A DNA stretch of 35,517 bases. Origin: Chthoniobacterales bacterium (GTDB lineage: Bacteria > Verrucomicrobiota > Verrucomicrobiia > Chthoniobacterales > UBA10450). Within the stretch, counting starts at the first letter, position 1; each line of letters begins with the position of its first letter. Below the pieces are notes generated by a model, which worked only from the letters and a program-made list of their open reading frames with translations, made no database searches and was not told where the DNA came from. Positions 1 through 35,517 of this stretch are shown piece by piece. The translations under genes and the position numbers were made by a program. Where the stretch lies: contig JACDGS010000041.1 in NCBI GenBank assembly GCA_013821455.1, positions 1 through 35,517 on the forward strand, given 5' to 3'.

Positions 1-719
1 GTGCGGGCGACATAAGTCTCCATCACCTGACCCAGGCCGCCGATGATAACTCCCGCGAGGGAGGGATCGTTTGCGTAACGGGCCGCGAAGGCATTGATAA
101 AGTTAAGCTCCGCCGACATCTCTACGGGATCCCACGGGGTAGGCATCACTCCATCGGCGAGAGTCACGGGCACTGCGCCGGCATCATAGACCCATTGCGG
201 ACAGGCCATCCCCCAAATAACTCCGACCGTCCATTGCTTCCCGTTCGCCTGAGCGAGTGCGGAAGCAGCATCCAACTGTGTCCAATCGTAAACGCCTGCC
301 TGTGGCTCGAGCGTCCCGATACTTACTCTTAGCCGGACACCGTCGACCCCTGGATTCGTCCAGCAAGATTGCTTGGAAGAGATAGGAGCATCCGTGCCCA
401 GAAGATAGAAGATACCGCGCGGCGAGGTGAACCCCTGTGGAATCGGAGTAGGTGTCGGAGTGGCGCTAGGTGTCGGCGACGGCGTCGCTGTAGGAGTAGG
501 TGTCGGCGTGCCGCTAGGTGACGGCGTGGGAGTAGGAGGCGGCGGCGTCGGGGTAGGTGTGGCCGTTGGCGTCGCAGTCGGAGTGGGGGTGGGAGGAGGC
601 GACCAATGATACTTATGATGAAAGGGCTTCGCGTTGGAAGAAAGGGCGAAGCAGAAGCTAGAAGAGACGAGAACTAACAGTTGAGTTTTGCGAGATGCTA
701 AGACCGAGAATAGGGACAT
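1..719 (-). CDS. Secreted protein with Thr/Pro-rich linker and TIM-barrel glycosidase-like domain (C-terminus cut off)
   Basis: The frame is open from an ATG at 717-719 to the window edge, about 239 codons, so the C-terminus is missing. Residues 1-30 form a signal peptide: basic RKTQ, then hydrophobic [13 protein letters not shown], then a likely SNA cleavage site. A Thr/Pro linker of roughly 50 residues follows (about 41-92). The globular part contains [12 protein letters not shown]-x-[25 protein letters not shown] and a later [18 protein letters not shown] segment. This resembles the N-terminal half of clan-A-like glycosidase barrels, where R-x-S-x-x-x-x-EP-x-G-x-Y-x-W is a common start, but the catalytic acids cannot be assigned. 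No strong ribosome binding site is seen. The Thr/Pro linker resembles the one in the 26071-27564 protein. The gene carries none of the TCGTTAGGC motif. Secretion is fairly sure; the enzymatic role is inference. Confidence 0.75.
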
Positions 720-848
720 GAATGTTCATATGGGTTGCGGGTGAAGCACTGTTATTCGGAGCACGTTATGTACCGGCAATCGAAAGAGTTTCGGTTAAGC
801 CCCACTTCGGGCAAAGGTGGCTGCCTCATACTCTGTCAGGTGTTGCCG

Positions 849-1963
849 CTAGCGAAGCCGCGTGGCCATGCGCTGTCGCAACTGCAGAAACGGGCGTTCC
901 ACGCCGAGAAATAAGATTGCTCCTCCAGCGTAGATAAGAACTTGCACGAAGACGAAAGCCGCGATGGAAGTTAGCGGCAAATTAAGCCGCGCACAGGCGA
1001 CGCTAAAGCCATGAATGACGAGCTTATGACTTAGATAAACACTGTAAGCGATGCTCGCCAGGAAACCCGCTCCCGGAATCTCCACGCGACAAAATGGTAA
1101 TGCCGGACTCACAGCGCAGAGGAGGAGAAGCGCCATGCCAAAGGCGACAAGAGGAAATTGCCAAACACAAGTAGCAACCGTCAACTGGCCTTCACCCATC
1201 GCTAATCCGCCGCCGACGGCTAATAACCCTGGCAGCCAAAGCCACCCCGCCGACCTGAGCATACGTTGCCACCATAACGGCCGGTATATCTTTATCCCGG
1301 CCAACGACACTCCCGCCACCAAAGGGTCAAGCCGCGTCCAGGTAGGATAGTAAATCCATAGCTGAAAAGCTCGCGCCGAAACGGCTCCCGTGGCGCCGGG
1401 ATGGAGGTAAGCCAGCAAGGCGCGCAGAGCTAATCCCAGCCCGATCAAGAGCGCAGGAATAATGACGCTCGCCTTTGCTTGCCGGATACCTAACGAGAGA
1501 AGGACTGGTAAGAGCAGATAGAATTGATCTTCCACCGCGAGCGACCAGGCATGAGAAAAAGCTGTTCCTCCATGCAGGTCGATATTCTGAACAGAGAGCA
1601 GAAATTCCAGAGCGGAGAGATAGTCGGAAATTCGCGCGCCGAAGGCCAGAGAAAGTAGATAGCTAGCACCGCAAAGTAAGGCGGCAGAATGCGAAGCGCG
1701 CGCCGAACATAGAAACGACGAAACTCGATCGGTTGACCACGAGCCAGCATAGCCAGCAACTGACCGCCAATAAGATAACCGCTCAGGACGAAGAAGAGAT
1801 CGACGCCGACCCAACCGAATCGATGCCAGTCATTCGGTACAGCGAAGCCAAAGATGCCGATGTGATAAACAACAACGAGGACGATGGCGAGCGTACGCAA
1901 CAGATCGAGGCCCGGTTCCCTTTTCCCGACAGGGAAGCGCGGATCGAGACTTGAACTGTTCAT
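849..1963 (-). pseudogene. Acyltransferase family 3 membrane protein, frameshifted
   Basis: Two overlapping minus-strand frames each carry half of one protein. The first starts at ATG 1961-1963 and contains the acyltransferase-3 N-terminus: GLDLLRTLAIVLVVVYH with the conserved Arg and His, FFVLSGYLIGG, then FRRFYVRRALRILPPYF. It loses sense after about residue 108. The next frame continues correctly with LSALEFLLSVQNID and the hallmark AWSLAVEDQFYLLLPVLL, then several membrane helices to VERPFLQLRQR. One net frameshift near 1625-1645 separates them. The joined product would be about 370 residues, normal for OafA/YrhL-like O-acyltransferases that acylate surface sugars or lipids. It may be a true pseudogene or a single-base assembly error. 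No TCGTTAGGC motif lies inside, unlike most neighbours downstream. Confidence 0.75.
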
Positions 1964-2153
1964 GCGAGAGTCTTATCTCGACTTCTTACCGCGCAACAGC
2001 TGTCCGGTTCTGCACAAGCTGTCGAGCTGCATCTCCAGTCCAACCGAACCTTGACTTTCCAGGGCTGGAGCGGACTTTCGGAAATTATCCGGGGCGACAA
2101 TGGCTGGATTGTCAGGCTAAGACAGGTCTCGCAGTCAGTCAGGCAAGCTTTTC

Positions 2154-2226
2154 GGGGGTATAGCTCAGTTGGTAGAGCGTCTCGTTCGCAATGAGAAGGC
2201 CAGGGGTTCGAATCCCCTTACCTCCA
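2154..2226 (+). tRNA. tRNA-Ala (anticodon CGC)
   Basis: A complete 73-nt cloverleaf can be folded by eye. The acceptor stem GGGGGTA pairs with TACCTCC and includes a G3-U70 wobble, the alanine identity element. The D arm is GCTC/GAGC with AGTTGGTA in the loop. The anticodon stem is TCTCG/TGAGA with loop TTCGCAA, giving anticodon CGC (codon GCG). The T arm is AGGGG/CCCCT around TTCGAAT. The discriminator base is A, also typical for Ala. The 3' CCA is not encoded. It lies alone between the acyltransferase remnant and the DUF4126 gene. Confidence 0.95.
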
Positions 2227-2259
2227 CTTCGTCCGCGCGAAGGCCGGAGAGACATTTAC

Positions 2260-2268
2260 TCGTTAGGC
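2260..2268 (+). repeat. TCGTTAGGC motif copy forming the stop codon of the DUF4126 gene
   Basis: Exact 9-mer. Read on the minus strand as GCC-TAA-CGA, its TAA is the stop codon of the DUF4126 gene (complement of 2263-2265). It lies in the extended context TTTACTCGTTAGGCT (2255-2269), shared with intergenic copies at 28816-28830 and 34056-34070. Confidence 0.85.
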
Positions 2269-3303
2269 TACGCTTTCTGCCGGCACAGATGGTTGAGCCG
2301 CTGTGACGAGCCTGCCGTTGATGAAATCCACGATTCGCTGCACGCGCTCGCCCTGACCGCGCTCGAAAAGAAAAACCAACTCCCCTCCGCGCGCGCTGCC
2401 GCCATCGAGGATGAGATTTTCAGAAAGAAACTTCGGTTCGCGGGTCGCCGTGCAGCCTGCGAGCGGAATGGTATGCGCTCGCGCACGCCAGCCTCCGCGC
2501 GCGAGGAAGAACAACTTGTTCGCGTCTTCCTGCGTGGCCACGAGCAGGCCGGTCGTGTTCGCCGGAACGCCGCGCATCTTTTTGGTCAGGCACGGCACCG
2601 CCCAGGCGACGGTTTCGCCTAACAAGTTTTCGCGCTCAAACGCGGCGGCGTAGCGCGAGGGCAGATGCGCCGGGAGCGTAGAGCCGGCTTCGTGCTCGGC
2701 CGGGCCGTTCAGCTTTTTCCAGATGAGCCAGAGTTTGACCCGGACCGCTCGAAAAATCTTCGGCGCGAGGTAAAGAATGATCGACAGGATCAGAACGAAA
2801 ACCGCGAGCGCCCAGAGCGGGTTGTAATGGATGAGCGCGAGCCCGCCGACAACAGCAGCGTCTTCGAGCAAGCTGAGTCCAATGTTGGAAAATGGCTCGG
2901 GCGAAGTGTTCGCGACGAGGCGAGTCGAAGCCTTCGCCGAATGCGTGACCAGACTCGCGCTCCCCGCGGCGAGGGCGACGACAGCATCGAATGCCGGCGT
3001 GGTTTGCCCGAGCGCGCGGATGGCCAGAAGCGCACCGCCAATTGGCCGAATAATCGTATGCACCGTGTCCCAGGCCGAATCGACCCACGGAATTTTATCC
3101 GCAAAAAACTCCAGCACATAGAGCGCGCCGGAAATCCAAAGCACACGAGAATCGGCCAGGATCGCGAGCGATTGGTACTCGGGCCCGAGGACGATCCAGT
3201 GCTGATTAATCGCCAACCCGGTGACAAAGACCGTCAGATAAAGATTGACGCCGGCGAGACACGCGAGACCGAGCGCGACGCCGAGGAGCTTCAGCTGATC
3301 CAC
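2263..3303 (-). CDS. DUF4126 family integral membrane protein
   Basis: A 346-residue protein. The N-terminal 190 residues match the DUF4126 pattern: LACLAGVNLYLTVFVTGLA, ALYVLEFFADKIPWVDSAWD, then a HTIIRPIGGALLAI helix, a small-residue-rich helix around VVALAAGSASLVTHSAKAS and another membrane helix WALAVFVLILSIILYLAPK. The rest (about 200-346) is soluble, with LPAHLPSRYAAAFERENLLGE and a LVFLFERGQGERVQRIVDFI segment. I do not recognise that extension as a named domain. Function is unknown for the family; it is predicted to sit in the cytoplasmic membrane. The gene is divergent from serS, and its stop codon lies inside a TCGTTAGGC motif. Confidence 0.85.
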   Translation of the reverse strand: MDQLKLLGVALGLACLAGVNLYLTVFVTGLAINQHWIVLGPEYQSLAILADSRVLWISGALYVLEFFADKIPWVDSAWDTVHTIIRPIGGALLAIRALGQTTPAFDAVVALAAGSASLVTHSAKASTRLVANTSPEPFSNIGLSLLEDAAVVGGLALIHYNPLWALAVFVLILSIILYLAPKIFRAVRVKLWLIWKKLNGPAEHEAGSTLPAHLPSRYAAAFERENLLGETVAWAVPCLTKKMRGVPANTTGLLVATQEDANKLFFLARGGWRARAHTIPLAGCTATREPKFLSENLILDGGSARGGELVFLFERGQGERVQRIVDFINGRLVTAAQPSVPAESVA

Positions 3304-3384
3304 ACCGAAATTATGCGGGCGCGGGCGGCGAAGTCACGCGCTCTTTTTAGCGCCAGGCGCCGCTTTTCTCCACGAAAAAATCTT

Positions 3385-3402
3385 GTTAATCCGGTTAATC
3401 CT
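3385..3402 (+). repeat. Two tandem 9-bp units GTTAATCCG/GTTAATCCT
   Basis: Two near-identical 9-bp units lie in the 114-bp divergent gap between the DUF4126 gene and serS, just upstream of the serS start. The role is unknown. They could be a remnant of an intergenic repeat or a binding site for a regulator of either gene. Confidence 0.4.
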
Positions 3403-3417
3403 GTCTTTTTCCTGCGC

Positions 3418-4710
3418 ATGCTCGACATCCGGCTCGTCCGCGAACAACCCGACTTTGTGAAGAGCCGACTGGCCACGCGCGGCGGCGACGAGCAGTTGAA
3501 AATCGACGAAGTCCTGGCCGTCGATACCGAGCGCCGGAAACTCGAAACCGCGCTCCAGCAATTCAACGCGGATCGCAAACGGCTAAGCAAAGAAATCGGC
3601 GGCGCGCGCAGTCGTAACGAGAACTCGGCGGAAGTGGAGGAACAGGTGCGCCGGATCGGAGATGGAATTGCCGAACTCGTTAGGCAAACAGCCGTCGCGG
3701 AAGAGCGGCAGCGCGATTTGCTCCTGAACATTCCGAACCTTCCGCACGCCGGCGCACCGGTGGGAAAGACGGCGAAGGATAACCCGGTCGTGCGCACGTG
3801 GGGCGAGAAGCCGTCGTTTGCGGGACCGATCCTCGACCACGTCGCCCTCGGCGCAAAGCTGCAGCTCTTCGACGCCGAACGTGCCACCAAACTTAGTGGC
3901 AGCGGCTTCATTTGTTTTACTGGCGCGGGTGCGCGGCTGGAGCGCGCTTTGATTCAGTTCATGCTCGATCTGCACACGCGCGAGCATGGTTACCTCGAGG
4001 TCAGTCCTCCTTTTCTCGTTAGGCGAGATTGCATGATCGGCACGACACAGTTGCCGAAATTTGAAGAAGACATGTACGGCTTCGAGGGAGGCGCGATGTT
4101 TCTCGCTCCAACAGCAGAAGTGCCCCTAACAAATCTTCATCGCGAAGAAATCCTGCCCGCGTCGGAGTTGCCGAAAAAGTATGTCGCTTACACGCCTTGT
4201 TTCCGCCGCGAAGCCGGCTCCGCGGGACGCGAAACGCGCGGCATTATTCGCGTCCACCACTTCGATAAAGTGGAGCTGGTTAAGATCACGGCGCCGGAAA
4301 CTTCCTATGCCGAACACGACGCTCTCACGGCCGACGCGGAGCGAGTCTTACAGTCGTTAGGCTTGCATTATCGCGTGATCGAACTCTGCACCGGCGACGT
4401 CGGTTTCGGGTCGGCTAAGACTTATGATTTGGAGGTTTGGTCTCCGGGACAAAATGCTTATCTGGAGGTTTCGAGTTGTTCGAACTTTGAAGATTTCCAG
4501 GCGCGTCGAATGAACCTGCGTTTCAAAGACGTCGAAGGAAAAAATCGCTTTCCGCACACCTTGAACGGTTCGGGCACGGCGTTGCCACGGCTCTTCGCGG
4601 CACTCGTGGAGACCTATCAACAGCCGGATGGATCGGTCGTAATTCCGGAAATGTTGCAGCCTTACTTCGCCGCCGATCGCATCTTGCCCTTCAAGTCATC
4701 TCCCAAGTAA
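3418..4710 (+). CDS. serS: Seryl-tRNA synthetase
   Basis: Class II aminoacyl-tRNA synthetase charging tRNA-Ser, 430 residues, the usual length. The start is ATG at 3418 because the family begins MLDIRLVREQPDFVKSRLA. The same frame stays open upstream to 2665, but that part is antisense to the DUF4126 gene. Residues about 30-110 form the tRNA-binding antiparallel coiled coil, charged and ending in LLLNIPNLPHAGAPVG. The catalytic core shows TAEVPLTNLHREEIL, motif 2 (CFRREAGSAGRETRGIIRVH) and motif 3 (GSGTALPRLFAALVETYQ). It contains three TCGTTAGGC copies at 3677, 4016 and 4354, encoding V-R, V-R and S-L-G. It is followed by a large palindromic repeat that may end transcription. Confidence 0.97.
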   Translation: MLDIRLVREQPDFVKSRLATRGGDEQLKIDEVLAVDTERRKLETALQQFNADRKRLSKEIGGARSRNENSAEVEEQVRRIGDGIAELVRQTAVAEERQRDLLLNIPNLPHAGAPVGKTAKDNPVVRTWGEKPSFAGPILDHVALGAKLQLFDAERATKLSGSGFICFTGAGARLERALIQFMLDLHTREHGYLEVSPPFLVRRDCMIGTTQLPKFEEDMYGFEGGAMFLAPTAEVPLTNLHREEILPASELPKKYVAYTPCFRREAGSAGRETRGIIRVHHFDKVELVKITAPETSYAEHDALTADAERVLQSLGLHYRVIELCTGDVGFGSAKTYDLEVWSPGQNAYLEVSSCSNFEDFQARRMNLRFKDVEGKNRFPHTLNGSGTALPRLFAALVETYQQPDGSVVIPEMLQPYFAADRILPFKSSPK

Positions 4711-4715
4711 CCATT

Positions 4716-4828
4716 GTCATCCTGAGCCGGCGAAGCGCGCGAAGGACCCCGCAAGCGTCTTTCGACGTCTTCTTTCGAGCACGTCGTCGAGAAACGTTTG
4801 CGGGGTCCCTCGCTCCGCTCGGGATGAC
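4716..4828. repeat. REP-like long inverted repeat, copy A
   Basis: It begins GTCATCCTGAGC and ends GCTCGGGATGAC. Inside, GGACCCCGCAA...TTTCGACG pairs with CGTCGAGAAACGTTTGCGGGGTCC, so most of the 113 bp can form one hairpin. The same arms reappear in inverted order at 28864-28974 (copy D), and related arms at 9210-9343 and 12410-12586. It lies directly after serS, so it may also act as a transcription terminator. Confidence 0.85.
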
Positions 4829-4937
4829 ACGCCTTCCCTCGTTTGGCGTTGTTGAGTGACGGTGGCCGACTTCCGCCTTGAAGCACCGGGAGCGGAACCT
4901 AAGCTGAACCATGCGACCCTCCGCCGGCTCTTCTCTC

Positions 4938-4946
4938 GCCTAACGA
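4938..4946 (-). repeat. TCGTTAGGC motif copy touching the ruvC start codon
   Basis: GCCTAACGA on the plus strand. Its final A is the A of the ruvC ATG (4946-4948). One of several intergenic copies placed exactly at a gene boundary. Confidence 0.8.
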
Positions 4947-5452
4947 TGCGCGTGCTCGCGATCGACGCTTCTCTGCGCAGCTCCGGTGTCGCCATCATCG
5001 AAACGAACGGCGCCGGGAAATTTCGCGCGCTCCATTTCGGCGTCATCCAGAATGCGAGCTCGCTTCGCATGTCGTCGTGTCTTGTCGCCATTCACGACCG
5101 GCTCGCGGAATTGATTCATGCGCACGAGCCCGATTGCTGCGCCCTCGAAGCGGTCATTTATGTGCAGAGTTACAAGACGGCGATCACGCTCGGCGCGGCG
5201 CGCGGCTCGGCCATCATGACGGCGGCAGCGTGCGGGCTGCCGATTTTCGAATACGCGCCGCGGCGCATCAAGCAGGCGACCGTGGGCAACGGCTCCGCAG
5301 ATAAAACGCAGGTTGCTTTCATGGTCCGCGCGCTTCTTGGCCTAACGACAACGCCCGGCGCGGACGCGGCCGACGCGCTCGCCATTGGGCTCACGCATTT
5401 GCGCGCCCAGGAGGGAGCGCGTCTTGGCCTGCCGGGTCAGGCGCAAATATGA
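4946..5452 (+). CDS. ruvC: Holliday junction resolvase RuvC
   Basis: 168 residues, normal for RuvC, which resolves Holliday junctions with RuvAB in recombinational repair. The ATG at 4946 is chosen because the family starts MRVLAID; the upstream in-frame extension from 4856 has no family match. The four acidic metal ligands are visible: D7 (VLAID), E68 (CALEAV), D140 and D143 (GADAADALA). The LEAVIYVQSYKTAITLGAARG stretch and YAPRRIKQATVGNGSADKTQV are typical. The first codon shares its A with a TCGTTAGGC motif, and another copy at 5340 encodes G-L-T. The stop overlaps the lipB start by 4 nt (ATGA), so the two are translationally coupled. Confidence 0.96.
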   Translation: MRVLAIDASLRSSGVAIIETNGAGKFRALHFGVIQNASSLRMSSCLVAIHDRLAELIHAHEPDCCALEAVIYVQSYKTAITLGAARGSAIMTAAACGLPIFEYAPRRIKQATVGNGSADKTQVAFMVRALLGLTTTPGADAADALAIGLTHLRAQEGARLGLPGQAQI

Positions 5453-6120
5453 TCTCGCCGCTGTCGTTGGAGACGCTTTGGTTAGGCCGGGTCGATTTTG
5501 CGGAAGCGCTCGAGCGCCAGGAAACATTGGTGCAAGCGAAACGCGCCGACGCTGCAGCGCCCGATGAACTCTGGCTACTCGAGCACGAGCCCGTTTACAC
5601 GATCGGTCGCACGCTGGATCGGTCGAGCTTGCGCGGCACAGAACATTTGCCGCATCCGCTTTTTCCCATCAATCGCGGCGGTCAGGCGACCTGGCATGGG
5701 CCGGGACAACTGGTCGGTTATTTTTTGCTCGATCTCCGCCGTTACGGTCAGGATTTGCATCGTTACTTGCGCTGGATCGAAGCCCTGCTCATCGATGTCC
5801 TCGCGCGCTATGGAATTTCCGCTGCGACGCGCGCAGGACTCACCGGCGTTTGGGTGGAGGATCGCAAAATCGCCTCGATCGGCGTCGGCGTCCGGCAGTG
5901 GGTCACGATGCACGGCTTCGCTCTCAACGTCAGCGGAGACCTCACCGCCTTCGATCAGATCACACCCTGCGGCATCGATGGCGTCACCATGACTTCGATC
6001 GAAAAAGAGACCGGCAAATCGCATCGGCTCGAAGAAATTGCGGCGACCGTGGCGGAGAAAGCGCGCACAAATTTGCCCGCGATGCAGAAGCACTCGACAC
6101 CAACCGCCGCCGCGATTTAG
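5449..6120 (+). CDS. lipB: Octanoyl-[acyl carrier protein]:protein octanoyltransferase LipB
   Basis: 223 residues. LipB moves octanoate from acyl carrier protein to lipoyl domains, the first step of protein lipoylation in the cytoplasm. Visible signatures are LLEHEPVYTIGR, INRGGQATWHGPGQLVGYFLLDLRR (RGGxxTxHGPGQ), then GVWVEDRKIASIGVGVRQWVTMHGFALNV containing the conserved lysine (DRKIASIG), and ITPCGIDGVTMTS with the catalytic cysteine. It overlaps ruvC by ATGA and is followed after 6 nt by the HTH-hydrolase gene, so the four genes 4946-7817 probably form one transcript. Unusually for this part of the window it carries no exact TCGTTAGGC copy. Confidence 0.96.
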   Translation: MISPLSLETLWLGRVDFAEALERQETLVQAKRADAAAPDELWLLEHEPVYTIGRTLDRSSLRGTEHLPHPLFPINRGGQATWHGPGQLVGYFLLDLRRYGQDLHRYLRWIEALLIDVLARYGISAATRAGLTGVWVEDRKIASIGVGVRQWVTMHGFALNVSGDLTAFDQITPCGIDGVTMTSIEKETGKSHRLEEIAATVAEKARTNLPAMQKHSTPTAAAI

Positions 6121-6126
6121 TGGGGC

Positions 6127-6951
6127 ATGCGAATCCCTTTAGAAGATAATTTCACCGACATCATCGGCAAAGCGCAGCGCGGTCTGGAGATTTCCGACAG
6201 CCAACTCGCGCACAATTCAGGCGCGAGCGAGGAAGCGATCCGCGCGTTGCACGATGGAAAATTCGATCGCGCAACGCTCGACCGCATCGCTCCGGCGCTG
6301 CACCTCGATGCCGACGCGCTGGCCTCCTTCGCGCAGAACGAATGGTTGCCTAACGACAGCGCGGTCGAAGGTTTGGCCCAGTTCAACACGCCCTTTCATG
6401 ACATGGCGGTGAACGCCTACCTCGTCTGGGACCCGGCGAGCAAGGAAGCCGCGGTTTTCGATTCGGGCGCCGATTGCTCTGCGCTGCTCGAGAAGAGCAA
6501 AGCGGAAGGCCTAACGATCGAGTTGATTCTGCTCACGCATGCGCATCCCGATCACGTGGCCGATCTGGCGCGGCTGGTCGAAGCCACCGGCGCGCCGGTC
6601 TATCTCTCCGAGCTCGAGTCCGCGCCTAATGCCCGGCCGCTGGTTGAGGGCGAGAGCTTCGAGGTTGGCGGCCTGACGATCGAGGCGACCCTGACTTCAG
6701 GACATTCCCCCGGAGGCATGACTTTTTTCATCCGCGGTTTGGATCAACCGGTGGCGATCGTGGGCGACTCGCTTTTCGCCGGCTCGATGGGTGGCGGGAA
6801 CGTCTCCTACGCCGACGCGGTCCGGAATAATTGTGAGAAGATTCTCATTCTGCCTAACGACACCATTCTCTGTCCTGGCCACGGCCCGCTCACGACCGTG
6901 GCGGAGGAAAAGCAGCACAACCCTTTCTTCGCGGGCTCTTTCAAGTCATGA
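6127..6951 (+). CDS. Metallo-beta-lactamase fold hydrolase with N-terminal HTH domain
   Basis: 274 residues. About 1-65 look like an XRE-type helix-turn-helix: LEISDSQLAHNSGASEEAIRALHDGKFDRATLDRIAPAL. The remainder is a glyoxalase-II-like metallo-beta-lactamase domain with THAHPDH, GHSPGGMTFF, VGDSLFAGSMGG and CPGHGPLT, which supply the dinuclear metal ligands. The substrate is unknown; hydroxyacylglutathione or a related thioester is a reasonable guess. The start follows the lipB stop by 6 nt, with GTGGGG just upstream. The end overlaps the next gene by ATGA. Three TCGTTAGGC copies (6348, 6509, 6852) encode P-N-D, G-L-T and P-N-D. Fusion of a DNA-binding-like domain to a metabolic hydrolase is uncommon and might give self-regulation; this is inference. 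Confidence 0.88.
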   Translation: MRIPLEDNFTDIIGKAQRGLEISDSQLAHNSGASEEAIRALHDGKFDRATLDRIAPALHLDADALASFAQNEWLPNDSAVEGLAQFNTPFHDMAVNAYLVWDPASKEAAVFDSGADCSALLEKSKAEGLTIELILLTHAHPDHVADLARLVEATGAPVYLSELESAPNARPLVEGESFEVGGLTIEATLTSGHSPGGMTFFIRGLDQPVAIVGDSLFAGSMGGGNVSYADAVRNNCEKILILPNDTILCPGHGPLTTVAEEKQHNPFFAGSFKS

Positions 6952-7817
6952 ACCTCGGAGTAGTCGGAGTCGGGCGGATGGGCGCGAACATGGCGCGCCG
7001 GTTGCAGGAAAAAGGTTTCCATCTCACCGCGCTCTACGACGCGCAGCGTCCGGTTGCCACCAGCCTCGCGCAGGAACTGGGCAGCTTCGCGAGTCAGTCG
7101 TTAGGCGAAGTGACCGCGGCAGCGGATGTGGTCATCACCGTGGTCTCGGACGACGCGGCCATGCGCGAGATTTTTGCTGCGCCTAACGACAATCTTTTGC
7201 AAAACGCGAAGAGAAAACTTTTCATTAACTGCGCCACAATTTCGCCGGCGGTGCACGTCGAGGTCGAGCAGCTCGCGCGCGCCGCGGGCGCGCAAACGCT
7301 CGAGGCCTGCATGGCTTCGAGCATCACGCAGGCGCGCGAAGGTTCGCTCTATCTCATGTGCGGCGGCGAGAAATCCGCTTTCGAAATGGCCGAGCCGATT
7401 CTTCAGGCGCTCGGTTCGCAGATTCGCTATATCGGCAAGGCGGGCGAAGCGGCCAAGGTGAAAGCGCTCGTCAATATGGTGATGAATATCAACACGGCCG
7501 GGCTGGCCGAAGGGCTTGGCCTGGGCGAGGCGCTGGGGTTGGATCTCACGATGCTGCGCGAAGTTTTTAGCGAGACGGGCGCGGCTTCGCGCGTTTTGCA
7601 GACGGACGGTGAGGATATGCAAAACCACGATCACGCCTGTTTTTTCTCCGCCGCGCACGCGGCCAAAGACAGCGGCATCGCCCTGTCGTTAGGCGAGCAG
7701 GAAGGACTGGACCTGCCGCTCGCGCGCGCGACAAAAGCGCAATATGAAAAAATGATCGCGCAAGGCTTGGGAGACCTGGATAAATCCGGCATCGCGCAGC
7801 TCACGTTTCGTTCGTAA
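6948..7817 (+). CDS. NAD(P)-dependent beta-hydroxyacid dehydrogenase (3-hydroxyisobutyrate/6PGDH family)
   Basis: 289 residues. The N-terminal Rossmann fold begins GVVGVGRMGANMARRL. The catalytic lysine region is IGKAGEAAKVKALVNMVMNIN, matching GxxGxGxxxKxxxN, and the C-terminal all-helical domain includes HAAKDSGIALSLGEQEGLDLPL. The usual substrate loop DAPVSGG is replaced by EACMASSITQAREGSLYLMCGG, so the substrate may differ from 3-hydroxyisobutyrate or tartronate semialdehyde. It is coupled to the preceding hydrolase by a 4-nt overlap, which suggests consecutive steps on a small acid or thioester. Three TCGTTAGGC copies (7098, 7181, 7686) encode S-L-G, P-N-D and S-L-G. Confidence 0.9.
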   Translation: MNLGVVGVGRMGANMARRLQEKGFHLTALYDAQRPVATSLAQELGSFASQSLGEVTAAADVVITVVSDDAAMREIFAAPNDNLLQNAKRKLFINCATISPAVHVEVEQLARAAGAQTLEACMASSITQAREGSLYLMCGGEKSAFEMAEPILQALGSQIRYIGKAGEAAKVKALVNMVMNINTAGLAEGLGLGEALGLDLTMLREVFSETGAASRVLQTDGEDMQNHDHACFFSAAHAAKDSGIALSLGEQEGLDLPLARATKAQYEKMIAQGLGDLDKSGIAQLTFRS

Positions 7818-7831
7818 CACAGCCCGTGTTA
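7815..7831. terminator. Small hairpin spanning both convergent stop codons
   Basis: TAACAC-AGCCC-GTGTTA gives a perfect 6-bp stem with a 5-nt loop. It contains the plus-strand stop TAA (7815-7817) and the minus-strand stop TAA (7829-7831). The stem is short and has no T-run, so a role as a bidirectional terminator is only a suggestion. Confidence 0.35.
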
Positions 7832-9178
7832 CATCTGCGAGCGAAAGGGCAGCGCGATCCATTCGGTCGTGCGTTCCCAGAGCGAGCGACTCTTGAATTG
7901 TTGCAGCGTGTATTCCTTCGACTGCGCGAGGTCCTTTTCGAAAATCGCTTCCATCTTTCCGCCAAATCCTTCGTCGTAAATTGCGAGGTCGAGCTCTTCG
8001 TTTATCTCCGCGGAACGCGCGTCGAAGTTCGACGAGCCGATGAGTGAAAAGCGGCCGTCGCTCACCATCGACTTCGTGTGAATCATCGTCGGCTGATATT
8101 CGTAAATTTTCACGCCGCCTTCGAGCATGCGGCCATAGGCGGCGCGCCCCGCGCTTTTCGTTAGGGGTTGATCGTTGTTTACCCCCGGAAGAATCAGGCG
8201 CACATCGACATGACGCTGCACTGCCCTAACGAGAAGCTCGACCTGGTCGTCGGTCGGCGTGCAGTAGGCGTTCGTGATCCAAATGCGGCGCTCCGCCGCG
8301 GCGAACGCCACCGCCTCGGCCAGTGGCATCGGCGCCTGCGAGAAAGAGTGCGACGCGATCGTTTGCGCGCGCAGATTTCCCGCCGCGGGATGTGCAGGGA
8401 ATTGATCCGCGCCGCTCAGCGTTTCGCCAAAAGTTTTGATCCAATGCGCTTCGAAAGCATTCTGCAGCTCGGCGACGAGCGGTCCCTCGACGCGCGCCTG
8501 GATGTCGCGCCAATGTTTCGGATCCTGCGCGTGCCCCGACCATTCCTCGGCGAATCCGATCGCGCCGGTGAAGCCAACTTTCCCATCGACGACCATGACG
8601 CGCCGATGCGAACGGCGATTCGTGCGATCGACTCGCCAGGAGTGTAGTGGATGGTAGTAGCTGAATTTGCAGCCCGCTTGCTGGAGCATTTTCACGTCGG
8701 AATTATCGAGCTTCCAACTAGAGCCGATGCCATCGAGGAGGACGCGCACCTGCACCCCGGCGCGGGCGCGCGCGCAAAGTGCGTCGCGAAAAGCGCGGCC
8801 GATTTCATCGGAGTAAAAAATGTAGGCTTCGAAATTGATCGTCTTCCGCGCGCCATTGATCGCGGCGAGCATGGCGGGGAAATACTCGTCGCCGTTCTGG
8901 AGGAGATCGATCTTATTTCCGCCTAACGGAACCGGATCCGCGAGCGCGAGGGCCGAGCCGAGAAATTCCGGATCGCTCACGCTGAAGGTGTGTTCGAGAT
9001 GATATTCGAGGACGTGCCGGCGAATGAAGAAGACGCAAAAGACCGCGACGAGGCCAAGGACGGCGAGAGTCAGTCCGAGCGCTTCTTCGAGCTCGATCTT
9101 CCACCATTTGGTGTTGTGTTTCTGCGCGCGGCGACCAGGCATAGGAGGAGGTTGGGGGCGAAGTGCGGCGCGCGTCAA
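7829..9178 (-). CDS. cls: Cardiolipin synthase-like phospholipase D family protein
   Basis: 449 residues. An N-terminal soluble stretch is followed by one membrane helix (about 33-52, LGLTLAVLGLVAVFCVFFI), then two PLD domains. The first catalytic motif reads H-R-R-V-M-V-V-D, with Arg in place of the usual Lys of HxKxxxxD. The second is canonical H-T-K-S-M-V-S-D followed by GSSNFDARS. ISFEAYIFYSDE-like text (NFEAYIFYSDEIG) and LLDGIGSSW are typical of bacterial cardiolipin synthases, which condense phosphatidylglycerol at the inner membrane. It ends 12 nt from the convergent dehydrogenase gene. Motif copies at 8158 and 8225 encode L-T and V-R. An internal Met at residue 13 (MPGRR) is a possible alternative start. 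Confidence 0.9.
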   Translation of the reverse strand: MTRAALRPQPPPMPGRRAQKHNTKWWKIELEEALGLTLAVLGLVAVFCVFFIRRHVLEYHLEHTFSVSDPEFLGSALALADPVPLGGNKIDLLQNGDEYFPAMLAAINGARKTINFEAYIFYSDEIGRAFRDALCARARAGVQVRVLLDGIGSSWKLDNSDVKMLQQAGCKFSYYHPLHSWRVDRTNRRSHRRVMVVDGKVGFTGAIGFAEEWSGHAQDPKHWRDIQARVEGPLVAELQNAFEAHWIKTFGETLSGADQFPAHPAAGNLRAQTIASHSFSQAPMPLAEAVAFAAAERRIWITNAYCTPTDDQVELLVRAVQRHVDVRLILPGVNNDQPLTKSAGRAAYGRMLEGGVKIYEYQPTMIHTKSMVSDGRFSLIGSSNFDARSAEINEELDLAIYDEGFGGKMEAIFEKDLAQSKEYTLQQFKSRSLWERTTEWIALPFRSQM

Positions 9179-9209
9179 TGGAAGTCAGGCTTCCATCACG
9201 TCGGACGCC

Positions 9210-9343
9210 GTCATCCCGAGCGGAGCGCAGCGTAGCCGAGGGATCCCGTGGAAAAACCCGAAGCTCCGAAGCAGTGGCAACGAAATCTTCAACGAAACTC
9301 CACGGGATCCCTCGACTGCGCCTTCGGCTCCGCTCGGGATGAC
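9210..9343. repeat. REP-like inverted repeat, copy B
   Basis: Outer arms GTCATCCCGAGCGGAGCG and CGCTCGGGATGAC. Inner arms GAGGGATCCCGTGGA and TCCACGGGATCCCTC pair well. It shares its subfamily with copy C at 12410-12586. It lies upstream of ppk1 in the gap behind the divergent cls gene. Confidence 0.8.
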
Positions 9344-9352
9344 GGCGCGACG

Positions 9353-9430
9353 TTTGCGGGTGCGGACGCGCATTTGCGCGAACGGGGCATTTGCGCGGAC
9401 GGAGGCGCGTTTGCGCGTCCGGAGGCTTCT
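9353..9430 (+). repeat. Imperfect tandem units centred on TTTGCGSG
   Basis: TTTGCG recurs at 9353, 9373, 9390 and 9410, with spacings of 20, 17 and 20 bp, each followed by a CGGACG/CGAACG/CGTCCG-like tail. The repeats lie just upstream of ppk1 (start 9473). They could be protein binding sites for ppk1 control or a decayed repeat; no other support is seen. Confidence 0.4.
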
Positions 9431-9472
9431 GGTTAGTTAAAATCTTCGCCGTTCTCCGACCCGCTTTTCGTT

Positions 9473-11701
9473 ATGCCGTTCAGCAATCCTTCGCCCGTTT
9501 CCCTCACGCCGGATAACGTCGTTGCCATGCCCGCGCCTAACGACGAAAAGGCGCCGCCGAATTTTTCCGATCACGCGAATTTCATTAACCGCGAGCTGAG
9601 CTGGATCGAGTTCAATCGCCGGGTCCTGGAAGAAGCGGAGGATTCCAGCCAGCCGCTGCTCGAGCGGGTGAAATTCCTCGGCATTGTCAGCTCGAATCTC
9701 GACGAGTTTTTCGAGATTCGTGTCGCCGGCATCAAGCAACAGATCGCGAGCGAGACGAGCGACGTCGGCCCGGACGGGATGAGCCCGACGGACACTTTTA
9801 ACGCCATCCAACGCGGCGTGCACGAGATGGTGAAAACGCAGTACGCGCTTTGGAACGACGAGCTGGTGCCGTTGCTGAAAGAGAACAACATCCGCATCCG
9901 CCAGAGCGCCGATTTGAATGCGAAGCGCGCCGCCTGGGCGCAGCGTTATTTTCAGCAGGAAGTTTTCCCGATGCTCACGCCGCTGGCGGTGGACGCGAGT
10001 CATCCTTTCCCGCAACTGGCGAATAAGAGCCACAATTTACTCGTTAGGGCGCGGGCCCGGGAAGGCGGCGATCCGATGCACGCGATCGTGCAGGTGCCGC
10101 GCGCGGTCTCGCGCCTCATCCTCATGCCGCGTGGGGAAAAGGGCGGCGACGAGAACTGGAATTATCTTTATCTCGCGTCGCTCATGAAGCATCACATCGC
10201 GGATCTTTTTCCCGGCCTAACGATCGATGGCGCGCACGCTTTTCGCGTCACGCGCAACAGCGATCTCTACGTGGACGATGAGGAAGCCGACAACCTCCTG
10301 CGCAGCATCGAGCAGGAGCTTCGCCGCTCCAGCCGCGGCAACGCCGTCCGTCTCGAAGTGGAAGCCGATTGCCCTAACGACTTCTCCGATTTGCTCCTCG
10401 ATTTTTTCCAACTGACCGAGGCCGATCTCTACAAACTCGAGGGCCCGCTTTCCATGACGCACCTCGCGCCGCTGGTCGGCAACGATGCCTTCGCGAAATT
10501 GAAGGACCGCGTTTTCCAGCCGGCGCGCGATCCGTCGCTGCCGCCGCACGCCGACATTTTCGAGGCCATGCGCAAGCAGGACATTCTGCTCCATCATCCC
10601 TACGAAAGTTACGATCCCGTGGTCGAGCTGATCGAAAGCGCGGCGACCGATCCGCAGGTCCTCGCGCTCAAGATCACGCTCTATCGCACGAGCGGAGATT
10701 CGCCGATTGTCGAGGCGCTGATCAACGCCGCCGATGCCGGCAAACAAGTGACGGCGCTGGTCGAATTACGCGCACGTTTTGATGAGGCCGCGAACATTCA
10801 ATGGGCGCGCCGGCTTGAGGAAGCGGGCGCGCATGTCGTCTATGGCGTGGTCGGTTTAAAGACGCATTGCAAAGCGCTCCTCATCGTTAGGCGCGACACT
10901 GATCGGCTGCGGCAGTATGTCCATCTCGCCACCGGAAATTACCACCCGAGAACGGCGCGTATTTACACCGACTTCAGTCTCTTCACGACCGCGCCCGAGC
11001 TGACCGAAGAAGTGGCGATGGTCTTTAACACGCTCACTGGCTTGGCTGGTTATCCGGGCTTAAAAAAACTGCTCGTTGCGCCCTTCGATCTGCACACGCG
11101 CCTCATTCAAATGATCGAAGACGAGCGCGATTTCGCGGCGGCGGGCAAGCCCGGACGGATCATCGCGAAGTTGAATTCGCTGGTCGATCAGGAGGTCATC
11201 GAAAAACTTTATGAAGCGTCCTGCGCGGGTGTGCGGATCGATCTTATCGTTAGGGGAATTTGCTCGCTCCGACCGAACATTCCCAGCCTGAGCGAAAATA
11301 TCCGCGTCATCAGCATCGTCGGACGTTTCCTCGAGCACAGCCGGATTTATTATTTCGGCAACGACGGCGACGCGCGCCTTTATCTCGCGAGCGCGGATTG
11401 GATGCCGCGAAATTTTTATCGTCGGGTCGAAATCGCTTTCCCGATCGAAGCGCCGCCCTTGCGCGAAGAGATTATCAACGAGGTCCTGCCGCGGTTTCTC
11501 ACCGATCACGGCAAAGCGCGCGAGCTGCAGGCTGATGGCAGCTACGTGCGCTTGAAAGCGGCCGACGGCGAACAGGCCTCGCAGGCGCAATTGCAATTCC
11601 GGGAGCACTCGCGGCGACAGGCGAAAAAGCTGGCGGAGAAACAGCGCAAAGGCAAAATGCGTTTGTCGCCAATCAAGCTTCCACCGAAACAACGCGCGTG
11701 A
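9473..11701 (+). CDS. ppk1: Polyphosphate kinase 1
   Basis: 742 residues, slightly longer than E. coli PPK because of a low-complexity N-terminus of about 35 residues. PPK1 reversibly polymerises the gamma phosphate of ATP into polyphosphate. Signatures are FINRELSWIEFNRRVLEEA, VKFLGIVSSNLDEFFEIRVAG, LLHHPYESYDPVVELI, ALKITLYRTSGDSPIVEAL, GLKTHCKALLIVRR (carrying the probable phospho-histidine), HLATGNYHPRTARIYTDFSLFT and DWMPRNFYRRVEIAFPI. The ATG at 9473 is the first in-frame start. It overlaps the next gene, a ROK-type glucokinase, by GTGA. Six motif copies lie inside (9535, 10041, 10215, 10373, 10884, 11247) in three different reading phases, the most of any gene in the window. Confidence 0.96.
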   Translation: MPFSNPSPVSLTPDNVVAMPAPNDEKAPPNFSDHANFINRELSWIEFNRRVLEEAEDSSQPLLERVKFLGIVSSNLDEFFEIRVAGIKQQIASETSDVGPDGMSPTDTFNAIQRGVHEMVKTQYALWNDELVPLLKENNIRIRQSADLNAKRAAWAQRYFQQEVFPMLTPLAVDASHPFPQLANKSHNLLVRARAREGGDPMHAIVQVPRAVSRLILMPRGEKGGDENWNYLYLASLMKHHIADLFPGLTIDGAHAFRVTRNSDLYVDDEEADNLLRSIEQELRRSSRGNAVRLEVEADCPNDFSDLLLDFFQLTEADLYKLEGPLSMTHLAPLVGNDAFAKLKDRVFQPARDPSLPPHADIFEAMRKQDILLHHPYESYDPVVELIESAATDPQVLALKITLYRTSGDSPIVEALINAADAGKQVTALVELRARFDEAANIQWARRLEEAGAHVVYGVVGLKTHCKALLIVRRDTDRLRQYVHLATGNYHPRTARIYTDFSLFTTAPELTEEVAMVFNTLTGLAGYPGLKKLLVAPFDLHTRLIQMIEDERDFAAAGKPGRIIAKLNSLVDQEVIEKLYEASCAGVRIDLIVRGICSLRPNIPSLSENIRVISIVGRFLEHSRIYYFGNDGDARLYLASADWMPRNFYRRVEIAFPIEAPPLREEIINEVLPRFLTDHGKARELQADGSYVRLKAADGEQASQAQLQFREHSRRQAKKLAEKQRKGKMRLSPIKLPPKQRA

Positions 11702-12390
11702 AAAAAATCCTCGTCGTCGATGTTGGCGGTTCCAACGTGAAACTCATGATCTCGGCGGACGAGAAGCGGCGGAAGTTTCGTTCCGGCCCCAAACTCGCGC
11801 CGGAAGAAACAATCGCGCAGATCAAGGAAGTTGCGGCGGATTGGGATTACGACGCGGTTGCGCTTGGTTTCCCCTCCGCTGTGCGCGACGGCAAAATTTT
11901 GAAGGAGCCAAAGAATCTGGGCAAAGGCTGGGTCGATTATGATTTTGGCAAAGCACTGGGCAAACCGGTACGCGTGATCAACGACGCCGCGCTCCAAGCC
12001 CTCGGCAGCTACGATGGCGGAGCGCGCACCTTGTTCCTCGGCCTCGGCACCGGCCTCGGCTCGGCAGTGGCTTGGGAAGGTCATGTGCTCTCACTTGAAC
12101 TCGGATTTCTCCCCTACATCAATGAGGGCATTCTCGAAGACCAACTGGGCGAAGCGGGGATGGAGAGAATTGGAAAGAAAGATTGGCGGAGAGAAGTCAC
12201 GCGCGCGATCACGCAGCTCAAGATCGCCTTCATCGCGGATCAGGTCGTGCTCGGCGGTGGCAACGCCAAATTGATTGAAGAACTCCCCGAGGGCGTGATC
12301 CTCGGGCATAACCGCAATGCTTATCCGGGCGGCCTTCGCCTCTGGGAGATGCAGGCGGATGGCAAGACGTCGAAGTGGCAGATCCTCTAA
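11698..12390 (+). CDS. ppgK: ROK family kinase, probable polyphosphate glucokinase
   Basis: 230 residues, starting GTG at 11698 within the ppk1 stop (GTGA overlap). The ROK fold is visible in DVGGSNVKLM (phosphate loop 1), FPSAVRDGKI, INDAALQALGSYDGG with the catalytic Asp, LGLGTGLGSAV (phosphate loop 2) and VVLGGGNAKL. Length and the lack of the ROK zinc cluster CxCGxxGC fit polyphosphate glucokinases, which phosphorylate glucose with polyphosphate instead of ATP. Translational coupling to ppk1 supports this: one gene makes the polymer, the next spends it. ATP-dependent glucokinase is the alternative. No TCGTTAGGC copy occurs in this gene although ppk1 has six. Confidence 0.85.
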   Translation: MKKILVVDVGGSNVKLMISADEKRRKFRSGPKLAPEETIAQIKEVAADWDYDAVALGFPSAVRDGKILKEPKNLGKGWVDYDFGKALGKPVRVINDAALQALGSYDGGARTLFLGLGTGLGSAVAWEGHVLSLELGFLPYINEGILEDQLGEAGMERIGKKDWRREVTRAITQLKIAFIADQVVLGGGNAKLIEELPEGVILGHNRNAYPGGLRLWEMQADGKTSKWQIL

Positions 12391-12409
12391 GTGCGCACCA
12401 CTCCGCCTC

Positions 12410-12586
12410 GTCATTCCGAGCGCAGCGAAGCGGAGCCGAGGAATCCCGTGGAGTGAGCGTGAAGCTTCGTTGCAGAGATCGTGATCGGAGCTTCACGGAA
12501 GCGCCGCGGGATTTGAAAGCCCGGCCTCGGCTGCTTCGCAGCCTGCGTTACGGCTCGACTGCACCTTCGGCTTCGCTCGGGATGAC
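12410..12586. repeat. REP-like inverted repeat, copy C
   Basis: It starts GTCATTCCGAGCGCAGCG and ends TTCGGCTTCGCTCGGGATGAC-like sequence, with inner GAATCCCGTGGAG resembling copy B. At 177 bp it is the longest copy, with an extra insert around 12520-12550. It separates ppgK from thyA and may end the ppk1-ppgK transcript. Confidence 0.75.
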
Positions 12587-12616
12587 GAATCGGACGTCTT
12601 GCGGAGTCACCGGCTT

Positions 12617-12625
12617 TCGTTAGGC
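12617..12625 (+). repeat. TCGTTAGGC motif copy just upstream of thyA
   Basis: Exact 9-mer ending 2 nt before the thyA GTG start (12628). Its AGG is the only purine-rich element near the start, but the spacing is short for a Shine-Dalgarno site. Confidence 0.8.
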
Positions 12626-12627
12626 AA

Positions 12628-13422
12628 GTGCAGACTTACCTCGATCTCCTGCGGCTCGTTCTCGAGCGGGGAAAGGTGAAAGAAGATCGGACGGGCACGG
12701 GCACGCTTTCCGTTTTCGGCGCACAAGCGCGCTTCGATTTGCGGGAGACCTTTCCGCTCCTGACCACGAAGAAGCTTCACCTGAAGTCCATCATCTACGA
12801 GCTGCTCTGGTTCCTCCGCGGCGAGACGAATGTGGCGTATTTGCGCGAACACGGCGTCACCATTTGGGATGAGTGGGCGGATGAAAACGGCGAGTTGGGC
12901 CGCGTTTACGGCGCGCAATGGCGTGACTGGCGCGGGCCTAACGAACAGAGGATCGACCAGATCGATGATGTCGTTAGGCAAATTAAACAGAACCCCGAGA
13001 GCCGCCGGCTCATCGTGACGGCTTGGAATCCCGCCGAGGTGGACTCGATGGCTTTGCCGCCGTGCCATGCGCTCTTTCAGTTTCACGTGCAGGATGGCGC
13101 ACTCAGTTGTCAGCTCTATCAGCGCAGCGCCGACCTCTTCCTCGGCGTCCCCTTCAACATCGCGAGCTACGCCTTGCTTACGAAAATGGTCGCGCAAGTT
13201 TGCGGCCTAACGAGTGGCGAATTCATTCACACCTTTGGTGATCTCCATCTTTACCGAAACCATCTGGAACAGGCGCGCGAGCAACTCAAGCGCGCGCCGC
13301 GCCCACTTCCGCGCCTGGAGTTGAATCCTTTAGTGAAGAATCTGCGCGACTTCCACTACGAAGATTTCACTCTCTCCGGCTACGATCCGCATCCTGCGAT
13401 CAAAGCGCCCATCGCCGTCTAG
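12628..13422 (+). CDS. thyA: Thymidylate synthase
   Basis: 264 residues, the same length as E. coli ThyA. It methylates dUMP to dTMP using methylene-tetrahydrofolate. Visible are [62 protein letters not shown], the active-site Cys146 in [34 protein letters not shown] and the C-terminus [14 protein letters not shown]. The start is GTG, set by the fixed family N-terminus ([12 protein letters not shown]). Three motif copies occur inside. Two of them, 12936 and 12971, lie 26 bp apart in opposite orientation and encode P-N-E and V-R; the third, 13205, encodes L-T. Confidence 0.97.
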
Positions 13423-13465
13423 CTATGAGCATGTTGTCTCATGGAAAAGGCGGCGACTCCTACAC

Positions 13466-13474
13466 TCGTTAGGC
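13466..13474 (+). repeat. TCGTTAGGC motif copy after thyA
   Basis: Exact 9-mer in the context ACACTCGTTAGGCTACTT, 43 nt after the thyA stop. Its ACTCGTTAGGCTA context matches the copy at 2260. Confidence 0.8.
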
Positions 13475-13559
13475 TACTTCGCTTTCGTCGATCGGTCTCA
13501 ATCTTGAACCGGTGTGAATTAATCTTCTATTTTTGCTTTCCGCCATGTGTCTTATCCCC

Positions 13560-13943
13560 ATGAAACCCCATTTATTTCTCCTTCCTTTTCTTCCGTTAGT
13601 CATCGTCACGTTGGCGCTCGGGGCCACGGGCCCGGCGAATTTCAAAGGCGCCGAAGGGATCATCCGTGAAGTCCTCGCGGGCAATACTGGCGTGCAAGAC
13701 AAAGGCTCCGACGCGGTCCCGCAGTTGCGGACCGACATTGAAGGCTTCCCGAAAACCGTCGCGACGCTCCCACCCGCGGATGCCGCGCGCGCATGGCTCA
13801 ATCTCGTGGATCGGATGCTCGCAATTCCGAAGGACGAGCTGAAAAAGCATCGCGGATTTTTTCACTGCAACTCCGAGCGCGAGCCGATTGCGCAAAATAG
13901 TTCGTCGCGCTTGCCGGCATTCTCTTCGGGTTGGACGCGCTGA
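13560..13943 (+). CDS. Small exported protein of unknown function, possibly truncated
   Basis: 127 residues from ATG 13560. The first 23 residues (MKPHLFLLPFLPLVIVTLALGA) are a signal peptide. The middle part (FKGAEGIIREVLAGN, AVPQLRTDIEGFPKTVATLPPADAARAWLNLVDRMLAIP) reads as a plausible helical domain. From about residue 96 the sequence HRGFFHCNSEREPIAQNSSSRLPAFSSGWTR looks like out-of-frame translation. The gene may therefore be the 5' remnant of a longer one. No family is recognised. The 138 bp from here to bioB hold no gene I can support. Confidence 0.5.
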   Translation: MKPHLFLLPFLPLVIVTLALGATGPANFKGAEGIIREVLAGNTGVQDKGSDAVPQLRTDIEGFPKTVATLPPADAARAWLNLVDRMLAIPKDELKKHRGFFHCNSEREPIAQNSSSRLPAFSSGWTR

Positions 13944-14081
13944 TCTGGGCGCACCGAGGAGATTAGAATTCGTGGAAAACTCGACTGCTTTAAGCATTCG
14001 AGCTTCGCCGCGCCAAGACAGTAGCATGACTTCTTTTATCTTTGTGCACTCAGCGCTCTCTGCGGCTATGAATAACGACGC

Positions 14082-15050
14082 ATGAATTTCGCGGACCTGA
14101 AACGGCTCTACGATCAGCCGCTTTTCGATCTGATTTCGCAAAGTCGCGCGGCGCATCTGCAGCATTGGCGTGGCGAGCAGGTACAGCGTTGCAGCTTGCT
14201 CTCGATCAAGACCGGCGGGTGCAGCGAGGATTGCGCTTATTGCGCGCAGAGTGCGCACTATTCCACCGGTCTCGAGCGCGAGGATCTCATGCCGGTGGAT
14301 GAAATAATGACTGCGGCGAAACGCGCGCGAGCGCAGGGCGCGACGCGTTTCTGCATGGGCGCGGCCTGGCGCGGCGTGCGCGAGGGGACGCCGAAGTTTG
14401 AGCAAGTGCTGGAAGCGATTCGCGAGGTGAGCCAGCTCGGGATGGAGGTTTGCGTGACGCTAGGCCAGATCGGGCCTAACGAAGCGCGGCGGCTGAAGGA
14501 GGCAGGCGTGACCGCTTACAATCACAATATCGATACTTCGCCCGAGTTTTATCCTGAGATCGTGAGCACGCATACCTTTGCCGATCGCCTAACGACGATC
14601 GCCGCGGTGCAGGAAAGTGGAATGTCGGTTTGCTGCGGCGGGATCGTCGGGCTGGGTGAATCGCCTAACGATCGCCTGCGCATGCTCGAAGTGCTGAGCA
14701 ATTTCGATCCGGCGCCCGAGAGCGTGCCGATCAACTGTCTCATGGCCATGCCGGGGACGCCGCTGGCAGAACAGCCGCCGATCGATATTTTCGATCTCGT
14801 TAGGCTAATCGCGGTGACACGGCTGGCTTTGCCGAAGGCGCGCGTTCGTCTTGCCGCCGGTCGCGCGCGGCTCTCGCGCGAAGGGCAGGCGCTCTGTTTT
14901 TTTGCTGGCGCGAATTCGATTTTCTACGGCGACAAATTGCTCACGGCGGAAAATCCCGCGGCCGATGCGGACAGGGCCTTGCTGCGGCAATTAGATCTCG
15001 CCGTCGAAGCCGAAGAAAACCCTCCCGCCGTGCGCGAAATTTCCGATTGA
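14082..15050 (+). CDS. bioB: Biotin synthase
   Basis: 322 residues. This radical SAM enzyme inserts sulfur into dethiobiotin. The 4Fe-4S cluster motif C-x3-C-x2-C is C47, C51, C54 in GGCSEDCAYCAQS. Other signatures are RFCMGAAWRG, YNHNIDTSPEFYPEIVSTHTF, SVCCGGIVGLGES, PINCLMAMPGTPL, the RVRLAAGR arginine stretch near the second cluster and FFAGANSIFYGDKLLT. No bioACDF gene is nearby. Four motif copies (14474, 14587, 14663, 14797) sit within 330 bp, the densest coding cluster in the window, encoding P-N-E, L-T, P-N-D and V-R. Confidence 0.97.
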   Translation: MNFADLKRLYDQPLFDLISQSRAAHLQHWRGEQVQRCSLLSIKTGGCSEDCAYCAQSAHYSTGLEREDLMPVDEIMTAAKRARAQGATRFCMGAAWRGVREGTPKFEQVLEAIREVSQLGMEVCVTLGQIGPNEARRLKEAGVTAYNHNIDTSPEFYPEIVSTHTFADRLTTIAAVQESGMSVCCGGIVGLGESPNDRLRMLEVLSNFDPAPESVPINCLMAMPGTPLAEQPPIDIFDLVRLIAVTRLALPKARVRLAAGRARLSREGQALCFFAGANSIFYGDKLLTAENPAADADRALLRQLDLAVEAEENPPAVREISD

Positions 15051-15084
15051 CCTTCGTCGCCTCTCGCCCCTATTCTCCGCGGCG

Positions 15085-15693
15085 ATGAAAGCAATCCTGG
15101 GTTCTCTTCTTTGTTACATCCTTTTCATTGCGCAATGTTTTGCGATCAAAGGCGGGCCTCAGTATCCTGTCGGTTCGGCGAGTATCACAGGAACCTATTC
15201 CGGTGTCCTGCAGCCTAACTTTGATCCGACTGATCCGTTTTCCGCCAATTCGTTAGGCGTTTTTACCTTGGGCATTCCGACGGACGGCGCTTCCACGGGC
15301 ACCTTCCTCATGTTCGCGCGCGGCCGCATTTTTGGAGGGTCGATTCAGGGCGTGGCTAACCCAAATACCGGCACGCTCACCGCCCTCATCTTTGGCACTT
15401 TCAACTACACGCTCGAGTTCATCGATGGAGCCGGGATGTTGCAGACTCTGCCCGTCACGGCCAGCGTCACGGGCGCGCTGAATGCGCGGGTTACCTCCAC
15501 TTCAAACACCTTTTCTTCTTCGAGCGCCGTCCTTACCGGAGCAGCGACTGCTTTTATTTCCAACGGCGGCGTCCAGCAGAATGGCGATCCGACTCTCGAC
15601 GGCAGCTTGTCGCTCACCGTTATGGGCTTTAAGCAATCGGACACGGCTGCAGCCTCCGGAACTCTAACGCCTCCCACCGGCACCGGCGGCTAA
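15085..15693 (+). CDS. Secreted beta-rich hypothetical protein
   Basis: 202 residues with an N-terminal signal peptide (MKAILGSLLCYILFIAQCFA). The mature part alternates Gly, Thr, Ser and hydrophobic residues (ASITGTYSGVLQPNF, GTFLMFARGRIFGGSIQGVANPNTGTLTALIFGTFNYTL), which suggests an all-beta fold. It ends in a Thr/Pro/Gly tail. I recognise no named domain; GTYSGVLQP resembles openings of surface-exposed repeat proteins of Verrucomicrobiota. It starts 35 nt after bioB. One motif copy at 15250 encodes S-L-G; it is the last one before a 2.3-kb stretch without any. Confidence 0.6.
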   Translation: MKAILGSLLCYILFIAQCFAIKGGPQYPVGSASITGTYSGVLQPNFDPTDPFSANSLGVFTLGIPTDGASTGTFLMFARGRIFGGSIQGVANPNTGTLTALIFGTFNYTLEFIDGAGMLQTLPVTASVTGALNARVTSTSNTFSSSSAVLTGAATAFISNGGVQQNGDPTLDGSLSLTVMGFKQSDTAAASGTLTPPTGTGG

Positions 15694-15728
15694 CGATTTG
15701 TGATCTGCGCGCGGGCGACCGCGTTCTC

Positions 15729-16265
15729 ATGTTCTCGTTGTCGCGTCCACGGACGGCGGTGCTCTTGCTGGGTTTTACTCTGCTCGAGCTTTTGATCGTG
15801 GTGGCGATCGTCGGCATCCTCGCCACTCTGCTCATTCCTGTTTACGGGAAGTTGCGGGAGCGGGCGCAGAAAGTGCAGTGCATCGCGAATCTGCACAACC
15901 TTTACGTGGCAGCGGATGTTTACGTGCAGCAGCAGCGGCATTGGCCGCAGATTTTTCTCAAGAACTACGAGACCATTGACGACCACGCTAACGCCTGGAT
16001 TAACGCTCTCGCTCCTTACGGTCCCACGCGGAAGACCTGGATATGCCCGACTATCCAGGATCTGCTGCAGGATCCCGATTATACCCAGCCGCATCAGGCG
16101 CGGCTGGACTATGTTTCCGCGGGCTTCGATGACAAACAGACCTCGCCGCATCAATGGCCGACCCAACCCTGGTTCATCGAAGCCGGGAATGTTCACGGCA
16201 ACGGCAACCTCGTCATCCTGACCGATGGCAGCGTCGCGGAGACGAACGATCTGCTGCCCAAATAA
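15729..16265 (+). CDS. Prepilin-type (type II secretion/type IV pilus-like) protein
   Basis: 178 residues. The prepilin peptidase site and N-methylation helix are clear: LLLG-FTLLELLIVVAIVGILATLLIPVYGKL, with Glu at +5. A soluble head follows, with paired Cys in CIANLHNL and WICPTIQDL. Near the C-terminus, NVHGNGNLVILTDGSVAE resembles the HxxxxNvxxxDG stretch common in pseudopilins of Verrucomicrobiota and Planctomycetes. Such proteins assemble in the periplasm into pilus-like fibres of secretion or uptake machines. No other pilus genes are in the window, so the specific role cannot be assigned. Confidence 0.88.
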   Translation: MFSLSRPRTAVLLLGFTLLELLIVVAIVGILATLLIPVYGKLRERAQKVQCIANLHNLYVAADVYVQQQRHWPQIFLKNYETIDDHANAWINALAPYGPTRKTWICPTIQDLLQDPDYTQPHQARLDYVSAGFDDKQTSPHQWPTQPWFIEAGNVHGNGNLVILTDGSVAETNDLLPK

Positions 16266-16318
16266 TTTCTTTACGCTCGAAGCGTGGACTGACACGATTG
16301 GCCTTCGAGATTTCCTCC

Positions 16319-17182
16319 ATGAGCAAATCACTCGCGATCTTTCTTGCCCTCCTTTTCCTTACGACCGCCGCGGCCTGGGCGCAGGAAGAGCCGGGCGGTC
16401 TTCTTATCTACCGTGAACCCGGGGCCTCGTCGGTGGAGGCGATTCCGTATCACATTTTCCAACAGAATAATTCGCTTTTCTCGACGGTGGTGAAGGACAA
16501 CGGCGAGCACAAACGGTTCAAGTCGGGCGGTGTGCTCGCGCTGGTGCCGTATCCCTCTGCAACTTTCGACTCGTCGTTTCGTGACACTGCCCGAACGGCT
16601 TTGGAAAAGATCGATCACCTGCGTTTGAGTTACCCTCAGGTGAAGGCGGAACTCGATTTGGCTCAGGATAAATGGGCGCAAGCGGAGAAGGTGGCCGAGC
16701 AACTCGCTGCTACCCCACCTCCCGCCAAAGTAAGCAGAGCCGCAGCCGACCACGCGCTTCCCGCCGGCGCCCGTTTAACCGGCGCGACTGCCTCCACGGC
16801 GACAATCACCTATGCGACCGGGATTACGTCCACACCTTTGAAGGATCTTTCCCCTAAACAGTTGCTCGCGCTCAACGCGACTTCGCGGACGATTCAATTG
16901 CCATTGGGAATCGAACTTCCTGTGCCTGAATTACCGAGGCCAGCCGCCGTTGCTACTCTCACCGAGCCGGAGGGTCTGACCGCCCGGGTTGATGCCGCGG
17001 GCCGACACGTTGTTCGCGTTTGCTCTAGTGCGATCGGAGTGAGTGATGTCGCTTTTGGCGCCTGGGCATTTTATGTCGCACTACCGGCGCTTCTGATCAT
17101 CCTCCTCGCCGCGCTCGTCCTCACCTCGCGTGCGACGAAAACGAGCACTATGAAAACAAACCCCGGTTACCCACCGCTGTGA
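16319..17182 (+). CDS. Exported membrane-anchored hypothetical protein
   Basis: 287 residues from ATG 16319, chosen because it begins with a signal peptide (MSKSLAIFLALLFLTTAAAWAQ). The same frame is open upstream but overlaps the pilin gene. A segment around 95-130 (LEKIDHLRLSYPQVKAELDLAQDKWAQAEKVAEQL) is helical and charged, perhaps a coiled coil. A Pro-rich region follows and a single membrane helix (FYVALPALLIILLAALVLTS) lies near the C-terminus. The protein is probably periplasmic with a C-terminal anchor. No family is recognised. It follows the prepilin gene by 53 nt and precedes another small membrane protein by 10 nt. Confidence 0.6.
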   Translation: MSKSLAIFLALLFLTTAAAWAQEEPGGLLIYREPGASSVEAIPYHIFQQNNSLFSTVVKDNGEHKRFKSGGVLALVPYPSATFDSSFRDTARTALEKIDHLRLSYPQVKAELDLAQDKWAQAEKVAEQLAATPPPAKVSRAAADHALPAGARLTGATASTATITYATGITSTPLKDLSPKQLLALNATSRTIQLPLGIELPVPELPRPAAVATLTEPEGLTARVDAAGRHVVRVCSSAIGVSDVAFGAWAFYVALPALLIILLAALVLTSRATKTSTMKTNPGYPPL

Positions 17183-17192
17183 ACCGCATTTT

Positions 17193-17534
17193 ATGAAAAC
17201 GCTCATCACTATTCTTTTTACTGCTGGTGCGATTGTGGCTCTCCTTTATTCTGAGATCACACCTTGGCGCATCGTAAATAAGACCGAGCAGAAGGTGCCG
17301 ATGGTAGCGCCAGCCGCGACGCCAGTCATTGTTGAAAGGCGAGTCATCGTCCCAGTCGCCGTCGCTCCCAGCCAAGATCACTCAGGTGATTGGATGCACG
17401 ATCCCAACTACCGGTCCGCCTTGGAAAAAACGACGGTTGCTGGGGCGCCGGAACCCGCCTCTCGACGCGACCAAGGGAGACCTATCCCAACGCCCTCACT
17501 AAGTGTCAGGATTACGCCGCCGCCTTCAAGGTAA
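17193..17534 (+). CDS. Small single-pass membrane protein of unknown function
   Basis: 113 residues with one N-terminal hydrophobic helix (MKTLITILFTAGAIVALLYS), then a Val/Ala/Pro-rich extracytoplasmic part (VPMVAPAATPVIVERRVIVPVAVAP). It starts 10 nt after the preceding gene and ends inside the convergent glycogen synthase gene, overlapping its last 23 nt. No family is recognised. The C-terminal third (TPSLSVRITPPPSR) is of low complexity, so the exact end may be non-conserved. Confidence 0.5.
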   Translation: MKTLITILFTAGAIVALLYSEITPWRIVNKTEQKVPMVAPAATPVIVERRVIVPVAVAPSQDHSGDWMHDPNYRSALEKTTVAGAPEPASRRDQGRPIPTPSLSVRITPPPSR

Positions 17535-18957
17535 CCAGACTCGCATAAAGCTCCTCGTAGCGCTCCGCAGCATGCGCCCAGGAAAAATCGCGTGTGATCG
17601 CTCTTTTCGTTAGGCGCTCCCACTCCGCTTTATCCGAGAACACTTCGCGCGCCCGCTTGATCGCGTCCCAAAACGGTTCGCTGCCATATTCGTAAAAGAG
17701 AAAGCCGTAGCCGGAATCGGCTGCCGGATCATAATCCGCGATGATCTGCTCCACGCCGCGACTGCCCCGCGCGACCGGCAGCACGCCGTAGCGCAAACTG
17801 TGCATCGCGCTAAAACCGCCCGGCTCCACGCGCGAAGGGATGAGTGCGATATCGCATCCGCCTTCAATCAAATGCGCCAGCGCCTCGTCGTAATCGCCGC
17901 GGTAGGCGAGCCGGGTCGGAAATTTTCGCGCGGCAATATTGAGCGCCGTCTCGTAGGCCGGATCGCCCTGTCCGAGAATGATGAGGCGCACGTCATCAGA
18001 GAGCAGGCGATCGAGGACGGGCAGGAGAATGTCGAAACCCTTCTCGCCCGCGAGGCGCGTGACCATTCCGAAAACCGGTCCGCGCGGCGACGGCGCTAAA
18101 CCCAGATCGGCGAGAAGCGCGTTGCGCGAAGCCGCTTTCACTTCGAGCGAACCGGCGCCGTAACGCACGGGCAAAAATGGATCCGTTACAGGATTCCAGC
18201 GCTGCGTATCTGCGCCAGGCAAAATGCCAACCAGCCGCGCAGCCTGTTCGCGCAGGACGAAATCGAGGCCCTCGCCTAACGATTCCGTCTGGATGACGTG
18301 CGCATAGGGCTGCCCCGCGACGACGATGCGATCGGCGAAACGCAGGCCGCCCTTAAGCAGGTTAAGCCGTCCGAAAAACTCGACGCCTTCGGGTTTGAAA
18401 TAAGCCGGCGCAAGATTCGTTAGGCTGAAATCTTCCGCCGGAAAACTTCCCTGCTCCGCGAGGTGATGAATCGAGAGCACGGTCGCGAAAGGCAAACGCT
18501 GGTCGCGCACGAGGACGGGCACGAGCGCCGCGCTCCAATCGTGCGCATGTAGGATCTCGGGCGTGGGAGTCATCCGCCGCGCGAGCTCGACCGCGGCTTT
18601 GCTGAAGAAGATGAAGCGCGCCGCGTTATCGGGATACGGCTCGCCCTTTTCTCCATAGAGCGCAGGCCGATCGAAAAATTCATCGCAGCGCAGAAAGAAA
18701 ACCTGCATTCCATCCGGCGTGCGCGCTTCGAGAACGTGGGCCGCGTGGCGTTGACCGCCGAGGGAAATCTCGATGTTCACCGGCAACGTGCGGAGCGCGA
18801 GATCGTCGCGTTCACGGACTTCGCGATAGTAGGGCATCGTTAGGGCAACCTCGTGCCCGCGCTTTTTCAGTTCGCGCGGGAGTGCGCTCAGGACATCCGC
18901 GAGCACGCCGGAGCGGGCCAGCGGCCAGCCTTCGCTGCTAATCATGAGAATTTTCAT
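17512..18957 (-). CDS. glgA: Glycogen synthase-like glycosyltransferase (GT5), divergent
   Basis: 481 residues, the normal GlgA length. The family N-terminus is MKILMISSEGWPLARSGVLADVLSALPREL. Known GlgA enzymes read KTGGLADV here; this one has R15-S-G-V, altering the ADP-glucose-binding Lys and the Gly pair. ILHAHDWSAALVP and the C-terminal PVFGMVTRLAGEKGFDILLPVLD and CDIALIPSRVEPGGFSAMHSLRYG are present, but the usual EPCG is EPGG. It may still make alpha-1,4-glucan or may use another donor. It lies 45 nt downstream of the cca gene on the same strand. Four motif copies (17607, 18274, 18417, 18837) encode L-T, S-L-G, L-T and L-T. Confidence 0.85.
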   Translation of the reverse strand: MKILMISSEGWPLARSGVLADVLSALPRELKKRGHEVALTMPYYREVRERDDLALRTLPVNIEISLGGQRHAAHVLEARTPDGMQVFFLRCDEFFDRPALYGEKGEPYPDNAARFIFFSKAAVELARRMTPTPEILHAHDWSAALVPVLVRDQRLPFATVLSIHHLAEQGSFPAEDFSLTNLAPAYFKPEGVEFFGRLNLLKGGLRFADRIVVAGQPYAHVIQTESLGEGLDFVLREQAARLVGILPGADTQRWNPVTDPFLPVRYGAGSLEVKAASRNALLADLGLAPSPRGPVFGMVTRLAGEKGFDILLPVLDRLLSDDVRLIILGQGDPAYETALNIAARKFPTRLAYRGDYDEALAHLIEGGCDIALIPSRVEPGGFSAMHSLRYGVLPVARGSRGVEQIIADYDPAADSGYGFLFYEYGSEPFWDAIKRAREVFSDKAEWERLTKRAITRDFSWAHAAERYEELYASLVTLKAAA

Positions 18958-19002
18958 CAGGGTAAAATTAAGCGCAGAGAAAGCGGAGGCCTCAGGAATT
19001 CG

Positions 19003-20337
19003 TCAGGAAATTGGATAGTTCCGTTCCACCCAGCGAAGTGCCTCCTCGCGGTCGCTGAGACTTCCCTCTAATTGCTGCGTCTCCACGGCTTCGAGGATTT
19101 CGCCGAAGTGCGGCCCCGGTTTCATCCCGAGCGCGATGAGGTCATCTCCCCTAACGAGTGGTGGCGGAATGATCGGCTCATTCGCGAACTCTTCCGCTTT
19201 CTCTTTCAGGAAGTCGTAGTTATCGAGCTGCCCGTGGCTGCTCTCGCAATCGACGCGATGCAGCTCAAGCTCGTCGCCGAAGTTCGGCCGCGCCATGAAC
19301 CGCTTGAGCTTGGCCGTGCGCATGTTGGGCACATCCTTGAAAACCATGTGCTGCCGCACGGCCTCGACTGTGGTGTCGATTTCCGCGCGCGAAAAACGAA
19401 GCCGCTGCATGAGCGCCTCGGTCATTTCCGCGCCGACTTTGTCGTGGCCGTTGAAGCGAATGCGGCCGGTGTGGTCGATCTGCGAAGTCGGCGGTTTGCC
19501 GATGTCATGGAAAAGCACGCTCAAAACGAGCGGCAGCGAAACCTCGTTAGGCAAAAGCCCAAGCATGATCCGCGTATGCTGAAAAACGTCGCCTTCGGGA
19601 TGAAACTGCGGCGGCTGTTCGCAGCCTTTCATGTCGGAGAGCTCCGGTAAAATCAGCGGCATCAAGCCGCTGCGATCGAGAAGATCCCAGCCGTGCACCC
19701 GTTTTGGCGAAAGAAAAATGCGCACGAGTTCTTCGCGAATCCGCTCGGCGCTGATTTCGTTAATGCCGCCGGCTGCCCTAACGATCGCGTCCCAGGTCGC
19801 CGGCTCGATCTCGAAATCGAGCACCGTGGCGAAACGAATCGCGCGCAGAAGCCGCAAACGATCGTCCGCGAAACGCTCGGCCGGGTCGCCAATCGCCCTA
19901 ACGATGCGCGCTTCCAGATCAGCACGACCGCCAACGAAGTCGATGACCGACTCGTTAGGCGGATCATAAAACATCCCGTTGATGGTGAAGTCGCGCCGCC
20001 GCGCGTCTTCTTCGGGCGAAGAAAAATGGACCTCGGCTGGCCGGCGGCCATCGAGATAAGCGCCATCCGAGCGAAAGGTGGCGACCTCGACCTGGAAGCT
20101 GTTTTCCAAAACGACGATCACGCCGAAATGCGCGCCGACTGCGTAGGTGCGCGCGAAAATCTTCTGCACTTCCTCCGGGCGCGCGGAGGTCGCGATGTCG
20201 AAATCTTTCGGCGTCTTCGCGAGGAGCAGATCGCGCACGCAACCGCCCGCAAAATAGGCGACGTGACCAACCGCGCGCAGACGCTCCACCATTCCGCGCG
20301 CCGCCGCTTCCATCGGCGATAAATCGTGGTCGTTCAC
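19003..20337 (-). CDS. cca: CCA tRNA nucleotidyltransferase / poly(A) polymerase family, with HD domain
   Basis: 444 residues. The nucleotidyltransferase head has GGCVRDLLLAKTPKDFDIATSA (GGxVRD and DxD metal ligands), RRRDFTINGMFYDP and the RFADDRLRLLRAIRFA helix. The centre carries an HD phosphohydrolase-like motif, LVLSVLFHDIGKPPTS with HTGRIRFNGHDKVGAEM. Such proteins add or repair the tRNA 3' CCA; the tRNA-Ala in this window lacks an encoded CCA, which fits a need for the enzyme. Class II members with other specificities cannot be excluded. Five motif copies occur inside (19150, 19544, 19777, 19897, 19952), encoding V-R three times and P-N-E twice. Confidence 0.92.
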   Translation of the reverse strand: MNDHDLSPMEAAARGMVERLRAVGHVAYFAGGCVRDLLLAKTPKDFDIATSARPEEVQKIFARTYAVGAHFGVIVVLENSFQVEVATFRSDGAYLDGRRPAEVHFSSPEEDARRRDFTINGMFYDPPNESVIDFVGGRADLEARIVRAIGDPAERFADDRLRLLRAIRFATVLDFEIEPATWDAIVRAAGGINEISAERIREELVRIFLSPKRVHGWDLLDRSGLMPLILPELSDMKGCEQPPQFHPEGDVFQHTRIMLGLLPNEVSLPLVLSVLFHDIGKPPTSQIDHTGRIRFNGHDKVGAEMTEALMQRLRFSRAEIDTTVEAVRQHMVFKDVPNMRTAKLKRFMARPNFGDELELHRVDCESSHGQLDNYDFLKEKAEEFANEPIIPPPLVRGDDLIALGMKPGPHFGEILEAVETQQLEGSLSDREEALRWVERNYPIS

Positions 20338-20405
20338 ATCAACGCGCGATCTGCGCGACGCACTTTCGCGCCGCGCGGATGCACTGTCGAGAAAACGCCT
20401 CGTCG

Positions 20406-23081
20406 TTAGGGCTGCGTGCGGGCCGTGACGACGACGTTGAAGAATTCAACCGCCGCGGCGCCGCAGGTGTCGAGCACGGTCACGCGCACGGGCACGGTCC
20501 CGGCGGTCGTGGTGGAGGCTGTGCGCACACTCACCACGCCGCTATGCTGATTAATTGTGATGGTGCCGCCGCCCGGCAGAGTAGCCGGCTCGATCGAATA
20601 GGGATTCGCCTCGAGGTTATTATTTGGATCGGCTGCGGGCGCGCTCGGAGTGGAACGGGCTTTGCGGCCGACGGTCACATTCACGTCGGTGTAGGTGCCG
20701 AGAGTGGGCGAGGGATTCGGCTGCACGAGAAGGCTGAATGTGCCCGAGACGGTGGAACCTTTGCTATCTGTAACTGTGATTGTCACAGGATAGGTGCGGC
20801 TCGTCAGGGTGGTGACAAGCGGGCAATCGACCAGTGCGCTGATCGAGATTGAGCCGCCGGAAATGCTCGGCGTGAGATGCGCGCCGAACGGCGCGTTCGA
20901 GACCGCAACGGTGAGGGCGCCGCCGTCGGGATCAGCCGCCGTGCCAATCGTCGCGACGGTGGCGGTCGGCGTGCCGCGCATGACGGTGACGCTGCCGGTG
21001 ACGTTGAGAGTCGGCGGTGCATTGTTCGTGGAAGTGATCGTTAGGTTGGCGTCGGAAATGTCGAAGAAAATGTTGCCGACTGCTTCGACTTCGATCCGGC
21101 CTTGAGTGGTCGCGACGTTCGCGGTGTTTGGAATGATGACGATGGCGGTGCCGCTGTTTGGCACGCTCGCGGCGAGGACAATCGGGAAGGTTTGGCCGCC
21201 GTCGGTCGAGAGCGTGATCTTCACATTCGCGGCGTTGAACGGCGCGGCGTTCGAGCCCGCGACGTTCCAGGTCACGGTCTGTTGCGAGCCCGCGGCGATG
21301 GTTGCGGCATTGTTAGGCGCAGTGATCGCAAAAGGTCCCGCCGTGCTCACCGAGGTGACGGTGGTTGATACGTAATTGCTGCCGCCGCCGCCCGCGTGGT
21401 TATCGCGGACAGTCACGCGATAAGTCATGGTGCGGCTGGTCGTCGGCAAAAATTCGCCGCTGATCACATCCGGCGCGATCGTCGCGGGCGGCACATTTTG
21501 ATTATTCAAAATGTAGGAGAGTGACGGAAAGAGCCGCGTTGGATTTGTCGTCGGGAGGAACGAGCGAAAGATCGGCGACGAGCCGTTATCGCGCGGGTCC
21601 TTGGTCGGATCCTGGGCGGGACCTTTGTCGAATTCCTCCCAGCAGTAAGTGAGGATGTCGCCGTCGGGATCGGAGGCGCTCGCGGTGAGATAGAAGGGCG
21701 TCTGACTCGGAATCGTGTAGGCGGTGAGCGCAGCGATGGTTGGCGGCGTGTTGCCGGTCGGGGTCACGGTCGGGCAAGTGCTGCCGGTGCCCGTGCCGGT
21801 GTAAGTGTCCACTTCGTCGTAATTGATGGTGTAAAAATAGTCGTCGCTGTGCGGCGCGAGATCCTGCGGCGCGCAAATACCGGCGTAGGCCATGATAGTT
21901 GTGCCGCTGCCGATTTCGTAAGCGGTCGAAGCATTGCGATTCCCGCCCGCGCACGATCCGCTGGTGGCATTGAATGGATGATTGGCGCCGAACTGGTGTC
22001 CCATTTCATGGACGACGTAGTCGATGTCGAACGGATCGCCCTTGGGCGCGAACAGTCCCGTCTCCGACGAAGCCTTCGAGCCATTGCGGCAAACGACGCC
22101 TAACGACGAAAGACCTCCGCCGCCGGTACTGAAGACATGGCCGAAATCGTAATTGGCCGAGCCAATCACGTTGTCGCAGGTCGTTTGGTTTTGCGAAAGA
22201 AGCAGACCGGCGTTGCTATTCGTATAGGGATCGGTTGCGCTGTCGGTGAAGACGATTTTCTCCTCGTCATCCACGAGCACGAAACGAATCGCGAACTCGC
22301 GCTCGTAAACGCCGCTGCAACGATTGATCGAGGTGATGATCGCGGCCAGCGTGTCGGCGACGTTAGGCGAATTCGGTGCGCTGACGTAAGCGGAATATTC
22401 GCCGGTGCAGGCGAGCGCGAGACGATAGCTGCGCAGGTTCGCGCCGGTCGGTTTGTCGAGCGTGGCGCGACTAGGTGCGGCGGTTTGCTCGCCATTTTCG
22501 CCGACGAGGCAGTTGAACGGTTTATCGGCCGCGGCGAAATCGCGTTTGAAATAAGAGACGTAATTCGCGTCGCTGTCGCGCCAGTAGGGATCGATAAAGA
22601 CGTCGCCATTGGTCGAGAGGATTTGCGCGTGAAAACCGCGCGGCGTGAGATCGACGCGAATCGTCGCCGTCGGATCGTCGATGCCCTGGCCAACATACGT
22701 TTTCAATTCCGGATGCCGCGCCGCGAACTTCGGCTGCATGATGGACGATTGCTGGATGAGGAAACGGGCATAGTCGCCGTTAGGCATCGGGAGCTGGAGT
22801 TCGCGACCACCGACCGACATGGGCGAGCTGAATTCGGGAGTGGTGGTGTTGAGCAGTTGCTCGAGCGACGGGCGATTCAGGGAGAGCGTGCGGTACACCA
22901 GCGGGGTGATGTTGCGCAACGACGCCGTTTGCCGCGCGGGCGTCCGCGTGGCGGTCATCGCCTGCTCATTCACGTCGCTCCAGATGCCTCCGCCATCGAG
23001 CGCGGGGGCTTGCGAGAAGGCGGAATGGGTAACGAGAAAAACGGAGCCGGCAGTGACGAGCGCGGATAAGAAAAACTTCAT
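20406..23081 (-). CDS. Secreted reprolysin-like zinc metalloprotease with C-terminal Ig-like domains
   Basis: 891 residues with signal peptide (MKFFLSALVTAGSVFLVTHSAFS). Residues about 215-440 form a metzincin catalytic domain with H358-E-M-G-H362-Q-F-G-A-N-H368, the HExxHxxGxxH zinc site, and a downstream Met-turn candidate TIMAYAGIC. The preceding region (40-210) looks like a propeptide. The C-terminal half has beta-sandwich modules: NTPPTIAALTAYTIPSQTPF, a Ig-like FAITAPNNAATIAAGSQQTVTWNV, and cadherin-like DPDGGALTVAVSN. It is probably an extracellular peptidase for scavenging. Its TAA stop comes from a motif copy at 20403. Further copies lie at 21038 and 22098, and one-mismatch copies at 21310, 22360 and 22778. 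It lies 93 nt downstream of the permease gene. Confidence 0.88.
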   Translation of the reverse strand: MKFFLSALVTAGSVFLVTHSAFSQAPALDGGGIWSDVNEQAMTATRTPARQTASLRNITPLVYRTLSLNRPSLEQLLNTTTPEFSSPMSVGGRELQLPMPNGDYARFLIQQSSIMQPKFAARHPELKTYVGQGIDDPTATIRVDLTPRGFHAQILSTNGDVFIDPYWRDSDANYVSYFKRDFAAADKPFNCLVGENGEQTAAPSRATLDKPTGANLRSYRLALACTGEYSAYVSAPNSPNVADTLAAIITSINRCSGVYEREFAIRFVLVDDEEKIVFTDSATDPYTNSNAGLLLSQNQTTCDNVIGSANYDFGHVFSTGGGGLSSLGVVCRNGSKASSETGLFAPKGDPFDIDYVVHEMGHQFGANHPFNATSGSCAGGNRNASTAYEIGSGTTIMAYAGICAPQDLAPHSDDYFYTINYDEVDTYTGTGTGSTCPTVTPTGNTPPTIAALTAYTIPSQTPFYLTASASDPDGDILTYCWEEFDKGPAQDPTKDPRDNGSSPIFRSFLPTTNPTRLFPSLSYILNNQNVPPATIAPDVISGEFLPTTSRTMTYRVTVRDNHAGGGGSNYVSTTVTSVSTAGPFAITAPNNAATIAAGSQQTVTWNVAGSNAAPFNAANVKITLSTDGGQTFPIVLAASVPNSGTAIVIIPNTANVATTQGRIEVEAVGNIFFDISDANLTITSTNNAPPTLNVTGSVTVMRGTPTATVATIGTAADPDGGALTVAVSNAPFGAHLTPSISGGSISISALVDCPLVTTLTSRTYPVTITVTDSKGSTVSGTFSLLVQPNPSPTLGTYTDVNVTVGRKARSTPSAPAADPNNNLEANPYSIEPATLPGGGTITINQHSGVVSVRTASTTTAGTVPVRVTVLDTCGAAAVEFFNVVVTARTQP

Positions 23082-23135
23082 AAGGTAGCGCGTGGTCTAG
23101 CGGCAACCTGACGATTTGGCAAGGTTAAACGGCGC

Positions 23136-23164
23136 TCGTTAGGCGTCGTTAGGCATTGTTAGGC
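23136..23164 (+). repeat. Tandem array of three TCGTTAGGC-type motifs, 10-bp period
   Basis: TCGTTAGGC at 23136 and 23146, and TTGTTAGGC at 23156, each separated by one variable base. The period of 10 bp is close to one helical turn, so all three copies face the same side of the DNA. The array fills the middle of the gap between the permease stop (23175) and the protease start (23081). Confidence 0.9.
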
Positions 23165-23174
23165 AAGGAAAATC

Positions 23175-25667
23175 CTACTCCGTGCGCAACGCGACCATTG
23201 GGTTCACGCGCGTGGCGCGCAACGCCGGAACGAAGCACGCGACGGCGGCAACCGCCGCGAGGAGCATGGCCACTGAGCTATAGATAATCGGGTCGTGCGC
23301 GTTGACGTTGAAGAGGAAATTCTGTAAGGCCGCCGCCCCCATCACACCAAGCAGGAGCGCGGCGCCGCCGGCTCCGAGCACAAGGCCGATCACGACCTGC
23401 CACGCGCCTTGCGACAGCACCATGCGAAGAATTCTCCGGGCGTCGGCGCCGAGCGCCATCCGAATCCCAATCTCCTGCGTGCGCTGGTTCACCGAAAAAC
23501 TCATGACGCCATACAGGCCCACAGCGGACAGAATGACCGCCACCAGACCAAAGATGGTGAACAAATTCGCGATGAGACGATTGCCGGAAAGAAAAGCAGA
23601 ATGCAGGACCGCCGGCGTACCGCCAAAATAAACCGGCAGGTCGGGATTGATCTGCGCGATCGCACGAGTGAGGTCGGGCGCAAGGGTCGCGGCGCTCTGG
23701 CCGGGGTGCGGCCTAACGACAAGCGTGACGAACTGCGGCGCCTGCGCGACGCCGAGCAGCGGAATGTAAAAACCGCCGCTGTCGGTCTGCTGATTGAACG
23801 GACCTTGCATGAGCGTATCCGGCACCACCCCGACAATGGTGCGCCAGGGTTGCGGTTGCGCGGGAATGAAGAGGCGCACGCGGCGGCCGAGCGCGCTTTC
23901 GTTGCCGAAATATTTTCGCGCGAAAGTATTGTTCACGATTGCCACTGGTTGCTTCGCGTCGCTGTCCTCGATCGTGAAATCGCGGCCTTCGAGGATCTTC
24001 AATCCGAGCGCGGTGAAATAATTATCCGAGACCGATTCGGAATTGCCGAACGGCCGGTCGCGATCGGTCACGTACGATTTTCCATCGACTTCGTATTGGC
24101 CAAAGTTGGCAAAGGTCATTTGGAAGCGGTCGGTCATGGCCGCGTCCGCAAAGGCAGTATTGGTGCGCACCGTCCGCAAAACGCGCACGTAAAATTGCCG
24201 GCGCGCTTCGGCGTCGGGGTAGGCGCCTTCGAACAAGGCCATGCGCGCGGCGTAAATGCCGCTCTCGTCGTAGCCGTAATTGAGCGTGTTCTGGTTGCGG
24301 ATCGATTTGATCTGCAGCGTCGCCGCGATCAGGAGCGCGGCGGTGACTGCGATTTGGCCAACCACGAGCACCCGCGTAATAATCTGCACGAGCCGGCTGC
24401 TATTCCCGCGGCCGCCTTCCTTCATGACCTCCGCGGGATTCGCGCGTGCGCTCAACCACGCAGGGAAAAAGCCCGAGAGAAGCGTCGCGACCAAAGTGAT
24501 CCCGACGGTGAAGAAGAGGACCTTGGCGTCGATCGTGAACGTGATCCAATAAGGCAATTGGAACGAGGGATTCGCGGTGATGCGCGCGATCTGCCCCACC
24601 GCGAGGTAGGCCAGCGCGACGCCGAAAATCGCGCCGAGCAGGGCGATGAGCAGGCTCTCGGTGAGCATTTGCCTAACGAGTCGCCACTTTCCCGCACCGA
24701 GCGCGCCGCGAATGGCCAGCTCCTTTGCGCGCAGGGCGGCGCGGCCGAACTGCATGTTCATCACGTTGACGCACGCGATCACGAGCACGAGCAGGACGGC
24801 CGCGAGCATGGCGTAAACTGTCTGGCGCAGTTGATCGCCGACGAAGCTGTTCAAGAGCAACTCCACTTTCGCGGAAACCAGTTGTGCGTTGGTTTTTGGA
24901 AAATCTTTCGCGAACCGTTTTGCGAGCCCGACGAACTCCGCATTGACCTGATCGAGACTGACGCCGGGCTTCAACCGCCCCATCACTTGCGGCCCCTGGC
25001 TATCGGGATCGCCGCGCGGTTTCACCGGATACTCGCTGTAGAGAGGCACCCAAAGTTGTTCGGTTTGCGGGAACTTAAAATTCGGCGGCATTACGCCGAT
25101 GATGGTGGCGGCGCGGCCATTGATGCGAACCGCCTGCCCCACCACTTTCGGATCGCCGTCGAAATCGCGCTTCCAAAGTTCATTCCCGAGCAAGGCCACT
25201 TTCTCGGCGCCCGGCTGATTATCGGCGGCGGTAAAATCGCGCCCGAGAATCGGCTCGACCCCGATAATTTTGAAAAACTCATCCGTCACGTAGCCGCCGG
25301 TGTAACGTTGCGGCTTGTTGCGGTAGGTGACGTTGATCGTCGACCCGCTGAGATAGGCGGACATCATCGAGAACGACTTCGTCGCCGCGCGCATGTCCTC
25401 GTAATCCTGCGTCGAAGGCACGAAGCCGGCGCCGTTATTATTTTGCTGCGGCGAAGCCTGCGGATCGACCAGCCCGATGGCGACGAGCTGCTCGGGATGA
25501 GGGAACGAAAATCCGCGCAGGACGATCGCGTTCACGATCGAGAACTGCGTCGTCACGCCGCAAATGCCGAGCGCGAGCACTGTCACGGCAAGAAAACAAA
25601 AAGTCTTTTCCTTGATCAAAACCCGCAGGCCGATCCGGATATCCTGAAAAAAAGATTCGAAAAACAT
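23175..25667 (-). CDS. ADOP-type ABC transporter permease (duplicated MacB_PCD/FtsX)
   Basis: 830 residues. Two consecutive MacB-like periplasmic domains and FtsX permease domains are visible. The N-terminus FFQDIRIGLRVLIKEKTFCFLAVTVLALGI and STQDYEDMRAATKSFSMMSAY fit this type. FRINGRAATIIGVMPPNFKFP-like text lies in the first periplasmic domain, GALGAGKWRLVRQMLTESLLIALLG in the first FtsX core, and IGIRMALGADARRILRMVL with the end FVPALRATRVNPMVALRTE in the second. This is the layout of ADOP permeases of Acidobacteriota and Verrucomicrobiota, which lack their own ATPase; none is adjacent here. The substrate is unknown; peptide or envelope export is typical. A motif copy lies 2 bp upstream of its ATG. 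Copies at 23711 and 24671 encode V-R. Confidence 0.9.
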   Translation of the reverse strand: MFFESFFQDIRIGLRVLIKEKTFCFLAVTVLALGICGVTTQFSIVNAIVLRGFSFPHPEQLVAIGLVDPQASPQQNNNGAGFVPSTQDYEDMRAATKSFSMMSAYLSGSTINVTYRNKPQRYTGGYVTDEFFKIIGVEPILGRDFTAADNQPGAEKVALLGNELWKRDFDGDPKVVGQAVRINGRAATIIGVMPPNFKFPQTEQLWVPLYSEYPVKPRGDPDSQGPQVMGRLKPGVSLDQVNAEFVGLAKRFAKDFPKTNAQLVSAKVELLLNSFVGDQLRQTVYAMLAAVLLVLVIACVNVMNMQFGRAALRAKELAIRGALGAGKWRLVRQMLTESLLIALLGAIFGVALAYLAVGQIARITANPSFQLPYWITFTIDAKVLFFTVGITLVATLLSGFFPAWLSARANPAEVMKEGGRGNSSRLVQIITRVLVVGQIAVTAALLIAATLQIKSIRNQNTLNYGYDESGIYAARMALFEGAYPDAEARRQFYVRVLRTVRTNTAFADAAMTDRFQMTFANFGQYEVDGKSYVTDRDRPFGNSESVSDNYFTALGLKILEGRDFTIEDSDAKQPVAIVNNTFARKYFGNESALGRRVRLFIPAQPQPWRTIVGVVPDTLMQGPFNQQTDSGGFYIPLLGVAQAPQFVTLVVRPHPGQSAATLAPDLTRAIAQINPDLPVYFGGTPAVLHSAFLSGNRLIANLFTIFGLVAVILSAVGLYGVMSFSVNQRTQEIGIRMALGADARRILRMVLSQGAWQVVIGLVLGAGGAALLLGVMGAAALQNFLFNVNAHDPIIYSSVAMLLAAVAAVACFVPALRATRVNPMVALRTE

Positions 25668-25669
25668 AG

Positions 25670-25678
25670 TCGTTAGGC
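25670..25678 (+). repeat. TCGTTAGGC motif copy at the permease start
   Basis: On the minus strand it reads GCCTAACGA-CT-ATG, so it ends 2 nt before the start codon of the ADOP permease and occupies the place where a Shine-Dalgarno site would be. Confidence 0.8.
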
Positions 25679-25773
25679 AAAGCCAAGGTTGCGGCGTCTC
25701 GGAGGTGAGATGCGGGTAGAAGGCGATTTGGATTCACTAAATAAACGCCGCCGTCTAAAATATTTGTCTCCGC

Positions 25774-25987
25774 TTACGGAGAAGCTTGAGCCGGAGCGGG
25801 CGAGGCGACGATCCTGGCAAAGCGCGGATCGCTCCGGAGCCCATCCCATTGCGGGTAAAGTCGGAGTTCGCCGTAAGTCACGCCGCCGGGGATTTTTGCC
25901 GAGAGCGCGAGTTGCGCGAAGGCCAAATCTTTTTCCCACCCACGCATAGATCATCGCGAGGCTCGGTCCGTCGAGGGAGTTCATCAC
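25774..25987 (-). pseudogene. Decayed C-terminal fragment of a TPR-type protein
   Basis: The minus strand reads SLDGPSLAMIYAWVG in one frame. After a 1-nt shift it continues in the next frame as EKDLAFAQLALSAKIPGGVTYGELRLYPQWDGLRSDPRFARIVAS, ending with TAA at 25774-25776. This matches the typical C-terminus of large TPR-containing kinase or cyclase-like regulators, which have YAWLGEKDxA, PGG-TYG-L and W-LR-DPRF. The break and the missing upstream part show a dead remnant. Together with the absence of a start it explains most of the 400-bp gap between the permease and the Fn3 gene. Confidence 0.65.
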
Positions 25988-26035
25988 GCATCTTCGCCCT
26001 GGGAAATCGAAACGGATTTGGGAGGATTACGGCAT

Positions 26036-26070
26036 AAATTATGCTATAATTTCCATAAGTATCATACTTA
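26036..26070 (+). promoter_or_regulatory. Two adjacent dyads and a TATAAT box in front of the Fn3 gene
   Basis: AAATTAT-GCT-ATAATTT (26036-26052) and TAAGTAT-C-ATACTTA (26056-26070) are two perfect inverted repeats with 7-bp arms, 3 nt apart, directly against the ATG at 26071. A -10-like TATAAT lies at 26045-26050 inside the first dyad. No good -35 box is seen. The AT-rich patch stands out from its G+C-rich surroundings. Two dyads over a promoter suggest operators for a dimeric repressor; alternatively they form mRNA hairpins that limit translation. Confidence 0.5.
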
Positions 26071-27564
26071 ATGCTAATTTTCTCTTTATGGCGGAAGGCC
26101 TTCGCGACTATCTTTTTTGCCGTGGTCGGAGTGACTTTCGCTCAAGCGGGAAGTGTGACCGCAACATGGGACGCGAATCACGAGCCGGACATTGCGGGGT
26201 ATAACCTTTATTACGGCACGACCAGTGGAGTCTATCCGCAAACCTTAAACGTAAGCGGCGTTACGACGACCGCTGTTATTAACGACCTTACGGAGGGAAG
26301 TCAGTACTTCTTTGTCGTTACCGCCTATAACGCAGGCGGGTGGGAAAGCACTCCATCCTTGGAGCAGAGCTTCACCATCCCGGCGCCGACCCCGACGCCA
26401 ACGCCTTCACCTACCGCAACACCGACGCCGACCGAAACTCCTACGCCAACGGCCACACCTACTCCAACCGCGACGCCGACACCTACCCCTTCTGCCACAC
26501 CAACTCCTACAGAGACACCCACACCAACACCCACACCAACACCCACACCAACACCAACACCAACACCAACACCAACACCAACACCAACACCAACACCGAC
26601 CCCGACACTTACTCCGACCCCGACTTCTACTCCCACTGTTACACCACCGCCTACACCTACCCCGAAACCTACTAGGACTCCCTCACCGACTCCTACAGTC
26701 AAACCTTCCCCAACGCCGCGGCCCTCGCCTACTCCAAGGCACACGCCCAGTCCTACCCCTTCTCCGCGTGCCCTTCTGGATGACTCACCGCCGATGACCT
26801 TTCTCAACGTCTCTACCCGCGTCCAAGTGCAGGATGGCGATAACGTTCTGATCGGCGGCTTCATCGTCACCGGCGACAAAGCCAAGAACGTTGCCCTGCG
26901 CGCGATCGGTCCCTCCCTGGTCGCCGCTGGAATCCCTGACGCCTTGACCGATCCAGTGCTCGACCTCTATGACTCGACCGGCACTTTGATTCAGGAAAAC
27001 GACAACTGGACCAGTCTCCCGGCCGAAAGTGTGCCGGAAGGAGTCGCACCAAGCGATCCTCGTGAGTCTCTCATTGTTGCTACGCTAACACCCGGGAATT
27101 ACACCGCGGTTTTGCGGGCGGCCCGAGGTCCTGTAGGTGTAGGTCTCTTCGAACTTTACGATATCGATGCCGGGAATTCGCGAGTTAGTAACATCTCAAC
27201 CCGCGGCGTAGTGGAAGCAGGTGACGGCGCGATGATCGCCGGTTTCATCGTTGGTGGGACCGACGCGACCAAAATCATCGCCCGCGCCCTCGGTCCTTCC
27301 CTGACCGACAACGGCGTCGCCGGAGCCTTGGCCGATCCCATTCTCGAGCTGCGCGATGCAACCGGTTCGCTTATCTTTTCTAACGACAACTGGCGCTCCG
27401 ACCAGGAGCAGGAAATCATAGCGTCGACCATCCCGCCGACAAGTAACAAAGAAGCAGCCATTGTCGCCACCCTTCCACCGGGAGTTTACACTGCCACCGT
27501 GCGCGGGACTGGCGAGACGACCGGCGTCGCTCTGGTAGAAGTCTATAACTTGGGAGCGCCTTAG
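26071..27564 (+). CDS. Secreted Fn3 - Thr/Pro linker - double surface-repeat protein
   Basis: 497 residues. A signal peptide (1-26, ending TFAQA) is followed by a fibronectin type III domain (27-103: [38 protein letters not shown]). A long Thr/Pro linker of about 125 residues comes next. Two copies of a roughly 125-residue module follow, each beginning [21 protein letters not shown] or [21 protein letters not shown] and containing [19 protein letters not shown] and a closing [10 protein letters not shown]. The module is frequent in secreted proteins of Verrucomicrobiota; its function is unknown, perhaps adhesive. The next gene is a paralogue without the linker. Two dyads precede the start. 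The linker contains a hexanucleotide microsatellite. No TCGTTAGGC copy lies inside, but one lies 2 nt after the stop. Confidence 0.88.
26517..26598 (+). repeat. In-frame ACACCA/ACACCC hexanucleotide microsatellite
   Basis: About thirteen hexamer units of ACACCA/ACACCC type lie in the Thr/Pro linker of the Fn3 protein, flanked by degenerate versions. Unit length 6 keeps the frame, so slippage would change linker length without breaking the gene. Confidence 0.85.
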
Positions 27565-27581
27565 ACTCGTTAGGCACGAGT
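27565..27581 (+). terminator. Hairpin containing a TCGTTAGGC motif after the first Fn3 gene
   Basis: ACTCGT-TAGGC-ACGAGT forms a perfect 6-bp stem with a 5-nt loop, starting right after the TAG stop (27562-27564). The motif (27567-27575) covers the left arm and the loop. There is no T-run, so termination is uncertain. Confidence 0.45.
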
Positions 27582-27693
27582 TGGTCCGCAAAAAAAGTCG
27601 CTGCTCAGCGATCGGCGGCCTACAGTCACGCAAAAATATTCATTCGCCCGCAAAAAATCGGCACGCGGGCTGCTTCTAGTAATTATATCACTT

Positions 27694-28803
27694 ATGATTC
27701 GTCCTCGCATATCACTCTTCCGCTTCCCCTCCATCGTCCTTGCGCTCTTCCTCTGCGCCGGCTCTGCTTTCGCCGCCGATGTGACCGCTACTTTTTACTG
27801 GGACAAGAATCTCGAACCCGACATTGCCGGCTATCGGCTTCACTATGGGACAATTGAAAATCCCTTCACGGATGTGGTCGACGTCGCGACTAACTCCGCC
27901 AATATCAGCAAGCTTGTGGCGGGCACGACTTACCTCGTCGCCGTCACTGCTTATGATACTGCCGGGGTGGAGAGTGACTACTCCAGTCCTATCGCCTATG
28001 TCGCGACAGCGCTGCCTCCCGGACCTCAACAGGTAACTCTCGAGAACATCTCCAGCCGTATCTCCGTTCAGGATGGTGACAACGTCATGATTGGTGGCTT
28101 CATCGTGCAAGGAAGCACCCCGAAAACCCTGGCCCTCCGCGCGCTTGGTCCTTCCCTCGCGAATGCAGGTGTCACAGACGTTCTGTCGGATCCTGTCCTC
28201 GATCTTCGCGATGCCACAGGCGCACTTATCGCGACTAACGACAGTTGGAATGAAGCCGACGCGCAAAGTCTCAGTGCCTTTGGTCTCGCGCCGACCGACA
28301 GCCGGGAAGCGGCGCTAATCGTGACGCTACCAGCCGGAACCTACAGCGCGGTTGTGCATGGCAAAGGCTCCCACCGCGGGGTAGCCCTTTTTGAGCTTTA
28401 TAACCTGGATCACACCCAGGGAAGTGTGGCTAATATTTCGACCCGCGGGCTGGTGCAGACAGGCGACCAAGTCATGATTGGCGGCTTCATTGTCGGGGGA
28501 ACGACGCCAACCAAAGTGATTGTGCGCGCGATAGGACCTTCCCTTGTGGCCGCAGGAGTTCCTGATGCTCTGCTCGATCCAACAATCGAGCTCTACGATA
28601 GCGAAGGAACGCTTCTTGACGCGAACGACAACTGGCGATCAGACCAGGCCACCGCCATCGTCGCTTCCACGATCCCGCCGACGGACGACCGCGAGGCGGC
28701 CATTGTGCGGACGCTCGTGCCCGGCGCCTATTCGGCCATCGTGCGTGGAGCCAATAACACTACCGGCGTAGCGCTTTTCGAGGCCTATTCGCTCGCGCAA
28801 TAG
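27694..28803 (+). CDS. Secreted Fn3 - double surface-repeat protein (paralogue of 26071-27564)
   Basis: 369 residues. The signal peptide ends AGSAFA (about 28). The Fn3 domain (29-110) reads VTATFYWDKNLEPDIAGYRLHYGT and YLVAVTAYDTAGVESDYSSP. It is followed directly by two surface modules: NISSRISVQDGDNVMIGGFIVQG and NISTRGLVQTGDQVMIGGFIVGG, both with RALGPSL or RAIGPSL, NDxW and GVALFEL/GVALFEA. It is the same architecture as the upstream gene minus the Thr/Pro linker, so the pair arose by tandem duplication with later linker gain or loss. The 129-bp gap before it holds the motif hairpin and an AT-rich patch (TAATTATATCACTT) abutting the ATG that may be its promoter. A motif copy follows 17 nt after the stop. 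Confidence 0.87.
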   Translation: MIRPRISLFRFPSIVLALFLCAGSAFAADVTATFYWDKNLEPDIAGYRLHYGTIENPFTDVVDVATNSANISKLVAGTTYLVAVTAYDTAGVESDYSSPIAYVATALPPGPQQVTLENISSRISVQDGDNVMIGGFIVQGSTPKTLALRALGPSLANAGVTDVLSDPVLDLRDATGALIATNDSWNEADAQSLSAFGLAPTDSREAALIVTLPAGTYSAVVHGKGSHRGVALFELYNLDHTQGSVANISTRGLVQTGDQVMIGGFIVGGTTPTKVIVRAIGPSLVAAGVPDALLDPTIELYDSEGTLLDANDNWRSDQATAIVASTIPPTDDREAAIVRTLVPGAYSAIVRGANNTTGVALFEAYSLAQ

Positions 28804-28809
28804 GCCTCA

Positions 28810-28830
28810 CAGTCCTTTACTCGTTAGGCT
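28810..28830 (+). repeat. Extended 21-bp copy of the TCGTTAGGC repeat
   Basis: The 21 bp here are identical to 34050-34070: C followed by AGTCCTTTAC and TCGTTAGGCT. Both lie just after a TAG stop codon. The match shows that some intergenic copies share more than the 9-bp core. Confidence 0.9.
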
Positions 28831-28863
28831 GGGAGACAGATCGCACTAGCGCATCAAAAGCAT

Positions 28864-28974
28864 GTCATCCCGTGCGGAGCGAGGGACCTCGCATGCGTTT
28901 CTCGGCTTTGATTTCAGGGAGGACCGAATCCCGCTTGTGAGGTCCTTCGCCGCGCTTCGCCGGCTCAGGATGAC
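28864..28974. repeat. REP-like long inverted repeat, copy D (inverse of copy A)
   Basis: It begins GTCATCCCGTGCGGAGCG and AGGGACCTCGC, and ends GAGGTCCTTCGCCGCGC then CGGCTCAGGATGAC. Its two arms match copy A (4716-4828) in reversed order with few changes, so the same element is inserted in the opposite orientation. It lies between the convergent Fn3 and GNAT-aminotransferase genes and may terminate both. Confidence 0.85.
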
Positions 28975-28990
28975 AATGGCATTTTCAAGT

Positions 28991-30748
28991 TCACTCTTGA
29001 GCGAGTAGGTCAGTAATAATCTCGAGCATGCGCGAGTTAGTCGCGCCATCTTTGACCGCAAGGCGGATTGCTCGCTCTCCCATTCCCGCGCCCATCGTCG
29101 CGGCGTCCCGCAAATAGAGATGCTTCTCCTGGCAGGCGCGGATAAGACTGGCGGCGTCCGGTCCATGGTCGGGCAAATGACAAAGAAGGAAGTTAGCCGC
29201 CCCGTGAATAACATCCCAACCCAGCGCTTCTAACTTATTTGCAAGGTCATCGCGCAGCTTATGAGTCTCCTCATAACGTTCCTGATAGTAAGAAGGATCG
29301 TGTAAGGCTTCCACCGCAGCGGCCTGCGCTGGCAGGTTAACTACCCAGGGAGGAGTTATAGTTCTTAACTCTTCCAGTTGGTGTTGACCCGCGCAGAGGT
29401 AAGCGACACGCGCGCCACTTAGAGCGTAAGTCTTAGACATGGATTTGCACACCAGGACATTCTCGCTTCGCGCCGCGAACTGCTCTAGTGACTGCTCGGC
29501 GCCTACATATTCAAGGTAGGTCTCGTCGACCCAGACCCGCGTTTGTTGTGGGACCCTTCTTAGGACTGCCTCTAACTCGTCTCGTCCCAGATATTGTCCG
29601 GTAGGACTGTTGGGATTAACCAGGACGACAAGGTCGTATCCATCCTGTAATGCAACCTCCAGCCGTTCGAGCGACACCTTGTAGTTATCCGCGCGCGAGA
29701 GACTGAGACGGTCGAGCGTGCAGCCGATAACGTTCTCCAGGACGTGTGCGTATTCGCCATAAGTTGGATCAAGCACCAGCGCGTGCGAAGCCGGAGTAAG
29801 CCATTGGCGCAGCACACGGAAAATCAGATCGGAAGAGCCCGCGCCCGGGAGAATGTTGGCCGGCTCTACGCCGCGCACTTCTGCGATGACTTCAATCAGT
29901 CCGGCGCAATCGGCCGGTGGCGAAGTCTGCAAAAGCCAGGGCAAGTGCCGCTCGAGAACGGCGAGAGCTTTGGGCGAAGGTGGAAACCATGCGTCCAGCA
30001 CATCGGCGTTAATGACGTCCGCGCGATCCTCCAAGCTATCGAACCTTTCGCCGATTGCTTTGAAGAAAGAGCCGCCGTGAAAGCAGGCAGTCGATTTGCA
30101 AAATGGGAAGTGGAGCTTCCAATCAGTCTTCTCCGCCAGTCGTTCGACAATCTTCGGGTAGCTATCTAAACGCTCACGCAACGCGGGCAGGCTCGCGTGC
30201 AAGAGTTCATAAGTCACCATGCCCGATTGACCTTCCATTCCTGTTCTGGCTAACCCTACCTTGAGATACAGATCGAGTATCTCCCGGCGTCCTAGCACCA
30301 TAATACGATCGCCGCCGTGAGACTCCACCCAACGGAAGGCGGCATACATGAGTAAGGCCGCCAGATCACTGCCGCGTTGCGCCTTGAGCACACTTAGTAA
30401 CCGCACTTCGTAAAGATAGCGGTTAACCGGAAAGGGCAGCGCGGTTCGCGCGAAGTATTTGTCGATGGAATAACTCTCACCTGGCGGAGTAATGCTGATA
30501 AACCCACCTAACTCGCCTTCGCTTCTGGCAATGACGAAGATATTTCGATCGTCAAGAGAATCGCTTAAGCAGCCTAAGTCATTAACTGGATGCTGCTGCA
30601 GCTCGCGCGCATAAATGTGATGACGCGCTCGGTATATCTCTGCGCGATCCCGCGAGGTGGCGAGCGAGATAGTGATGGGACGCAGCGCGATTCGCTTTCG
30701 GTGAGTAAGCGCGTTCTTAGAAAAGCGCGCAGCGATTTGCATGGACAA
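28991..30748 (-). CDS. Fusion of GNAT-like (acyl-homoserine-lactone-synthase-like) acyltransferase and class I/II aminotransferase
   Basis: 585 residues. About 25-200 form an acyltransferase of the GNAT/AHL-synthase/FeeM style: SRDRAEIYRARHHIYARELQ, an Asp-rich LSDSLDDRNIFVIARSEGELGGF, YEVRLLSVLKAQRGSDLAALLMYAAFRW, then DLYLKVGLARTG. From about 240 onward there is a fold-type I PLP enzyme resembling HisC/CobD: ILPGAGSSDLIFRVLRQWL, VLDPTYGEYAHV, VLVNPNSPTGQYLGRDEL, VWVDETYLEY and the PLP lysine K439 in SMSKTYALSGARVAYL. The inferred activity is making an amine and acylating it, or acylating an amino acid; the product is unknown. It lies 119 nt downstream of carbonic anhydrase on the same strand. 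It has no TCGTTAGGC copy. Confidence 0.8.
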   Translation of the reverse strand: MSMQIAARFSKNALTHRKRIALRPITISLATSRDRAEIYRARHHIYARELQQHPVNDLGCLSDSLDDRNIFVIARSEGELGGFISITPPGESYSIDKYFARTALPFPVNRYLYEVRLLSVLKAQRGSDLAALLMYAAFRWVESHGGDRIMVLGRREILDLYLKVGLARTGMEGQSGMVTYELLHASLPALRERLDSYPKIVERLAEKTDWKLHFPFCKSTACFHGGSFFKAIGERFDSLEDRADVINADVLDAWFPPSPKALAVLERHLPWLLQTSPPADCAGLIEVIAEVRGVEPANILPGAGSSDLIFRVLRQWLTPASHALVLDPTYGEYAHVLENVIGCTLDRLSLSRADNYKVSLERLEVALQDGYDLVVLVNPNSPTGQYLGRDELEAVLRRVPQQTRVWVDETYLEYVGAEQSLEQFAARSENVLVCKSMSKTYALSGARVAYLCAGQHQLEELRTITPPWVVNLPAQAAAVEALHDPSYYQERYEETHKLRDDLANKLEALGWDVIHGAANFLLCHLPDHGPDAASLIRACQEKHLYLRDAATMGAGMGERAIRLAVKDGATNSRMLEIITDLLAQE

Positions 30749-30867
30749 ATCTTAAACGAGGCCGGCTTGTTCCCTGCATCGAAAATCTTTGCGTGAACAT
30801 TACCTCACTCGATCATTGCCTTCTGGCCACGCGCGGTTGGATGGAGAGCAAAGAACGAGCGCGTCGA

Positions 30868-31521
30868 TTATAGCGCTCCGGATAATTCCGCGATAGCCTT
30901 CTCATAAGTGGAGAAGCTGCCGTCGAAAGTTTCCGAAGTGATATGCAGATCTCTGAGAAGGCCATCCTTTAGACCATAAATCCATCCATGCACCGCTAGT
31001 TCCTGGCCACGTTCCCAAGCGTCCTGCGCGATCGTAGTCTGGCAGACATTCGCTACTTGTTCGATGACATTCAGTTCGCAAAGAAGGTTACTCGCTTCTA
31101 ACTCGTTCCCCGCGCGCGTGAGGATAGCGAGATGTTTTTGCCGGATATCCTGAACATGGCGCAACCAGTTATCACTTAGCCCTAGTCTTTCGCCGCGCAG
31201 AGCCGCCTGCACGCCGCTACAACCGTAGTGTCCGCAGACGATGATATGAGGCACTTTCAACAGATCGACTGCGAATTGCATCACAGATAGACAGTTAAGG
31301 TCGGTGTGGACGACGAGGTTGGCGATGTTGCGATGGACAAAGACTTCGCCCGGAAGCAGACCTACAATTTGATTGGCCGGCACACGGCTATCCGAGCAGC
31401 CGATCCAGAGATAACTCGGTGCCTGCTGTCCGGATAACTTAACAAAAAAGTCCGGCTCCGAACGGCGGATATCTTCCGCCCACGTCTTATTCCTCGCGAA
31501 GAGGTGTTCCAACCCAGCCAT
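30868..31521 (-). CDS. can: Beta-class carbonic anhydrase
   Basis: 217 residues. It converts CO2 and bicarbonate in the cytoplasm. The zinc ligands and catalytic dyad fall at the same positions as in E. coli Can: C42 and D44 with R46 in WIGCSDSRVP, then H98 and C101 in VCGHYGCSGV. PGEVFVHRNIANLV and VHGWIYGLKDGLL are also typical. It starts 13 nt after the end of the BNR/dockerin gene and precedes the GNAT-aminotransferase fusion by 119 nt, all on the minus strand. Supplying bicarbonate to a carboxylation step is the usual role; a link with the fusion gene is only positional. No motif copy is present. Confidence 0.95.
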   Translation of the reverse strand: MAGLEHLFARNKTWAEDIRRSEPDFFVKLSGQQAPSYLWIGCSDSRVPANQIVGLLPGEVFVHRNIANLVVHTDLNCLSVMQFAVDLLKVPHIIVCGHYGCSGVQAALRGERLGLSDNWLRHVQDIRQKHLAILTRAGNELEASNLLCELNVIEQVANVCQTTIAQDAWERGQELAVHGWIYGLKDGLLRDLHITSETFDGSFSTYEKAIAELSGAL

Positions 31522-31534
31522 AAAAGAAGAGTTC

Positions 31535-33019
31535 CTACCGCAGTCTGCTGCCGATCTTTAGTTGAATCGGGCTAAGATCCAATTCGTCGATCTCGCCATT
31601 TACATTTACGTCTTCACGGAAGTTACTGCTATCGGTGTGTTCTCCAAGGTCTTCTACGGCTTGATCCAAGTCCGCCTCGTCCACGAAGCCGTCGGCATTT
31701 ACGTCGCCGAGTAACAGTCCCATGGTGACGGATGTCGTTAGGCTATTACCTTGATCGTCTGTGGTCCCTTGCAGAGTTAGCGTTATATAATGGCTATTAC
31801 ATGTCGTCCCGAAGTAAGTCGCCAGCACTTGCTTAGAGTTATCTGGGTTGATGATAGCTCCGGTCGTACGCCCGCAGGAAACGCTGAAGTCTCCCGCGGC
31901 CGTGACTGGATGGTTGAAGGTAAAGAGGAGCGTGAAAGGTCGTCTATTAGCGACGCGGCATTCGATCCCCGGAGGACCGCTAAGTGGCAGTGCTATCTCG
32001 AAAGGTCCTTTACGCGAAGCGGCCGAGACCAAGGCGAAGCTATCCGCTTCCCCACCGTTCGTTGTGCGCAGAATAGTGCCGGATCGACCTACTGCTACTC
32101 CCGTGAGTGCGTCGCTCTGGAAGTGCACAGCAAAGAGATCCGACGAAATGCCACTTGTCTGAGGGTTAAAGGTAACTCCCTGGTCGCTTGACTTAAGAAT
32201 CGCCCCACCAAGACCTACTACCCAGCCCGCTTCCGGTTTTGGGAAAGCTATCCCTTCCAAGGCTTGCGGGAAGATGATGGAACTCCAATCCACCGCGCCA
32301 TTAATCGTTCGTGCGATGGCGCCAGTGAAGTCGAACAAAGCAGCCGAAGTAATCCCAGTCGCCGAGTCGAAGAAATAGACATCGTCGCAGGTTCCTTCAT
32401 TCCCGTTGAAGTAGAAGTCATGGAAGGTCCAGTTAACTCCGCCATTCACGGTCACTCCGACGAAGCCTTGGAAGATGGAGTTCTGTCCGGCAACAAAACC
32501 CAGAGTAGGACTTAGCATCTGCGCGCCGAAAAAGCCGCCGCCAAAGAAGCCTTTTTGCGAGACGTGCCAGCTAGCTCCTGAGTCAGTCGAGTAAAGGATG
32601 TCCTGGGAAGTGCCGCCGCAAATCCCGTTCGCGCCGCTAAAGGAAACGGAGCGCAGACTATCTCGCACGCCACTGGTGACACTTAGCCAGGTCGTGCCAC
32701 CGTCGGTTGTGCGCAGGATTAGACCATTGTCACCGACAGTGACTGCCTCGGAGTCGTTGAAGACATATAAACCGTGCAAGGTTTGGGTCGTGCCGGAAGT
32801 GAGTGTCATCCAGGTCGCGCCGCTATCCCCGGTCTTGAGAATGGTTCCAGCGTCTCCTGCGGCATAGCCAACTCCGGAGTCGAGAAGCTGGACGCCGTTT
32901 AAGTTATTCGTCGTCCCGGAACTAACGGGCGCCCACTGCGCTCTTAGTCCCGCGACGGAGAGGAAGGAAACGAACAGCGTGGCGAGAAATTTTATCTTCG
33001 TCATCGGAGAATTGTTCAT
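31535..33019 (-). CDS. Secreted Ycf48/BNR-repeat beta-propeller protein with dockerin-like end
   Basis: 494 residues. A signal peptide (about 1-27, FLATLFVSFLSVAGLRA) is followed by repeated propeller blades with the pattern VGYAAGDAGTILKTGDSGATWM, AVTVGDNGLILRTTDGGTTWL and GVAVGRSGTILRTTNGG, typical of the Ycf48/BNR family. A beta-sandwich region (about 335-435) follows. The C-terminus has two EF-hand-like repeats, LLGDVNADGFVDEADL and DVNVNGEIDELDL, as in type I dockerins that bind calcium. It is predicted to be extracellular. A partner cohesin is not in the window. The sole motif copy (31735) encodes S-L-T. ATG at 33004 (MTKIKF) is an alternative start. Confidence 0.85.
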   Translation of the reverse strand: MNNSPMTKIKFLATLFVSFLSVAGLRAQWAPVSSGTTNNLNGVQLLDSGVGYAAGDAGTILKTGDSGATWMTLTSGTTQTLHGLYVFNDSEAVTVGDNGLILRTTDGGTTWLSVTSGVRDSLRSVSFSGANGICGGTSQDILYSTDSGASWHVSQKGFFGGGFFGAQMLSPTLGFVAGQNSIFQGFVGVTVNGGVNWTFHDFYFNGNEGTCDDVYFFDSATGITSAALFDFTGAIARTINGAVDWSSIIFPQALEGIAFPKPEAGWVVGLGGAILKSSDQGVTFNPQTSGISSDLFAVHFQSDALTGVAVGRSGTILRTTNGGEADSFALVSAASRKGPFEIALPLSGPPGIECRVANRRPFTLLFTFNHPVTAAGDFSVSCGRTTGAIINPDNSKQVLATYFGTTCNSHYITLTLQGTTDDQGNSLTTSVTMGLLLGDVNADGFVDEADLDQAVEDLGEHTDSSNFREDVNVNGEIDELDLSPIQLKIGSRLR

Positions 33020-33052
33020 CGCTCCAATCCTGCACGTCGCGGCGGTGAAGAA

Positions 33053-33250
33053 TCAAGCCGAATCCCTTGAGCGACGCGTGTCGCGCCGCGCCACGAGTAA
33101 GCCCCAAAGACACAGGCCTGCCGCTACCGCGGTGATCGAAACAAAGAATGGATCCCGCGCCAGCCGCGCATCCTCGAAAAAAATCCGCCAGAGATGAGCG
33201 AGTGTTAGAAGCCCGAAAATTATTCCCGTGGTGATAACGTAGACCTTCAT
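33053..33250 (-). CDS. Small two-helix membrane protein
   Basis: 65 residues from ATG (complement of 33248-33250): MKVYVITTGIIFGLLTLAHL, then WRIFFEDARLARDPFFV and a second helix SITAVAAGLCLWGLL, ending in a basic tail RRDTRRSRDSA. A longer in-frame extension to 33409 overlaps the divergent phosphatase gene and lacks protein-like sequence, so the short start is preferred. Proteins of this pattern (LLTLAHLWR...DPFF) occur as conserved hypotheticals in several phyla; the function is unknown. It is 33 nt upstream of the BNR gene on the same strand. Confidence 0.65.
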   Translation of the reverse strand: MKVYVITTGIIFGLLTLAHLWRIFFEDARLARDPFFVSITAVAAGLCLWGLLVARRDTRRSRDSA

Positions 33251-33356
33251 GGGTTGCTTCTGCACTTTCACCGGAGAAGGCGCAATCCTATTCCTATCTT
33301 CGCGGGCGGCGGGCCGGAAATAGGAGTTCCCCTTCTTCCGCGCGCGGTTAACGTCG

Positions 33357-34049
33357 ATGCCCATGAGCACTCGAATTTTCCTCATCCGCCACGGCGTGAC
33401 TGTTCTCACAGCGGAGGATCGCTTTGCCGGCTCGACTGACGTCGAGCTTTCCGATGAAGGCCGGGAACAGGCGCGGCGTCTCGGCGAGAGGTTGCGCGCG
33501 GAAAAAGTGGCGGCGGTTTATGCCTCGCCTCTCGGACGAACGGTCGAGACCGCAACCCTGATCGCAAAACCGCACGGCTTGGAAGTGCAAAAGCGTGACG
33601 GCCTGCGCGAAATCGCGCATGGGCGTTGGGAGCAAATGACGCGGCGCGAAGTGGACGAGAAATTCCCCGAAGAAGCCGCCGCGTGGGAAGAGGACCCTTA
33701 CACCTTCGCGCCGGTTGGCGGAGAGAGCGGCCTCGCGGTGACGGCGCGTTCGCTGCCTGTCCTGCTCGAGATTGTGCGCGCGCATCCGGACAAGGCGGCG
33801 ATTATTGTGTCGCACAAAGCGACGATTCGGTTGTTGCTCAGCTCGCTGCTCGGTTTCGATCCGCGCCGTTATCGCGACAACCTCGATCAAAGCCCGGCGG
33901 CGTTGAACATCGTGGACTTCAAAGACGCCGCGCACGCGCGGCTCACGCTCTTTAATTCCACCTCGCACTACAGCACTCCGGCAACGCAGGTGCCCTCGAT
34001 GCCAACCGCGCGGCTTTCCAAATGGTGGGACGACTCAGGCCCGGAGTAG
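33357..34049 (+). CDS. Histidine phosphatase family protein (phosphoglycerate mutase-like)
   Basis: 230 residues. It has the catalytic LIRHGVT motif, RFAGSTDVELSDEGREQARRLGERL, VYASPLGRTVETATLIA, LREIAHGRWEQMTRREV (the second acid residue region) and the second histidine in AIIVSHKATIRLLLSSLLG. Members include alpha-ribazole phosphatase and broad-specificity sugar phosphatases; cofactor-dependent mutase is less likely given the size and motifs. The start is ATG 33357, or ATG 33363 two codons later. The C-terminal 35 residues (NSTSHYSTPATQVPSMPTARLSKWWDD) are an unmatched tail. No motif copy lies inside; one extended copy follows immediately after the stop. Confidence 0.9.
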   Translation: MPMSTRIFLIRHGVTVLTAEDRFAGSTDVELSDEGREQARRLGERLRAEKVAAVYASPLGRTVETATLIAKPHGLEVQKRDGLREIAHGRWEQMTRREVDEKFPEEAAAWEEDPYTFAPVGGESGLAVTARSLPVLLEIVRAHPDKAAIIVSHKATIRLLLSSLLGFDPRRYRDNLDQSPAALNIVDFKDAAHARLTLFNSTSHYSTPATQVPSMPTARLSKWWDDSGPE

Positions 34050-34070
34050 CAGTCCTTTACTCGTTAGGCT
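34050..34070 (+). repeat. Extended 21-bp copy of the TCGTTAGGC repeat at the permease start
   Basis: Identical to 28810-28830. It fills the whole 21-nt gap between the phosphatase stop (34047-34049) and the ATG of the APC permease (34071). Its TTAGG lies 3-7 nt before the start and could act as a weak ribosome binding site. Confidence 0.9.
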
Positions 34071-35372
34071 ATGAAGGAAGAGAGCAAGCTCGCGCGTCAG
34101 CTTGGGCTCTTCGGCACGACTATGGCGGTGATGGGCGGCATCATCGGCGCGGGAATTTTCATTAATCCCTACATTGTCGCGCAGCGGGTGCATTCTGCTC
34201 CGCTGATCCTCGGGGCCTGGATCGCGGGCGGACTGATCGCGCTCGCCGGCGGGTTTATTTATGCGGAGCTGGCGGCGCGGCTGCCGGTGGTCGGCGGACA
34301 ATATGCGTATCTGCGGGACGCGCTGCATCCATCGGTGGCGTTTGTTTACGGCTGGGTGCTATTGCTCGTCATCCAAACCGGCGGCATGGCGGCGGTGGCG
34401 GTGACTTTCGCGCGCTACTTCGTCGAACTCACGGGCTGGCCGATCCACGACTCGTTAGGCGCGATCGCGGCGTTGGCCTTACTAACGGGAATTAACTGTC
34501 TCGGAGTCCGCGCCGGCAGCAGGTTGCAATCCGCCATGACGCTGACCGCGATCGCGGCTGTCGGTATGCTTGAAATTGTTAGCTTCGCGCGCGGCGGCGC
34601 ATCGCAGGCGAGCTGGCATCCGCTCCTCGACCAACCGCCTTCTTTTCCACTCCTGCTCGCATTCGGCGCGGCCATGACTCCGGTGCTTTTCGCCTATGGC
34701 GGCTGGCAGACGTCGAGCTTTCTCGGTGGCGAAGTGCGCAATCCCGAGAAGACTCTCCCGCGCGGTTTGATCCTCGGCGTGCTGGGCGTGATCGCGGTCT
34801 ATGTGTCGGTTAATTTCGTTTACCTGCGCTCGTTAGGCGCAGGAGGGCTGGCGGCCACGAGCACGCCGGCGTCTTCGGTCATGCGCGGTTTGTTAGGCGC
34901 GCGCGGCGGACAATTAATCGCCGCGGGAATTGCCTTTTCCGCTTTTGGATTTCTCGCGCAATCAATGCTAACCGCGCCGCGCGTTTATTTCGCGATGGCG
35001 GAGGACGGCGTTTTTTTTAAAGCCGTCGCGCGGGTGCATCCACGCACACGCGCGCCGATGGTCGCGATCGCGTTGCAAGGCGTGTGGGCGATCGTGATCG
35101 CGCTTAGCGGGACTTATGGGCAGGTGGTGAATTATGTGGTGGCGATGGACTGTCTGTTCATCGGCCTGACGGCGACCTGCCTTTTCGTTTTGCGGCGGCG
35201 AAGCACACTGCCGGCAAACTTTCGCGTCCCCGGTCACCCCTGGACGACGCTGCTTTTTATCGCGGCGGAATGGTTGGTGGTGGCGAGCACGTTCGCGCAT
35301 GATCCGGTGCGCTCGGGGATTGGTCTGCTGATCGCGCTCGCGGGTGTGCCGATCTATTTTCTCTGGCGATGA
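34071..35372 (+). CDS. APC-superfamily amino acid permease
   Basis: 433 residues with about 12 membrane helices. The APC N-terminus LGLFGTTMAVMGGIIGAGIFINP contains the substrate-binding unwound GxIIGxGIF. Others are FIYAELAARLPVVGGQYAYLRDAL, APVLFAYGGWQTSSFLGGEVRNPEKTLPRG-like text in helix 6 and the following loop, and PRVYFAMAEDGVFFKAVARVHPRTRAPMVAI. It resembles LAT/YfnA-type transporters that import or exchange amino acids across the inner membrane. It starts next to the extended motif copy and overlaps the next gene by ATGA, so the two are coupled. Motif copies at 34452 and 34830 encode S-L-G, and a one-mismatch copy lies at 34890. Confidence 0.93.
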   Translation: MKEESKLARQLGLFGTTMAVMGGIIGAGIFINPYIVAQRVHSAPLILGAWIAGGLIALAGGFIYAELAARLPVVGGQYAYLRDALHPSVAFVYGWVLLLVIQTGGMAAVAVTFARYFVELTGWPIHDSLGAIAALALLTGINCLGVRAGSRLQSAMTLTAIAAVGMLEIVSFARGGASQASWHPLLDQPPSFPLLLAFGAAMTPVLFAYGGWQTSSFLGGEVRNPEKTLPRGLILGVLGVIAVYVSVNFVYLRSLGAGGLAATSTPASSVMRGLLGARGGQLIAAGIAFSAFGFLAQSMLTAPRVYFAMAEDGVFFKAVARVHPRTRAPMVAIALQGVWAIVIALSGTYGQVVNYVVAMDCLFIGLTATCLFVLRRRSTLPANFRVPGHPWTTLLFIAAEWLVVASTFAHDPVRSGIGLLIALAGVPIYFLWR

Positions 35373-35517
35373 ATTTGCCTAACGACACGAAACGGTCGCC
35401 CTACATGGAGTGGGCGAAAACTGGTTCGGTGGCGCGCTTCAATCTCGCGACCAGCGGCCTAACGACTGTAACAACGGCGGATTTTCCACTGCGCCTTGAG
35501 GACGTGGAGGTGAATGG
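35369..35517 (+). CDS. Start of a gene, possibly a PLP-dependent aminotransferase (cut off)
   Basis: ATG at 35369 overlaps the permease stop (ATGA). The visible 49 residues begin MNLPNDTKRSPYMEWAKTGS and VARFNLATSGLTTVTTADFP. The pattern YMEWAK...FNLATSGL is reminiscent of the N-terminus of class I/II aminotransferase-like proteins, but too little is present for certainty. Coupling to an amino-acid permease would fit amino-acid use. It already holds two motif copies (35377 P-N-D, 35457 L-T) within 90 bp. Confidence 0.5.
   Translation, partial: MNLPNDTKRSPYMEWAKTGSVARFNLATSGLTTVTTADFPLRLEDVEVN

Follow-up and report, generated by a model that had tools for sequence, protein, structure and literature searches.

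A 9-bp word abundant in one family of Chthoniobacterales is a candidate DNA uptake sequence

The 9-bp word TCGTTAGGC occurs 4605 times (2299 and 2306 copies by strand) in the 4.30-Mb genome bin of a Chthoniobacterales bacterium (Verrucomicrobiota), compared to 62 copies of the reversed word, used as a control in the same genome. Among the genomes searched, its abundance is restricted to the host family. By analogy with the uptake sequences of Neisseriaceae (DUS) and Pasteurellaceae (USS), we propose that TCGTTAGGC is a putative self label, recognised when DNA is taken up in natural transformation, and sequence comparison suggests a new system, similar to uptake sequences, that uses more than one word; we give this reading a probability of about 0.6. 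Such Verrucomicrobiota are abundant in soil and mostly uncultured, and the source bacterium is known from metagenome assemblies only.

Results

The original prediction, that the word is over-represented in the window (the whole stretch of DNA analysed, 35,517 nucleotides), was right and understated. The window holds 44 exact copies, of which 25 are on the plus and 19 on the minus strand, and their positions are as predicted; 100 dinucleotide shuffles give a mean of 0.25 and a maximum of 2, and a third-order Markov model built on the window expects 0.8. A count of ~55 for the 8-mer core TCGTTAGG was of the correct order; the actual number is 56, only the minus-strand copy at 1489 having been overlooked. 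Exact copies are listed first, followed by the 8-mer cores.

2260..2268, plus, TCGTTAGGC copy, upstream flank ending ATTTAC
3677..3685, plus, TCGTTAGGC copy
4016..4024, plus, TCGTTAGGC copy
4354..4362, plus, TCGTTAGGC copy
4938..4946, minus, TCGTTAGGC copy
5340..5348, minus, TCGTTAGGC copy
6348..6356, minus, TCGTTAGGC copy
6509..6517, minus, TCGTTAGGC copy
6852..6860, minus, TCGTTAGGC copy
7098..7106, plus, TCGTTAGGC copy
7181..7189, minus, TCGTTAGGC copy
7686..7694, plus, TCGTTAGGC copy
9535..9543, minus, TCGTTAGGC copy in ppk, intact in L001, L002, L003, L016
10215..10223, minus, TCGTTAGGC copy in ppk, 2-6 mismatches across the eight relatives aligned at the site
10884..10892, plus, TCGTTAGGC copy in ppk, intact in L001, L003, L004, L016
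12617..12625, plus, TCGTTAGGC copy
12936..12944, minus, TCGTTAGGC copy
12971..12979, plus, TCGTTAGGC copy
13205..13213, minus, TCGTTAGGC copy, intact in L001, L002, L003
13466..13474, plus, TCGTTAGGC copy
14474..14482, minus, TCGTTAGGC copy
14587..14595, minus, TCGTTAGGC copy
14663..14671, minus, TCGTTAGGC copy
14797..14805, plus, TCGTTAGGC copy
15250..15258, plus, TCGTTAGGC copy
17607..17615, plus, TCGTTAGGC copy
18274..18282, minus, TCGTTAGGC copy
18417..18425, plus, TCGTTAGGC copy
19544..19552, plus, TCGTTAGGC copy
19952..19960, plus, TCGTTAGGC copy
22098..22106, minus, TCGTTAGGC copy
23136..23144, plus, TCGTTAGGC copy, 10 bases before the copy at 23146
23146..23154, plus, TCGTTAGGC copy, 10 bases after the copy at 23136
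23711..23719, minus, TCGTTAGGC copy
24671..24679, minus, TCGTTAGGC copy
25670..25678, plus, TCGTTAGGC copy
27567..27575, plus, TCGTTAGGC copy directly past the stop codon of the gene called at 26071-27564
28821..28829, plus, TCGTTAGGC copy, intergenic, extended flank GTCCTTTAC
31735..31743, plus, TCGTTAGGC copy
34061..34069, plus, TCGTTAGGC copy, extended flank GTCCTTTAC, directly ahead of the start codon of the gene at 34071
34452..34460, plus, TCGTTAGGC copy
34830..34838, plus, TCGTTAGGC copy
35377..35385, minus, TCGTTAGGC copy
35457..35465, minus, TCGTTAGGC copy
1489..1496, minus, TCGTTAGG core, ninth base T
8158..8165, plus, TCGTTAGG core
8225..8232, minus, TCGTTAGG core
10041..10048, plus, TCGTTAGG core
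10373..10380, minus, TCGTTAGG core
11247..11254, plus, TCGTTAGG core
18837..18844, plus, TCGTTAGG core
19150..19157, minus, TCGTTAGG core
19777..19784, minus, TCGTTAGG core
19897..19904, minus, TCGTTAGG core
20403..20410, plus, TCGTTAGG core
21038..21045, plus, TCGTTAGG core

The prediction also withstood its two proposed refutations, since the whole-genome count places the enrichment far beyond this contig and codon usage does not produce it: among genes called in 346 kb, 250 copies were seen against 4.8 from synonymous-codon shuffles (largest value 12 in 100 shuffles). The 346 kb hold 393 copies against 7.3, and the enrichment is 54-fold over a third-order Markov model. Most dispersed copies sit within ordinary genes, in all four stop-free phases (65, 53, 68, and 64 genic copies), and in sampled genes the 8-mer core holds 73 of 254 AGG codons (29%), 88 of 400 CTA codons, and 70 of 506 TTA codons. 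The GTTA centre of the word is strict and its ends are tolerant. Spacing is Poisson-like, with few close inverted pairs (~12 opposite-strand neighbours ≤60 bases apart among 374 neighbour pairs). At intergenic copies, a CYTWTAC-like flank is weakly favoured on the upstream side; a reading of the extended flank as a promoter -10 element was dropped because 12 of 41 such sites are intragenic and the others lie in both orientations to their neighbours.

Alignment of orthologues, proposed earlier as a check, revealed that copies outlast their flanks: 21 of 48 orthologous sites are intact, against 6.4 expected (P 3e-7). A gap was present at a single aligned site and 47 of 48 were ungapped; copies arise in place by substitution, not insertion. 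The suggestion of a selfish micro-repeat is not supported, given these ungapped sites and the small number of copies (15 of 589) that fall within a longer exact repeat (21 bp). An association with RAYT/REP elements likewise gained no support, as the 0-14 RAYT matches per genome (1 in G001, 13 in G007) had no visible relation to the word, judged by eye.

Word orientation was unrelated to GC skew, a replichore proxy, in 24 segments of G000 (Spearman -0.17, p 0.43) and in 22 segments of G014 (p 0.77 and 0.36). An apparent bias in a first look at 16 contigs (-0.55, p 0.028) disappeared in the larger sample. This speaks against the KOPS- or Chi-like form of the segregation or repair site that had been among the candidate roles.

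The word is depleted in recently acquired DNA, for the cassette arrays and one island examined. Integron cassette arrays (21.5 kb sampled) contain no copy outside attC, against 22.5 expected. The longest word-free stretch in a 513-kb sample (13.4 kb, L095) is a restriction-modification island encoding a C5-methylase/Vsr and a ResIII helicase. When 40 first-look candidates were scored per genome, all matches to L095 within the genus at ~5350-16250 were at most ~0.5 kb, and its ends matched over 0.9-3.1 kb. Another word-free stretch (7.4 kb) encodes an MmeI-type enzyme. Ten gaps exceeded 4.5 kb, of which five were annotated; those in L206 and L199 carry accessory genes that are not plainly mobile or foreign.

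Copy numbers range from 60 to 4605 in 37 genomes of the host family and from 1 to 30 in 21 genomes of other families. In a sister genus a second word, TGTCGATCTT, unrelated in sequence to the first, stands beside it, and both occur in one genome (G014). The two are not halves of one site, as no spacing of ≤60 bases is repeated in ~66 kb of G014, nor is the second a form of the attC L' box, as two G014 attC sites lack it. The word CTCGTTAGC has 91-155 copies in genus g4, compared to 1-59 elsewhere and 55-74 for reversed-word controls in g4, and GTTCGACGTT is mainly found in one genome. For TTGTCGATC, the reversed word is an unfair control because it contains CTAG and is too low; outgroup genomes are a better one. 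A 151-kb sample of G010, of the host family, showed no strong word particular to that genome. These further words resemble lineage-specific dialects, as judged from sequence, though not all are mutually related.

Many integron attC sites of the order have a 3' end identical to TCGTTAGGC or CGTTAGGC, and GTTAGAT, GTTAGGT, and GTTAGAC are further attC ends in G000 and G014. A one-strand run of TCGTTAGGC copies was seen in L090, and an attC explanation was weighed because of this run and the common attC end. A simple attC finder was too strict; covariance model R1 of the R''-L''-L'-R' hairpin (19 training sequences, one from the source genome) scored no window copy as attC (best E, 0.16). The 513-kb sample contains 28 attC sites at E below 0.003, and only 9 of 536 sampled copies of the word fall within attC. 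The dispersed copies, which lack the hairpin, are thus ruled out as attC sites by the covariance model.

The source genome encodes ComEC and DprA, and its PilQ-like secretin scored below the cut-off. Among 58 genomes, ComEC was found in 53, DprA in 54, and PilQ-like secretins in all 58 (none over the curated cut-off). These genes are also present in word-poor relatives, and this gene content therefore does not track the word.

Discussion

Abundance, origin by substitution, conservation, indifference to strand and phase, and absence from the acquired DNA examined are the signature of DUS and USS, and the earlier comparison with DNA uptake sequences fits, density included. We postulate the following. 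In a host with active competence, TCGTTAGGC would be bound by a DNA receptor at the cell surface, which may be a minor type IV pilin; word-bearing fragments would be taken up preferentially and then recombined into the chromosome. Because of this preference, mutational gains of the word would be copied more often into other cells, and old DNA, unlike recent acquisitions, would come to hold ~1 copy per kilobase. The identity with attC ends is left unexplained by this uptake model. We know of no uptake or transformation experiment for the host family.

Comparison with known systems reveals likenesses and differences. To our knowledge, all known uptake sequences are from two proteobacterial families, and the literature searched agrees. 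USS share with TCGTTAGGC a 9-bp core, a density of ~1 per kilobase, and a weak extended flank at free sites, and the HIP1 word of cyanobacteria is likewise short, extremely frequent in the genome, and uncertain in role; HIP1 is palindromic, whereas TCGTTAGGC is not a palindrome and is missing from the foreign islands examined. DUS of Neisseriaceae are alike in numbering thousands per genome, in occurring on either strand and in coding as well as intergenic DNA, in being conserved above their flanks and missing from the acquired DNA examined, and in forming lineage-specific words (PMC3630211, PMC2397512). The host of TCGTTAGGC belongs to another phylum, however, and its word is unrelated; a ComP-like receptor belongs to the DUS side. 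Neisseriaceae dialects are mutually related, whereas the two words coexisting in G014 are not, and TCGTTAGGC forms few of the close inverted pairs that are common among DUS as terminators. The USS core, AAGTGCGGT or ACAAGCGGT, is also unrelated (PMC3630211).

The claim that no such motif had been described holds for a genome-wide word, among the papers listed; that the nine letters themselves end many attC sites in the order had gone unnoticed there. Titles and abstract openings of these papers mention neither TCGTTAGGC as a genome-wide motif nor uptake sequences in Verrucomicrobiota; the available portions of PMC5343374 and PMC5217627 contain nothing on either subject, and the opening of the abstract of PMC12616744 does not report the motif.

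A binding site for an abundant chromosomal protein (a nucleoid organiser or a repair or segregation factor), under direct selection, is possible but unlikely. It would suit a highly conserved word present genome-wide on both strands, with its strict GTTA centre the 9-bp word resembles a protein site, and two words per genome could reflect two such proteins. The cassette arrays and the restriction island, although chromosomal, nevertheless lack the word, spacing is Poisson-like, and orientation shows no GC-skew bias in the segments of G000 and G014. The word also accounts for a sizeable fraction of the rare codons within genes, and the copy at 10215 alters a residue of polyphosphate kinase (alignment read by hand).

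Integrons could enter in two ways. It is rather improbable, if conceivable, that the DNA receptor recognises the attC R' end TCGTTAGGC, such that uptake word and recombination site would be one code: cassettes would be born labelled, transformation would feed the integron, the same preference would have sprinkled the word through the core genome, and unrelated words such as TGTCGATCTT would have joined or replaced it in some lineages. Derivation of the dispersed copies from attC R' ends, as IntI half-sites (attG-like genomic targets) kept or spread by IntI, is distinctly improbable. True attC sites of the order do end in TCGTTAGGC or CGTTAGGC, the source genome carries, besides its attC sites, an integron integrase that scores above the cut-off, and the CYTWTAC-like flank of intergenic copies resembles some attC ends. 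The scarcity of copies within attC argues against this derivation, as does the dispersed word itself, in which G-to-A forms are not in excess at either position 7 or position 8 although attC ends of G000 and G014 vary in this way. Integrase exceeds the cut-off in only 27 of 58 genomes, and outgroups with integrase and attC (e.g., G038) have few copies.

Creation of the word by a context-dependent bias in mutation or repair (of Vsr type, or as gene conversion without uptake) would agree with origin by substitution, but such a bias is very unlikely to specify nine positions at 54-fold enrichment while sparing cassettes and an island of the same cell, and orthologous sites with similar flanks differ at multiple bases. 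A methylation or restriction target, or other epigenetic mark, would suit a short word with a strict centre but is scarcely credible, as restriction generally leads to avoidance of its target, not gain.

The two-family range of known uptake sequences does not settle why transformation should be sequence-specific or how its words are born and replaced. If our reading of TCGTTAGGC as an uptake word is true, Verrucomicrobiota would represent a third, unrelated origin, with several words per family and two in one genome, and the birth, switching, and loss of uptake words would become testable by comparison. Such an origin would also point to transformation in these bacteria, with a preference for DNA of their own kind, and counting the word would help to separate core and foreign sequences in metagenome bins.

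Abundance of the word

The 9-mer TCGTTAGGC (the word) occurs 44 times in the window, on the plus strand 25 times and on the minus strand 19 times, versus 0.25 in shuffles, and its 8-mer core TCGTTAGG occurs 56 times. The enrichment claimed in the original prediction extends to the whole genome (4.30 Mb in 117 contigs; the window lies in contig C71), where 2,299 and 2,306 copies were counted by strand, compared to 29 and 33 for the word read backward. A 346-kb sample of this genome (20 stretches plus the window, with genes called by a simple script of our own) contained 393 copies versus 7.3 expected under a third-order Markov model. Among the best 80 of 272 polyphosphate kinase loci, the nearest relatives are metagenome bins labelled Chthoniobacterales, Spartobacteria, or Verrucomicrobia and include one Candidatus Udaeobacter; the taxon assigned to the window is inferred from them. 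Word density in the four closest loci (L001 to L004) is 0.72 to 1.27 per kb. Further over-represented words, of the GGTGTTGGTGTT type, are present in 7 to 10 copies in the window (1-35517).

Placement, form, and conservation of the copies

In the 346-kb sample, 250 copies are genic, 113 are intergenic (20.4% of bases being intergenic), and 30 lie at gene edges. The genic copies are distributed over the four stop-free phases as 65, 53, 68, and 64, with 118 sense and 132 antisense. Synonymous-codon shuffling yielded 4.8 copies (maximum of 12 in 100 shuffles) versus the 250 observed, and the 8-mer holds 73 of 254 AGG, 88 of 400 CTA, and 70 of 506 TTA codons. Only 15 of the 589 copies counted in ∼553 kb fall within an exact 21-bp repeat. 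Spacing is Poisson-like (coefficient of variation, 1.03), and neighbors share a strand in 191 of 374 pairs. The word is neither codon usage, nor RNA, nor a repeat.

Single-mismatch forms indicate a strict center (positions 3 to 6, GTTA) and tolerant ends (positions 1, 2, 8, and 9). Intergenic copies have a weak preference (≤0.23 bits per position) for an upstream flank of the TCCTTTAC or CTTATAC type, which would fit a longer full site in places free of protein constraint. Ten of the 15 most word-rich genes were scanned and encode alanyl-tRNA synthetase, a PLP enzyme, an amidohydrolase, CinA, an amino acid permease, a DUF2339 protein, a carboxyltransferase, CtaA, a Mur ligase, and one protein without a family.

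Alignment of the window with five related loci (L001 to L004 and L016; background 9-mer identity, 11 to 19%) left 21 of 48 aligned copies intact versus 6.4 expected (P = 3e-7); 26 others carry 1 to 6 substitutions, and one has a gap. At 10215, the copy differs from L001 in 6 of 9 bases, while the 8-base flanks are identical. Multi-base differences and conservation exceeding that of the flanks are reported for the neisserial DNA uptake sequence (DUS) (PMC2397512).

Distribution among genomes and other words of the family

Across 58 genomes of the family and order, own genome included, the 37 family members (G000 to G036) have 60 to 4,605 copies: 1,410 to 4,605 in the own genus, 2,147 in G005, 1,802 in the sister-genus genome G014, and 60 to 587 in the remainder. 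The 21 genomes from other families of the order have 1 to 30. The family minimum of 60 (G016 and G019) is not above the reversed-word control and is raised only relative to outgroups. A survey of 288 genomes drawn from the phylum included three family members; outside the family, the maximum was 133 copies (G242), and five genomes exceeded 20 (G239, G242, G243, G251, and G286). The raised words in 120 kb of G242 were GTTAGGC, TTGTTAGGC, and TTGGTTAGG, which we infer to reflect arrays of attC, the integron recombination site.

Other genera of the family have raised counts of TTGTCGATC, with a peak of 2,985 in G014. A second word, TGTCGATCTT, occurs 700 times in 440 kb of G014 versus 5.3 expected (1.6 per kb, ∼130-fold above the Markov model; second-word loci L031, L119, L120, and L167 to L186), and TCGTTAGGC occurs 276 times. 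No fixed spacing between the two was found within 60 bases in ∼66 kb of G014; their counts per 5 kb are positively correlated (rho = 0.30, P = 0.004), and those of TGTCGATCTT clump less than random (variance/mean, 0.83). Genus g4 has 91 to 155 copies of CTCGTTAGC versus 1 to 59 elsewhere, the reversed-word controls in g4 being 55 to 74. GTTCGACGTT is outstanding in G006 (122 copies), followed by G030 of the same genus (44), and no strong word was found in 151 kb of G010. Words therefore vary between lineages, and two can coexist. Repeated words seen in G006 (L101, L102, and L221 to L226) comprise GTTCGACGTT and the GTGAGGTCCTT and GGTCATCCT/CTCAGGATG types, and TGAGTACG, possibly a further word, is raised ∼7-fold in 140 kb of G019 (genus g4; L227 to L233).

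Orientation and integrons

The word could instead be the site of a chromosomal binding protein, which we consider unlikely. Strand was associated with GC skew across 16 contigs (P = 0.028) but not in a larger sample of 24 segments (P = 0.43), nor for the two words in G014 (P = 0.77 and 0.36), and these comparisons gave no Chi- or KOPS-like pattern.

Dispersal driven by integrons is less probable still. The order contains true integrons, with arrays in G038, G055, and others and attC sites with R'', L'', L', and R' boxes; among sites preselected for CGTTAGG, many attC 3' ends are TCGTTAGGC and some are other CGTTAGGC forms. This identity is either a trace of shared origin or chance. A covariance model of attC was built from 19 sequences, of which one belongs to the own genome. 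Across a 513-kb sample of that genome it detected 28 sites at E < 0.003; no match in the window fell below 0.1, and only 9 of 536 copies in the 513-kb sample lie inside attC. Outside attC, cassette arrays (21.5 kb, with bounds set by us around attC matches) contain 0 copies versus 22.5 expected. Further, attC alone is not the cause of dispersal, because outgroups with attC have few dispersed copies.

Integrase scored above the cutoff in 27 of the 58 genomes, and L187, L188, L189, L191, L198, and L205 are integron arrays with an attC consensus conserved in Chthoniobacterales. In L090 (contig C10 of the own genome), eight minus-strand copies with the TCCTTTAC flank or alike lie between genes lacking the 9-mer and adjoin true attC sites of the same strand (16078-18045); a ∼130-bp repeat is common to two of these copies.

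A RecG-RAYT fusion

On contig C13 of the own genome (L211, 3005-5710, minus strand), a RecG helicase contains an in-frame REP-associated tyrosine transposase (RAYT; HUH) domain at residues ∼389 to 530 (NF047646, 5e-22). Among the matches listed, RAYT was also found in open frames of ∼800 to 1,000 residues in many other family members and in G051, from another family; the fusion may therefore be conserved, RecG identity in those frames being putative.

Word-free gaps

Ten gaps of >4.5 kb were found in the 513-kb sample, and five, within four regions, were annotated.

Gene content of annotated word-free gaps
L095, 3928-17372: C5-methylase with Vsr, ResIII helicase, aspartyl-protease/TPR protein, four ORFs without a family (7 of 12 ORFs scanned)
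L204: MmeI-type enzyme (3 of 5 ORFs scanned)
L206 and L199: glycoside hydrolase, acyltransferase, glyoxalase-like protein, LysR regulator, Kelch protein, NHL/Ig protein, proteins of no known kind (8 of 10 and 2 of 2 ORFs scanned)

With 40 candidates scored per genome, L095 5350-16250 gave only matches of ∼0.5 kb or less within the genus, and its ends matched three of the four other members over 0.9 to 3.1 kb at 68 to 89%. Homologues therefore exist for the initial 1.4 kb of the gap, which still lacks the word. The L206 and L199 genes are accessory and not plainly mobile, which counts against a foreign-DNA pattern. The neisserial DUS is reported to be located in the core genome and missing from recently acquired genes (PMC2397512).

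Competence genes and the putative role of the word

ComEC (PF03772) was found in 53 and DprA in 54 of the 58 genomes, own genome included in both, and PilQ-like secretins were found in all 58, always below the curated cutoff; the own-genome secretin has an additional match to HofQ-type uptake porins, likewise below cutoff. None of the three separates word-rich from word-poor genomes among the 58, and competence genes therefore permit, rather than prove, a role in uptake. The sequence evidence fits uptake sequences and the drive model for them, and we put at roughly 60% the probability that the word is an uptake sequence, which would bias uptake and serve as a self-recognition label.

Follow-up and report, generated by a model that had tools for sequence, protein, structure and literature searches.

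The 35,517-nucleotide stretch of Chthoniobacterales DNA analysed here (contig JACDGS010000041.1, hereafter the window) encodes a protein in which a GNAT domain is followed by a PLP-dependent enzyme in one chain, and comparison with relatives, which often lie beside genes for phospholipid synthesis, suggests that this fusion enzyme probably builds the amide-linked core of a lipid type not yet described. The initial annotation of the window had suggested that one chain could produce an amine and acylate it, giving among other possible products a lipid, and this suggestion is supported by the lipid genes found beside other copies of the gene and by a second, convergent fusion of the same kind.

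A GNAT domain joined to a CobD/HisC-like enzyme

The minus strand of the window carries a 585-codon open frame at 28991-30748 that encodes the GNAT-PLP fusion protein, in agreement with the initial annotation, and both motifs quoted there are present in the protein. Translation most likely starts at ATG 30742, which lies two codons inside TTG 30748 and gives a protein of 583 rather than 585 aa. Residues are numbered here from the ATG and are two below those of the initial annotation, whose K439 is our K437. Pfam recognises one GNAT domain and one Aminotran_1_2 domain in the fusion protein, and the features of the gene are collected in Table 1.

Table 1. Coordinates of the fusion gene, its domains and motifs, its neighbour, and examples of the class V fusion at other loci.
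Feature	Coordinates	Strand	Basis
GNAT-PLP fusion CDS, 583 aa from ATG	28991..30742	-	ORF, alignment
GNAT domain, AHL-synthase/FeeM/OlsB kind, residues 22-207	30122..30679	-	Pfam, predicted fold
Residues 112-114, with invariant E112 and R114 of the (Y)EVRLL(S/T)V strand	30401..30409	-	Alignment A1
Fold-type I PLP domain, CobD/HisC-like, residues 218-583	28994..30091	-	
Residues 208-253, with CobD-like HGG (222-224) and invariant ADVLDAWF	29984..30121	-	Alignment
K437 codon, PLP Schiff-base lysine by homology (SMSK)	29432..29434	-	
Beta-class carbonic anhydrase, neighbour, judged outside the system	30868..31521	-	
Class V fusion examples	L096 373-2049; L098 1465-3057; L099, L100, L102-L105	- (L096); + (L098)	

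The GNAT-PLP fusion is a true, old single gene. Thirty full-length copies, with 43-63% identity to the window copy, align across both domains; in alignment A1, 22 columns of the GNAT part and 65 of the PLP part show no variation, an agreement well beyond chance. The pairwise identities of the two domains are correlated (Mantel r 0.79, a value reached in 0 of 2000 permutations), as expected for one co-inherited gene. Among related loci from named genomes, 23 of 24 encode the whole protein and the remaining one is cut by a contig end. That the two halves might reflect a false gene fusion, a concern of the initial annotation, is ruled out, since at least 30 sequences from distant phyla have both domains in a single open frame and the divergence of the domains is correlated.

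Full-length copies occur in Verrucomicrobiota, Kiritimatiellota, Bacteroidota, Chloroflexota, Actinomycetota and a Longimicrobium bin, and the gene is also carried by Streptomyces plasmids, where it is annotated as a histidinol-phosphate transaminase. Within phyla its distribution is sparse: with the centre genome counted in each case, it was found in 11 of 387 genomes of the window's own phylum, in 2 of 396 of the phylum of a Virgisporangium genome and in 1 of 296 of that of a Segetibacter genome. Such a pattern suggests that the gene spread horizontally or was lost repeatedly. In a relative from the same family as the window's genome, the copy, located at the end of a contig, has a broken frame (L131).

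The N-terminal domain resembles AHL synthases, FeeM and OlsB

The AlphaFold model of the N-terminal domain has a pLDDT of 94.8, and the linker that connects it to the PLP domain has values of 65-68. A fold search with this model returned GNAT proteins, and AHL synthases occupied Foldseek ranks 1-5 (BjaI, E 4e-11; MesI; RpaI; TofI; LasI), bearing out the GNAT/AHL-synthase-like character first proposed for this domain; FeeM was also among the matches. In VIA-align the Z scores were 18.3 for TofI, 17.9 for BjaI and 17.8 for FeeM, all below the 19.1 of a short staphylococcal GNAT.

The domain has its GNAT fold in common with FeeM, LuxI-type AHL synthases and OlsB, and many members of the fusion family have family-level matches to them. 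The Pfam FeeM family (PF21926) matches 21 of 25 members at E≤1 (best 1.6e-9), the window copy being absent among the matches listed; Acetyltransf_5, the OlsB-type family, matches 16 of the 25, and TIGR03694 matches 23. Profile alignment shows that the conserved arginine and acidic residues of EsaI are shared by the fusion GNAT. However, identity to FeeM, AHL synthases and OlsB is about 15%, the fusion GNAT is joined to a PLP enzyme, and the match to Autoind_synth (PF00765) is weak. An AHL synthase proper of the LuxI type was rejected, since in a member-by-member Pfam analysis Autoind_synth gave weak matches in 9 of 25 members (best E 0.0029) and none in the window copy. The acyl group used by FeeM comes from a carrier protein (PMC6331615), and for the fusion GNAT an acyl-ACP (or acyl-CoA) would be the donor.

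The PLP domain is predicted to transaminate

The C-terminal half comprises an entire fold-type I PLP enzyme, most similar to CobD and HisC. It scores 138.6 bits against Aminotran_1_2 (cut-off 19.7), and the SMSK lysine is invariant; the initial reading of a complete HisC/CobD-like enzyme with K439 (K437 here) holds. The closest structure is Salmonella CobD (1lc7; Z 42.1 over 350 residues). The best NCBIfam models are likewise CobD and HisC, both of which score far below their equivalog cut-offs: TIGR01140 (CobD) reaches 197.6 bits against 290.55, and TIGR01141 (HisC) 177 bits against 276.55. Besides the fusion gene, the window's genome contains three other aminotransferase matches.

Like CobD and SMUL_1544, the fusion family has HGG, the lysine of the Schiff base and the two C-terminal arginines (R545 and R560). 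However, the SANxNP sequence of CobD is replaced by NADVLDAWFPP, in which ADVLDAWF is invariant and stands in place of the NxNP substrate loop of HisC and CobD, and the tyrosine of their 'RYP' motif is lost, the fusion family having TSPP. Because of these two changes, specificity is not readable from characterised relatives. A further difference lies in the DEx(F/Y) motif, where CobD (1lc5) and SMUL_1544 have phenylalanine (DEAF/DESF) and the fusion family has the invariant Tyr409 (DETY). Within the window's phylum, Phe is found at this position in one CobD that passes the cut-off and in three proteins near it, whereas HisC-type proteins have DEAY. With HisC the family thus has in common the fold and this tyrosine, but it is without the NxNP loop. 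An ordinary CobD was therefore rejected on its score, the missing SANxNP and the Tyr for Phe substitution, despite the presence of HGG, and an ordinary HisC on its score and the missing loop. As Tyr409 matches HisC and not the Phe of CobD, we infer that transamination is favoured over decarboxylation.

The alternative is a CobD-like decarboxylase that would form ethanolamine phosphate from O-phospho-serine, or aminopropanol phosphate from O-phospho-threonine, from which the GNAT domain would make N-acyl-ethanolamine phosphate or a similar compound. Both the nearest structure and the best NCBIfam model are CobD, with which the family shares HGG; SMUL_1544, with the same fold, is a decarboxylase, and Cj1436 decarboxylates serine phosphate in a PLP-dependent reaction. 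Such an enzyme is nevertheless improbable here, since the residue at the pyridine-hydroxyl position is Tyr where CobD has Phe, and SANxNP is lacking; no cobalamin biosynthesis genes were recognised beside the fusion gene, and products without a free hydroxyl would leave the PlsY-, PlsC- and CdsA-type partners described below unexplained.

Lipid genes recur beside the fusion gene

Lipid genes lie close to 18 of 40 distinct fusion copies by our count, and the other 22 have none within the DNA available, which for several of them is a short contig. Neighbour domains were assigned by Pfam on representatives. At ten loci a protein combining a PlsC acyltransferase with an AMP-ligase (acyl-ACP/CoA-synthetase), often together with an MFS transporter part, is encoded upstream on the same strand. 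Two loci (L009 and L010) place the fusion gene amid FabD, FabG, thioesterase, FabZ and PlsC genes, and at another it is followed by genes for a CDP-alcohol phosphotransferase, UbiA and DAG kinase. Five Streptomyces-type copies have a CdsA-like gene next downstream, which in the three annotated records overlaps the fusion stop codon. Verrucomicrobial host genomes have just 3-5 PlsC-domain genes each, so adjacency to the fusion gene is not expected by chance; many of the lipid-neighbour loci are related to one another, and the genomes are not independent. This recurrence across homologues strengthens the idea of a lipid pathway that begins with making and acylating an amine. The window copy itself has no lipid-gene neighbours, and its genome encodes elsewhere one PlsY, four PlsC-domain proteins and one protein that shares 36% identity with the PlsC-AMP-ligase partner.

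The pairing of GNAT and PlsC also recalls OlsB and OlsA. If the pathway instead resembled ornithine-lipid synthesis or led to N-acyl amino acids, a (possibly unusual) amino acid would come from the PLP domain, the GNAT domain would N-acylate it from a 3-hydroxyacyl-ACP, like OlsB, and PlsC would O-acylate the hydroxy chain, like OlsA. The Acetyltransf_5 and FeeM matches in most members are consistent with this, as are the FabG, FabD and FabZ genes at L009 and L010. We nonetheless consider it unlikely, for it would leave CdsA, the CDP-alcohol phosphotransferase and the extra PlsY of the second fusion (below) unexplained, and a CobD/HisC fold that keeps R545 and R560 suggests a phosphorylated substrate.

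A further alternative is that the enzyme makes a signal, an N-acyl amine that is secreted or diffuses away and is either AHL-like or an N-acyl serinol; the product would then belong to secondary metabolism and not to the membrane lipids. The GNAT fold is closest to that of AHL synthases, commensal N-acyl serinols activate host GPCRs (PMC12594153), and the patchy, apparently mobile distribution, Streptomyces plasmids included, would suit such a compound. Against this, the recurrent recognised neighbours are mostly phospholipid-type enzymes, and no LuxR-type regulator was recognised among the neighbours of the fusion gene, the recurrent regulator being a LysR-type gene. A signal therefore seems rather doubtful, and a membrane-lipid type of product is the outcome we would predict, with some confidence, from these neighbourhoods.

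Several other genes were seen near the fusion gene. The LysR-type regulator belongs to one family (MNIHHLELFYYVA.HGGI) and lies within about 6 kb at L007, L008, L012, L024, L026 and L064-L068. A gene for a B12-binding radical SAM protein adjoins the fusion gene in most Kiritimatiellia loci (L020, L021, L023 10075-11433, L028, L069 and L073), and in Streptomyces sp. KN37 the adjoining gene encodes a tRNA-dependent cyclodipeptide synthase (L048 14010-14522).

A second fusion with an unrelated aminotransferase

A profile search of the window's phylum with the GNAT domain identified proteins of 530-575 aa in which the same GNAT is followed by a PhnW/AepZ-like class V aminotransferase (Table 1). 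Twelve genomes carry this class V fusion (G174, G297, G111, G289, G107, G339, G145, G131, G253, G181, G204 and G319). In ten of them a PlsY-family gene lies directly upstream; it is a second PlsY copy in nine of the ten and the sole PlsY found in G111. An eleventh genome has the PlsC-AMP-ligase protein. The PlsY evidence comes from a fusion whose PLP domain is unrelated to that of the window copy.

The two fusions have in common the GNAT family, the domain order and a glycerolipid acyltransferase partner, whereas their PLP domains belong to unrelated families (class V versus class I/II). Judged by these sequence relationships, the class V fusion has a second, independent and convergent origin. 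That the same pairing was drawn from two unrelated PLP families, both tied to glycerolipid acyltransferases, argues for a joint function, and this is the strongest argument that we have. We regard it as likely, as a prediction, that synthesis of an amine and N-acylation of that amine take place in the same chain.

Both kinds of family member occur in two genomes, G319 and G181. The class I/II member in G181 is a PLP-only version in which the GNAT domain is absent (L073 9363-10511, minus strand); its place in the operon is unchanged, with an alpha/beta hydrolase gene on one side and the B12-binding radical SAM gene on the other, and the GNAT of this genome is found within its class V fusion.

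A proposed route to an amide-linked phospholipid

We propose that the PLP domain, with an amino donor that is probably glutamate, would convert a phosphorylated ketone, most likely dihydroxyacetone phosphate (DHAP), to serinol phosphate (2-amino-1,3-propanediol phosphate), which the GNAT domain would N-acylate with a fatty acyl group. The product, N-acyl-serinol phosphate, would be an amide analogue of lysophosphatidic acid. Amination and N-acylation would thus both reside on one polypeptide and the later steps with partners, which, where their genes are present, would carry out O-acylation (PlsY/PlsC), CTP activation (CdsA) and addition of a head group (CDP-alcohol phosphotransferase) to give an amide-linked phospholipid. 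In the window's genome these partners would be enzymes encoded away from the fusion gene. As a whole, this account of a bifunctional lipid enzyme leading from DHAP through serinol phosphate to N-acyl-serinol phosphate has, in our judgement, about an even chance of being right.

PlsY acylates the hydroxyl of glycerol phosphate, a chemistry that serinol phosphate fits and that ethanolamine phosphate and aminopropanol phosphate do not. Serinol phosphate is proposed because, among the phosphorylated amines known as products of such enzymes, it is the one with an acylatable amine, a free hydroxyl for PlsY/PlsC and a phosphate for CdsA; as the specific amine we regard it as plausible, at slightly short of an even chance. 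HisC, the N-terminus of RtxA and Cj1437 all act on phosphorylated ketones, and the RtxA and Cj1437 aminotransferases convert DHAP to serinol phosphate (PMC3222319, PMC11800397); these two were set beside the fusion through their descriptions, which mention no GNAT domain.

The fusion family is not the only case of this pairing to be considered. An N-acyl serinol synthase of Gemella reportedly joins an N-acyltransferase to an aminotransferase in one chain, as in the window protein, and makes N-acyl serinol; the likeness is drawn from that description, and its host and gene context differ from those of the fusion family. The earlier statement that no characterised enzyme has this order is thus probably too strong, and we do not claim the architecture as categorically new. 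No description of a GNAT-aminotransferase fusion or of a natural bacterial serinol phospholipid was found in the open-access literature searched. N-acyl serinols are confirmed as a product class in a review (PMC12594153). If our reading is right, the novelty would lie in the tie to phospholipid enzymes, in the convergence of two fusions and in the amide phospholipid proposed here.

More tentatively, bacteria of several phyla may make phospholipids with serinol in place of glycerol as the backbone and with an amide-linked chain. The committed step, amination of DHAP followed by N-acylation, would be carried out by one polypeptide, and the pairing would have been assembled at least twice, from unrelated PLP families, with recruitment of dedicated PlsY, PlsC and CdsA; we think this broader picture possible rather than probable. 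If it were true, membranes of some Verrucomicrobiota, Kiritimatiellota and Streptomyces could hold amide-linked phosphatidic acid analogues made from DHAP by one enzyme. Glycerolipid metabolism would then have a new branch, whose amide bonds withstand lipases that cleave esters and which would also supply molecules of the N-acyl serinol type, known to affect animal receptors when gut bacteria produce them. Even in a weaker form, the proposal would assign two concrete, successive reactions to proteins whose current annotation is 'histidinol-phosphate transaminase'.

Surroundings of the window copy

The fusion gene starts 125 bp downstream of the carbonic anhydrase gene on the same strand. The initial annotation had placed it there correctly, but a meaning of this position is not supported, and the neighbour is not conserved. 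No carbonic anhydrase gene was found beside any other fusion copy examined, and in a genome of the same genus (L127) the carbonic anhydrase gene and a fibronectin-like gene lie 0.47 kb apart with no fusion-like gene between them. The presence of these flanking genes without the fusion gene indicates that the carbonic anhydrase neighbour is incidental, and a functional link to it was rejected.

Just downstream of the fusion gene, at 28864 to about 28976, there is a palindromic repeat consisting of GTCATCCCGTGCGGAGCGAGGGACCT and an inverted counterpart. The GTCATCCTGAGCNNNGCGAAGGACCT motif has 93 matches in the window's genome with up to three mismatches allowed, and its reversed control has 0. 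At 26312-26885 a long proline-threonine repeat in the fibronectin-like secreted protein gives open frames in several reading frames.
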